Under the pieces are notes generated by a model. That model searched no databases. It saw nothing but the letters and a program-made list of their open reading frames with translations, and was not told where the DNA came from. A stretch of 64,000 nucleotides of DNA from Echinometra lucunter (lineage: Eukaryota > Echinodermata > Echinoidea > Camarodonta > Echinometridae), in the NCBI GenBank assembly GCA_029962745.1, contig CM057162.1:21410932-21474931 (forward strand), read 5' to 3'. Both the position numbers and the translations under genes were made by a program. Below are positions 1 to 64,000 of the stretch, in pieces (the stretch's first letter is position 1; each line of letters begins with the position of its first letter).

Positions 1-336
1 AGGAAAAAATAGAAATACATCATTAAGGAAAGGCGAGAGGATATATAATGCTTTGTTTTCCTTTTCTGTCAGCTGATCTCCCCGCTACCTGATTTTGGTT
101 ATACTGTTCGCTGACTGTTCGTGCACATTGTGTAGTGCTGCTTGTGGTCATGAATGTGTGTTGACGACTTTTCACCAGAGCACTTAACAGAGTTTTTCAC
201 AAAATTGCCTACGCAACAGTGTCCAACAGAAATGCCACCCCCCCCCAGCCATAGCAAAGACCATAATAGCCTGGCTCTTTACTGTTAATAGTGTTTATAG
301 TGTTTAATATTTCAATAACTTTAACTATTTTTGCAG
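1..336. other. Intron, 5' flank of first visible exon
   Basis: I see no exon here. The last 20 bases form a pyrimidine-rich tract ending in tttttgcag, the acceptor of the exon at 337. A short C tract lies near 239-247. Confidence 0.6.
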
Positions 337-453
337 TTTGTGGACCAAACCAAGTTGCCTGCATCTATGACAACGCCATATGTATCAACGTAAGCAATGT
401 ATGCGATGGAGAAAGTGATTGCCCCTTTGGTACTGATGAATTTGACTGTGCAG
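337..453 (+). CDS. LDLa exon (alpha-like), first visible exon
   Basis: The exon is 117 bp between ttgcag and gtaatag, phase 1 on both sides. It reads VCGPNQVAC...[17 protein letters not shown], with six cysteines and a complete calcium signature. It is the most diverged of the alpha exons and has no second copy in the window. A methionine at 291 upstream gives an ORF with a hydrophobic start, but that stretch is the polypyrimidine tract of the intron, so I treat the exon as internal. Confidence 0.88.
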
Positions 454-3402
454 GTAATAGTCTTACAATCTTAAACCCTTCTACATAGTTCACAAATATG
501 CACGGCCATCTCAAGAACTACTTGAAGTATGACCTTGAAACTCTGTGCCAGTATGCATCACCATGGGAAGAGGATCATATTAGATTTGGGGATACATGTA
601 TGTACATGAAGGTCCAAGATCACAAAGGTCATTTCCAACATTTCAGGGTTTAGACTTGTTAACACAGTTATTTATGAACTTCAAATACAGTGCTAGCATG
701 CATCACCAGATAAAGACAATCTGATTGAAATGTCAAAGGTTAAATATGATTGAGACTAATTTGCATGAAATTAGAGATATGTTAGCACTGTATTAAACTA
801 TTTGAATGCATGGCTACATGTGGACAAAGTGATCAGGCTTTGGGGTATGTCAAAGATAAAATTTGATAGAGGTCAGTACATGCATGAAATTAAGGATATG
901 TTAGCAGTACATGTAGAAGGGGCAAAATGATCAGACTTTTGAGTTTGTCTGGCCAAAAGTCAGAGGTCAAAGAGGTCAGTTAACATGTGATATATGTTGG
1001 GTTTTTTTAGCGAGGTCCGGCTGTACATCAAGCAGAAGCATAAAAGAAACACAGTCACATTCATCTTGTTTATGTTCTTTTTTTTTCAGTTTGTGGAGAC
1101 GACCAATTTGCCTGTTACTATGACAACACCACATGTATCTATGCATACGATATATGTGATGGGTATGAAGATTGCCTATATGGCAGTGATGAATTCAACT
1201 GTTCAGGTAGTAATCTTTTTTCAATCTACAATGAATTTCAATTAATGATATATTGGGGAGGTTTCATACATGATGCAGAACAGTGGTTGAAATAAATGTC
1301 TCATGTGGTCGCTCCCATAATTAACTCAACTCAGAACATATTAGAGATACTGAAGGTTTACTTCTAAAATTCTAAAGTAGTAGTAGTAGTAGTACTAATA
1401 TCGTTTGTTATTATTATTATTATTGTTATCATTATTTTGGGCTGTCTGGCGCACCGGATAGTTGGCAAAATTAACCGCTATACAGAGAATTGTATTACAT
1501 AATATCAACCTTTCGCTTTCCACCAGCACCAAATTGGCAAAATTAAGCATTTGCCAAGCTCTGCTTGGTGAAGAGCAGTAGGTTGTTTTCATTCAGGATT
1601 AGGAATCATGTTTGGCTTAACATGCAGATTTTCCATGGGAGCGATTGTGGCCGGAGTAAAATATATGGTACCTGATTGTCTGTCTACTCAGCTGCGTCTT
1701 ACATTGAGAACGGACGCTATTTTGGCTGAGAACCGTTCTTGTTTTCAACATGACAGAGAATTTGTCCGGATTTGAGCATACACACACGACACGCTCAACT
1801 TATGGTCATGTCTTTGGTTGCGAAAACTCCTGAGTATAATATATGATACATGTAGTTGATAATTCTTCTTTCATTTGATGCCTTGCTCACCAAAGTTGGA
1901 TCATGGATGATTGAGCATGGACTGGTGTTGAAAAGCATCCAAGACTGCCCTTGCCCCATGCAAATGGTGTGTACTTACATGTATTATTGTAATTAGATAT
2001 TCAGAGTCACCTACTTGTGGGAGGGGTAACCTACTTCTGTAGGTATCAGTGCAAGCAGTGAACATAAAGATGATTGTTTCTTCTCTGTTTCTGCATTTAA
2101 CAGTTTGTGGAGATGACCAGTATTCCTGTGACTTTGACCCTTTCACATGTTTCAATACAACCGATATATGCGATGGGATATACGATTGCCCAGGCGGTGG
2201 TGATGAATATAACTGTACAGGTAGGAATCTTTCACTCAAGATTCACATGCATGTAGAAAGAAATGATGAATTTAACTTACATCAAACAAAAGAGAAGAAC
2301 AGGGAAGTTTTGTTCTTGTTTTTTTTTATTTATTTGGTTGTTTGTTTGTTTCATTGTTATTTTCTGAAAAGTTGCTAGAGGTCAAATTCACATTTGGCAA
2401 CTCCTTGATGAGCCTTATGAACATTTCTGCCACTTCTTCAGTACTATGAATCGTCATAAATCCATTGGGTACTGAATTCTTTCATTGCGTCCTGTACATA
2501 ACTGCAGGAGGCATTTGGTTCCTGTAGGCAGTAGGTTCATAATCATTTTTGTCTTCTTTTAGAAAATATTTCGTACTACTTGTGCCTTTGATATGTAATT
2601 GGACACATGGCTTTACACACCAGCTGTATTATTATTAACCTGTCACTATGAGTGAACGACATATTTTACTATTCTATCCAAAGGGTGTTTTGCCTGTCCT
2701 GGAAGCTCTGTATGTCTGACTGACCTTCAAGTCTGTGACTTCCACAACGATTGTGTAGGAGGGGAAGATGAAGCAGAGAGCCTCTGTAACCATTCTCGAT
2801 ACATCAGTAAGTCTCTTAACTATGCAAAGAGAAGCTTGAGTTCTGGGAAGGGGGAAATATAGTTTTCATGTCAGTTAGGAAGAATATAGAAAAAAGGTCC
2901 CCTAGAATGGATTGCTCTTCAAATGCCTTCATATTGGAAATATGACAAGAAAAAAGTTTGGGCCGAACATTGATGCCACATTTGTGTGTATTCCTGTATT
3001 CTCGTTTCTGTGTGCAGTGCAGGTACCTTTTAGGGAAAAGTTAGTGGATTTCTTATAAATTTGATTAACCCCTTATCTCACACTGGACATGTGTATTTAT
3101 GTAGAACTAATTTAACTTTCCTAATTTCTTTGGACCTGTTTCTCTCTCATTATTATCACATCACCAGAACTTTAGTTTATCTTCAAGGGTTGGTACAGGC
3201 ATGCCATGGTAAACTGCATTATTAATGCAGCAGGGTGTGTGAAGGAGAGTGTGTGTGTGTCAGGGTGTGTGCGTGTACTAAGTGAAGGGCAAATGAGGAT
3301 GGATGATGCAGCTACATGTAAGGACCTACACATTATATGCCTTACCTGTGTGTGTATTAGATAAGATTAAAAAAAAACTAAATTGAATTGAAAAGCACTT
3401 CT

Positions 3403-3453
<51 letters not shown>

Positions 3454-6400
3454 GCCTAGCTGGTATTCAGGTACAGTAGATGTGGACCCCCCCCCCTTCT
3501 GAAAATCTGCCCTGACAACATACCCACTGCAAGATATGCAATTAGAAATAACTTCTCTTATTTCTTCTACATGTCTCTCTCTCTGTTTTTTGTAATAGTT
3601 TTCATTTATTTTGTGCTTTATCTGTCTAATACCAGGTGTCCACTAAGGCACGGACAAGTAGATCTAGTAAATCCGCATTCATTCGGCAACCTTTCCGCAT
3701 ATTCTTGAAAGATTCCGCTCACTGTCTCAACCATTTCTAAACACTTCCCCACGTTTCCGCACTTTCCGGATAGGGAAAAATTTCCACATCCATTTAGGTC
3801 TCGACTAAAATTTGGATGCGGAAATGAACTTCCGTACACCTTCGGCACTTTGTCTGCATTGACTTGCGGACATCCGCAGGACATCCCGCCTTTCCTTAAC
3901 ACTTCCGCAAACTCTCCTGACAGCCTCCGCGAGGAGGGCAGCTACCACTATGAACATGACGGACAAAGAAAGCGGACAAAATAAACAACCCCTCATTCTA
4001 CCCTTCACAATGGTTCTGGTAGTCAAAAGAACATCCCTTCACTGCTATTGTCTAAAATGTGTGGAACATGTGTCACATGCATATTCACCTGGAACTACAT
4101 TATTAAACATAATAGCTGTGAAGGGATGTTCTTTTGACTACCAGAACCATTGTGAAGGGTGGAATGAGAGGTTGTTTATTTTGTCCACTTTCTTTGTCCG
4201 CCATGTTCATAGTGTACGCGAAGACAAGCTGAAGCCAGGCGGAATGTTTTAGGATAGCTCGGAACCGATTAGGTGAGTGCGTGGAGCGGCTGAGGACATA
4301 ATGCGGTCATGACACGGAAGGGTTAAGAGCTTGATGCCCAAATAGCATCATATTAGGAAGATAGGTTAAAGGCTTATATTGTAATGACTGTAATTTGATG
4401 ACAGAATAACACTCCTACTATGAAAAAAGCCAGTGTATATTTTTCCTCCCTCGCTGTGCTCGCTTGTATGATATTTATATCAGGCTGGTCAAGGAAAGCA
4501 AACGAATTTGGCCAGCAAGGTGACCGAATCCACAATTCAGATTATCTTATAGGCCCATAGTATATTTTGATAACAAATTATGATTTTTAAGCTGAAAAAA
4601 GTGTACATCTTTTCTCGCTCGATGCGCTTGTTCATATCATATTTAGATACAAGATGGTTTAGGACCGTAAACAAATTCAGCGAGTGAATATTCTCAAATA
4701 TATTTGAGGCCCGTGTATTTGGATGACAAGTATCGTTAAAATAGTGTGTTTTTCCTCACTCACTTCACTCGTAGTATTTAGAAACGGTAATATTGGATCA
4801 GCGAGGTGCCAAAATAGAGTCATATTCGGCAGCGAGGTAACCAAATATATCATGCATATATCCTTTTTCCTATGCCTACGATATCTACAATGTATTTTCA
4901 TGACAAAATAACACCTTTTTCATGTCTTTTATAACAAGATGTATTTTATGCTTGCTCACTTTGCTCGCTTGCAAAACTTTAGAGGGGTGGTTCAAAATCT
5001 AGAAATATAATCTCCCCCCCAAAAAAGGAAGCCCGTAGCCTGTGAATATTACATTAAAGGAATAAAGATCTGCAACTGCAATATCGTTTGAAATAATCTC
5101 TTGTGGTTTGTGGAAGGGGGTTGATTAGACTTCAGAATTCAGCTTAACTTTTGGAAAATGTAATCCTTGCACCCTGAACAATTAAAAATGTTCTAGCGGC
5201 ACCCCTGTCTCTATGCTCCTTTCCTTAGTCGATTCATGTTTTACCCCCCCCCCCCTTGTTGAATAATTCTGGCTACGCCAGTGCATATGAGAACAACACG
5301 AAGTCGGCACCTAATTTATAACCTTGCATTATTTCCTCATGTTGTCCACATATCTTCATGGTTGTCGGAAGGTCTTCCAGATTGTCCTCGTCCGTGATTT
5401 TGTCCCTCTTGGTGTGATCCTAGATGTGACCATGCTGTGTTGCTGCGATCAGCTTTTTTCCACGGCATTTCGCGCCCTTCCCGATTGACTCCTAGGACAC
5501 TCCCAAGTATGTCTGCGGTCAATAAGCAGAGGCTCTTAGTAATGTCCTAGGAAACCACTTTTTCCCGTCTGCCGTGGACAGCATGCCGAAATGACATAAT
5601 TTGCTTCCGCAACCCTTCCTAGTCGGTGCTCTAGTAGACGCCAGCCCTAAACAACACACTTACTGTACTATGTGATCAATGATTCTAAATTATTTTAAAA
5701 TTTGTTCTGTCTGTCTCTCTTTCTTTTTTTTTATTTGTTAGCTGATACATGTAGTCAGGCACACAGTGATTGGCAGACCTTCAGATTTCTGTATGATATG
5801 CTATTCTAAATTCAATTCGTTTTCTTCTGTCTGCCATTCCTTAGCTGAAGTTCCGGTTGCCATTGGAGAATGGTTGGACTTTGCCCATGGCTACATCAGA
5901 GAGAGGCATCTTGGACGCCATACACCAGCAAGCACCTTCTATGACTTTGAGCACTATGTGTTCAACAGCGATCCTGGGACAACACTTTATCTTGAAATAC
6001 AGGTAAACCTTAAATATGTTTACATGTTTCTTGAAACCTCTATACAGAGATCATTTCATGGCCCGAATGCACAAAACCATGGTTCATACCTCCATAAGCA
6101 TACCATTGGCAATTCCTCTCGTCCAATGGATGAGCAATATTACATTTATTCATACTTGGTTTAGTCCACGGCAGAGGTTCAAACCAAGATTCAACCCATT
6201 GGTTGAGATAGACGTCTTTTGTGAATCTGGGCCTATATCCTAGGATCATACATGTACTCTCTCGTAAGTTTTATGTCAAATAGAGTGCAGGACATATAAA
6301 TATATATTCTACTGTGCTGCAACAGCTGAATAAGCTAAGATTAGTAGTTGAATGAAGCGATGTACTTTAAGTTTAACCTTTTTCAGCACGATTTCCTATC

Positions 6401-9400
6401 AGTATTATACCCTGGACCCTGAATCAATTTATTTTTGAACATGCAGAATTAGAAGCTACATTTTTTTAGCATGTCCAGCCACTTCTAAGAAATTATAATT
6501 CAAGGTCATATTTCGTATATTATAAAATTGGAAAATTATTTAATGTTAAAATACTTTTCAAAGATATGTATAGAATTATTATTTTGTAAGTTGTCGTTGA
6601 TTTTAATATCTACTATATGTTTTATGTACTGTTATGTTTCTGGGTTTGTTAATTGACCCCTTATAATTTACATTTGAGTTGTACTGAAAACAAAAAAAAC
6701 TGTGAATAAACGAATGTTAATCTGAATATGAATGTGAATTCCTAACCTGACTTACATGTATCTTGGGTTTAGGGTTAAAACTTGAATGATCTCTAAAGTG
6801 TGATTTCCTCATATCTCATGGGTGAGTCATTCCATATTAAAGTGAGCTATAGTGAGAGAGACAGGCTGCAACCTTGAGAGATAATGGAGAATAATTCAAT
6901 ATGAAATTTTTGTGTACAAACATATGGAGAGTTGTCCATAAAACCTGCCATTTTCAAGAAATATTGCCAGTTTGAGGATTGCCAATAGAATTTAATAAAC
7001 GATTTTGATTTTTTAAAATAAATTGCTTCTCTCTATCCTGTCTTTTCATTACAATTAACTTGTCTCAGGGGTTTCCTTTCCTTTAAGAATATCTTTAATC
7101 TGTTGAGCCCCAATTTATTTGATTTAAGTATTGCATGCATGTTTCATACCCCTGTGCCCTAGTTATCTCAGCAGGTTAAAGTTGATAATATGATTTGAAT
7201 CTTGAATTCAGGATTTTACTGTAAATCTGACGGGACCTCTCCTATCCCTGGTAAGCGTCTTGGCTGGATATGGCTCAGACCCAACAGACTATGAAGCAGC
7301 CCGAGGATACCTTGATGGATATGGGAATGTACTAAGCGTCAGCAATAGCACAAACTTTTCACTGGCCAGTAATACAGGCTATCTCCTGATAGCTGTGCCA
7401 CAAGCTGTCTATGGATCATTCTATATTCAGTTCAGAGTCACGGCTGTTGGTAAGAATGAACCGAAAGCTTATGCCTGGGGGGCTGGGGAGGGGAAGACTT
7501 CACTACATCGTTGAACAGAACACAAATACCTGACTGCAGAAATAGGGGAAAGATGAGCAGTAGTAAAGGCCATCTACTGAATGCTGTCTACAAGTAATTC
7601 TATATCCAGTTCAAAATCACAACTAATATTGAGAAACATAATGGAATTCAGAGAAGTCTATGGAATATTTTGTTTTAGAAAAGGGATGGGAGATTCCACA
7701 TGGAAAATGAAAATTTTGACAGCATTGTCCCTCCCAATTACAGTGAAATACCTAATGGCAGACAAAAGTGATTATCAGCAGTAAAGGCTATTGTTGATTG
7801 CTGTACCAAGTGCTTTTTATGTTTCCTTCTAGATGTATATCCAATTCAGAGTTACTGCTATTGGTAAGGAACAAAAGACAAGTTCATGGAAGATTCCAAT
7901 TTGGAATGAAAGTAATGATTTTAATGTATGTATTGTTGGTAATGGATGTGCATCATGTAGTAGGCCCTGCTTTAGGAAGTCCTTTTATTTCAGTAGAGAA
8001 GTACAGTTTGTATTTGAATTGTCATTTCTCTTTAGCATCTACATCTACTCTACATGTATCTTTGGTTATTTGTAATGTGCTGTTACTACTGTTACCAGAC
8101 AGCCCAATGAACTTGTCCAAGTATTTCGTTGCCTCCCTCTGCTTCTCTTTCCCTCAGTCTTGTCAGTATTCTGTTTTCTTTACCTTCTCCCCTCATGTTA
8201 TGCCCAACAAAGTGAAATTGTCTTTTCCTTATGATGTTATGGAGGCATCTACCAACACATGCCCTATCAAGTACTTCCTTGTTTGATATTCTGTCAGTCC
8301 AAGATATCCTCAGCATCCTATTCAAGAATCACATTGCTGCTGCTTGAATTCTGATTTATTCAGTGTGCAGGGTGCTGTTGCATAAAGACTTGCTATCATA
8401 GTAACTTTGCCATCAGTGGTAACTACCATGGTAACTTGCTCAACAGCCAGTCAAAGTCAAGCATTCCATTAAAATTACCATTGATGGCAAAGTTACTGTA
8501 CTAGCAAGTATCTGCAACAGCACCCAGCTCTCACAGCCTACATATTTCTCTATACAGAAGTAATATTTGAAGCTTACATGTATACACGTATCTCTGATAG
8601 AGTTTAGAGGTTCAGAACATCAGAAGTTCAGCTCTAAATAGTTTTTGATGACTGGTTCTCCTTTGAATGTGATTTCACACCATTGCTTACCAGTGTTCTT
8701 TCCTTTTCTAGCATGCGAGGGCACAGAAATACCATGTGTGGGCTCACCTCACTGCTATGACTGGTACAATGAGACATGTGATGGAGAAATACAGTGTCTG
8801 GATAGCAAAGAGGATGAATTTGGATGTGATGGTAAGAAAGAAACTTAAACGTAGTGATGAGGAGATGGAAGAGAATGGTAATGATGAGAAGAAAGAAGAA
8901 GTGGTGGATGATAATGATGATGATGCTGATGGTGTTAATGATGATGATGATGACAGTGGTATAAATGATGATGATAATGATGATGATTTTGGTGTTGATG
9001 ATGCCAAGGAGGAGGAATATGATGGGGAGGAGGATTGTGATGGTGAGGATATGGTGATAATGATGAAGATGGTAATGGTGATGTTATTGATGATGATGAT
9101 TATGACGATGCTGGATTCCTGAAAGAAAATATTTTGGCATGTGTTTACAAAATTTACAAAAGTTTAGCCAATATAAATGTAGGACCTCCCGTTCAAAACA
9201 AAGTGCAATACCTCATTTCACTGACCTTCTTAATCATCAATGACTTTTATAAGCCATTTGTTAAACTCAATGTCAGTTTTATCTTGTAAAGTTTTATTAT
9301 TGTATTTTGGTAACCACGCCAACTTTTTAACTTTTTAACTTTTTAACTATTTAACTTTTTAAACTTTTAGTAAACTGCTGATTTGTTCTATTCTCACATG

Positions 9401-12400
9401 TTATACTTGATTTTTTATATAATGTGAGCACATACATTTCACCCTTCTGGCTGCAGCATGTGCATCTTGTTTGTATTCTGCCATGTCTGCATTTTTTTCA
9501 AAATAAACCATGAATTGATTGATGATGATAGTGATGGTACATGTAATTGTGGTGTTTTGTGACTTCCTTCACAATGATAACTTGTTCAGTGACACATTTG
9601 ATGGAGAAACCAAATGTTTGGAAAGTTAAAGAAGATGAATATAATAAAAGAAGTTAAGACAGAATTAGAAGCATTGCCATGGTGATAGTGATCATAATTG
9701 TGAGGAGAAGGAAGAAGATGCCATACGTAAGATGCATCTGCAAGTATTCCAAGCATTTCTATAGTAAAGATTAAGAATAATCATGATTTATTATTGTATT
9801 GATGGTGATGATGAAAGTGATGATGCTGTTGATTATGATGATAATGATAATGATTATGGTCACATTCATGATGACAGATGGCAGTGATGATGATGATGCT
9901 AAAGTTTATGATGATGATTATGATTATGATCATGTTGATGATTGATGGTGTTGATGATGATGATGGTAATGATATTGAAAATGATGGTGATGGGGTTGAT
10001 GTTGAATATGATGATGGCATTGATGTTGAATATGATGATGGCATTGATGTTGAAGATGATGGTAATGATGATGATGGCATCGATGTTGAGTGTGTTGATG
10101 TTGAATATGATTACGATGATGGGGATGATGGCGTTCTTGATGTTGAAGATGATGATGATGGTGTTGATGTTGAAGATAATGTTGATGTAGAAGATAATGA
10201 TGGCATTGATATTGAATATGATGATGATCATGATGATGGCATCGATGTTGAATAAAATGATGGTGTTGATGTAGAATATGATAAGTGTGTTGATGTTGAA
10301 TATAATAATGATGGTTGCATGGATGTTCGATATGATAGTCCGTGGGCCAGAGGGGGCTACCGTGCACCCCCCCCCCCCCCCGACCCTCCGTCTTGTGTAT
10401 CATTTTGTTCGTTAGTTTCTCTAGTGTCCGAAAAATGAATGTTTCCAGGAATAAACCTCAAATGCATTATGTTTTTTAAGCCATTCTTTAAATCAATGTC
10501 AAAATCCACGTTTTTCAAATTTTGACCCTTTTCTTCAGGTATGCCATTTTTAAAGATTTTAAATGGGCTCTATCTCAACCAAAATAGGATCAATTTAGTT
10601 GAACTTTCTATCATATAGTCTTCATCTCATTAGCAATCAACATGCAAAATTTTATATTATCATTCTCATATGCAAATTAGGTCATAAAATTTGCATATCA
10701 TTAAATATGGAGATTTCCTGTTTCAAATATTTTCAAAAATCGATTTCAAGTATTATTTTCTTTTTCATGCACTACCAATAATATATTTTCTGCCAAACAT
10801 CACATAATTCTCTTCATCTATATCTCTACTTATGGAAAAATGATGTTTCCAAGGTCACATGTCCCCTAGGCTATGTTTCCAGCCCCTTTTCCAACTAAGG
10901 TCAAGGTACTTTTTTCGAGGTTTTTGCCTGTTTTTCAGGTTCCAGCTATGGAACGTACCTGAAATGTCCAGTAGATATTACCAAAACTTCATTAATTATT
11001 CAGTAATGCTTTTTCCTTGTTAGTAGAAGGCCACTACATGTTTTCTTTTTAATAAATATAGTTTTTTTTTTACTGCTGTACCCATTATTAATATAACATG
11101 AATAGCATATAAGTGAACGTCAATATTGTGTTATGTATTTATCCATCTATTTTGGATGACTATGTGAGCAGTTGTTATTCCTTTGATAATTAGAAACATA
11201 GTTATTAGTTAGAAGCTGAAGCCAATAATTTTCTAAATCAATTGGCCTGTAATACCACCACTATTTAATACATATTAAGTATAACATATGTTTAGCCTTC
11301 ATTTCCAGCCCATATTCTGTGATGTTCTGATACGAATTCATGAGTAACTTAACCCATAGTATAGTCAGCGGTTTCAATAGGAGATATTACATGTACGTTG
11401 TATTAATAACTCAGTAGAAGAAATCACTAGTATGAAATGACAGTTTATGGTATCTTTCAATCAAGCATAATATCAATCAGAGAAATGTTATTAGTCTATA
11501 CATCCAACCCTCACTGTAGTCTAGATAACAGCCGATTCACGATAATGTGTTAATACCACACTTCAAAATAGTCTTACATGTTATGAACCTATATGTATCA
11601 TGCATCCTTATTATTACACATCCATTTTGCATCCATACTGCATTAGCAATTTTTCAGAGATTGAGACTGAATGAAAGAATGTCAATACATGCATGAAATT
11701 AAGGATATGTTAGCAGTACATGTAGAAGGGGCAAAGTGATCAGACTTTTGAGTTTGTCTGGCCAAAAGTCAAAGGTCAAAGAGGTCAGTTAACGTGATAT
11801 ATGTTGGGTTTTTTAAGCGAGGTCCGACTGTACATCAAGCAGAGGCATAAAAGAAACACAGTCACATTCATCTTGTTTATGTTCTTTTTTTTTTCAGTTT
11901 GTGGAGACGACCAATTTGCCTGTTACTATGACAACACCACATGTATCTATGCATACGATATATGTGATGGGTATGAAGATTGCCTATATGGCAGTGATGA
12001 ATTCAACTGTTCAGGTAGCAATCTTTTTTAAATCTACAATGAATTTCAATTAATGATATATTGGGGAGGTTTCATTCATGATGCAGAACAGTGGTTGAAA
12101 TAAATGTCTCATGTGGTCGCTCCCATAATTAGCTCAACTCAGAACATATTAGAGAAGGTTTACTTCTAAAATTCTAAAGTAGTAGTAGTAGTAGTAGGAG
12201 TAGTAGTAGTAGTAGTAGTAGTACTAATATCGTTTGTTATTATTATTATTGTTATCATTATTTTGGGCTGTCTGGCGCACCGGATAGTTGGCAAAATTAA
12301 CCGCTATACAGAAAATTGTATTACATAATATCAACCTTTCGCTTTCCACCAGCACCAAATTGGCAAAATTAAGCATTTGCCAAGTTCTGCTTGGCGAAGA

Positions 12401-14812
12401 GCAGTAGGTTGTTTTCATTCAGGATTAGGAATCATGTTTGGCTTAACATGCAGATTTTCCATGGGAGCGATTGTGGCCGGAGTAAAATATATGGGACCTG
12501 ATTGTCTGTCTACTCAGCTGCGTCTTACATTGAGATCGGACGCTATTTTGGCTGAGAACCGTTCTTGTTTTCAACATGACAGAGAATTTGTGCGGATTTG
12601 AGCATACACACACGACACGCTCAACTTATGGTCATGTCTTTGGTTGCGAAAACTCCTGAGTATAATATATGATAGTTGATTATTCTTCTTTCATTTGATG
12701 CCTTGCTCACCAAAGTCGGATCATGGATGATTGAGCATGGGCTAGTGTTGAAAAGCATCCAAGACTGCCCTTGCCCCATGCAAATGGTGTGTACTTACAT
12801 GTATTATTATAATTCGATATTCAGAGTCACCTACTTGTGGGAGGGGTAAAGTGAACTCAATCACTGTGACCCTCGGGTCTCTTGACGAGGTAAACCTATG
12901 TTCACTTGGGTTTCCCCCAAAGGCTTCAATGTAGGCCTCTTTTTATGCACTGATTTCAGCAACATACATGTATATGGCTGGATCCATGTTTCATGTGATC
13001 GATTAATGTTGAATACTGGGTCTTGCTATAACTAATTTGTGTGTATGATGTTGTCTTTAATATCAACAGCAACGAGTCCTCCAGGTACAGCAGATCCTAC
13101 TTGCTTTGTGTGTGATTCGACTTATGACTGTGTCTACCCATCGTGGGTTTGTGATGACGAGCCAGACTGTTACAACGGAGAAGATGAACTCAACTGCACT
13201 TGTAAGTTAAAAGTTTATAACTCAGTTATTCACATGCTATGCTGTAAACCTAATGTTTTTCCTTTTTAAATATTAATTTGGAATAGTATGGTCATAGTGT
13301 CGCCATATGAAAATCTTTGTCAACATCTCGTTTTCCCTGCTGAAATGTCAATAACAGCACTAATTGTCATCACTGCTATATAATTATCATTGTCATCTCG
13401 CACATCATCATCAATATCATTATAATTTGGAATAACCTACTTCTGTAGGTATCAGTGCAAGCAGTGAACAGATGATTGTTTCTTCTCTGTTTCTGCATTT
13501 AACAGTTTGTGGAGATGACCAGTATTCCTGTGACTTTGACCCTTTCACATGTTTCAATACAACCGATATATGCGATGGGATATACGATTGCCCAGGCGGT
13601 GGTGATGAATATAACTGTACAGGTAGGAATCTTTCACTCAAGATTCACATACATGTAATCCCAGTAAGAAGTGATGAATTTGACTTACATGAAACAAAAG
13701 AGAAGAACAGAGAAGTTTTGTTCTTGTTTTTTTTTGTTTGTTTGTTTCATTGTTCTTTTTTGAAAAGTTGCTAGAGGTCAAATTCACATTTGGCAACTCC
13801 TTGATGAGCCTTATGAACATTTCTGCCACTTCTTCAGTACTATGAATCGTCATAAATCCATTGGGTACTGAATTCTTTCATTGCCTCCTGTACTTAACTG
13901 CAGGAGGCATTTGGTTCCTGTAGGCAGTAGGTTCATAATCATTTTCGTCTCTTTTAGAAAATATTTCGTACTACTTGTGCCTTTGATAATGTAATTGGAC
14001 ACATGGCTTTACACACCAGCTGTATAATTATTAACCTGTCTCTTTGAGTGAACGACATATTTTTCTATTCTATCCAAAGGGTGTTTTGCCTGTCCTGGAA
14101 GCTCTGTATGTCTGACCGACCTTCATGTCTGTAACTTCTACAACGATTGTGAAGGAGGGGAAGATGAAGCAGAGAGCCTCTGTAACCATTCTCGATACAT
14201 CAGTAAGTCTCTTAACTATTTAAAGAGAAGCTTGAGTTCTAGGAAGGGGGAAATATAGTTTTCATGTCAGTTAGGAAGAATATCATAGTAAAAAGTCCCC
14301 TAGAAAGGATTGCTCTTCAAATGCCTTCATATTGGAAATAAGACAACAAAAAGCTGAAAAATTTGGACCAAACATTCAGGCCAGATTTGTGTGTGGTCTT
14401 GTATACTCGGTTCTGTGTGCAGTGCAAGTACCTTTTAGGGAAAAGTTAGTGAATTTCTTATCAATTTGATTAACCCCTAATCTCACACTGGACATGTGTA
14501 TTTTTGTAGAACTAAACTAACTTTCCTAATTTCTTTGGACCAGTTTCTTTCTCATCATTATCACATCACCAGAACTTTAGTTTATCTTCAAGGTTGGTAC
14601 AGGCATGCCATGGTAAACTGCATTAAGAAAAATGCAGCAGGGTGTGTGAAGGAGTGTGTGTGTGTGTGTGAGGGTGTGTGCGTGTACTAAGTGAAGGGCA
14701 AATGAGGATGGATGATGCAGCTACATGTAAGGACCTACACATTACATGCCTTACCTGTGTGTGTATTAAATAAGATTAAAAAAAAAATTAAATTGAATTG
14801 AAAAGCACTACT

Positions 14813-14847
<35 letters not shown>

Positions 14848-17800
14848 ATTGCCTAGCTGGTATTCCGGTACAGTAGATGTTGACACCCCCCCTTTTGAAA
14901 ATCTGCCCTGACAACATACCTACTGCAAGATATGCAATTAGAAATAACTTCTCTTATTTCTTCTACATGTCTCTCTCTCTGTTTTGGGGATTAGTTTTCA
15001 TTTATTTTGTGCTTTATCTGTATCTTGAAAGATTCCGCTCACTGTCTTAACCATTCCTAAACACTTCCCCACGTTTCAGCACTTTCCGGACAGGGAAAAA
15101 TTTCCACATCCAAATTTTGGTCTCAACTAAAATTTTGATACGGAAATGAACTTCCGTACACCTTCAGCACTTTGTCTGCATTGACTTGCGGACATCCACA
15201 GGACATCCCGCCTTTCCTTAACACTTCCGCAAACTCTCCTGAAAGCCCCCACGAGGAGGGCAGCTACGCGAAGGCAAGCAGAAGCCAGGCGGAATGTTTT
15301 ACGATAGCTCGGAAGGGTCAAGAGCTTGATGCCCAAATAGCATCATATTCGGAAGATAGGTTGAATAGTTAAAGGCTTATATTGTAATGACTGTAATTTG
15401 ATGACAGAATAACACTCCTACTATGAAAAAAGCCAGTGTATATTTTTCCTCTCTTGCTGAGCTCGCTTGTATGATATTTAGATACAGGCTGGTCAAGGAA
15501 AGCAAACGAATTTGGCCAACAAGGCGACTGAATCTACAATTCAGATTATCTTATAGGCCCATAGTATATTCTGATAACAAATTATCATTTTTAAGCTGAA
15601 AAAAGTGTACATCTTTTCTCGCTCGATGCACTTGTTCATATCATATTTAGATACAAGATGGTTAGGACCGTAAACAAATTCGGCGAGTGAATATTTATAT
15701 AATATTGACTGGCATAGAATGAGATACCAACCTATATTGCCTGATCTGAATCCAATATTGCCCAAGCCGAAGGCGCGGGCAATATTGGATTCGGAGAGGG
15801 TGATATAGGTTGTATATCATTCAATGCAGTCAATATTATTATTATTATCTATACCCCACAGTAAAGTAATGTAAAATTCAATTTAAAAAAAAAAAAATCC
15901 CTCCGACTACTCATTTGACATGTATGCATTAATTCTAATCACACAAGTACGGCTTATACCTTTTTTTTTATGATGTCATCTATGTATTCGCGCATTGCAT
16001 GTTGCGTAGCTTTGTTTTTGCGCACTTCATGGCTTGCGTTGCTTCTCACACCTGTTCAAACCGGATTTCGTGAATATTGCCCGCTGCTCAATTTACACGC
16101 AAAGTCAATGGGAAAACACGGAAGAGAGAAAATATGGTATGATATTGACCGCTGCCAAATCAGAGAACGGAAAATATGGAAATAATTGCCACGGAAAAAC
16201 GCCTCGTATAGATAATAATCTCAAATATATTTGAGGCCCTTGTATTTGGATGACAAGTATCGTCAAAATAGTGTGTTTTTCCTCACTTGCTTCATTCGTA
16301 GTATTTAGAAACGGTAATATTGGATCAGCAAGGTGCCAGAATAGAGTCATATTCGGCAGCGAGGTAACCAAATATATCATGCATATATCCTTCATCTTAT
16401 GCCTACGATATCTACAATGTATTTTCATGACAAAATAACACCTTTTTCATGTCTTTTATAACAAAATGTATTTTATGCTTGCTCACTTTGCTCGCTTGCA
16501 AAACTTTAGAGGGGTGGTTCAAAATCTGGAAATATAATCTCCCCCCCCCCAAAAAAAAAGGAAGCCCGTAGCCTGTAAATATTACATTAAAGGAATAAAG
16601 ATCTGCAACTGCAATATCATTTGAAATAACCTCTTGTGGTTTGTGGAAGGGGGTTGATTGGACTTCAGAATGCAGCTTAACTTTTGGAAAATTTAATCCT
16701 TGCACCCTGAACAATTAAAAATGTTCTAGCGGCACCCCTGTCTCTAAGCTCCTTTCCTTAGTCGATTCATGTTTTACCCCCTTGTTGAATAATTCTGGCT
16801 GCGCCAGTGCATATGAGAACAACATGAATTCAGCACCTAATTTATAACCTTGCATTATTTCGTCACGTTGTCCACATATCTTCATGGTTGTCGGAAGGTC
16901 TTCCAGATTGTCCTCGTCCGTGATTTTGTCCCTCTTGGTGTGATCCTAGATGTGACCACGCTGTGTTGCTGCGATCAGCTTTTTTCCGCGGCATTTCGCG
17001 CCCTTCCCGATTGACTCCTAGGACACTCCCAAGTATGTCTGCGGTCAATAAGCAGAGGCTCTTAGTAATGTCCTAGGAAACCACTTTTTCCCGTCTGCCG
17101 TGGACAGCATGCCGAAATGACATAATTTGCTTCCACAACCCTTCCTAGTCGGTGCTCTAGTAGACGCCAGCCCTAAACAACACACTTACTGTACTATGTG
17201 ATAAATGATTCTAAATTATTTTTAAATTTGTTCTGTCTGTCTCTCTTTCTTTTTTTTATTTGTTAGCTGATACATGTAGTCTGGCACACAGAGATTGGCC
17301 GACCTTCAGATTTCTTTATGATATGCCATTCTAAATTCAATTCGTTTTCTTCTGTCTGCTATTCCTTAGCTGAAGTTCCGGTTGCCATTGGAGAATGGTT
17401 GGACTTTGCCCATGGCTACGTCAGAGAGAGGCATCTTGGACGCCATACACCAGCAAGCACCTTCTATGACTTTGAGCACTATGTTTTCAACAGCGATCCT
17501 GGGACAACACTTTATCTTGAAATACAGGTAAACCTTAAATATGTTTACATGTTTCTTGAAACCTCTATACAGAGATCATTTCATGGCCTGAATGCACAAA
17601 ACCATGGTTCATACCTCCATAAGCATACCATTGGCAATTCCTCTCGTCCAATGGATGGGCAATATTACATTTATTCATACTTGGTTTAGTCCACGGCAGA
17701 GGTTCAAACTAAGATTCAACCCATTGGTTGAGATGGATGTCTTTTGTGAATCTGGGCCTATATATCTACATGTATGATCCTAGGATCATACATGTACTCT

Positions 17801-20800
17801 CTCGTGAGTTTTATGTAAAACAGAGTGCAGGACATATAAATATATATTCTACTGTGCTGCAACAGCTTAATGAGCTATTAAAGATTAGTAGTTGAATTAA
17901 GAGATGTGCTTTTAGTTTAACCTTCTTCAGCACGATTTCCTATCAGTATTATACCCTGGACCCTGAATCAATTTATATTTTGAACATGCAGAATTACAAG
18001 CTACATGTAGGTTTTTTAGCATGTCCAGCCACTTCTAAGAAATTATAATTCAAGGTCATATTTCGTATATTGTAAAATTGGAAAATTATCTAATGTTAAA
18101 ATACTTTTCAAAGATATGTATAAAATTATTATTTTGTAAGTTATCGTTGATTTTAATATCTACTATATGTTTTATGTACTGTTATGTTTCTGGGTTTGTT
18201 AATTGACCCCTTATAATTTACATTTGAGTTGTACTGAAAAAAAAAAAAAACTGCGAATAAACCACTGTTAATCTAAATGTGAATTCCTAACCTGACTTAC
18301 ATGTGTCTTGGGTTTAGGGTTAAAACTTGAATGATCTCTAAAGTGTGATTTCCTCATATCTCATGGGTGAGTCATTCCATATTAAAGTGATCTATAGTGA
18401 GAGAGACAGGCTGCACCTTGAGAGATAATGGAGTTCTAATATGAAATTTTTGTGTACAAACATATTGAGAGTTGTCCACAAAACCTGCCATTTTGAAGCA
18501 ATATTGCCAGTTTGAGGATTGCCAATAGAATTTAATAAACGATTTTGATTTTTTTTTATAAATTGCTTCTCTCTACCCTGTCTTTTCATTACAATTAACT
18601 TGTCTCAGGGGTTTCCTTTTCCTTTTCCTTTAAGAGTATCTTTAATCTGTTGAGCCCTAATTTATTTGATTTATGTATTACATGCATTTTTCATACACGT
18701 GAGCCCTAGTTATCTCAACCGGTTAAAGTTGATGATATGATTTGAATCTTGAATTCAGGATTTTACTGTAAATCTGACGGGACCTCTCCTATCCCTGGTA
18801 CGCGTCTCGGCTGGATATGGCTCAGACCCAACAGACTATGAAGCAGCCCGAGGATACCTTGATGGATATGGGAATGTACTAAGCATCAGCAATAGCACAA
18901 TCTTTTCTCTGGCCAGCAATACAGGCCATCTCCTGATAGCTGTACCGCAAGCTGTCTATGGATCCTTCTATATTCAGTTCAGAGTCACGGCTATTGGTAA
19001 GAATGAACCGAAAGCTTATGCCTGGGGGGCTGGGGAGGGGAAGACTTCACTACATCGTTGGACAGTACACAAATACCTGACTGCAGAAATAGGGGAAAGA
19101 TGAGCAGTAGTAAAGGCCATCTACTGAATGCTGTCTACAAGTCATTCTATATCCAGTTCAAAGTCACAACTAAAATTGAGAAACATAATGGAATTCAGAG
19201 AAGTCTATGGAATATTTTGTTTTAGAAAAGGGATGGGAGATTCCACATGGAAAATGAAAATTTTGACAGCATTGTCCCTCCCAATTACAGTAAAATACCT
19301 AATGGCAGACGAAAGTGATTATCAGCAGTAAAGGCTATTGTTGATTGCTGTACCAAGTGCTTTTTATGTTTCCTTCTAGATGTATATCCAATTCAGAGTT
19401 ACTGCTATTGGTAAGGAACAAAAGACAAGTTCATGGAAGATTCCAATTTGGGATGAAAGTAATTATTTTAATGTATGTATTGTTGGTAATGGAGGTGCAT
19501 CATGTAGTAGGCCCTGCTTTAGGAAGTCCTTTTATTTCAGTAGAGAAGTACAGTTTGTATTTGAATTGTCATTTCTCTTTAGCATCTACATCTACATCTA
19601 CATGTATCTCTGGTTATTTGTAATGTGCTGTTACTACTGTTACCAGTCGGCCCAATGAACTTGTCCAAGTATTTCGTTGCCTCCCTCTGCTTCTCTTTCC
19701 CTCAGTCTTGTCAGTATTCTGTTTTCTTTACCTTCTCCCCTCATGTTATGCCAACAAAGTGAAATTGTCTTTTCCTTATGATGTTATGGAGGCATCTACC
19801 AACACATGCCCTATCAAGTACTTCTTTGTTTGATATTCTGTCAGTCCAAGATATCCTCAGCATCCTATTCAAGAATCACATTGCTGCTGCTTGAATTCTG
19901 ATTTATTCAATGTTTAGGGTGCTGTTGCATAAAGACTTGCTATCATAGTAACTTTGCCATCAGTGGTAACTACCATGGCAACTTGCTCAACAGCCAATCA
20001 AAGTCAAGCATTCCATTGAAATTACTATTGATGGCAAAGTTACTGTACTAGCCAGTTTTTGCAACAGCACCCAGCTCTCACAGCCTACATATTTCTCTAT
20101 ACAGAAGTAATATTTGAAGCTTACATGTATACACGTATCTTTGATAGAGTTTAGAGGTTCAGAACATCAGAAGTTCAGCTCAAAATAGTTTTTGATGACT
20201 GGTTCTCCTTTGAATGTGATTTCACACCATTGCTTACCAGTGTTCTTTCCTTTTCTAGCATGTGAGAGCACAGAAATACCATGTGTGGGCTCACCTCACT
20301 GCTATGACTGGTATAATGAGACATGTGATGGAGAAATACAATGTCTGGATAGCAAAGAGGATGAATTTAAATGTGATGGTAAGAAAGAAAGAAACTTAAA
20401 CGTAGTGATGAGGAGATGGAAGAGAATGATAATGATGAGGAGAAAGAAGAAGTGGTGGATGATAATGATGATGCTGATGGTGTTAATGATGATGATGACA
20501 GTGGTATTATTGATGATGATGATAATGATGATGATTTTGGTGTTGATGATGCCAAGGAGGAGGATTGTGATGGTGAGGATATGGTGATAATGATGATGAT
20601 GGTGATGGTGATGTTATTGATGATGATGAGTATGATGATGCTGGATTCCTGAAAGAAAATATTTTGACATGTGTTTACAAAATTTACAAAAGTTTAGCCA
20701 ATATAAATGTAGGACCTCCCATTCAAAACAAAGTGCAATACCTCATTTCAAAGTTCTTAATCATCAATGACTTTTATAAGCCATTTGTTAAACTCAATGT

Positions 20801-23800
20801 CAAGTTTATCTTGTAAAGTTTTATTAATGTATTTTGGTAACCACACCAACTTTTTAATTTTTTAACTATTTAACTTTTCAAACTTTTAGTAAATTGCTGA
20901 TTTGTTCTATTCTCACATGTTATATTTGATTTGTTACTGTGAGCACATACATTTCAGCCTTCTGGCTGCAGCATGTACATCTTGTTTGTATTCTGCCATG
21001 TCTGCATTTGTTTAAAAATAAACCTTGAATTGATTGATGATGATAGTGATGGTACATGTAATTGTGGTGTTTGTGACTTCCTTCACAATGATAACTTGTT
21101 CAATGACACATTTGATGGAGAAACCAAATGTTTGGAAAGTTAAAGAAGATGAATATAATAAAAGAAGGTAAGACAGAATTAGAAGCATTGCCATGGTGAT
21201 AGTGATCATAATTGTGAGGAGAAGGAAGAAGATGCCATAATGTAAGATGCATCTGCAAGTATTCCAAGCATTTCTATAGTAAAGATTAAGAATAATCATG
21301 ATTATTATTGTATTGATGGTGATGATGAAAGTGATGATGGTGTTGATTATGATGATAATGATAATGATTATGGTCACATTCATGATGACAGATGGCAGTG
21401 ATGACGATGATGCTAAAGTTTATGATGATGATTATGATTATGATCGTGTTGTTGATGATTGGTGTTGATGATGATGATGGTAATGATATTGAAAATGATG
21501 GTGATGGAGTTGATGTTGAATATAGTGATAATGATGATGGTGTTAATGTTGAATATGATGATGGCATTGATGTCAAAAATGATGGTGATGGTGATGGCAT
21601 TGATGTTGAAGATGATGATGATGGTGTTGATGTTGAAGATAATGTTGATGTAGAAGATAATTAATAATTAATAAGGCATTAATATTGAAAATGATGATGG
21701 TGATAATGATGATGGCATTGATGTTGAATATAATGATGGTGTTGATGTAGAATATGATGAGTGTGTTGATGTTGAATATAATGATGGTGTTGATGTAGAA
21801 TATGATGAGTGTGTTGATGTTGAATATAATGATGATGGTGGCATGGATGTTGGATATGATGATGGTGTTGATGTTGATGATGATGATGATGTTGAAGATG
21901 ATGATGATGTTGAAGATGATGATGATGTTGAAGATGATGATGATGAAGATGATGATGATGATGATAATGATGATGTGGAATATGATGATGATGGCATTGA
22001 TGTTGAATATGATGTTGAAGATGATGATGATGTTGAAGATGATGATGATGTTGAAGATGATGATGATGGCATTGATGTTGAATATGATAATGAAGATGAT
22101 ATGATGGTGTTGACGTTGAAGATAATGGAAGTGGGAATCGAGGTAATACCAGAGAACATTTAATGGTATTAATGGAAAAGTCATTTTACATTTTTAATGC
22201 ATGAGTTTGGATTTTCAAAAGCTGACTGTTCCTTTACAATAAGATCAAAACAGTTTAGTGTGTCTCTCTGTACTTTTCAGTTTAACAGAAGGAAGGTACA
22301 ATTTAAAGTCTTTGTTTGTTTGTCCTTTTGCCAGACAGAGCCATTTCTACATTTATACATTTAAATGCAAGAATTAAGATATTTAAAGCAATACTCTCAT
22401 TTTACAATAAAATACTGACAATTCACTGTGTGATTTTTCCCTTTAACAGAATGTCCTCAGGGTTACAGATGCGCCTTTGGTGATACATGTTTGCAGCCAC
22501 GTGATGTTTGTGATGGTATTTATGATTGCCCAGCAGGAGAAGATGAGTTTAATTGCACAGGTATCATTCTTATATTAGTACTTTTTGTTGGAGATTATAA
22601 AACTGTTTCGAGTTTTGTGATGTTTGTGACAATATCTTTTATAGTGAGGGTACAGGAGCTGAAGTTAGCTGCACATACATGATGTATCAAATTTTTGCTG
22701 TTATTGATCTTTGTGCATGGTCATTGTTGATGTATTTTATCATTATGACTAAATTTCATTTGCTGTAAGAGTTTTTGTGTATTTCTTGATTCATTCAATT
22801 TCATGTACATGTCTGTACATAGTTTGATGCTGTAGTTTCATTAGAAGGACATACAGCAAGGCTCCAGATAAATTTTTTTGGTAGGGGGCCCTGTGTGCTA
22901 AATTGTTCAATGTTGGGGTCCAGACCTAAATTTTAGAGGCCATTGTATCTTGGGCACCTGCTAGTGCCGTGCCCTTCTTGATACAGAATGCTGCTGTGTT
23001 CAATAACTCTAGGATTTATTTTGTCAGATATAGAAGGTCAGGGTTGAGAAGTGCAACTTTTAGGGTTAGTCTATTTTTTTGGTGGAAATTGAACTGAAGT
23101 TAGGGGATCCCATTTGCAAATTTAGTTTTGGAAACCTCATGAAAATTTTTTACGGTCAAACAGTATAGCATACTAATCATGTGTATTAAATATCCTAGTC
23201 ATAGGCTTTGCAAGTTTTTTTGTAAGAAATGAAAACTATCCCCAATCCCTTTGAACCATTACAGTGGTTTGAATTCAGACATCAAATAGATGATTGTCCG
23301 TGCCAGGAAACGTGTTCGGATCAGTGTTTGTGTATGGGTGCATGATGGGTGCGTGTAAGTGTACTGTGTATTTGGTGTGCATTACACATAAGGCTGTATT
23401 CATGTTCACTGGGATATTCTGGACATGTACATCACTGAATTAGAAAACAAGTTCCTTCAAAGAATTTGTATGTAGGTGCGTCATTAATTGGATCGAAATT
23501 TTATTACTCATTTTTTCCCTATTTATAAGAAGTTAACGTTTTTTTATTTTGAGGGAAGATCTTAATCACGAAGGTAAGTTGTTTTGGAGGTGCTGCAAAA
23601 GGGATCCCCTACCTTTAAGTTCGCAGTGTGGATAAGTTGAGGTAGAGTAACTAGTGTATTGTACAATCTTAGTGGATGTTTTCCTTCTAATTTGCTTTTT
23701 TCTAAATCTTCTTAATATTTTTCTTCATCTTGTTTTCCTTCTTCATGTTCTTCTTTTCTTCTTTTCTTTTTTGTTTTCTTCTTCTTTTCTTGTTTTCTTT

Positions 23801-26800
23801 TTGTTTGTCTTCTTCTTCTTTTTGTTTTGTCTTCTTCTTTTTCTTCTTATTCCTCCTCTTCTTCCTCTTCTCTCTCTTTGTTCTCTTCCTTTTTTTCTTA
23901 TTCTTTTTCTTCTGCCTTCTTTCTTCCTCTTATCTTTTTTCTTTTTTCTTCTATTTTTCCTTCTCCCTTTTGTTCTTCTCCTACTCTTCTCCTTTTTCTA
24001 TTTCCTCTTCTTTTCCTTCCTCCATTTCTTCTTCTCCTCCTCTTGTCTCCTTTCCTCTTCTCTTTTCTTTCTCTTCTTATTTTCCTTCCCCTTTTTTCCT
24101 TTTCTTTTTTCTCTTCTTTTTCTTCTCCTCCTTATTCTCTACTTGTTCTTCTCCTTTTTTCTTCTCATTTTTTCTTCCTTTTCTTCTTCTTATTATTATT
24201 ATTATCTTTATTCTTCTTGACTTTTAATTTTTTAATTTTATTATTCTTATAATTACAATTAATTATTATATTCTTTTTGTTGTAAAGGTTGCTTTGCCTG
24301 TCCTGGAAGTGACTACTGTCTCATTGATCTCCAAGTATGTGATTTCTATGATGACTGTCCAAATGGTGAAGATGAAGCTGAGAGTCTTTGCAAACACTTG
24401 GAATTTATAAGTAAGTCTCTGTCTGTAACAATAATAATAAAGACTTCTTATACCTGTCAGCATAGCCACCTCAAGGAACTCAAGGCACTAACAGTTTACA
24501 TGAAGTTATGGAAATTAGTGGCCAAATGTGTCATTACAGTTACAGTCTGTAACAGTTGTAATGACTTCATGAGAGATTAGAGCCTGAGTGTATCAGTATA
24601 TGTTCATGTAGTCTGTAACTAAATGATTTTTTAGGGACTAGGGCTGGTATTCAATTTGGTACATGAATTGAGTTTGAAAATTACTTAGCAAATTACTTAG
24701 CAATTTACTTTGCTATTGAAGTAAAATGCCTTAACTTGTATTCAGATCACTTCTCAGTATTTTACTAGAGTAAGTAAAACTCTAAGGAAAAATACTTTTT
24801 GATAACCAATAAAAGTCAATACCAAATAATGTGTAATAGTGGCTTCACATTGTATGCATGGTTATGAAATTTATCTGTGCGCAGCATATGACTACCTGTA
24901 TGTATGTGATAACTACGTGCCAGCCGATCAGACTTCCAAAGTAATTTGCTGAAGTCTGCTAGGTGTTTGTTTTAGATTTAGGGGAAATACTTAGCCAAAA
25001 GATTCAATTGAATACCGAAGTTGGTAAAGTATTTTACTTTAGCGGAAAACTGAGTAAAATACTTAAAGTTATAGCTTAAGTATTGATCTGAACACTGGCC
25101 CTGGTCTCTGCAGATATCCAAAAGGGATCAGTACATTATGTTTCTAACCGTGTAAAATGGTCTTCTGAGAACTGAGAGTTCTGCCAAATCTCAGGGGTTT
25201 GCAGTAACAATGTTTCGTTAGTGATGTCTGAAAGACATACTGTAGGATTTTCCCTTTAATAGCCAAGCTAGATGTATCTGTGGGCAGTCCAGTGGCTAAC
25301 TTAAAACCTACAAAGAGCAACTACATGTACATATCTTCATTCTCTTTTCTCACTTGTCAATCCCATTTGAGCAGAATCCTGTGCTCCAACTGGAGAATGA
25401 GTAACGCTCATTTGTAGGAGCTTTTGAAGGTTGGAGACACCTGCTAGCTAGTCTGCAGTGTCACTCACTGTATCTTCTCTCTCTTATCTCACTGTGCCAT
25501 CTACCCCCTTGCAGCTGAGATAGCTATCCCTACTGATGAATGGATAACCATTATACAGCGCTCTGGGGATGCCGTAGAAGATCGCGGCACCCTGGCCAGC
25601 GACTTCTATGACTTCTACCACTATGTCTTCAACTCCCAGCCAGGAAGCACCCTCTTTGTGGAGCTGCAGAACGCCACGTGGGACTGGACGTCCAGCCCTC
25701 TTTATCCTCTTGTCCGCATCTTTGCTGGACCTGGAGAAGATGCGACATACTCTGTGTATGATGAGCCAAACACAGGATACCTTGATGGATCAGGATTTGA
25801 GTATAGCATCAGTTATAACTACAACTTTTCTTTGACGAATAACACTGGCTATGTTGTGATTACTTTCCCCAAGGGTGTGGATGCATCTGTCAAGTTCCGT
25901 GTTATTGGTGTTGGTAAGACAAACGACTCATTGTCTATGATGGTGATGATGACCGCGATGATGGTGATGATGGTGACGGCGATGATGATGATGGTGATGA
26001 TGATGATGATGGTGATCGTGATAATGGTGGTGATGGTGATGATGATGATGATGATGGTGATGATGGTGATGATGGTGATGATGATAGTGATGAAGATGAT
26101 GATGGTGATGATGGTGATGATGGTGATGATGATGATGATGGTGATGGTGATGATGGTGATGATGGTGATAATGATGGTGATGATGATGATGCGTGGTGAT
26201 GATGATGCGTGGTGATGATGATGGTGATGATGATGATGGTGGTGATAATGATGGTGATGATGATGAATGATGATCATGATGATGCGTGGTGATGATGATG
26301 GTGATGATGATGATGGTGATGATGGTGATGATGATGGTGATGATGATGATGATGATGGTGATGATGGTGATGATGGTGGTGATGGTGGTAATAATAGGAA
26401 TAATGAGGACAATGGAAATGAAAATGTTGAATACATTAATGATGAAAATATTTGATAATGATAATAATGATGAAAATGATAACATTGAGAGATTTTGCTT
26501 GCAATTATGGATTCCCTGAGGTGACTAGCAAAGCACTATTTTCTGGGAGCTCCAGCCCCAACGTAAATTGTTACATATGCCCAGTGCCTAGAAACGAGTG
26601 CATAGTATGTATACATGTAGCCTTCATCAGGACATTACAGACTACAAATATGTAGTGAAATTATACATGTAGTCATGTAGATCTTCTTTCATTCCTGAAA
26701 TTTGCACCAAATTGCATTGAAAACTTTGGCAAAAGGAACGACGAATTACGTGTGTAAAGGAAACAACATACTTTCTGATCCATGTCATTGTAGGACCTTG

Positions 26801-29800
26801 TCTTAAACATTTGTGGCAATCGTACTCATTGTCACTTTCCCTTTGCAAAATTACGGGAGAATGGATTGTGTTAAACTGTCATTTGCCATAAGTTATAGGA
26901 AACAGCAAAAATTTCCTCTGTGTATAATACAGGATCTGCATAATGTTTGAGAAACTCAGCTCCGGCCTGTCTTCAACAGTTAATAACAGAATACTCACCT
27001 TCCCGCAATTTGCACTCAAGCAATAAATCACTCTTAATAGTTCCTCCCACCAATACCCAGTCTTATGGATCTTGATCTTTTCATTCAGCATCCCCTCAGC
27101 TCTGGAACAATCTACCTCAACGCATAAAACAAGCAGACTCAACTGAAAGAATCAAATCCATGTTAAAAACTTATCTGTTCATCAAATAGTTGTATGCCTT
27201 TAGCATATGCAGCTCTCTCAACCTTTAACTAATATATTTTTGTATGTCTGAAACTGTTCCCTTCATTCTCCGCTTTCCTTTTCTTTTAAAGCGCTTTTTA
27301 ATAGAGACATTTGTTTTGTGATAAGCGCTGTATAAATATTGTAAATTATTATTGTGATAACCTACTTCTGGCCTTAAGTAACTTCTAGACAACCCCTTAC
27401 ACCTCTAGGTAATAACTGACACTGGAAACCAAATACATTGCTAAATCTACTCCTTGAGAAATAAACTGTGGTGCAGGTATGTATTTGTTTGTTATACAAA
27501 GAGTTCAAATAACGATTTATATGTAGATTTCTTGTATTTTCTCTATATTCTCTAGAATGTGAAAGCAATGAGGAGCTATGTAAGGGTTCACCTCATTGTT
27601 GGAACCCATTGACTGACTACTGTGATGGTGTAGTCCAATGTCTCAATAGCCAAGAGGATGAACTTGGATGTAAGTTTTTGACTCATTTATTTCTTTCAAT
27701 TTGCTCCTTATATGGTGATCTTTCTGTAGCCAAAAGGACAAGATCCTTCTTAACCCTAACCAGGCCGGGCTTTTTTGGCTGTTCTGTGCCCCCCCCCCCC
27801 CCCGAGATCTCGGCCGTCGATTGCACAAACACCATAGAAATTGGCGCACATGTTACCTGAGGTGTAATCTACCATACTATTAGAAAGAAAATTGGAAGTT
27901 TTCCTTTTTATTTATTTATTGATTAATGAATTATGCTAATTTATGCATGAAATCATACGTTTAGCTCTAAATCAGAAAATAAAGCTCCTAGAATCCCAAT
28001 CTTTCATGTAAATATTCTTGTAGCATTCCTTACAATGTACTTGAAAAGAAAATCTGGTATCAAAATTAATTTCGTATGTTTTCTATTGTTTTTAAAATTT
28101 ACTTATATAATCTTTTGTTTTTCCTTATGTTTTGAAAAAAAAAAAATTGGGCACTTGACCTGGACAATGACCTCGGAAATCATAAGGATTTATTCAAACA
28201 TAGAAAATATTGTGTTTATTTGTTTGGTAAATAATCTAGCATACATACATGATTCATACACAACTCATCCCATACTATGCCATTTCATGTGTTAAAACAA
28301 AGGAAAATTCACTTTTTGGCGCATGCACGATTGTAAAATACCGCGCGACGCGAGAACCGTAGGTCCAAATTTGGTATCAAAAGATGGGTAATACTCGGGG
28401 CTTACAAGTCATGAAAGGCCGTGGAGAAACCTTTTACAATTTAAAAATTATCGCGAAAAAAACATAGGGGGGATTGATTCAACCGCCCCCCCCCCCCCCC
28501 CACCATTTAGAGTGAAGGCTTGTTCCTATATGAAGTCGCAACCCCCAGCTGTAAACCATCACATTGGGGGGGGGGGAGGTTTAAGGCAAATAAATGTTTT
28601 ATGAGATAGCAAAAAGCTGTGGATAAATCAAATTCTGATATAAAAGTTACTGTAAAATACATGTAGTACAGGGGTCCATTGCATAAAACTTATTATATCC
28701 TTCATCATATTATTGCATTACGAGTGTACGCAACAAGAAAATAATAATAATATTCTGGATTTGTATAGCGCTTAATAATCTCCAAGAGAGTCTCTGAGCG
28801 CTTTACAGAATAGCTTTAACCAGAACAGACATTTCCTCCGCATAGTTCAGTTTTTGTTGCTGACGTCACGCATAGTTCGCGTTTTCCCTAGGGAAAAATT
28901 AACTATTCTTTATTTCGGCCCCCCCCCTCCACTTGCGAAACAAATGAAAAGCAACAGCGTCTCAACTCGGTGCTGATCCAGCCTGCACCGTACCTCACGG
29001 GGCGGCACGGGCAACCTGTGCGGCTAGCTAGCGCTAGCGCTCACAGCAACACCGCATAATCATGCTGAATGCGATGCAACTCACCGAGTTATTTGAGCTG
29101 CGGCGCATCTTCAGAGTTTTCTTCACTTTTCGCCAATTATTTCCTTGATTGTGATGTGAATGTGAGTACATGTTATTACATGAGTGTCCGAGGAACGATT
29201 AGGGATATAAAACAAATATACAATTGGCCGTATCGATAAAAGTAGCATTCGCTTATAGCTAAAGCTACCTAGTAATAACTATTATGCCAAAGTGAAAGCT
29301 GAACGCGACTTCTTGCGCTGGACCTTTTTCTATGCCAGAGATCTGTACCTGGTGTCCCAAAAAGCGGAAAGGCTGATTTTCATTTTTTGAGCATAGGGGT
29401 CCTACTTTACCTCTAAAAATTGCATAATTTTTTAAGATCATTTTTAAAGCATCCTCTTTCTGAGAGAAAAACTACAAAGATCATCTATGTCCATCTTCTA
29501 ACAGTGTCTAAAGTTGCCTTTTTAACACATGTTTTGTGGCATGTTTCTTTTGTTTAAATGCATCATTTAGTGTCCTTAGGTTTTCCTCAATCGTTGTAAC
29601 ATGTTACAAAAACACTGATAAAGGAAATTCTTGACACAACTCTAATCGGTTGCAAAAATCTAAATAAAATGGCATTGAATGAAACTTATTAACCAATTTT
29701 CGTTATCTTAACCAATGAACCCAGTGATGTAAAAACTACTTTGAAAAGCAAAGTGCTTATAAACTGCAGTACATTTTTTGAGACACCTGGTCTAGCTCAA

Positions 29801-32235
29801 GCACAGGGCTACGGTTCAAAAATTCTTCTGTAAAAACTACTTTTCAAAAGCAAAGTGCTTATAAACTGCAGTACATTTTTTGAGACACCTTGTCTAGCTC
29901 AAGCACAGGGCTACGGTTCAAAAATTCTTCTGAATGAGCCTCTCCATGGGCTCTTAGTAATACTTTATCAATCAAATATTTCTATAGGGTCCAGCATTAC
30001 CAGGTAAGCTGTATGTTGTTTGACAGGTGGTATATTATTTTAAAGTTTTTGACAGGTCATGCACTCCAACATCAGATCAAGATGCCTTCTAGAAAATAGT
30101 ACAAAAGAGATTTGTGCTCTGATGCGTAAGCCTTGTCGAAAGCTTCACTCCTCGCTCACTTTCAAAATTTGATGCAGAAAGCGATTTGACCTACTGCTTT
30201 TAAATGTAACCAAACTGGATGTAATATTCAATTTTGTAACAAACCTTTGGGAATGAAGATGAATACATGTATCAGCTTACTAATGGTCTTAAAAAGAAAG
30301 TGAAGGCAATTTGAAATTTCAAAATAAATACAGGTAATTTACATCATATTTTTGCCAGAAAAAGCATAAGCTACCTGCAGAGGAGCTTGCAAAAAAGCAA
30401 CCAAATGCTTGTTGAGGAAAGAATATTCCTCCCTTTCATGCAAGCATTTCCTAATCTGGCAGGCTTTCGTGTACAAGAACAAAACCTTTCCTTTTGATTT
30501 TGAATAGGAATGTTAGCTCATGCTGCAGAAGAAACAAACTTCTGCTTCTTTTTGCTTGCAATGACTTATTTGGCTATCTGAAGATACAAGCAGAAGGTTA
30601 GAAAAGGTATTTGCTAGGCGTTTGCTAGTTTTATCGATACGGCCAATTAACTCATTCTTGAATCAAGCTCAAACTATTCGCACTCGGGAACATCATGGTG
30701 CTATGCTTCCTCCGGCCCTCGAGAGCAGCACCGTTTGATGTTCCTTCGATGTGAATAGTTTGAGCAAGATCCTCGAGTGTCATTGTATATTTGTATACTA
30801 TTATAGTAAATTTTCTATTATAGTAAATCTTCATGGAATACTGGATTTTGATTATAGTAATTTTTTATGCAACAGGCCCTTGATCTGCTTGTTCAACCTT
30901 TTGCAAAACTCTCTTACCAAAGGAAATTAGTGCAGTGCTCAGCTGAGATTCAAATGCTAAAAGAACCTTTGTTCCTTTTCTTCCAGATAATGATATATAT
31001 GTCACATGATAGAAAGCACTACTGTTCCTCTATTTCCAGGTCCATCTGATTGTTTCAATTGCACGAATATATGGAGTAATGATACCTGTCTGCCTGAATA
31101 TTGGATCTGTGACAACACTGAGGATTGTGTGGATGGCAGCGATGAGGCAGATTGTGGTAAGTTCAGGAATATTCTTGAGTTCTAAAGGCTGCATCTCACT
31201 GGCGTGGCGACCTCTGAGTCATGGCAGTTGCAGCAAGGTCTCTGACCAAAAAATGACTTGCACTCTCACCAAGGTGGGACTTCTATGAGACGCCTCAGAG
31301 ATGTCTCCAGGCAAGGTGACAACCAGTATGCCTGGAAGTCTTGGGGACGTGCACCCCATAGAAAATGTAAAAATGCCGTTTTTCACTCGATTTGCAATTC
31401 TGATACTTTTCTTGACAATTTCCATTAATTTAGAATCAATTTCAACTGCTGATAAGGTCATATACGCGCGCCAAATTTTAAAATCTGTCATTGCTACTGG
31501 AAATGACATTTCAGAGACCTTGCCGCAATTGAGAACACGTCTTAGAGACGTCGCAGATGAAAATAATCTCCGTAACTGATAGAGACATCGCGGAGACATC
31601 TCCGAGACCTGCTGGAAACTGGAAAAAACTCCAACAAATTGAAAATATTTGAATTTCCCGCGACTCCCCGGACACCCAACTATTGTCAAGGAGGCTTCGC
31701 GGGGACTAAAGTTGCAAAGTAGCCACAAACAAAAGGTTTGTGATCAATTGCAATTGATCGTACGATTGATATTTGCGATTGATTGCATTGACTAGTATGT
31801 GCAATCAATCGCAAAAATTTATTGTACGATCAGTCGCTAAGCTTTGTGTTACAGGACCCTGGTCTTACTATAATTCATTTTCATTTCCAGGACTGTAACA
31901 TTGATATGCTTGTATACCAGTATGTGCAATTTTCTGTGTTACGTTTTGGTGATGTGATTTTTTTCACAGAGGTTTGGCATCTTATCTTTTTGTCATCATG
32001 CAAAAGAATGTGTCAGGGAATGCAGAATGGAAAATTACTGAAAATCTAATTTTCAAACAATGATTGATAATTTCACAGATAGCATGTAGACCTTCTAAAT
32101 TGCTAAACGATCTTCTTGTGATATGATCTTCGCTAAAATTCTATTGCAATATGTCTAAATAGACATTTGACTTTTTGCATTTTTTGGTGTTCTGTCATTT
32201 ATGACAGATCACCTTCAATTTTATCAGATTTCTAT

Positions 32236-32282
<47 letters not shown>

Positions 32283-35200
32283 TTCATTTATTTATTTATT
32301 TATTTATTTATTCATTCATTATTCTTCTTATTCTTCCCCCATTTTCATTACACTGATAACTCAAAATTGGTTCAATCAGTTTTTGTGAAATTTTTGTCAG
32401 TTATCAGGTCTATAGAGTTCCAATTCCAGCAAGGTTTTCAGGTTCATCAGATCATCGTAACGCCATCACAGTGCCATTTTGTGAAAAACACATTACGGTC
32501 ATATCTTCATAAGTAATAGTCATTTCTCTTTTATATCTGGCTAAAACTTATTTTGCACACGTTTCATGCCTTTTTAAGCATTTCAAAAAATTTGTGCCCG
32601 TTCATGTCCGCATCCGCACGTGCCGTATTTTCACATGCAGCCTATAGAAAATGTAAAAATGCCGTTTTTAACTCGATTTGCAATTCTGATACTTTTCTTG
32701 CCAATTTCCATTAATTTAGAATCAATTTCAATTGCTGATAAGATCGTAGGCGCGCGCCAAATTTTAAAATCTGTGCGTGCGTCTAGGGGGAAAATAATGT
32801 AAAAAAGCGCAAAAACAAGCCTTTTTAAAATCCACCACAGCTCCTCAGACTGGGTGGTGACCCCAAATCTTTGTACATCTTCTGAAAGTTTATGACTTGC
32901 AGATATGAATGCATGAAGAATAATTTAATTTGTTGATGCTATGACATCATGATATTGGCACCTAAACTAAAAAATTCGATTTTACATTATGATGTCATAT
33001 TTTTTGCATTTTAACGAGACTGTACTTGTTGTTGGTCACTTTTCACCATGCAGGATCATGAGAGGGTGCATGATTTTTTAATTTTTTTTTTTGTTTGTCG
33101 TAAAAATCGTATTAGGGGAGTAGGCATATCCCATTATCGCATTACAGGTCCAAAAATTTTGCAACATAAAAAAAGGGTTGTACATTACATTTCCCATTTC
33201 AGGATTCTTCTCTTTTTTTTGGGGGGGGGCCCTTTCTTTTTCGGGGGGGGGGGGGGGGGAGATACCCAAAATGGTCAAAAATGGGCTGAAAAGCACAAAT
33301 TTTGAGTCGGGGCCAAGGCCCGCTCCCCCCCGGATCCGCGCCTGCCTTGGACACCCCCATCAGGTGATAACCAACTGCCTGTCTCCTTTCCTACTTTTTT
33401 TTTTTTTTACTTACATTAACAAAAAACAGCTGGTACATTAGACTACTCCCCACACGCAACCCACCCTTTCGAGACAACCGGGGGGGCTTCTCTCAAAAGG
33501 GTGCGGCCATCCCCATTCCCTCCCCGCTCCCATCCCGCTCCATGCACGCACCCTTTCGACATAAGCAGGTGGAGAGCTGCTGCAACATTCCCTTTCAATT
33601 CAGGTCAAGGGTATTCACATGCTTGAATTAATACATAAAGTACATACCTTTAATGAAGTACATGTGCTCAGATATATATGTCAGCTATACATACACACAC
33701 ATACAAAACACATACATACACATTATACACTGCACTACATGTACAACATTCCCAGGGTATCCACATGCTAGCTTGAATGACTACATGATGTGAATGCTAA
33801 GATGTCAACTGCACACAGCAAGGAAGGTCCAAAAAATAAAACTGGAAAAAGCTCATCCAAATAGTGACAGAAAAGCCCAACTTCAGTCTGGTTGATTCTA
33901 TGGCTCATAATAATTTGACACTTGAAAGATAACACTCATCCAATAAGAAGAAGAAAAAGAGTAAATTCAGGTGAATCTATAGAAGGTTGTGCAAGCTGCC
34001 TCTCAGCGCTAAGCAGTTGGAAATGCACAGATAGCGTGCAGTGCGTCCATGCTACACTGCATGCATCTTCTAACGTATACACTGCATACTGCATGCACAG
34101 CGCATCGATCACACACACACAAAGAATGATGGGATAGATAAAACTGATTTTCTAATCACGATTCCATTCAAACACACAACACACGGCAAATAATTGCAAT
34201 TATTCTGAAAAATCGCACTTCTTACTGTGAGTTGAATTGCGATTAGAATCACGATTATTAGTAAGATTATTCTGTCCACACACAAAATAGAATCTATTCT
34301 AATCGCGATTAGAAAATCGATTTTTGAATCGCACTTTTTACCTTGTGTGTGAACGCCCCTTCAGAATCAAGTCCGGGTCCACTGAGTCAGTTTATAACTT
34401 CCACTTTAGCTGGATTACAGGCGCATACCACAATGCCCATTTGTTTCTCTATGTTACTGTTATACATTCTTGATGCATTATTTAATTCCTTTAAAAAAGA
34501 AAACCTCTTCAAGGAAATTGTCATCTTAATGGACAGCTGGCCTTTCTACAGTTTGATGTTCATCTGGGTTCCCCCCCCCCCCCCCCCCCCCCCGGCCGGG
34601 GATATGTCTCATTGAGGCCTGTACATCATCCGCTTAAATCACTTTCTGAAAAGCACCCTAAACGGGGATTAAAGTAGGATGGAAAATAATGTATTACATC
34701 TCCGATTTTTATACCCTAAACGGGGATTTTATGCAAGGATTGCATCATTATCTCCTAAATGAGTAACATTTTCCCGGATTTTCCTGATTTTGATACCCTT
34801 TTTTTCTGATTTTACCTGTTTTTGATACCCTTAACTGGATCCCCTGGTTCTCCGCCCTGTGCTGAAAAACGACCCTTTTCTACGTTTTTGTTTACGCGGA
34901 TGATGTACAGGCTTCAATGAGACATATCCCCCCGGGGTTTCCCCCCAAGGCTTTAATGTAGGCCTCTTTTTTGAGCACTGATTTCATACAGGGCTAGATC
35001 CAGGTGTATGTGATTGATAAACACTGTATACTGGTTCTTGCTAAAACTGATTTGTGTATATAATGTTGTTATTACAGCAACGAGTCCTCCAAGTACAGCA
35101 GATCCCAGTTGCTTTGTGTGTAATTCGAGTTATAGCTGCATCTACCCATCATGGGTTTGTGATGGTACTGAAGACTGTTATAACAGAGAAGATGAACTCA

Positions 35201-38200
35201 ACTGCACTTGTAAGTTAAAAGTGTCTAACTCATTTATTCACGTGCTATGCTGTAAACCTCCTAATGATTTTCTTGTTAAAATTTTCATTTGGTATTATGA
35301 CCCCGTTGGACAGTCTTTGTCAACATCTCGTTATAACCCTGCCAAACAAAGTTTAAAGAAGGTATGGGAATCAATTGAACTACATTCCTCAATTTTTGAG
35401 CAGTGCTCATGAAATTTGAAATGCACATTGGTCTTGTAGTGAAGATGCGCAAGACATATTTTTTTAATGTGTTGGAAACTGCGTTGCCATGGTAACAGCA
35501 TATAATGGCAATTAATTGGAGAAATATTGTGAATTGAACTAATTCCTCATTTTCTGAGCAATGCTCATGAAATTTAGCACACACATTGGTCTTATAGTGA
35601 ATATGTGCAAGGCATATTCCTAATGTGTTGGAAACTGCATTGCCATGGTAATGGCATATTATGGCAATAAATCGGGGAAATATTGGGGATCGAACTACTT
35701 CCTCATTTTTCAAGCAATGCTCATCAAACTTCCACACATATTGGGGCGGGGGTATTTATCACTGTGATATTTCTAGTCTTCCCAGCTAAAATGGCGATGA
35801 CAGCACAAATTGTTGTCACTGCTATTATCATCATGAACTCACATAACATCATCAATAACATTTTAAATTTTTTACAGGTCAAGAAATATGATTATAGTGA
35901 TTTCCATGTCATCATTTTATTTCTCTGTTTTTGGATTAATTGGTTCTGGATTAATTTCCCCTGCAGGCCAGAAATATTGCTGAAATTATATCATAGGCCA
36001 CATAATAGTATATGTAGGTATAGACCTCTTACATAATTGTACGGGCCTAACATCTCTTACCCTAATATTAACCTTTTATTTTCTAAATAGTGCAAGCAAG
36101 CACAAAGTTTGATAGTTAATTGTATTTTTTTAATCAAATGCATTGGAAAAGATAGAAGAACAAAATATGAATTTAAAGACCACTTCATAATGCTTGCAAA
36201 ATGGTTCCGGGAGTTGGATCAATTTCAAACTTCTTCCTTTTTAATTAGTTTTCATGGAATGTAACAAACCCGAAAATGGCATAAAAATCCTTTATTCGTT
36301 TTGTTCATGGATAATTATCATCCTTACATTAGATAGATCCTTATCACCCATAAAAATGATATGTTTTTATAGGTTTTCCCAGCCAAGTTTGTAATTTTGT
36401 CAATATAATTCATATTACAAGCATTCAGTTTTAAAAATTTTTGCCAAACAATGCTATTCTGCAGCTCAAATTCATGATTCATGTTTTCGAATTCATCTTG
36501 GAAGCATTCAATTTAGCATTTTAGTCAGTCAAATTCACACTTTTCTCATCCAAATTCAAAGTTTTCGCACATATTTTTTAAATAAAACCGTCTTTCATTT
36601 TAACATCGCATGGTCATGTGATCAAGCAACGGGTGATGTTCGTTATTCCGAAGGTTTGTTATTCTGAAGGTTGTTATTCCGAAGGTTCTTTATTCAGAAA
36701 CATGCAACTTGCATATATCTAGATGTTCGTTAGTCTGAAAATGAAAAAGGGTTCGTTAATCCAAACATTTGTGGCGTTATTCCAAAGGTTCATTGGTCAT
36801 AAGGTTCGTTGTTCCGAAGTTAATCCGAAAATGAAATAGGGTTCGTTATTCCGAAGGTTCGATAGTCAGAAAATGAAATAAGGTTCGTTATTCCGAAAAT
36901 AACTAACAAACTAACAAACCTTATTTCCTTTTCGGACTAACGAACCTTCGGAATAAAGAACCTTTTATCATTTTCAGACTAACGAACCTTTGCAATAAAT
37001 AACAAACCTTATTTAATTTTTGGACTCACGAACCTTCGGAATAATGAACCTTCGGAATAAATGAACCTTCAGAATAAATGAACCTTCGGAATAAACGAAC
37101 CTTCGGAATAACGAACTGTAACCCAGCAACACGCCTGCTTGTACATTGCAATTCACCTTGGAGCAACCAGTTTAGCAGCTTGTGCATTCATTTTAACATT
37201 TGTTGTTGTTTTCTTCTTTATGCATTTGATATCTTTGTATCAGGTTAATTGGGCGTGACTTTATATCTGCCTTTCAAGGCAGAGCCTGAAGGTTTCTGAT
37301 AATGTTTTTTTTAGAGATCTCATTGTTTGATGTAGTGACTGTTAAAAGGCTTGTTCATTTTTTTTCTTGCACAGAAGTTAAAGACATGAATCAGGATAAA
37401 TACAGATAAAGATCTAATGTAATTGTTTCATTTTGAAGGAAGGATACACACTGGAAGACATTTCAGAAGACTGTTGAAAATTCTTATACCGTTGTTTCAT
37501 GCACAAGATTTAAAAGAATATGCAGTGGTTCATCTGAGTATAAGTCTTTTTTTTTAAAATACCCATCAAACACGTAAGGAAATGGTGGAAGGGGTGAAGT
37601 TGTGGCCTTCATCCCTTTCTTCGGGGGACTGTCACATCAATTTGTTTTGTTCAAAATGGGCCCATATTTTCAAGTATGTATGCACAAGTTGTGCACATCT
37701 TGAAGAAATGTGCAGAGTGCAATCCATCCTTTAAATAAGTAGCCTACAAAAAGTGAGTGATATGGATTCAAGGTGCAAATGAAATTCAGAATCGGCTCTT
37801 TTTTTCATGGTAATTCAAAACAAAATAGTTGGATTATCTACATGCATGTTAACATGACAGAACATATTACGAATTTACTGCCCATTGGCAAATTTTAATA
37901 CTCGAAGTGTCCTTTCTTCAATAGCAGATGAATTTGAATGATTCTTATATACATGCTAATTTGAATTGCACCGAGATGAATTTGAATGATACAAAAGCAA
38001 TTACCACAGTAATGCTTCAGAGTTCATCACTCCTAGCAGCATGTTAACAACACCTTTTATCATAGGGGTAGACAGACATGGCTACTAATCAAAGTTACTG
38101 CAAAGGTGATGTTGCCCCTGGAAGTTGGAAACTGACTTATTTCTCGCATCAGATAGCATTATGTTATACTCATGTAGATTCTGTGTTTTATTCTGGTTAT

Positions 38201-40135
38201 ATTTAAACCAATTTATTTCTTTATAAAGCAACAACTAATCCACCTGGGTGCTTCCCATGTTACGCTCCTGGTTGGGATTGTCTGCCATATGACTATGTGT
38301 GTGATGGCTTTCCTGATTGTCTCAACGCAACAGATGAATCATATTGCAACAGTGAGTTCGAATTGATACTTAGTTTTTGCAATACAGTGTGCCACCTATA
38401 ATGAAGCTTGGCATCTTATTCAAAAATGCTTTCCCTACTATAAGATGTCACTTTAAAAAAGAAATCAGTTTTCTCAAAAATATCTGTGGAAGCATGCTCT
38501 AAAAGTTCAAGTACAAAGTAAGGGATCCGTAATATGGTCGACAAAAATGGTAAGATGAAGAAAAAAATTAAAAACATTGTTCTAGAATTTGAATAAGTCG
38601 AACGTGCCTCTGTATAGTATCAAGAAATAATGTGCGCTTATCTTGTTGCATATAGATTGTTTCTTCAATTCATACTGATACATGTTGTTAATGTTTGCAG
38701 AAAATATGGAAAGGATTAAAAAGAAAACCCTTCAAACATCTAACTGAAAATTTATTCTATTTAGCTTACCAAAAAATGAGAATACCTTGTATATGAGAAA
38801 TAATGATAAGTGAAGATCAGCATCATTGATTTCTTTCATCTGAATGCTCTGCAAGACTTAAAGGCATTGGCTAACATTGTTATGATTTTAAAAAATCTCA
38901 TTTTGTTACATAAAAATGGGATCAACATTAGGGTTATAGTGTAAAAATACCAGTCTGAAAGTTTCAGAGCATAATATCCACGGGAAATATCTTTAAATAT
39001 TAGAAATGTGAACCAATGTTTAAAAAATATACGAGGGTCGGTTACATAGACCCAACATAAGGAATGCGCATGAGCACATGACTCAACGGACCGCACTGTG
39101 TGTATTGACGTATCACGCGGCGGAAGGCAGGTAACGGTATTTTTGAATTCGTGCAAACGGTCCTCTTAGTTCAGTGTCTCTCGAGACGAAAGCTGATAAA
39201 ATTGCGGTTTGCGTCTAACTTACAGCTTTTCCTTCCAAATTATGGTTGGTTTCAGGGTTTTCGAGTACAAATACAACTACTCATACGCATGTTTCATCTT
39301 AGTTTGAGAATTTTTTAAATCGGCTGCTCACAATGTTAGCCAATGCCTTTAATAGGCTATCACAGGCAATCTTCTATGAAGCTCTATTTGTTACCATAAA
39401 TCTTGTATTTTCTTTGTTTTTCACAGCAACCACAACCCCCACCAACATGACTTGCTTTGAATGCGAATCTGATTATTGCGTGTACGAGGAATGGATTTGT
39501 GATGGCCAATTTGATTGTTACGATAATCTAGATGAAACAGATTGTGGTAAGTGAAATATGAAAATAATAGATGGTAATTATTAGTCAAATCAGACATCGG
39601 AGCAATGTAATTTTTACATTGCATCACCTGACTTTCACAAGCCAAAAAATTGTGAGTTGTCTCAGAAACGGATTGAGAATTTTAACATTTGTTGTCACTT
39701 GTTAGCTACTGATGAGGAATGCATTGGATTTTTACACACGTAACCCTCTCCTTGCAGGAAAGAGAGCTTTAACTATTGACATAACTTTCTTCATTATGTG
39801 CAATATTTTATGTATGAATTTTTTATCATGTATGTCTTGGGAGTAGCAGGTGTGGACGCACATGCCTCCGGCCAACAGTGTTGTACTTCACTTTTGTGCA
39901 CCCTGACCCACTTGCTGCTCCCTAATCTTTTTTACTTGTTCTTTCATTCTCATTATGTATTTGTCCGCTGCTATTTTTGTATTGTACCTGTGCTTTTTTT
40001 AATCTGGTCAAATAAATAATAATAATGATGATAATAATGATAATAATAATAATAATAATAATAATGATAATAATAATAATAATAATGATAATAATAATCA
40101 AAATAATAATAAGAAGAATAATAACAATAATAATG

Positions 40136-40166
<31 letters not shown>

Positions 40167-40909
40167 TAATAATAATAATAATAATAATGATAATAATAAT
40201 TATAATAATAAATAACCTGTTGCCTACTGGAACAGTGTTGTCCCTGTATTAAGTCTATGGTTCAGTAGTCTGCAGGTTAAGCTTTTTTGCATATCACATT
40301 TTATTCTTGCAGATTGGAAAGAATATATCAAGAGAAGATTTAATCAGTTTTCTTTCCATTCATTTACCCCGCAAACAGGCGTCTGCAAAGATGACCAGTT
40401 GCAGTGCTACTACGACGAGACCTGTATCCAGTCAAATGAGACGTGTGATGGTTATTACGACTGCCCTGGAGGTGTGGATGAATATAACTGCACAGGTGAA
40501 CATTATCGATCATCGACTTGATTTGATCTGATATAACCATTCATATGCACATAACTTACGAAGTACACAGGATAAGCTGCTTCTAAAGCTATCTCACTTA
40601 AAAACAAAAGAAGTCTTTGGGATCGTGCTTTCAATTGCGATGCTCCAAAACTTTGGAATAAACTCCCACTGGAAATAAGAAAAGCCCCATCTGTTACCAT
40701 CTTCAAAGATTTATTGAAGACTCACCTCTTTTCAGGAGTTTTTGGTTAGTTGTATTACATGTATATATTTAATTTTTTTGAGCAGTAGCATTGTTGGGAG
40801 CTCTGTTACATTACAGATCAGTAGAGTATATTTACATAGTAACTGTGCTATATAAGTGATCTAATTATTATTATTATTATCATCATTATCATTATTATTA
40901 TTATTATTA

Positions 40910-40946
<37 letters not shown>

Positions 40947-43900
40947 CATTATTATTATCAACCATTAAGGTGATCTTGCCTATGGAGGTTTGCATGGTGG
41001 TACTGAACATGGATAAGGTTTACAGTTCACCATGTGGTAAGTCCTGAAAAGGACGGTTATTAGAGAAAAAGTGGGAAAAGTTGAGAGGAGAAGAAATGGA
41101 GAGGCAAGATAAAGAGTAAGAAAGTTTATCTTTCTTGAGAATGAGTTAAAGGGTAAGTCCACCCTAGAAGTTTCACTGTTTCAGTAAAAGGAGATAAATT
41201 TGTACAGCATTTTAAAAAAGAAGTGAGCAAAATCGGTCAAAGAATAAGAAAATTACACTCATTTACATTTCCTAGTAAAATACTCTCAGCTTGGCAAATT
41301 GGCAACACTGATGACATCATATGCAAGCAGGTCTCCATTCACTTTGTACATAAAATTTCACATTTTCTCAATTTTCTTGGTAGTAACACATTTTCTTACC
41401 CCATAGTCAAAGTATGTTATGTAAAAAGCAATTCTTCTGAACATACATTGATTATGGGGGTTAGAAAATGTGTCACTCATCTCTAGAAAGATACTCTCTC
41501 TTGCTCCCTATCCCGCCTTTCCATTTCTTCTCCCCCTCAACTTTCTCCAATTTCCTCTAAGCGGTAACAGTCCTTTTCAGGACTTACCACATGGTGAAGC
41601 TTAAAAAACATCATTCACGTCACCATGAAGGCTTGTTCACATATTAGGAGGAAAGCCCCTTCAGGAAAGCCCTGCAGTTTCCCCTCTTCATATTTGAACA
41701 GGCCTTAAAAGGCATCTCGTGCCTATTAGGACATTCTCTTGTGTGGTATGAGTCCTGATTGGTACTAATAATAAGCACCAATTAACATTTTCTTCATTTA
41801 TTGTTCTAATCAGTTTGGAAACGTAGTGAAAATTAGTGTCCTGAAAACATATGTAAAAAATGCAAAATGCATGCTGTTGTATGTTTTGCTTGCGTTTCGG
41901 ATGCTTCTTCATGCCACTGTGTTTGCTAAGCTAACATACACTTCATTTCTTATCTACATCCTTATGTAAGTGAATGGAAATGTGTACTTTACATAAACAG
42001 TTACATAGACTGGTACATATAATTTCCTAAGTTATTGTACTTTTAATTAGTTAATCCCTGTATATAGGATTATTGTTCTTCACGTACCCTAACTAACAGT
42101 TGTAATATGGCAAGAAATTAACAACTGAAAGATTCAACCCAGTTTGTAGTCCAATGTACATGTGTGTTTACTTTGTGGCTTATGATCATTCCATACCTTC
42201 AAGTCTACACCAATTCTTTTTCACTACGTAGTCACCATTCTGCAGTTTACTTCCAAATTGTAGTCCCATTATCTTTAAAAGTACCCATGCTGGCTTCAAT
42301 ACAAATTGTATACTGACAATACTTTGTTTCATATCTTCCAATTTTCTCTACAGGATGTTTTGCCTGTCCAGGTAGCTCATCTTGTCTGTATGAGCTCCAG
42401 GTCTGTGATTTCTATAACGATTGTCCAGGAGGGGAAGATGAAGTAGAAAGTCTCTGCAATCATTCACAATTCATCAGTAAGTCTCTAAGTACTCTGCAAG
42501 TCTTCCTTTGTATAATACTAAGGGCAGCAATAGATGATCAAGGCATGGGCATTATCTGTCACAAAGATTCAGTTCCTGATACCATCTCGGAACAGTTTTA
42601 TGAAGTGAAACTAATTCTAAGGCAATCTGTGTATCAAAGAAACTTTTCTGTAAAGGCCGTACCGGTATTTTTGTTTCACTCACACTTTTCCTTACTGAAA
42701 AACTATACTAAGAGAGCTTGTGCATAAAGACCACCTGCCCATAAGGAGCACCTTTCATCCTCCAAGTTTTGTAATCTTCAGAGTTCTTACCATCAAAATG
42801 GAAGCTTGTGACGATTTACTGTTCAAGTCTTGATATCCAAACTTCTGACTGTGATGGTGGCCGCTAACGATGTGCGAAAAGTTCTGTTTTTCCAGCACTC
42901 TACTTTCTCTCAACTCTTGGGCCCATCTTTTTGTTCAAGAGAGGAATTCATTCAGCCGTAATAAAACAGAGTACCATGGCAACAATGGTAATTTGATGGT
43001 ATACTGTCAGTCAATTATGGTAAATTATCAAATTACCATCAAATTGCTATGGGAGACTATGGTACTTTGTTGCACTGTGCTCTACTTTCTTCTCATTCTC
43101 TACCCCGTCTTTGCTCTATTTTCTTCTCAACTCTCTACCCCCATCTCAGAGGAAATTCAGGTCCCAACAGGAGAATGGGTGACAATTGACCAGCATTCTG
43201 GAAGTGAGGATGATCGCGGCACCCCAGCGAGCGACTTCGTCGAGTTCACACACTATGTGTTCCGTGGTGAGCCTGGTACAACCCTGTTCATGGAGCTGTT
43301 GAATTACACCTGGTCCAATGGCCCACTTCTTCCTCTGCTTCGAATCTACGCCGGCAACGGGGAAGATCCCACGAACTCCTCAGCAAACTCGGCCTACTTG
43401 GATGGCAGCGGGTACTCTCATAGCATCAGCTATTCTGATAACTTTACCTTGAACAGTGACAAACGGGCTACGGTCCTAGTTGGATTCCCCAAGGGTATTG
43501 ATGATATGTCCAAGAATAAGAAGGTCATCACTGCCATAGGTAAGCACCATATTGGTAACATTTAATAACAAGTCAGCAGCCATTGGTAAGCACCAAGGAT
43601 ATACATTTGTACAAGTCACAGCCATAGGTAAGCACGCAAAAGTTGATGCATTTTATATAAGTCACTACTGCCAATGTAGGTAGGCACCAAGGATGATACA
43701 TTTATACCAAAGGTTCCACTTGTCATAGTTAAGTCACAAAGATTGTATACATTAATCAAGTCACAACCATAGGTAAGCACCAAAGATTGATACATCTATA
43801 AGATAACTGCCATGTAGGTGGAGGCACCAAGCTTGATACATTTTTACAAGTCACAAAGCCTTAGCTAAGCACCAAAGATTGATACATGTATACAGTCAAC

Positions 43901-46900
43901 TGCCATAGTAAGCACCAAAGATTGATACATTTAAAAAGTACTGTCATTTGTAGCAGCAACCATGCACACTCATCCTAGAAAAAATCTTGATTCCGTTGTG
44001 GTTAAACATGCATTCAGTGAACACAGTGCAGCACACAGTCTTCTGCTGCAGTGCATGGGAGCGACTGAACGTCAGGGGTGCAATGAGCATGTTTCTCTGT
44101 GACTGGTCATTCGTAGAACATTATTTTTATGGATAAAGCTTGTTTTTTAACTTATTTGTATAACTTTTATTTTTTCATGTAGATACATCTTCCTGATGTG
44201 TCATGGAAGGCTATGTACATGTGATACATGTATTCTAGCTATGTTCATGCAAAAAATCCATTTTATTTATAAAAAAAGATAATACATAGATATACATTTA
44301 GCCAACTGGAGAACCAAACTCTTCATATTAATGAATTGGTGTGTGTATACTCAAATACTTTATCATCAGATTAATCACTGTTTGATCAAATCTAGAAATT
44401 ATTACCTGTAAATAAACACTATGTGCATCTGTAGTTTCAGTAGATCCCATGATTTTGGGGTTATCTTTTCATCTTGGAAACGGCCACATATTATTATTTT
44501 TTCTCTTATAATTCAGCTTGTGAGAGCCCTCAGACGCCGTGCTTCAGATCCCCTAACTGTGTAAACTGGGCCAATGAAACCTGTGATGGAGTAGATCAGT
44601 GTGTCTACAGCAAAGAAGATGAACTGAACTGTGATGGTAAGGCCCCATTTACGTCATTTCCAGTTGAGGCAAGTTGGGTCAGTAGAATTAAACCCATTCG
44701 TGACAGGAATTATTGAAAGCCTAATTTGATCAGCTTTTATTCTTCAAATTGGCAATACCAACATTTTTATTTTATTGCTACATTTTTTCTTATAAAATGT
44801 CATGTATCTGAAATGAATATAAATTGACAGGAATTATGATGAAAAGTCAAAAAGTTGCCAATTTAAGGATTTTAATGCTTATTTTCCTTTAAAAAAATTT
44901 CAGCATCAAACAACAAATATTGACGCAACCAAAGTAGGCACAGTTTGTGTAGGAATTTTTTGCTCTTTCTGCTCATGTATTTGGTATGAGTTTTTAGGGT
45001 TTTGCATCAAAAGATATTAGGCCAAACCACAAAATGTGAACCTCGGTCATGAATGGGTTAAGTCTGGCCTGTTGAACCAAATATTGTGGGTTGAATAGAC
45101 CCCGGGCATACACCTGAAGCTTGCATTATGTGGTATGTGCCCCCTCCCCCCCTGTTTCATGGAAGCAGGCTATGTTTCATGTGGAAAACACTCTGTCTCT
45201 CTGATAGGATGTTAACACATTGCTACTGGACACCGGATGGCCCTATATCAAGTCTGGGGAAAGAGAGAATTCATTATTCAAAGGGAGGCCCGTGGTAGAG
45301 GACACTCACTACCTTTGCACATTAAAAACCCACTTGGAAGAATAGGGAGAGATCCCAGTGAGACCAGTAGTTATATCGGTAGGAGAGACCCAGGGTCTTG
45401 ATGAGAAATTTGCTTCCCCCCCCCCCTCTCAAAGTTGAAGTGTAGGTCACGCCAAATTTGAGAATAATGACCTTATTTATGCAGGCTTCTGAGAACTGCT
45501 GCAGTAAACTGCAGAGGTAGAATAAGAGTCCAGATCTTGACATTTCTGTTTAACCTACATGTACATGTAAGTGGAGTATGTGTAGCATCTTTGTTTGTGC
45601 ATAGCGACCATTTTCCCCACTGCTTATTTTACTGTATAATTTCATGAATGACCACAGTTACTTTTTCTTGTGTGAATGAGCCGTAAACAGAAAAGAAAAC
45701 TAAAACCCACAACAAAAGAGTTTATAGCCAATTGGTCTACTACCAGTTGGTCTAATTGTCAGATCGTTTTACACCACCATGGCTTAACCCATTTCGTCTA
45801 CTATCATTTTGGTCTCATTGCCATTTGGTCCAATCATCACTTGGTCTTATACCCACTGGGCTAATTGTCATTTTGTCTAATGATGAAATGGTCTAATTGT
45901 TACCTGTCTACTTAGTTTTCCTCATTCCTAATTGGTCCATTACCAGTTTATCCAGTCAGATAGACTAAGTGGTGTTAGACCAAGTGGATATTGACAAAAA
46001 GGGCATAGCCTAACTGGATAATTGAACGAAATGGTAATTGGACTAAGTGGCTATTAGACTAAATGGTTATTAGACAAAGTGGTTGTAGACAAAATCGGAT
46101 TAGACTATGTGAGATGAGACCAACGGGCATTAGACAAAGTGAGAGTAGACACCAAGTGACAATTCACCCACAAAGACCAGCATCACAATAAAAACCACTT
46201 AATGATATTAATAAGATGCTCATTAACGTGTCACTAGTGGTTCACACTTAAAGCAACAAACCCTGCATTTTTTGTGTTTGGGTGTGTGTTGTGGTGAAGG
46301 TGTACAAGGGGGGGAAAATGGCAATTCAAGAGTTTTTATTCTTTTGCGGGGGAGGGGGGGGGGGCTCATGGGGGCAAAAAGGTGTGAACCAATTAAATTT
46401 CTTATAAAGTTAATGCAAAATGTGACAAAGATATCTTCTGCGCAACTTTTGGACAATTCTGTTTTATTTATTAAATGTGAAGAAGCCTCTATTTGCCAAA
46501 AGTTGCGCAGAATATATCTTGACATCATATTTGGCATCAACTTTATAAGAATTTCATTGGGTCACACCTTTTTGCCTCCAGGAGGCAAAAAAAAAACCCA
46601 AAACCTCTTGCATTGCTGTTCCCCCCCCCCTTGTACACATTCACACACACACACACACACACACCCTCACACACACACACACACAAATGGATTTGCTTCT
46701 TTGTATGTGAAGAAGCCTCTATTGTTACTTTACTATTATTGCTGTTGCAACATTGTATTTACCAGATTGTGATCTGTCCTGTTACTTTGATGATTCAACA
46801 TGTCTTTACTACCATGATTACTGTGATGGTGAATATGACTGCTCTGCCGGGGAAGATTGAAATTAAACTGTGCAGGTAAAAGCTTCAAGTTGATTGAACT

Positions 46901-49900
46901 TAATTTATGTCCCGGACCCCTCAAGGTGGACAATTTTAAACACAGAGCTCAGTGCATGCAGAGCCAAGGATTTAGATCCAGACCCCTTATCTAAAAAATA
47001 GGTGTGGAGCCCTGTTTAATAGTTGGCAGAACAGATGGGTTTGAATCCACCTTTGGTAGATTCCTGAAGCCTGCATGATACAAACAGGCTATGTGTCCAG
47101 TGGAAAACACTCCATCCTCTGGGATATGGTGTTAAATGGAGGTCCCATGTAGACATAAGTCAACCCCTTTGCACGTTAAGTGCGGTTTTCACAGGCACCA
47201 GAACGTTTTGCGAATGGTGTGGATGTTGAAAAAATTGTATGCTTCGAAAATTTGCCAAACTTGGGCGGGGGTTCAGAAGCATTGTCAACTATTGTTCGAG
47301 GGATGTGGGAAACATTCGCAAAAAATTTGAAACTTTTTATAAATTATGCTGAACTAAAATGAAAACATTGGCGACGCTTCCGAACTCCTGTGCAGGTTCG
47401 GCGAACTTTTGAAGCATGTAATGTGAATGTCAGACTTTGCCATTTTTCTACATTGGCATCCTTCGCAATCATTTCGCATGCCGGTGAAAACCACACTTTA
47501 AGAGCCCAGTGCAACTATTTAAAACCATAGAGGTACAGTGTCACCTTTAGGAGATGCTTTTGCAGTATCTGTTGGTCCAGAATGTTGGGCAGTACATATC
47601 ATACATGGGCAGAAAGAGAAAAATGCACTGACAAATTTGAGCCCATTCCCATCACTGTATGGTGTGGCATTCTCGAATTAGAGCAGTTTATAAGTGTAAC
47701 TAATCATTAAACTCTTTAAATTGGCAATGCAGTGAATAATATATATCACTTTTTCTGTGTTCAAATTGGCAAATTTTGATTCAATTTTCAATTATATTTC
47801 ATTATGGTTTATGTTATATATATCCATATTTATTTTTTTCAAGCTATGTAAACATGGAAAAAAAATTATTTGTATTGCCAATTGAGGATTGAAGATGATT
47901 AATTTAGACCTCAAGAAAGCTCTGTACTGCTATGGGTTAATGAGGGTAGGGGGAAACCGTCATGTATTGGTACAGCGCAACATCCCAATGAGTTATATCA
48001 GGAGGAGAGATTGGAGGATCACAGCCGGTGATTAAGTTTCTTTTCCCCCTCTTGGTGTAGGATATGTCAATAGTTTAATGATACTACTTTTGTTTGGCAT
48101 ATTTTTTGTGCAAAACCACCGTGTCTAGGACATGATGGTATTGCATCAAGAAAAGGCAACGGGTAATATCATGATTTTGTTATAAATGGATGGTTTGTTA
48201 ACCTTCTGTTTTTATCTATCCCTCTCTAAATTTTCCCAAAGGATGTTTCTCTTGTCTGGAAGCTCTGAATGTATTATTGATTCCCTGGTATGTGACTTCT
48301 ATAACAACTGTCCAGGAGGAGAAGACGAAGCAGAAAGTCTCTGCAGAGATTATGATTTTATCAGTAAGCTTTCAAATCATCTTCTGCTCTTTTTATACTG
48401 TAGTGTGAAGTGGTGTGGAAACTAATTTTCCTGTTCATCATTATAGTTGGGGTAATATTGACAAATATAAAACATCACAATTTTGTTATTCATGATTTTT
48501 NNNNNNNNNNNNNNNNNNNNNNNNNNNNNNNNNNNNNNNNNNNNNNNNNNNNNNNNNNNNNNNNNNNNNNNNNNNNNNNNNNNNNNNNNNNNNNNNNNNN
48601 NNNNNNNNNNNNNNNNNNNNNNNNNNNNNNNNNNNNNNNNNNNNNNNNNNNNNNNNNNNNNNNNNNNNNNNNNNNNNNNNNNNNNNNNNNNNNNNNNNNN
48701 NNNNNNNNNNNNNNNNNNNNNNNNNNNNNNNNNNNNNNNNNNNNNNNNNNNNNNNNNNNNNNNNNNNNNNNNNNNNNNNNNNNNNNNNNNNNNNNNNNNN
48801 NNNNNNNNNNNNNNNNNNNNNNNNNNNNNNNNNNNNNNNNNNNNNNNNNNNNNNNNNNNNNNNNNNNNNNNNNNNNNNNNNNNNNNNNNNNNNNNNNNNN
48901 NNNNNNNNNNNNNNNNNNNNNNNNNNNNNNNNNNNNNNNNNNNNNNNNNNNNNNNNNNNNNNNNNNNNNNNNNNNNNNNNNNNNNNNNNNNNNNNNNNNN
49001 TTGTATTTTTTTAATCAAATGCATTGGAAAAGATAGAGAACAAAATATGAATTTAAAGACCACTTCATAATGCTTGCAAAATGGTTCCGGGAGTTGGATC
49101 AATTTCAAACTTCTTCCTTTTAATTAGTTTTCATGGAATGTAACAAACCCGAAAATGGCATAAAAATCCTTTATTCGTTTTGTTCATGGATAATTATCAT
49201 CCTTACATTAGATAGATCCTTATCACCCATAAAAATGATATGTTTTTATAGGTTTTCCCAGCCAAGTTTGTAATTTTGTCAATATAATTCATATTACAAG
49301 CATTCAGTTTTAAAAATTTTGCCAAACAATGCTATTCTGCAGCTCAAATTCATGATTCATGTTTTCGAATTCATCTTGGAAGCATTCAATTTAGCATTTT
49401 AGTCAGTCAAATTCACACTTTTCTCATCCAAATTCAAAGTTTTCGCACATATTTTTTAAATAAAACCGTCTTTCATTTTACATCGCATGGTCATGTGATC
49501 AAGCACGGGTGATGTTCGTTATTCCGAAGGTTTTTATTCTGAAGGTGTTATTCCGAAGGTTCTTTATTCAGAAACATGCAACTTGCATATATCTAGATGT
49601 TCGTTAGTCTGAAAATGAAAAAGGGTTCGTTAATCCAAACATTTGTGGCGTTATTCCAAAGGTTCATTGGTCATAAGGTTCGTTGTTCCGAAGTTAATCC
49701 GAAAATGAAATAGGGTTCGTTATTCCGAAGGTTCGATAGTCAGAAAATGAAATAAGGTTCGTTATTCCGAAAATAACTAACAAACTAACAAACCTTATTT
49801 CCTTTCGGAAACGAACCTTCGGAATAAAGAACCTTTTATCATTTTCAGACTAACGAACCTTTGCAATAAATAACAAACCTTATTTAATTTTTGGACTCAC

Positions 49901-52900
49901 GAACCTTCGGAATAATGAACCTTCGGAATAAATGAACCTTCAGAATAAATGAACCTTCGGAATAAACGAACCTTCGGAATAACGAACTGTAACCCAGCAA
50001 CACGCCTGCTTGTACATTGCAATTCACCTTGGAGCAACCAGTTTAGCAGCTTGTGCATTCATTTTAACATTTGTTGTTGTTTTCTTCTTTATGCATTTGA
50101 TATCTTTGTATCAGGTTAATTGGGCGTGACTTTATATCTGCCTTTCAAGGCAGAGCCTGAAGGTTTCTGATAATGTTTTTTTAGAGATCTCATTGTTTGA
50201 TGTAGTGACTGTTAAAAGGCTTGTTCATTTTTTTTCTTGCACAGAAGTTAAAGACATGAATCAGGATAAATACAGATAAAGATCTAATGTAATTGTTTCA
50301 TTTTGAAGGAAGGATACACACTGGAAGACATTTCAGAAGACTGTTGAAAATTCTTATACCGTTGTTTCATGCACAAGATTTAAAAGAATATGCAGTGGTT
50401 CATCTGAGTATAAGTCTTTTTTTTTAAAATACCCATCAAACACGTAAGGAAATGGTGGAAGGGGTGAAGTTGTGGCCCTTTCATCCCTTTCTTCGGGGGA
50501 CTGTCACATCAATTTGTTTTGTTCAAATGGGCCATATTTTCAAGTATGTATGCACAAGTTGTGCACATCTTGAAGAAATGTGCAGAGTGCAATCCATCCT
50601 TTAAATAAGTAGCCTACAAAAAGTGAGTGATATGGATCAAGGTGCAAATGAAATTCAGAATCGGCTCTTCTTTTTTTTCATGGTAATTCAAACAAAATAG
50701 TTGGATTATCTACATGCATGTTAACATGACAGAACATATTACGAATTTACTGCCCCATTGGCAAATTTTAATACTCGAAGTGTCCTTTCTTCAATAGCAG
50801 ATGAATTTGAATGATTCTTATATACATGTAATTTGAATTGCACCGAGATGAATTTGAATGATACAAAAGCAATTACCACAGTAATGCTTCAGAGTTCATC
50901 ACTCCTAGCAGCATGTTAACAACACCTTTTATCATAGGGGTAGACAGACATGGCTACTAATCAAAGTTACTGCAAAGTGATGTGCCCTGGAAGTTGGAAA
51001 CTGACTTATTTCTCGCAATCAGATAGCATTATGTTATACTCATGTAGATTCTGTGTTTTATTCTGTTATATTTAAACCAATTATTTCTTTATAAAGCAAC
51101 AACTAATCCACTGGGTGCTTCCCATGTTACGCTCCTGGTTGGGATTGTCTGCATATGGACTATGTGTGTGATGGCTTTCCTGATGTCTCAACGCAACAGA
51201 TGAATCATATTGCAACAGTGAGTTCGAATGGATCACTTAGTTTTTGCAATACAGCTGTGCCACCTATAATGAAGCTTGGCATCTTATTCAAAATGCTTCC
51301 CTACTATAAGATGTCACTTTAAAAAGAAATCAGTTTTCTCAAAAATATCTGTGGACGCATGCTCTAAAAGTTCAAGTACAAAGTAAGGGATCCGTAATAT
51401 GGTCGACAAAAATGGTAAGATGAAGAAAAAATTAAAAACATTGTTCTAGAATTTGAATAAGTCGAACGTGGCCTCTGTATAGTAATCAAGAAATAATGTG
51501 CGGCTTATCTTGTTGCATATAGATTGTTTCTTCAATTCATACTGATACATGTTGTTAATGTTTGCAGAAATATAGGAAAGGATTAAAAAGAAAACCCTTC
51601 AAACATCTAACTGAAAATTTATTCTATTTAGCTTACCAAAAAATGAGAATACCTTGTATATGAGAATAATGATAAGTGAAGATCAGCATCATTGATTTCT
51701 TTCATCTGAATGCTCTGCAAGACTTAAGGCATTGGCTAACATTGTTATGATTTTAAAAAATCTCATTTTGTTACATAAAAATGGGATCAACATTAGGGTT
51801 ATAGTGTAAAAATACCAGTCTGAAAGTTTCAGAGCATAATATCCACGGGAAATAATCTTTAAATATTAGAAATGTGAACCAATGTTTAAAAAATATACGA
51901 GGGTCGGTTACATAGACCCAACATAAGGAATGCGCATGAGCACATGACTCAACGGACCGCATGTGTGTATTGACGTATCACGCGGCGGAAGGCAGGTAAA
52001 CGGTATTTTTGAATTCGTGCAAACGGTCCTCTTAGTTCAGTGTCTCTCGAGCGAAAGCTGATAAAATTGCGGTTTGCGTTCTCTAACTTACAGCTTCCTT
52101 CCAAATTATGGTTGGTTTCAGGGTTTTCGAAGTCCAAATAAAACTACTCATACGCATGTTTCATCTTAGTTTGAGAATTTTTTAAATCGGCTGCTCACAA
52201 TGTTAGCCAATGCCTTTAATAGGCTATCCACAGGCAATCTTCTATGAAGCTCTATTTGTTACCATAAATCTGTATTTTCTTTGTTTTTTCACAGCAACCA
52301 CAACCCCCACCAACATGACTTGCTTTGAATGCGAATCTGATTATTGCGTGTACGAGGAATGGATTTGTGATGGCCAATTTGATTGTTACGATAATCTAGA
52401 TGAACAGATTGTGGTAAGTGAAATATGAAAATAATAGATGGTAATTATTAGTCAAATCAGACATCGGAGCAATGTAATTTTTACATTGCATCACCTGACT
52501 TTCACAAGCCAAAAATTGTGAGTTGTCTCAGAAACGGATTGAGAATTTTAACATTTGTTGTCACTTGTTAGCTACTGATGAGGAATGCATTGGATTTTTA
52601 CACACGTAACCCTCTCCTTGCAGGAAGAGAGCTTTAATATTGACATAACTTCTTCATTATGTGCAATATTTTATGTATGAATTTTTTATCATGTAGGTCT
52701 TGGGAGTAGCAGGTGTGGACGCACATGCCTCCGGCCAAACAGTGTTGTACTTCACTTTTGTGCACCCTGACCCACTGCTGCTCCCTAATCTTTTTTACTT
52801 GTTCTTTCATTCTCATTATGTATTTGTCCGCTGCTATTTTTGTATTGTACCTGTGCTTTTTTTAATCTGGTCAAATAAATAATAATAATGATGATAATAA

Positions 52901-52997
52901 TGATAATAATAATAATAATAATAATAATGATAATAATAATAATAATAATGATAATAATAATCAAATAATAATAAGAAGAATAATAACAATAATAATG

Positions 52998-53028
<31 letters not shown>

Positions 53029-53780
53029 ATAATAATAATAATAATAATGATAATAATAATTATAATAATAAATAACCTGTTGCCTACTGGAACAGTGTTG
53101 TCCCTGTATTAAGTCTATGGGAGTCTGAGAATTTCAGTAGTCTGCAGGTTAAGCTTTTTTGCATATCACATTTTATTCTTGCAGATTGGAAAGAATATAT
53201 CAAGAGAAGATTTAATCAGTTTTCTTTCCATTCATTTTACCCCGCAAACAGGCGTCTGCAAAGATGACCAGTTGCAGTGCTACTACGACGAGACCTGTAT
53301 CAGTCAAATGAGACGTGTGATGGTTATTACGACTGCCCTGGAGGTGTGGATGAATATAACTGCACAGGTGAACATTATCGATCATCGACTTGATTTGATC
53401 TGATATAACCATTCATATGCACATAACTTACGAAGTACACAGGATAAGCTGCTTCTAAAGCTATCTCACTTAAAAACAAAAGAAGTCTTTGGGATCGTGC
53501 TTTCAATTGCGATGCTCCAAAACTTTGGAATAAACTCCCACTGGAAATAAGAAAAGCCCCATCTGTTACCATCTTCAAAGATTTATTGAAGACTCACCTC
53601 TTTTCAGGAGTTTTTGGTTAGTTGTATTACATGTATATATTTAATTTTTTTGAGCAGTAGCATTGTTGGGAGCTCTGTTACATTACAGATCAGTAGAGTA
53701 TATTTACATAGTAACTGTGCTATATAAGTGATCTAATTATTATTATATTATCATCATTATCATTATTATTATTATTATTA

Positions 53781-53814
<34 letters not shown>

Positions 53815-56800
53815 CATTATTATTATCAACCATTAAGGTGATCTTGCCTATGGAGGTTTGCATGGTGGTACTGAACATGGATAAGGTTTACAGTTCACCA
53901 TGTGGTAAGTCCTGAAAGGACGGTTATTAGAGAAAAAGTGGGAAAAGTTGAGAGGAGAAGAAATGGAGAGGCAAGATAAAGAGTAAGAAAGTTTATCTTC
54001 TTGAGAATGAGTTAAAGGGTAAGTCCACCCTAGAAGTTTCACTGTTTCAGTAAAAGGAGATAAATTTGTACAGCATTTTAAAAAAGAAGTGAGCAAAATC
54101 GGTCAAAGAATAAGAAAATTACACTCATTTACATTTCCTAGTAAAATACTCTCAGCTTGGCAAATTGGCAACACTGATGACATCATATGCAAGCAGGTCT
54201 CCATTCACTTTGTACATAAAATTTCACATTTTCTCAATTTTCTTGGTAGTAACACATTTTCTTACCCCATAGTCAAAGTATGTTATGTAAAAAGCAATTC
54301 TTCTGAACATACATTGATTATGGGGGTTAGAAAATGTGTCACTCATCTCTAGAAAGATACTCTCTCTTGCTCCCTATCCCGCCTTTCCATTTCTTCTCCC
54401 CCTCAACTTTCTCCAATTTCCTCTAAGCGGTAACAGTCCTTTTCAGGACTTACCACATGGTGAAGCTTAAAAACATCATTCACGTCACCATGAAGGCTTG
54501 TTCACATATTAGGAGGAAAGCCCCTTCAGGAAAGCCCTGCAGTTTCCCCTCTTCATATTTGAACAGGCCTTAAAGGCATCTCGTGCCTATTAGGACATTC
54601 TCTTGTGTGGTATGAGTCCTGATTGGTACTAATAATAAGCACCAATTAACATTTTCTTCATTTATTGTTCTAATCAGTTTGGAAACGTAGTGAAAATTAG
54701 TGTCCTGAAAACATATGTAAAAAATGCAAAATGCATGCTGTTGTATGTTTTGCTTGCGTTTCGGATGCTTCTTCATGCCACTGTGTTTTGCTAAGCTAAC
54801 ATACACTTCATTTCTTATCTACATCCTTATGTAAGTGAATGGAAATGTGTACTTTACATAAACAGTTACATAGACTGGTACATATAATTTCCTAAGTTAT
54901 TGTACTTTTAATTAGTTAATCCCTGTATATAGGATTATTGTTCTTCACGTACCCTAACTAACAGTTGTAATATGGCAAGAAATTAACAACTGAAAGATTC
55001 AACCCAGTTTGTAGTCCAATGTACATGTGTGTTTACATTTTGTGGCTTATGATCATTCCAATACCTCAAAGTCTACACCAATTCTTTTTCACTACGTAGT
55101 CACCATTCTGCAGTTACTTCCAAATTGTAGTCCCATTATCTTTAAAAGTACCCATGCTGGCTTCATACAAATTGTATACTGACAATACTTTGTTTCATAT
55201 CTTCCAATTTTTCTCTACAGGATGTTTTGCCTGTCCAGGTAGCTCATCTTGTCTGTATGAGCTCCAGGTCTGTGATTTCTATAACGATTGTCCAGGAGGG
55301 GAAGATGAAGTAGAAAGTCTCTGCAATCATTCACAATTCATCAGTAAGTCTCTAAGTACTCTGCAGTCTTCCTTTGTATAATACTAAGGCAGCAATAGAT
55401 GATCAAGGCATGGGCATTATCTGTCACAAGATTCAGTTCCTTGATACCATCTCGGAACAGTTTTATGAAGTGAAACTAATTCTAAGGCAATCTGTGTATC
55501 AAAAGAAACTTTTCTGTAAAGGCCGTACCGGTATTTTTGTTTCACGTCAACACTTTTCCTTACTGAAAACTATACTAAGAGAGCTTGTGCATAAAGACCA
55601 CCTGCCCATAAGGAGCACCTTTCATCCTCCAAGTTTTGTAATCTTCAGAGTTTCTTACCATCAAAATGGAAGCTTGTGACGATTTACTGTTCAAGTCTTG
55701 ATATCCAAACTTCTGACTGTGAATGGTGGCCGCTAACGATGTGCGAAAAGTTCTGTTTTTCCAGCACTCTACTTTCTTCTCAACTCTTGGTCCCATCTTT
55801 TTTTTTCAATAGAGGAATTTCAGCCGTAATAAAACAGAGTACCATGGCAACAATGGTAATTTGATGGTATACTGTCAGTCAATTATGGTAAATTATCAAA
55901 TTACCATCAAATTGCTATGGGAGACTATGGTACTTTGTTGCACTGTGCTCTACTTTCTTCTCAATTCTCTACCCCGTCTTTGCTCTATTTTCTTCTCAAC
56001 TCTCTACCCCCATCTCAGAGGAAATTCAGGTCCCAACAGGAGAATGGGTGACAATTGACCAGCATTCTGGAAGTGAGGATGATCGCGGCACCCCAGCGAG
56101 CGACTTCGTCGAGTTCACACACTATGTGTTCCGTGGTGAGCCTGGTACAACCCTGTTCATGGAGCTGTTGAATTACACCTGGTCCAATGGCCCACTTCTT
56201 CCTCTGCTTCGAATCTACGCCGGCAACGGGGAAGATCCCACGAACTCCTCAGCAAACTCGGCCTACTTGGATGGCAGCGGGTACTCTCATAGCATCAGCT
56301 ATTCTGATAACTTTACCTTGAACAGTGACACGGGCTACGGTCTAGTTGGATTCCCCAAGGGTATTGATGCATATGTCAAGATAAGAGTCACTGCCATAGG
56401 TAAGCACCAAGTATTGATACATTTATACAAGTCACAGCCATTGGTAAGCACCAAGGATGATACATTTGTACAAGTCACAGCCATAGGTAAGCACCAAAGA
56501 TTGATGCATTTATATGAGTCACTGCCATGTAGGTAGGCACCAAGGATGATACATTTATACAAGTCACTGTCATAGGTAAGCACCAAAGATTGATACATTT
56601 ATACAAGTCACAACCATAGGTAAGCACCAAAGATTGATACATCTATAAGAGTAACTGCCATGTAGGTGAGCACCAAGCATTGATACATTTTTTTACAAGT
56701 CACAGCCTTAGCTAAGCACCAAAGATTGATACATTTATACAAGTCACTGCCATAGGTAAGCACCAAAGATTGATACATTTAAAAAGTAACTGTCATTTGT

Positions 56801-59800
56801 AGCAACCATGCACACTCATCCTAGAAAAATCTTGATTCAGTTGTGTTAAACATGCATTCAGTGAACACAGTGCAGCACACAGTCTTCTGCTGCAGTGCAT
56901 GGGAAGCTGACTGAACGTCAGGGTGCAATGAGCATGTTTCTCTGTGACTGGTCATTCGTAGAACATTATTTTATGGATAAAGCTTGTTTTTTAACTTATT
57001 TGTATAACTTTTATTTTTTCATGTAGATACATCTTCCTGATGTGTCATGGAAGGCTATGTACATGTGATACATGTATTCTAGCTATGTTCATGCAAAAAA
57101 TCCATTTTATTTATAAAAAAAGATAATAACATAGATATACATTTAGCCAACTGGAGAACCAAACTCTTCATATTAATGAATTGGTGTGTGTATACTCAAA
57201 TACTTTATCATCAGTTAATCACTGTTTGATCAAATCTAGAAATTATTACCTGTAATATAACACTATGTGCATCTGTAGTTTCAGTAGATCCCATGATTTT
57301 GGGGTATCTTTTCATCTTGGAAACGGCCACATATTATTATTTTTTCTCTTTATAATTCAGCTTGTGAGAGCCCTCAGACGCCGTGCTTCAGATCCCCTAA
57401 CTGTGTAAACTGGGCCAATGAAACCTGTGATGGAGTAGATCAGTGTGTCTACAGCAAAGAAGATGAACTGAACTGTGATGGTAAGGCCCCATTTACGTCA
57501 TGTTCCAGTGAGGCAAGTTGGGTCAGTAGATTAACCCATTCGTGACAGGAATTATTGAAAGCCTAATTTGATCAGCTTTTATTCTTCAAATTGGCAATAC
57601 CAACATTTTTATTTTATTGCTACATTTTTCTTATAAAATGTCATGTATCTGAAATGAATATAAATTGACAGGAATTATGATGAAAAGTCAAAAAGTTGCC
57701 AATTTAAGGATTTTAATGCTTATTTTCCTTTTAAAAAATTTCAGCATCAAACAACAAATATTGACGCAACCAAAGTAGGCACAGTTTGTGTAGAATTTTT
57801 TGCTCTTTCTGCTCATGTATTTGGTATGATTTTTAGGGTTTTGCATCAAAAGATATTAGGCCAAACCACAAAATGTGAACCTCGGTCATGAATGGGTTAA
57901 GTCTGCCTGTTGAACCAAATATTGTGGGTTTGAATAGACCCCGGGCAGACACCTGAAGCTTGCATTATGTGTGTATGTGCCCCCTCCCCCCCTGTTTCAT
58001 GGAAGCAGGCTATGTTTCAGTGGAAAACACTCTGTCTCTCTGATAGGATGTTAACACATTGGCTACTGGAACCGGATGGCCCCTATATCAAGTCTGGGGA
58101 AAGAGAGAATTCATTATTCAAAGGGAGGCCCTGTGTAGAGGACACTCACTACCTTTGCACATTAAAAACCCACTTGGAAGAATAGGGAGAGATCCCAGTG
58201 AGACCAAGTAGTTATATCGGTAGGAGAGACCCAGGGTCTTGATGAGAAATTTGCTTCCCCCCCCCCCCTCTCAAAGTTGAAGTGTAGGTCACGCCAAATT
58301 TGAGAAATAATGACCTTATTTATGCAGGCTTCTGAGAACTGCTGCAGTAAACTGCAGAGGTAGAATAAGAGTCCAGATCTTGACATTTCTGTTTAACCTA
58401 CATGTACATGTAAAGTGAGTATGTGTAGCATCTTTGTTGTGCATAGCGACCATTTTCCCCACTGCTTATTTTACTGTATAATTTCATGAATGACCACAGT
58501 TTACTTTTTCTTGTGTGAATGAGCCGTAAACAGAAAGAAAACTTAAAACCCACAACAAAAGAGTTTATAGCCAATTGGTCTACTACCAGTTGGTCTAATT
58601 GTCAGATCGTTTTACACCACCATGGCTTAACCCATTTCGTCTACTATCATTTTGGTCTCATTGCCATTTGGTCCAATCATCACTTGGTCTTATACCCACT
58701 TGGGCTAATTGTCATTTTGTCTAATGATGAAATGGTCTAATTGTTACCTCGTCTACTTAGTTTTCCTCATTCCTAATTGGTCCATTACCAGTTTATCCAG
58801 TCAGATAGACTAAGTGGTGTTAGACCAAGTGGATATTGACAAAAAGGGCATAGCCTAACTGGAAATTGAACGAAATGGTAATTGGACTAAGTGGCTATTA
58901 GACTAAATGGTTATTAGACAAAGTGGTTGTAGACAAAATCGGATTAGACTATGTGAGATGAGACCAAACGGGCATTAGACAAAGTGAGAGTAGACACCAA
59001 GTGACAATTCACCCACAAAGACCAGCATCACAATAAAAACCACTTAATGATATTAATAAGATGCTCATTAACGTGTCACTAGTGGTTCACACTTAAAGCA
59101 ACAAACCCCTGCATTTTTTGTGTTTGGGTGTGTGTGTGTGAATGGTGTACAAGGGGGGGAAAATGGCAATTCAAGAGTTTTTATTCTTTTGCGGGGGAGG
59201 GGGGGGGGGCTCATGGGGGCAAAAATGTGTGAACCAATTAAATTCTTATAAAGTTAATGCAAAATGTGACAAAGATATCTTCTGCGCAACTTTTGGCAAA
59301 TTCTGTTTTATTTATTAAATGTGAAGAAGCCTCTATTTGCCAAAAGTTGCGCAGAATATATCTTGACATCATATTTGGCATCAACTTTATAAGAATTTCA
59401 TTGGTTCACACCTTTTTGCCTCCAGGAGGCAAAAAAAAACCCAAAACCTCTTGCATTGCTGTTCCCCCCCCCCCCTTGTACACCATTCACACACACACAC
59501 ACACACACACCCTCACACACACACACACACAAATGGATTTGCTTCTTTGTATGTGAAGAAGCCTCTATTGTTACTTTACTATTATTGCTGTTGCAACATT
59601 GTATTTACCAGATTGTGATCTGTCCTGTTACTTTGATGATTCAACATGTCTTTACTACCATGATTACTGTGATGGTGAATATGACTGCTCTGCCGGGGAA
59701 GATGAAATTAACTGTGCAGGTAAAAGCTTCAAGTTGATTGAACTTAATTTATGTCCGGACCCCTCAAGGTGGACAATTTTAACACAGAGCTCAGTGCATG

Positions 59801-61983
59801 CAGAGCCAAGGATTTAGATCCAGACCCCTTATCTAAAAAATAGGTGTGGAGCCCTGTTTAATAGTTGGCAGAACAGATGGGTTTGAATCCACCTTTGGTA
59901 GATTCCTGAAGCCTGCATGATACAAACAGGCTATGTGTCAGTGGAAAACACTCCATCCTCTGGGATATGGTGTTAAATGGAGGTCCCATGTAGACATAAG
60001 TCAACCCCTTTGCACGTTAAGTGCGGTTTTCACAGGCACCAGAACGTTTTGCGAATGGTGTGGATGTTGAAAAAATTGTATGCTTCGAAAATTTGCCAAA
60101 CTTGGGCGGGGGTTCAGAAGCATTGTCAACTATTGTTCGAGGGATGTGGGAAACATTCGCAAAAATTTGAAACTTTTTATAAATTATGCTGAACTAAAAA
60201 TGAACAATTGGCGACGCTTCCGAACTCCTGTGCATGTTCGGCGAACTTTTGAAGCATGTAATGTGAATGTCAGACTTTGCCATTTTTCTACATTGGCATC
60301 CTTCGCAAATCATTCGCATGCCCGGTGAAAACCACACTTTAAGAGCCCAGTGCACTATTTAAACCATAGAGGTACAGTGTCACCTTTAGGAGATGCTTTT
60401 GCAGTATCTGTTGGTCCAGAATGTTGGGCAGTACATATCATACATGGGCAGAAAGAGAAAAATGCACTGACAAATTTGAGCCCATTCCCATCACTGTATG
60501 GTGTGGCATTCTCGAATTAGAGCAGTTTAAGTGTAACTAATCATTAAACTCTTTAAATTGGCAATGCAGTGAATAATATATAATCACTTTTTCTGTGTTC
60601 AAATTGGCAAATTTTGATTCAATTTTCAATTATATTTCATTATGGTTTATGTTATATCCATATTTATTTTTTTCAAGCTATGTAAACATGGAAAAAAATT
60701 ATTTGTATTGCCAATTTGAGGATTGAAGATGATTAATTTAGACCTCAAGAAAGCTCTGTACTGCTATGGGTTAATGAAGGGTAGGGGGAAACCGTCATGT
60801 ATTGGTACAGCGCAACATCCCAATGAGTTATATCAGGAGGAGAGATTGGAGGATCACAGCCGGTGATTAAGTTTTCTTTTCCCCCTCTTGGTGTAGGATA
60901 TGTCAATAGTTTAATGATACTACTTTTGTTTGGCATATTTTTTGTGCAAAACCACCGTGTCTAGGACATGATGGTATTGCATCAAGAAAAGGCAACGGGT
61001 AATATCATGATTTTGTTATAAATGGATGGTTTGTTAACCTTCTGTTTTTATCTATCCCTCTCTAAATTTTCCCAAAGGATGTTTCTCTTGTCCTGGAAGC
61101 TCTGAATGTATTATTGATTCCCTGGTATGTGACTTCTATAACAACTGTCCAGGAGGAGAAGACGAAGCAGAAAGTCTCTGCAGAGATTATGATTTTATCA
61201 GTAAGCTTTCAAATCATCTTCTGCTCTTTTTATACTGTAGTGTGAAGTGTGTGGAAACTAATTTTCCTGTTCATCATTAATAGGTTGGGGTAATAATTGA
61301 CAAATATAAAACATCACAATTTTGTTATTCATGATTTTTCTGTATGTTCCTTGAAACTTGAGGGATTTGATTTGGTTAATGTGATAATGTGATTTATTTT
61401 GATTTGATTTGATATAATTTATATGAAGTGAAGTGATTTTGATGTAGTTTGTTTTGAATTCTTTTAATTCACTTTCATTTGATTTCATTTGATTAATTGA
61501 GTGTATTTAATTGCTTTGATTGATTTGCTCACATTTTATTAGAATCTATTTGGATTGCTTCATTATTCATTCTGATGATTACCCCAACCTTAGTTCCTTT
61601 TGATGTCCCAACTGGTGAATGGGTCACTATTGAACAACACTCTGGAGACTTCGTAGAGGATCGCGGCACCCCGGCCAGCAACTTCTATGACTTCTACCAC
61701 TACGTCTTCAACTCCTATCCTGGAACCACCCTCTTTATGGAGCTTCAGAACTACACCTGGTCCTCCGACGCTCATCCCATTCTCCCTCTCTGGCGCATCA
61801 TCGCAGGATCGGGCGATGATCCAGCTTCGGGTCTCGGAAACAGAGCATACTGGGATGCATCAGGATATGGGTACAGCATCGGTTCTTCGCAGAATTTCTC
61901 TCTGACTGATAACACAGGATTTGTTCTCCTCGCTTTCCCTAAGGATGTGGAAACCTATGTGAAGTTCCGCGTCACTTCTATCG
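337..61983 (+). CDS. Overall gene: multi-exon LDLa / CUB-like mosaic protein (partial at both ends)
   Basis: The exons listed separately form one transcript. Module borders are phase 1, coding lengths are multiples of 3, and joining consecutive exons creates no stop codon. Collapsing the assembly duplication around the gap leaves 29 exons and 1,532 codons: 22 LDLa domains (six Cys, CDGxxDC...DE calcium signature) and 5 cysteine-free CUB-like domains. LDLa domains fold around a calcium ion and bind protein ligands outside the cell, so a secreted or cell-surface binding protein is likely. The repeating order is (beta) alpha gamma CUBL delta. I see no start methionine, signal peptide, transmembrane segment or stop. 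It could be a secreted mosaic, a receptor ectodomain, or the N-terminus of an LDLa-rich GPCR. That exons belong to one gene rather than two neighbours is inferred from phase and module order. Confidence 0.85.
454..1089. repeat. Intron with degenerate ~110-bp tandem repeat
   Basis: Blocks containing 'catgaaattaaggatatgttagca' variants and 'gatcag(g/a)ctttt' recur around 690-800 and 830-980, two diverged copies of about 110 bp. The left edge of the A/B duplication (near 872) falls inside this repeat. A T-rich tract at 1070-1089 is the acceptor of the next exon. Confidence 0.55.
1090..1206 (+). CDS. LDLa exon alpha, unit A
   Basis: 117 bp, phase 1 to 1, between tttttttcag and gtagtaat. It reads [16 protein letters not shown] then CDGYEDC and a GSDEFNC tail, six cysteines with all calcium-binding acids. 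It is identical at every base to the unit B exon at 11898-12014, although the flanking introns have diverged. Confidence 0.92.
1207..2103. other. Intron containing the scar of a lost beta exon
   Basis: Near 1378-1436 there are short (AGT)n and (ATT)n runs. At about 2028 the sequence jumps from 'gaggggtaa' directly to 'cctacttctg'. In unit B these two words are separated by 585 bp that contain an LDLa exon. I see no exon here. Confidence 0.7.
2104..2220 (+). CDS. LDLa exon alpha', unit A
   Basis: 117 bp, phase 1 to 1, after ttaacag and before gtaggaat. It reads [16 protein letters not shown], then [16 protein letters not shown]: six cysteines and a full calcium site, plus an N-glycosylation sequon (NTT). 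It is identical to the unit B exon at 13506-13622. Confidence 0.92.
2684..2806 (+). CDS. LDLa exon gamma, unit A
   Basis: 123 bp, phase 1 to 1, acceptor atccaaag, donor gtaagtct. It starts [11 protein letters not shown] and ends [18 protein letters not shown]. Only two residues separate the first two cysteines, against roughly five to seven in textbook LDLa. The CD...DC...DE acids are kept. An exon of this type precedes every CUB-like domain in the window. Confidence 0.9.
3409..3450. repeat. (TC)n microsatellite, unit A
   Basis: A run of tc dinucleotides with a short 'tgtc' lead-in. The matching run in unit B (14811-14847) is shorter, as expected of a slipping microsatellite. Confidence 0.9.
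3946..4214. mobile_element. CACTA-ended MITE, 269 bp, unit A only
   Basis: The ends 3946-4042 and 4118-4214 are 97-bp inverted repeats with only a few mismatches, starting CACTATGAACATGACGGAC and enclosing a 75-bp loop. The flanks are 'gcagcTAC' and 'TACgcgaag'. Unit B has the empty site 'gcagctacgcgaag' near 15262, so the element duplicated TAC on insertion. CACTA ends with a 3-bp target duplication are typical of the CACTA/EnSpm group, though the long arms make it foldback-like. It encodes nothing. Confidence 0.85.
5845..6002 (+). CDS. CUB-like domain, first exon, unit A
   Basis: 158 bp, entering in phase 1 after ccttag and leaving in phase 0 at CAG|gtaaac. It encodes the N-terminal third of the domain: [31 protein letters not shown], then LYLEIQ. 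The other units carry the whole domain in one exon. The motif (E/D)DRGT seen in C, D and the last CUBL is replaced here by RHLGRHT. The domain has no cysteine. Confidence 0.88.
6003..7211. other. Extra intron inside the CUB-like domain, unit A
   Basis: 1,209 bp, phase 0, placed after a CAG codon at a position where units C, D and the last CUBL have uninterrupted coding sequence (CTGCAG|AAC in unit C). It is AT-rich. I found no inverted repeats at its ends and no coding sequence. Confidence 0.85.
7212..7449 (+). CDS. CUB-like domain, second exon, unit A
   Basis: 238 bp, phase 0 to phase 1, acceptor gaattcag, donor gtaagaat. It covers the C-terminal two thirds: [34 protein letters not shown], then [12 protein letters not shown]. 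With 5845-6002 it gives 396 bp against 399 in the single exon of unit C. Several NxS/T sequons suggest a glycosylated extracellular domain. Confidence 0.88.
7400..7866 (+). repeat. Three tandem copies of the exon 3' end and splice donor, unit A
   Basis: The real exon end (about 7400-7449) is followed by a copy at about 7557-7620 and another at about 7783-7863, each with some 160 bp of downstream intron, a period of roughly 200 bp. Copy 2 has lost the donor and carries a stop. Copy 3 keeps [10 protein letters not shown]|gtaagg and has an acceptor-like ttccttctag at 7824-7832, which frames a 31-nt candidate exon (7833-7863) that would shift the frame if used. Confidence 0.75.
8371..8524. mobile_element. 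Short MITE with ~45-bp imperfect inverted ends, unit A
   Basis: The ends ggtgctgttgca...tttgccatca and tgatggcaaag...caacagcacc pair as an imperfect inverted repeat of about 45 bp. CAG flanks both sides and may be a 3-bp target duplication. The same element stands in unit B (19918-20072), so it predates the A/B duplication. Confidence 0.75.
8712..8831 (+). CDS. LDLa exon delta, unit A
   Basis: 120 bp, phase 1 to 1, acceptor ttttctag, donor gtaagaaa. It reads [15 protein letters not shown], then [20 protein letters not shown]. Six cysteines are present. The second acid of the signature, the D before Cys5, is Q in this type, a change shared by delta exons of all units. An exon of this type follows every CUB-like domain except the last, where the sequence runs out. 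Confidence 0.9.
8856..9117. repeat. GAT-rich imperfect trinucleotide array, unit A
   Basis: The array starts about 25 bases after the delta donor: gatgatgat interrupted by ggt, aat and gaa. All three forward frames and a reverse frame stay open because GAT units contain no stop, which produces Asp/Glu-, Met- or Ser-rich reading frames. I consider these artefacts of composition. Confidence 0.9.
9118..9788. other. Intron between two GAT-rich arrays, unit A
   Basis: Ordinary AT-rich intron with a short run of 'ttttaac' repeats at 9325-9365, longer here than in unit B. No exon is visible. Confidence 0.6.
9789..10340. repeat. GAT-rich minisatellite with higher-order 24-bp unit, unit A
   Basis: From 9990 to 10290 the GAT array is organised in units close to gatgttgaatatgatgatgg followed by catt, about 24 bp. 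Reading frames through it give DVEYDDGI repeats, but there are no splice sites in phase with the gene. Homology with unit B ends inside this array. Confidence 0.85.
10341..11679. other. Unique spacer between duplication copies A and B
   Basis: It begins with a run of about 15 C near 10367 and is otherwise AT-rich. No part of it aligns with the sequence after unit B. I see no exon, RNA gene or complete transposon in it. Confidence 0.6.
11898..12014 (+). CDS. LDLa exon alpha, unit B
   Basis: 117 bp, phase 1 to 1, acceptor ttttcag, donor gtagcaat. Every base matches the unit A exon at 1090-1206, six cysteines, complete calcium site. A methionine 97 bases upstream opens a longer ORF only because the T-rich acceptor tract reads as Phe. 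Confidence 0.92.
12015..13069. other. Intron alpha to beta, unit B
   Basis: It contains an (AGT)n run at about 12178-12226, longer than in unit A. From about 12900 it resembles the DNA before the unit C beta exon (34940 onward), including the shared word 'aatgtaggcctcttttt'. This supports common descent of the two beta exons. Confidence 0.65.
13070..13201 (+). CDS. LDLa exon beta, unit B (deleted from unit A)
   Basis: 132 bp, phase 1 to 1, acceptor tcaacag, donor gtaagtta. A Thr/Ser/Pro leader ([11 protein letters not shown]) precedes [18 protein letters not shown] and GEDELNC. The usual CDG is CDD, but the calcium-binding acids remain. The leader may act as a spacer with O-linked sugars, which is inference. 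The closest relative in the window is 35078-35209. Confidence 0.9.
13506..13622 (+). CDS. LDLa exon alpha', unit B
   Basis: 117 bp, phase 1 to 1, acceptor ttaacag, donor gtaggaat. Identical to 2104-2220 in unit [17 protein letters not shown] and GGGDEYNC, with six cysteines. Confidence 0.92.
14080..14202 (+). CDS. LDLa exon gamma, unit B (first calcium ligand changed)
   Basis: 123 bp, phase 1 to 1, acceptor atccaaag, donor gtaagtct. It reads [11 protein letters not shown], then [20 protein letters not shown]. Compared with unit A it has one silent and four amino-acid changes (Q to H, D to N, H to Y, V to E) in a short stretch. The D to N change (codon 14133-14135) hits the Asp after Cys4, a side-chain calcium ligand in characterised LDLa domains, so calcium binding may be weaker here. 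Confidence 0.9.
14203..17369. other. 3.2-kb intron between gamma and CUBL, unit B
   Basis: Parallel to 2807-5844. It holds (TC)n at 14811-14847, the empty MITE site near 15262, and the unit-B-only insertion described separately. About 85 bp present in A at 3634-3718 are missing here. No exon is seen. Confidence 0.6.
15696..16219. mobile_element. Insertion of ~524 bp with hairpins, unit B only
   Basis: Unit A reads 'gtgaatattctcaaatat' where B has about 524 extra bases between 'gaatatt' and 'ctcaaatat'. The first 150 bases are an inverted repeat with arms about 15703-15765 and 15779-15842, meeting at 'ccgaaggcgcggg'. A second inverted pair, attattatctatac at about 15843 and its complement at 16206, frames the rest. 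It is probably a non-autonomous DNA element or two nested ones. I could not define a clean target duplication. Confidence 0.65.
17370..17527 (+). CDS. CUB-like domain, first exon, unit B
   Basis: 158 bp, phase 1 to phase 0, acceptor ccttag, donor CAG|gtaaac. It encodes the same segment as 5845-6002, with one replacement (I to V before RERHLG) and one silent change. Confidence 0.88.
17528..18758. other. Extra intron inside the CUB-like domain, unit B
   Basis: 1,231 bp, phase 0, homologous over its length to 6003-7211 with small indels. The intron was therefore already present in the common ancestor of units A and B. Confidence 0.85.
18759..18996 (+). CDS. CUB-like domain, second exon, unit B
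   Basis: 238 bp, phase 0 to phase 1, acceptor gaattcag, donor gtaagaat. Compared with unit A there are about six replacement and five silent changes: V-S-V-L becomes V-R-V-S, and NFSL becomes IFSL, which removes a beta-strand Asn. The reading frame stays open to the donor. Confidence 0.88.
18947..19413 (+). repeat. Three tandem copies of the exon 3' end and splice donor, unit B
   Basis: Same arrangement as in unit A: the true end at 18996, a decayed copy near 19112-19190 and a third copy ending at 19410 with gtaagg. Copy 3 again has ttccttctag in front, framing the 31-nt segment 19380-19410. The repeat predates the A/B duplication. Confidence 0.75.
19918..20072. mobile_element. Short MITE with imperfect inverted ends, unit B
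   Basis: Counterpart of 8371-8524, with the same ggtgctgttgc...gcaacagcacc ends. The left flanking triplet is TAG instead of CAG. Confidence 0.7.
20259..20378 (+). CDS. LDLa exon delta, unit B
   Basis: 120 bp, phase 1 to 1, acceptor ttttctag, donor gtaagaaa. It reads [19 protein letters not shown] and KEDEFKC. Differences from unit A are G to S near the start and G to K before the last cysteine, plus silent changes. Confidence 0.9.
20404..20642. repeat. GAT-rich imperfect array, unit B
   Basis: The array begins shortly after the delta donor, as in unit A, and is slightly shorter. The delta frame reads through the donor into a Met-rich stretch, which I regard as intron. Confidence 0.9.
21296..22112. 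repeat. Expanded GAT-rich minisatellite, unit B
   Basis: About 800 bp of gatgatgatgttgaa and gatgttgaatataatgatgg units. It is longer than its unit A counterpart, notably a run of gttgaagatgatgatgat units at 21890-22075 absent from A. Long Asp/Glu, Ser or Ile reading frames on both strands follow from the composition. Confidence 0.88.
22450..22560 (+). CDS. LDLa exon alpha, unit C
   Basis: 111 bp, phase 1 to 1, acceptor tttaacag, donor gtatcatt. It reads [31 protein letters not shown]: six cysteines and a full calcium signature. It is shorter by two codons than the A/B alpha exons. It opens unit C; no beta exon precedes it. Confidence 0.9.
22561..23687. other. Intron alpha to gamma, unit C, first part
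   Basis: Unremarkable AT-rich intron. I see no exon, clear transposon ends or RNA gene. Confidence 0.6.
23688..24192. repeat. Homopyrimidine tract of ~500 bp
   Basis: Almost only T and C on the + strand, with rare G or A, built from ttctt and cttcttt words. It ends about 95 bases before the gamma acceptor at 24288. Open frames of 140-190 codons of Phe/Ser/Leu result from the bias and are not genes. Such tracts can form triple-helical DNA and can slow polymerases. Confidence 0.9.
24288..24410 (+). CDS. LDLa exon gamma, unit C
   Basis: 123 bp, phase 1 to 1, acceptor ttgtaaag, donor gtaagtct. It reads [30 protein letters not shown]. It has the short Cys1-x2-Cys2 spacing of this type and all calcium-binding acids. 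Confidence 0.9.
   Translation, partial: VALPVLEVTTVSLISKYVISMMTVQMVKMKLRVFANTWNL
24641..25101. mobile_element. Possible MITE with short inverted ends
   Basis: The ends gggctggtattca and tgaacactggccc pair as an inverted repeat of about 13 bp with mismatches. The interior is full of 'acttag' and 'agtaaaatact' words in both directions. No target duplication was identified. Confidence 0.45.
25515..25913 (+). CDS. CUB-like domain, single exon, unit C
   Basis: 399 bp, phase 1 to 1, acceptor ttgcag, donor gtaagaca. Order of motifs: [96 protein letters not shown]. There are no cysteines. The alternating hydrophobic pattern and the 'L-R-I-x-A-G' and 'TGY-V-x-F' segments recall CUB domains, hence CUB-like, but the assignment is tentative. 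The A/B intron position corresponds to CTGCAG|AAC here. Confidence 0.88.
25934..26480. repeat. GAT-rich (GATGGT) array, unit C
   Basis: It begins 20 bases after the CUBL donor and consists of gatgatggt units, with 'gatgatgcgtggt' repeated three times near 26185-26295. Reading through the donor gives a Met/Val run, not a plausible protein segment. Confidence 0.9.
26960..27356 (+). mobile_element. LINE 3' fragment (CR1/L2-like end of ORF2)
   Basis: At 27060-27189 one frame reads [18 protein letters not shown], then a stretch ending MLKTYLFIK and a stop. LWNxLP...LKxxLF is a hallmark of the C-terminus of many LINE reverse-transcriptase ORFs. An internal TGA where CGA is expected shows decay. 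The 3' end has 'aagcgctgtataaata' and an ATT run, as in the element at 40530. Confidence 0.75.
27556..27669 (+). CDS. LDLa exon delta, unit C (last Cys codon split by the intron)
   Basis: 114 bp, phase 1 to 1, acceptor ttctctag, donor gtaagttt. It reads [32 protein letters not shown], and its final T joins GT of the next exon to make the sixth cysteine. In units A and B the exon continues with GATG before the donor. Here the donor uses the Cys codon itself (T|GTAAG), so the exon is shortened. Confidence 0.85.
27670..29221. other. Intron delta to epsilon, left part
   Basis: Holds C/G homopolymers near 27790, 28485, 28566 and 28920, and at 28737-28812 an inverted LINE tail (reverse strand: gcgctatacaaatccagaatatt then ATT repeats). 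28850-29160 is richer in GC and includes TGACGTCA at 28861. No exon is seen. Confidence 0.5.
29222..30648. mobile_element. Candidate DNA transposon, 1.43 kb, non-coding
   Basis: The 20 bases at 29222-29241 (aattggccgtatcgataaaa) recur as an exact inverted copy at 30629-30648, and similarity continues weakly for another 15 bases inward. No transposase-like frame lies between them. A 101-bp tandem duplication sits inside. I could not identify a target duplication. Confidence 0.65.
29729..29932. repeat. 101-bp tandem duplication
   Basis: Two copies starting 'gtaaaaactact', at 29729 and 29830, run in parallel to 'aaaattcttctg', differing at very few positions. They lie inside the candidate transposon 29222-30648. 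Confidence 0.9.
31040..31156 (+). CDS. LDLa exon epsilon, unit C
   Basis: 117 bp, phase 1 to 1, acceptor tttccag, donor gtaagttc. It starts with GT, completing the Cys of the preceding exon, then [31 protein letters not shown]. Six cysteines, short first spacing. This type occurs once in the window. Confidence 0.87.
31358..31488 (+). repeat. 131-bp dispersed direct repeat, copy 1
   Basis: From 'atagaaaatgtaaaaatgcc' to 'aaattttaaaatctgt' this matches 32644-32774 over equal length with few mismatches. The flanks differ, so it is a mobile or duplicated fragment. Not recognised. Confidence 0.8.
32225..32325. repeat. (TTTA)n microsatellite
   Basis: About 24 near-perfect tttа-type tetranucleotide units with single-base interruptions ('ttca'). 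Confidence 0.95.
32644..32774 (+). repeat. 131-bp dispersed direct repeat, copy 2
   Basis: Second copy of 31358-31488, 1.3 kb downstream in the same orientation. Confidence 0.8.
34598..34931. mobile_element. Foldback element with 36-bp inverted ends, C-run flanks
   Basis: 34598-34633 and 34896-34931 are 36-bp inverted repeats with one mismatch (ggggatatgtctcattga...). Inside, 'ccctaaacggggatt' and 'ttttgatacccttt' words repeat. A run of about 25 C precedes it. It ends about 150 bp before the beta exon. Confidence 0.7.
35078..35209 (+). CDS. LDLa exon beta, unit C
   Basis: 132 bp, phase 1 to 1, acceptor attacag, donor gtaagtta. Leader [11 protein letters not shown], then [26 protein letters not shown]. 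Compared with unit B beta it keeps the standard CDG. The flanking intron is also related to unit B, so the two exons share a recent ancestor. Confidence 0.9.
35356..35745. repeat. ~157-bp tandem repeat, 2.4 copies
   Basis: 'gaactacattcctca...gctcatgaaattt' recurs at about 35378, 35537 and 35692, with 'ttgccatggtaa' in each unit. It lies within intron sequence that separates blocks still related to the unit B beta intron, so it is a later insertion or expansion. Confidence 0.85.
35746..36119. other. Intron, end of single-copy part before the contig overlap
   Basis: The stretch near 35760-35870 resembles the unit B intron after beta (13330-13420). From 36120 onward the sequence recurs after the assembly gap. 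Confidence 0.55.
36635..37116. mobile_element. Foldback array of 'gttcgttattccgaagg' units
   Basis: The left half repeats gttcgttattccgaagg and variants, and the right half repeats the complement ccttcggaataacgaac, meeting near 36895. Ends: gatgttcgttattccg and cggaataacgaac. The copy after the gap is 49511-49987. Confidence 0.8.
37117..38228. other. Intron upstream of unit D
   Basis: I see no exon, element ends or RNA gene in this stretch. Confidence 0.55.
38229..38351 (+). CDS. LDLa exon beta', unit D
   Basis: 123 bp, phase 1 to 1, acceptor ttataaag, donor gtgagttc. It reads [35 protein letters not shown]: six cysteines, and a Thr/Pro leader shorter than in beta. The frame is intact here, while the second copy (51097-51217) has four single-base indels. 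Confidence 0.88.
38858..39352. mobile_element. MITE with perfect 23-bp inverted ends
   Basis: 38858-38880 and 39330-39352 are exact inverted copies (ttaaaggcattggctaac at the outer side). The element is 495 bp without coding capacity. TA on both sides is a possible target duplication, as in Tc1/mariner-type insertions. It ends 74 bases before the next exon. Confidence 0.85.
39427..39546 (+). CDS. LDLa exon beta'', unit D
   Basis: 120 bp, phase 1 to 1, acceptor ttttcacag, donor gtaagtga. It reads [35 protein letters not shown]. The branch point and pyrimidine tract must lie in the 74 bases between the MITE end and the exon. Intact here; the second copy lost one A. Confidence 0.9.
39547..40378. 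other. Intron beta'' to alpha, unit D
   Basis: Contains the ATA/ATG microsatellite 40017-40215, preceded by 'tgtgctttttttaatctggtcaaataaata', which may be a transposon tail. No exon. Confidence 0.55.
40017..40215. repeat. (AAT)n microsatellite with GAT interruptions
   Basis: About 200 bp of aataat with scattered gat and aag. The second copy is 52873-53075. Confidence 0.93.
40379..40495 (+). CDS. LDLa exon alpha, unit D
   Basis: 117 bp, phase 1 to 1, acceptor gcaaacag, donor gtgaacat. It reads [34 protein letters not shown]: six cysteines and a complete calcium site. Intact here; the second copy lacks one C. Confidence 0.9.
40530..40966 (+). mobile_element. LINE 3' fragment (CR1/L2-like) with (ATT)n tail
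   Basis: One frame at 40618-40749 reads [20 protein letters not shown], continues with [13 protein letters not shown], and stops. The LWNKLP and LKTHLF motifs mark the end of a LINE reverse-transcriptase ORF. It ends 'ctatataagtgatctaatt' then (ATT)n to 40966. The coding part is not interrupted, so the insertion is younger than the one at 26960. The second copy is 53403-53830. Confidence 0.8.
41026..41598. mobile_element. MITE-like element with ~125-bp inverted arms
   Basis: Outer ends ttcaccatgtggtaagtcctg and the complement at 41578-41598 match, and imperfect pairing continues for about 125 bp. The centre (41150-41410) starts 'gggtaagtccaccct', possibly a nested second element. The copy after the gap is 53894-54464. 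Confidence 0.75.
41599..42353. other. Intron alpha to gamma, unit D, right part
   Basis: I see no exon, transposon ends or RNA gene. Confidence 0.55.
42354..42476 (+). CDS. LDLa exon gamma, unit D
   Basis: 123 bp, phase 1 to 1, acceptor tctacag, donor gtaagtct. It reads [29 protein letters not shown]. Intact in both contig copies. Confidence 0.92.
43150..43539 (+). CDS. CUB-like domain exon, unit D (damaged C-terminal part)
   Basis: 390 bp, acceptor atctcag, donor gtaagcac. N-terminal motifs are normal: [61 protein letters not shown]. From about 43458 single-base insertions turn the expected DTGYGLVGF into [10 protein letters not shown] and alter the last 20 residues. The second copy (56019-56399, 381 bp) gives the expected ending, so I trust that one. 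Confidence 0.8.
43530..43950 (+). repeat. ~44-bp minisatellite carrying the splice donor, contig 1 copy
   Basis: Decayed copies of 'gtaagcaccaaagattgata' spaced about 44 bp, each ending in a copy of the exon end. The array has more indels than the same array at 56385-56805. Confidence 0.8.
43951..44516. other. Intron CUBL to delta, unit D
   Basis: No exon, repeat array or transposon end is seen after the minisatellite. Confidence 0.55.
44517..44636 (+). CDS. LDLa exon delta, unit D
   Basis: 120 bp, phase 1 to 1, acceptor attcag, donor gtaaggcc. It reads [33 protein letters not shown]. Six cysteines. Like A and B it has Q rather than D before Cys5. Identical frame in both contig copies. Confidence 0.92.
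44637..45729. other. Intron delta to alpha2, unit D, left part
   Basis: No exon is seen. 'aaattggcaa' words recur, and a C run lies near 45417. The segment at 45500-45600 has no recognisable feature. Confidence 0.5.
45730..46162. mobile_element. Foldback array of 'ttggtctaattgtca' units
   Basis: The left half has direct variants of ttggtctactatca and ttggtctaattgtca. The right half has their complements (tagactaagtggtnatt, agacaaagtgg). The arms turn near 45960. Copy after the gap: 58571-59010. Confidence 0.75.
46283..46652. mobile_element. Palindromic element, ~370 bp, before alpha2
   Basis: Arms run from 'gtgtacaagggggg' on the left to 'ccccccttgtacac' on the right. The inner ~85 bp are well paired: aaaaaggtgtg...tctgcgcaacttttgg against its complement. 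The outer arms contain G/C homopolymers and the (CA)n tract. The motif 'tgtgaagaagcctctatt' occurs inside and again just after it (46707). Copy after the gap: 59126-59499. Confidence 0.75.
46766..46875 (+). CDS. LDLa exon alpha2, unit D (frameshifted in this copy)
   Basis: 110 bp against 108 in the second copy (59612-59719). It begins [22 protein letters not shown] normally, then an extra T at about 46857 and an extra A at about 46866 create TGA and TAA before the last cysteine. The other contig reads through without stops. I treat this as sequence error near a contig end. Confidence 0.75.
46876..48241. other. Intron alpha2 to gamma2, contig 1
   Basis: No exon is seen. Some stretches (47170-47340) look like imperfect inverted repeats around 'ttcgcaaa' and 'tttgcgaa', not delimited. 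Confidence 0.5.
48242..48363 (+). CDS. LDLa exon gamma2, unit D (frameshifted in this copy)
   Basis: 122 bp against 123 in the second copy (61078-61200): one C is missing at about 48255, so TGTCCTGGA reads TGTCTGGA and the frame is lost after CFSC. The remainder, shifted back, reads [18 protein letters not shown]. It lies 137 bases from the gap. Confidence 0.75.
48501..49000. other. Assembly gap (500 N)
   Basis: Exactly 500 N, which looks like a placeholder of fixed size. The flanking sequences are the two ends of a 12.3-kb overlap, so nothing may actually be missing here. Confidence 0.98.
49511..49987. mobile_element. Foldback array, second copy of 36635-37116
   Basis: Same units and ends, with small indels. 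Confidence 0.8.
51097..51217 (+). CDS. LDLa exon beta', second copy (frameshifted)
   Basis: 121 bp, acceptor ataaag, donor gtgagttc. Relative to 38229-38351 it misses a C near 51110, a C near 51151 and a T near 51184 and gains a G near 51157. The protein frame is destroyed. Probably the same exon read with errors. Confidence 0.75.
51724..52219. mobile_element. MITE, second copy of 38858-39352
   Basis: Same ends, with one A missing in the left terminal repeat. Confidence 0.82.
52295..52413 (+). CDS. LDLa exon beta'', second copy (frameshifted)
   Basis: 119 bp, acceptor tttcacag, donor gtaagtga. Identical to 39427-39546 except that GATGAAACAG has become GATGAACAG near 52405, which shifts the frame just before the last cysteine. 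Confidence 0.78.
52873..53075. repeat. (AAT)n microsatellite, second copy
   Basis: Same array as 40017-40215 with small length differences. Confidence 0.93.
53252..53367 (+). CDS. LDLa exon alpha, second copy (frameshifted)
   Basis: 116 bp, acceptor gcaaacag, donor gtgaacat. One C is lost near 53301 (TATCCAG to TATCAG), otherwise as 40379-40495. Confidence 0.78.
53403..53830 (+). mobile_element. LINE 3' fragment, second copy
   Basis: Same LWNKLP...LKTHLF tail and (ATT)n end as 40530-40966. Confidence 0.8.
53894..54464. mobile_element. MITE-like element, second copy of 41026-41598
   Basis: Same outer ends and nested centre. Confidence 0.75.
55221..55343 (+). CDS. LDLa exon gamma, second copy
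   Basis: 123 bp, acceptor tctacag, donor gtaagtct, same codons as 42354-42476. Frame intact. Confidence 0.85.
56019..56399 (+). CDS. CUB-like domain exon, second copy (better version)
   Basis: 381 bp, phase 1 to 1, acceptor atctcag, donor gtaagcac. Same as 43150-43539 up to NFTLNSD, then [20 protein letters not shown] and TAIG, which matches the family pattern in units A, B, C and the last CUBL. No cysteine; NYTW and NFTL sequons. Confidence 0.88.
56385..56805 (+). repeat. 44-bp minisatellite repeating the splice donor
   Basis: About nine units close to 44 bp: gtaagcaccaaagattgata, catttatacaagtcac, then a copy of the exon's last bases 'agccatag' directly before the next gtaagcacc. Most units thus carry exon end plus an intact GTAAG donor; variants are gtagg, gtgag and one ctaag. 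Confidence 0.9.
57361..57480 (+). CDS. LDLa exon delta, second copy
   Basis: 120 bp, acceptor aattcag, donor gtaaggcc, same sequence as 44517-44636. Confidence 0.87.
58571..59010. mobile_element. Foldback array, second copy of 45730-46162
   Basis: Same 'ttggtcta' and 'tagaccaa' halves. Confidence 0.75.
59126..59499. mobile_element. Palindromic element, second copy of 46283-46652
   Basis: Pairing of the outer arms is clearer here: 'gtgtgtgaatggtgtacaag' on the left matches the complement on the right, including the CA repeat. Confidence 0.78.
59612..59719 (+). CDS. LDLa exon alpha2, unit D (intact copy)
   Basis: 108 bp, phase 1 to 1, acceptor tttaccag, donor gtaaaagc. It reads [33 protein letters not shown]: six cysteines, short first spacing, full calcium site. 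Confidence 0.9.
59720..61077. other. Intron alpha2 to gamma2, contig 2
   Basis: Same content as 46876-48241. No exon is seen. Confidence 0.5.
61078..61200 (+). CDS. LDLa exon gamma2, unit D (intact copy)
   Basis: 123 bp, phase 1 to 1, acceptor cccaaag, donor gtaagctt. It reads [29 protein letters not shown]. The acid before Cys5 is N instead of D, so one calcium ligand may be missing. Confidence 0.9.
61594..61983 (+). CDS. CUB-like domain exon, last visible exon
   Basis: 390 bp, phase 1 to 1, acceptor aaccttag, donor gtaagata. Motifs in order: [102 protein letters not shown]. It is 394 bases after gamma2, the shortest gamma-CUBL intron in the window. A delta exon is expected next but is not in the remaining 2 kb. 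Confidence 0.9.
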
Positions 61984-64000
61984 GTAAGATAACAAAATAA
62001 ATGGAGTGTAGATTTGTTATGCAGAAGTGCTGAAGCCCTTGCATTACTTCACCACATTCCTGTCAGGAATTCTTCAGAACCTAACTTGATCAGGTTGTTT
62101 TCTTCAAAATGATAACATTTGAGAAGTTAAAATGTTGCCAATTTTCATGGCAAAAGTGATTTTGAACTTTCCATCGCATTGCCAATTTGAGGATTTTACT
62201 GCTTTTTTTTATCTTTTTGAAAAAAATCTGACCTCAAAACAGTGAATACTGATGCAATCAAAATCAGCACATCATGTATAGATTTTTAAAATCTTTTTTC
62301 TTATGTATTTGGTATGTTTTTAGGGCTCTGCATCAAAGTTAATGGGTCAACTCATACAGTGTGGACCCTCTATCAGGCCTTCATTTTTGAGCACAATCGT
62401 GCTGGTGCTCCTACAGTGCTCCTCAATCCATATCAGGAGCACTAACGACAGCACTCCTTATTTTTTTTTCCAAAGTAGCCTACATATAACAGACCTGCCA
62501 ACTTTTTCTGGAGTTTCTCTGTTTCTAAGATTTTATATCGGCCAAAAAACAAAGAACTCCATTTTCCTCAATGTCACATGATTTTGATTTTTCTGTTGAA
62601 AATCACGCACATTACATTGCCGTCTTTCTCTCTCAGAGATCTCGCATGCATTAATCTTTCATTGTACGTGTGTCATGAACGAACTATACAAGCGCAACAA
62701 GCCATGGCGAGCGCGCTATAATCCGACACGGACCCTGTGTTTTGACATTGGACAGTTTGCCTGTGATCGCGAGGATCCATAGCGCGCTTCAATGTATCAG
62801 AGATGCCAACTGTTAACTACTTAGAAACCTTACGACTATCTTATCTTGTCTATATGACTGTTTGTGCTAACATGTACCCCGCATACAAAGAATATGTGTA
62901 AGCGCATACAGTCTACATTTACAAGACAAGGTACTGTGCACCGTAGCATGTTGTGCATATGGCAGTGTATGATCATGAAACCGAGAAATCTCAGGCCCAA
63001 ATAACCGGCACTAGTCCTCTGAAAACTGATTCTGAATTTCAGAAATGAGTCTAAATGGAATATTATTGCTATTCTGGCATTATCGTGAAATAGGAAACCA
63101 CCGTTCACTTTGCAGAAAGCGCTTTATTCAGTCACACGCATTGGTTTCTAATTTTCCATCTCCATTCTCTTTGTACACAAGTGCGTGCGTCAAATGAATG
63201 AGTGGTTTCCTAAACCACGATAAGGCCTTAATATGGCCGCTATTCTTCATGATTCAGGTGAGGGAAAATGTGTTCTTTGATGGTTTATTTAATAGTTGAA
63301 AAAAATCTTGAAGAATTTTTGCTGCACTTCCCTTTCCAGCAGGAATGGGATGCATTCTTCCCCTGCACCAGTGGCCTAGATAACTTGGTAGTGTGGTGGG
63401 TACACTGCGTGCACATCATGAATCGGTCTCCATGGCCAGGCATTTGTGGTTTATTTTCTACTCTGAAAATTTATGTTGGGGCATTAAAATTTAGCTGTGG
63501 TTGACTACACATAATGAAAAATTTATGGAATGTGCTGGACTCTGGTAAGGAAGTTTTGTGAACTTCTGTCGTGGAAAAACAGTTTAGATCTACATGTATT
63601 GAGGAGAGTTTGTTACTGATTTAGTTGCATGAAGAAGAAAATACTTTTCAGTATTATTAACAAAAATTATTACATTTGGGTTAAGGACTCACTGGAGTTT
63701 TTTTAATTTTTGTTCTTTCTTTTTCTAAACCACTTGGGGGGAGGGGGAGGTTGCCAGAATTTTATTTAAAGATACTGACCCCACCATATCTAAAAAGACA
63801 AGACTACACTGAAATAAAACAAATGCAAGGTTGAAAAACATTTTTTAATTGTCTATGCTGGTCAATAATTTGTGTTTCGCAAAATAATCAATGACAGTAG
63901 GTAACAGTATTGCATTACAATATTATGAAAAATTGACTTTTTAACACCTTTTATTAAATTGAGCTCCTCTTAAATCACAGGAGAGTGATTTTAAGGAGCT
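61984..64000. other. Intron after the last CUB-like exon
   Basis: I see no LDLa or CUBL exon on either strand. 63720-63750 has a G-rich run. The final 39 bases form a hairpin (63962-63978 against 63985-64000, agctcct...aggagct), perhaps the end of an element that continues beyond the window. Confidence 0.55.

Follow-up and report, generated by a model that had tools for sequence, protein, structure and literature searches.

A 12.4-kb tandem repeat in an LDLa/CUB-like module gene of Echinometra lucunter is very probably one chromosomal stretch assembled twice across a scaffold gap

A gene in the Echinometra lucunter assembly that is composed of successive LDLa and CUB-like modules contains a 12.4-kb segment twice, once on each side of an assembly gap, and this raises the question of whether the segment is duplicated in the chromosome or whether a single stretch was written twice. 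The window, by which we mean the whole 64,000-nucleotide stretch of DNA that was analyzed (C12:21410932-21474931 of a 743-Mb assembly in 2,266 contigs), holds a single N run, an unstranded gap of 500 N at positions 48501-49000 that is probably a scaffold spacer of fixed size. An earlier sequence-only reading of this DNA had described two collinear, nearly identical copies that end and begin exactly at the gap and differ mainly by one-base indels, and our alignments bear out all three observations. The left copy (36120-48500, plus strand) closes the left contig and is 12,381 bases long, and the right copy (49001-61339, plus strand) opens the right contig and is 12,339 bases long; default blastn joined them in a single collinear plus-strand match of 97.85% identity with 26 mismatches, 201 gap openings and 242 gap bases. 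An edit-distance alignment counted 12,216 matching positions, with 20 substitutions and 220 indel events (200 of them single-base), and it abuts the gap in both contigs, taking in the left contig's last base and the right contig's first. A suffix of the left contig thus matches a prefix of the right contig as a dovetail, on one scaffold and with the assembly gap between the copies. The mismatch counts vary with the cost of gaps, from 20 substitutions with linear gaps to 44 substitutions and 185 gap openings with affine blastn scoring, and MAFFT with a high gap penalty, under which indel clusters become mismatches, returned 173 substitutions and 142 indel events; because MAFFT inflated the substitution count in this way, we used the edit-distance alignment in its place.

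We compared the make-up of these differences with that of a control from the same gene, units A (872-10336) and B (11681-21860), which form a real tandem duplication of about 93-94% identity. With linear gap scoring, transversions account for 18 of the 20 substitutions between the copies (the other two being transitions) and for all 15 that lie outside a minisatellite at 43.5-44.0 kb (8 and 7 in its two flanking parts); with affine scoring the figures are 34 of 44 in total and 28 of 30 without the minisatellite. The control, which covers 7.4 kb in three blocks after blocks 872-2029 and 4315-4692 were filtered out for a few-base overlap with their neighbors, yielded 148 transitions and 127 transversions under linear gaps, or 275 substitutions to 80 gap openings. 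At the control share of transitions, the chance of seeing none among 15 substitutions is about 1e-5. A real duplication should show substitutions with a normal share of transitions, and the copies instead show 2 transitions in 20 substitutions against 148 in 275 in the control, a contrast also expected of a duplication so young that it has not yet diverged. Judged from their make-up in the sequence, the differences between the copies do not appear evolutionary.

Homopolymers account for only part of the indels, since 41 of the 200 one-base indels lie outside runs, 83 in two-base runs and 21 in runs of at least five, where the corresponding numbers for the 12,381 left-copy bases are 6,204, 3,430 and 605. 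Differences drop to 2 per 500 bases around the midpoint of the overlap (41.1-42.1 kb), and here both contigs should be sound. Their rate does not climb steadily toward the ends, with 12 in the left-most 1.5 kb of the overlap and 63 in the next 3 kb, and the picture is therefore one of about 4-6 kb of poor sequence at either end, without a smooth gradient. The densest cluster, 38 differences in 500 bases, is the minisatellite itself, a 44-46-base repeat (43533-43933 and 56386-56796) that starts at the 3' end of a CUB-like exon and is more regular in the right copy (82% matches, 4% indels) than in the left (67% and 19%).

We then considered the coding modules. A tblastn search with seeds taken from the window identified 37 modules that we took as exons, with the decayed CUB-like fragments of units A and B left out of the count; eight lie in each copy, all on the plus strand, in agreement with the earlier statement that eight exons are counted twice. 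Three are intact in the left copy and damaged in the right: LDLa-type exon beta' (38229-38351; right 51097-51217, module 51102), with predicted splice-to-splice lengths of 123 and 121 bases, LDLa-type exon beta'' (39427-39546; right 52295-52413, also given as 52291; 120 and 119 bases) and LDLa exon alpha (40379-40495; right 53252-53367, also given as 53239; 117 and 116 bases), the left copy of which matches Pfam PF00057 at E 6.7e-6. Another three are intact in the right copy and damaged in the left, comprising the CUB-like exon (56019-56399; left 43150-43539, also given as 43134) and LDLa-type exons alpha2 (59612-59719; left 46766-46875, also given as 46765; 108 and 110 bases) and gamma2 (61078-61200; left 48242-48363, also given as 48240; 123 and 122 bases). 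Two pairs are identical, namely LDLa-type exon gamma (42354-42476 and 55221-55343; modules 42347 and 55214), with no indels and no substitutions, and an LDLa-like exon (44517-44636 and 57361-57480; modules 44519 and 57363), with no differences. The next CUB-like exon (61594-61983, plus strand) stands in single copy directly beyond the repeated part.

In six of the eight pairs, then, one member is damaged, and each time it is the one nearer its own contig's broken end, just as had been claimed for the CUB-like exon, alpha2 and gamma2 on the left and, with splice-to-splice lengths and translations in agreement, for beta', beta'' and alpha on the right; translations also identify the damaged members of alpha2 and gamma2. 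The predicted splice-to-splice length is not a multiple of three in five of the six damaged exons, and the left CUB-like exon, with eight indels that net +9 bases, keeps such a length but has altered residues. Damage affects 6 of the 16 exons within the copies and none of the 21 found outside (Fisher 0.003), the latter having been judged from open module translations, so that badly broken ones could have evaded the seeds. The sorting of exons alone, three against three, has a chance of 1 in 20 and constitutes modest evidence. For the intact copies of all eight block exons the predicted splice sites fit phase 1-1; outside the block, two modules (11897 and 22446) had no site matching the donor pattern.

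Genomic copies of five interspersed repeats inside the overlap, none with an assigned strand, allowed us to ask which copy is in error, by recording the version that they carry at each difference. A difference was scored if an interval with three or more repeat copies, trinucleotide arrays included, extended 8 bases or more beyond it on both sides, and 76 of 90 repeat loci were used, the other 14 being dropped as lying within the window. The prediction was that each error belongs to the contig nearer its own free end. The repeat intervals contain 32 differences, four of them too close to an edge and 28 scored; of the latter, 22 agree with the prediction, one is opposite and five are undecided, such that 22 of the 23 decided differences are attributed to the contig whose free end is closer. 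The consensus quality of the two copies is accordingly unequal, with 22 of 28 scored differences being errors near a contig's own free end, as measured at the level of the consensus and not of reads. These 22 divide into 13 right-copy errors (36.6-39.3 kb) and nine left-copy errors (44.8-47.9 kb); 13 have 16 to 32 loci in favor and at most one against, and the remaining nine (38.9-39.3 kb) have two or three loci each.

The individual repeats follow the same arrangement. The repeat at 36630-37124 (counterpart about 49505-49995), near the right contig's free end, shows right-copy errors at all four of its differences, with 18-31 genomic loci backing the left version and none the right, and the repeat at 38858-39352 shows right-copy errors at nine of nine scored differences, with one more unscored. 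The repeat at 41146-41477, near the middle of the overlap, is identical in the two copies. At 44687-45061, three of four scored differences are left-copy errors and one more is unscored; the fourth, a substitution at 44891, contradicts the prediction by 14 loci to 4. The repeat at 47516-47944, near the left contig's free end, has left-copy errors at six of seven scored differences, each with 30-32 loci backing the right version and none the left, and two more are unscored; its seventh, an indel at 47858, is undecided at 12 to 14. The four differences in trinucleotide arrays have at most one deciding locus each, and at 40100 that locus is against the prediction. Repeat-copy polarity of this kind offers a read-free way to identify the wrong copy and to separate such artefacts from real duplications.

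The sequence-only reading had offered low-coverage contig ends or unmerged alleles as the source of the differences; the sequence favors the former, although low coverage itself is something we infer. Alleles would mean that the end of the left contig and the start of the right come from different haplotypes, a heterotype false duplication with an identical layout. A total allelic difference of ~2% lies within the range of outbred animals, so the total of about 2% seen here would fit, and the ATT array at 40914 does differ by one whole unit. However, allelic differences are mostly substitutions, a good share of them transitions, and the 12.2 kb compared hold two transitions, both in the minisatellite with linear gaps, or two outside it with affine scoring. 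Alleles at trinucleotide arrays also usually differ by whole units, but here three of the four array events, two single-base changes and one two-base change, break the phase of the unit, leaving 40914 as the whole-unit case, and two arrays of about 66 and 32 units retain interruptions that by eye are common to both copies. The first of these is an unstranded, interrupted (AAT)n array at 40011-40216 (counterpart 52874-53076; 206 versus 203 bases), and the second measures 99 versus 95 bases between the same end points. Given further that the repeat copies mark the differences as errors sorted by contig end, we consider alleles very unlikely. The lack of transitions outside the minisatellite under linear gaps leads us to read the copies as one haplotype and, on what the sequence suggests, to prefer a same-haplotype overlap over unmerged alleles; were the individual homozygous here, the two would be inseparable and the practical conclusion would be unchanged.

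A real and very recent 12.4-kb tandem duplication, at whose junction the assembler failed so that the contigs stop exactly at the branch points, would likewise end both copies at the gap, and it would arise in a gene that already has one real tandem duplication in units A and B. A branch point, though, should pile up the reads of both copies and so produce a good consensus, whereas the errors occupy the terminal several kb of each contig, and the duplication would require zero true substitutions together with copy boundaries exactly at both contig ends, while disrupting the otherwise constant order in which a gamma exon is followed by a CUB-like exon. We hold such an event to be very unlikely, and give the same slight credence to what it would represent, a novel eight-exon, phase 1-1 block in an LDLa/CUB-like gene, caught before any substitution and with its junction lost in the gap. 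The tandem order and shared orientation would equally suit an older paralogous duplication, present as the assembly shows it, but the ratio of 20 substitutions to 220 indel events runs opposite to that between units A and B, and indels have struck exons in six of eight pairs. Only if nearly all differences were sequencing errors would this make-up cease to contradict it, which returns us to the recent duplication, and we judge an older one extremely improbable.

We therefore hold with high confidence that the two copies are the same stretch of one chromosome written twice, where contigs that overlap by 12.4 kb were placed in tandem and left unmerged, and the double representation would most likely be an ordinary assembly error and not a real feature. 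The claim of overlapping contigs joined in tandem, as opposed to a biological duplication, is thus supported by repeat-copy polarity and by the transition/transversion make-up, and also by the shared microsatellite interruptions and by the finding of no more than two full-length copies in the assembly. Four probes spanning 11.2 of the 12.4 kb (36120-39120, 40000-42000, 42300-45300 and 45300-48500) each gave two full-length matches, both at this locus, and no third full-length copy appeared among the 40 scored candidates per probe search of the 743-Mb assembly, the others being repeat-sized. Searching the genome with the CUB-like domain returned eight matches, all within the window. We suggest that reads were too sparse, or polishing was missing, over the final 4-6 kb of each contig, and that the consensus of the contig ends thereby kept about 2% of mostly one-base errors. 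The resulting mismatch between the ends may then have stopped the assembler from joining them, after which a scaffolder that does not test neighbors for end overlap would have set the contigs in tandem with a 500-N spacer.

One other N run was seen whole in the assembly (C5:9234306-9234805), and its length of exactly 500 N suggests a fixed spacer; two longer runs, of at least 832 and at least 863 N and each truncated by the end of the locus examined, represent different gaps or withheld sequence. No end overlap was found at the C5 gap within 11.9 kb of left flank and 7.1 kb of right flank, indicating that overlap is not general in this assembly. One published assembly carries a 500-bp N spacer that was inserted by 3D-DNA (PMC8926247), and from the spacer length we would guess that Hi-C scaffolding was used here.

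When the copies are merged, the gene contains five gamma-type LDLa exons, each followed by a CUB-like exon; as assembled, the left gamma2 exon instead runs into the gap, after which LDLa exons follow. This regular order suggests that the true number of CUB-like modules is likely five and not six, and merging would take the apparent count from six to five and remove eight exons. Because the gene is built of repeated modules, the extra modules look like biology, and because the eight exons, where intact, all fit phase 1-1, a false second set would be readable in frame and may pass as exon gain. An annotation pipeline would probably take part of such a set as extra modules.

The modules themselves vary in structure along the gene. 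An intron interrupts the CUB-like module of units A and B (5845-7449 and 17370-18996), whereas a single exon encodes it in the remaining three units (25515-25913, 56019-56399 and 61594-61983), and units A and B carry decayed 3' CUB-like fragments (7553-7868 and 19100-19415), most with a stop. Unit B has about 580 extra bases (12850-13432) that include an LDLa-type exon (13070-13201), and 12908-13281 is 81.6% identical to 34935-35292, which carries the LDLa exon 35078-35209, as though one unit had received a module copied from another. Three CUB-like exons (25448-25960, 42855-43562 and 61524-61997) and one 3' half (7206-7511) matched nothing in Pfam at E values up to 1, and a search of 5.8 billion proteins with one CUB-like domain produced five candidates and no match at E 0.001. 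A sequence search for a solved relative of the CUB-like exons returned none that was convincing. A low-confidence, all-beta model of the CUB-like domain (mean pLDDT 55.5) found mostly complement CUB domains as its best Foldseek matches, none below E 0.08, and with so poor a model and no significant match we set a structural CUB assignment aside. A search of viral contigs gave no match, and Rfam at gathering scores and a tRNA scan gave none.

False duplications of this general form have been described in other assemblies. The account of Rhie et al. 2021 defines a 'homotype' class of 'overlapping sequences at contig boundaries', in which dovetailed ends appear as tandem copies after scaffolding with a gap, consensus quality is unequal and the duplicated segment is often as long as one corrected read (PMC8081667). 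Ko et al. 2022, where they describe the class, name a gap between the copies and very low depth as its marks and treat exons duplicated inside one gene as false exon gain (PMC9516828), and Kelley and Salzberg 2010 address the related problem for divergent chromosomes (PMC2864568). The heterotype class, as set out in the first two of these papers (PMC8081667, PMC9516828), shares the layout across a gap but is defined by haplotype-specific variants, for which the copies here lack good evidence. Units A and B resemble the present copies in lying in the same gene, in the same orientation and at similar length, yet they are rich in substitutions with a normal transition share, and the exons found in them are open in both units. 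As in the false exon gain of Ko et al. (PMC9516828), exons are doubled within one gene across an assembly gap, with the difference that this gene is itself built of near-repeats, so that extra modules look natural. The likeness to the homotype description (PMC8081667) extends from the dovetail and the tandem copies with a gap to the differing consensus quality, and it may extend to an absence of haplotype variants in the sequence (no transitions outside the minisatellite with linear gaps, two with affine); here, however, the wrong side was identified from genomic repeat copies and not from reads. Collectively, the two copies fit the homotype false duplication at contig boundaries as that paper describes it (PMC8081667).
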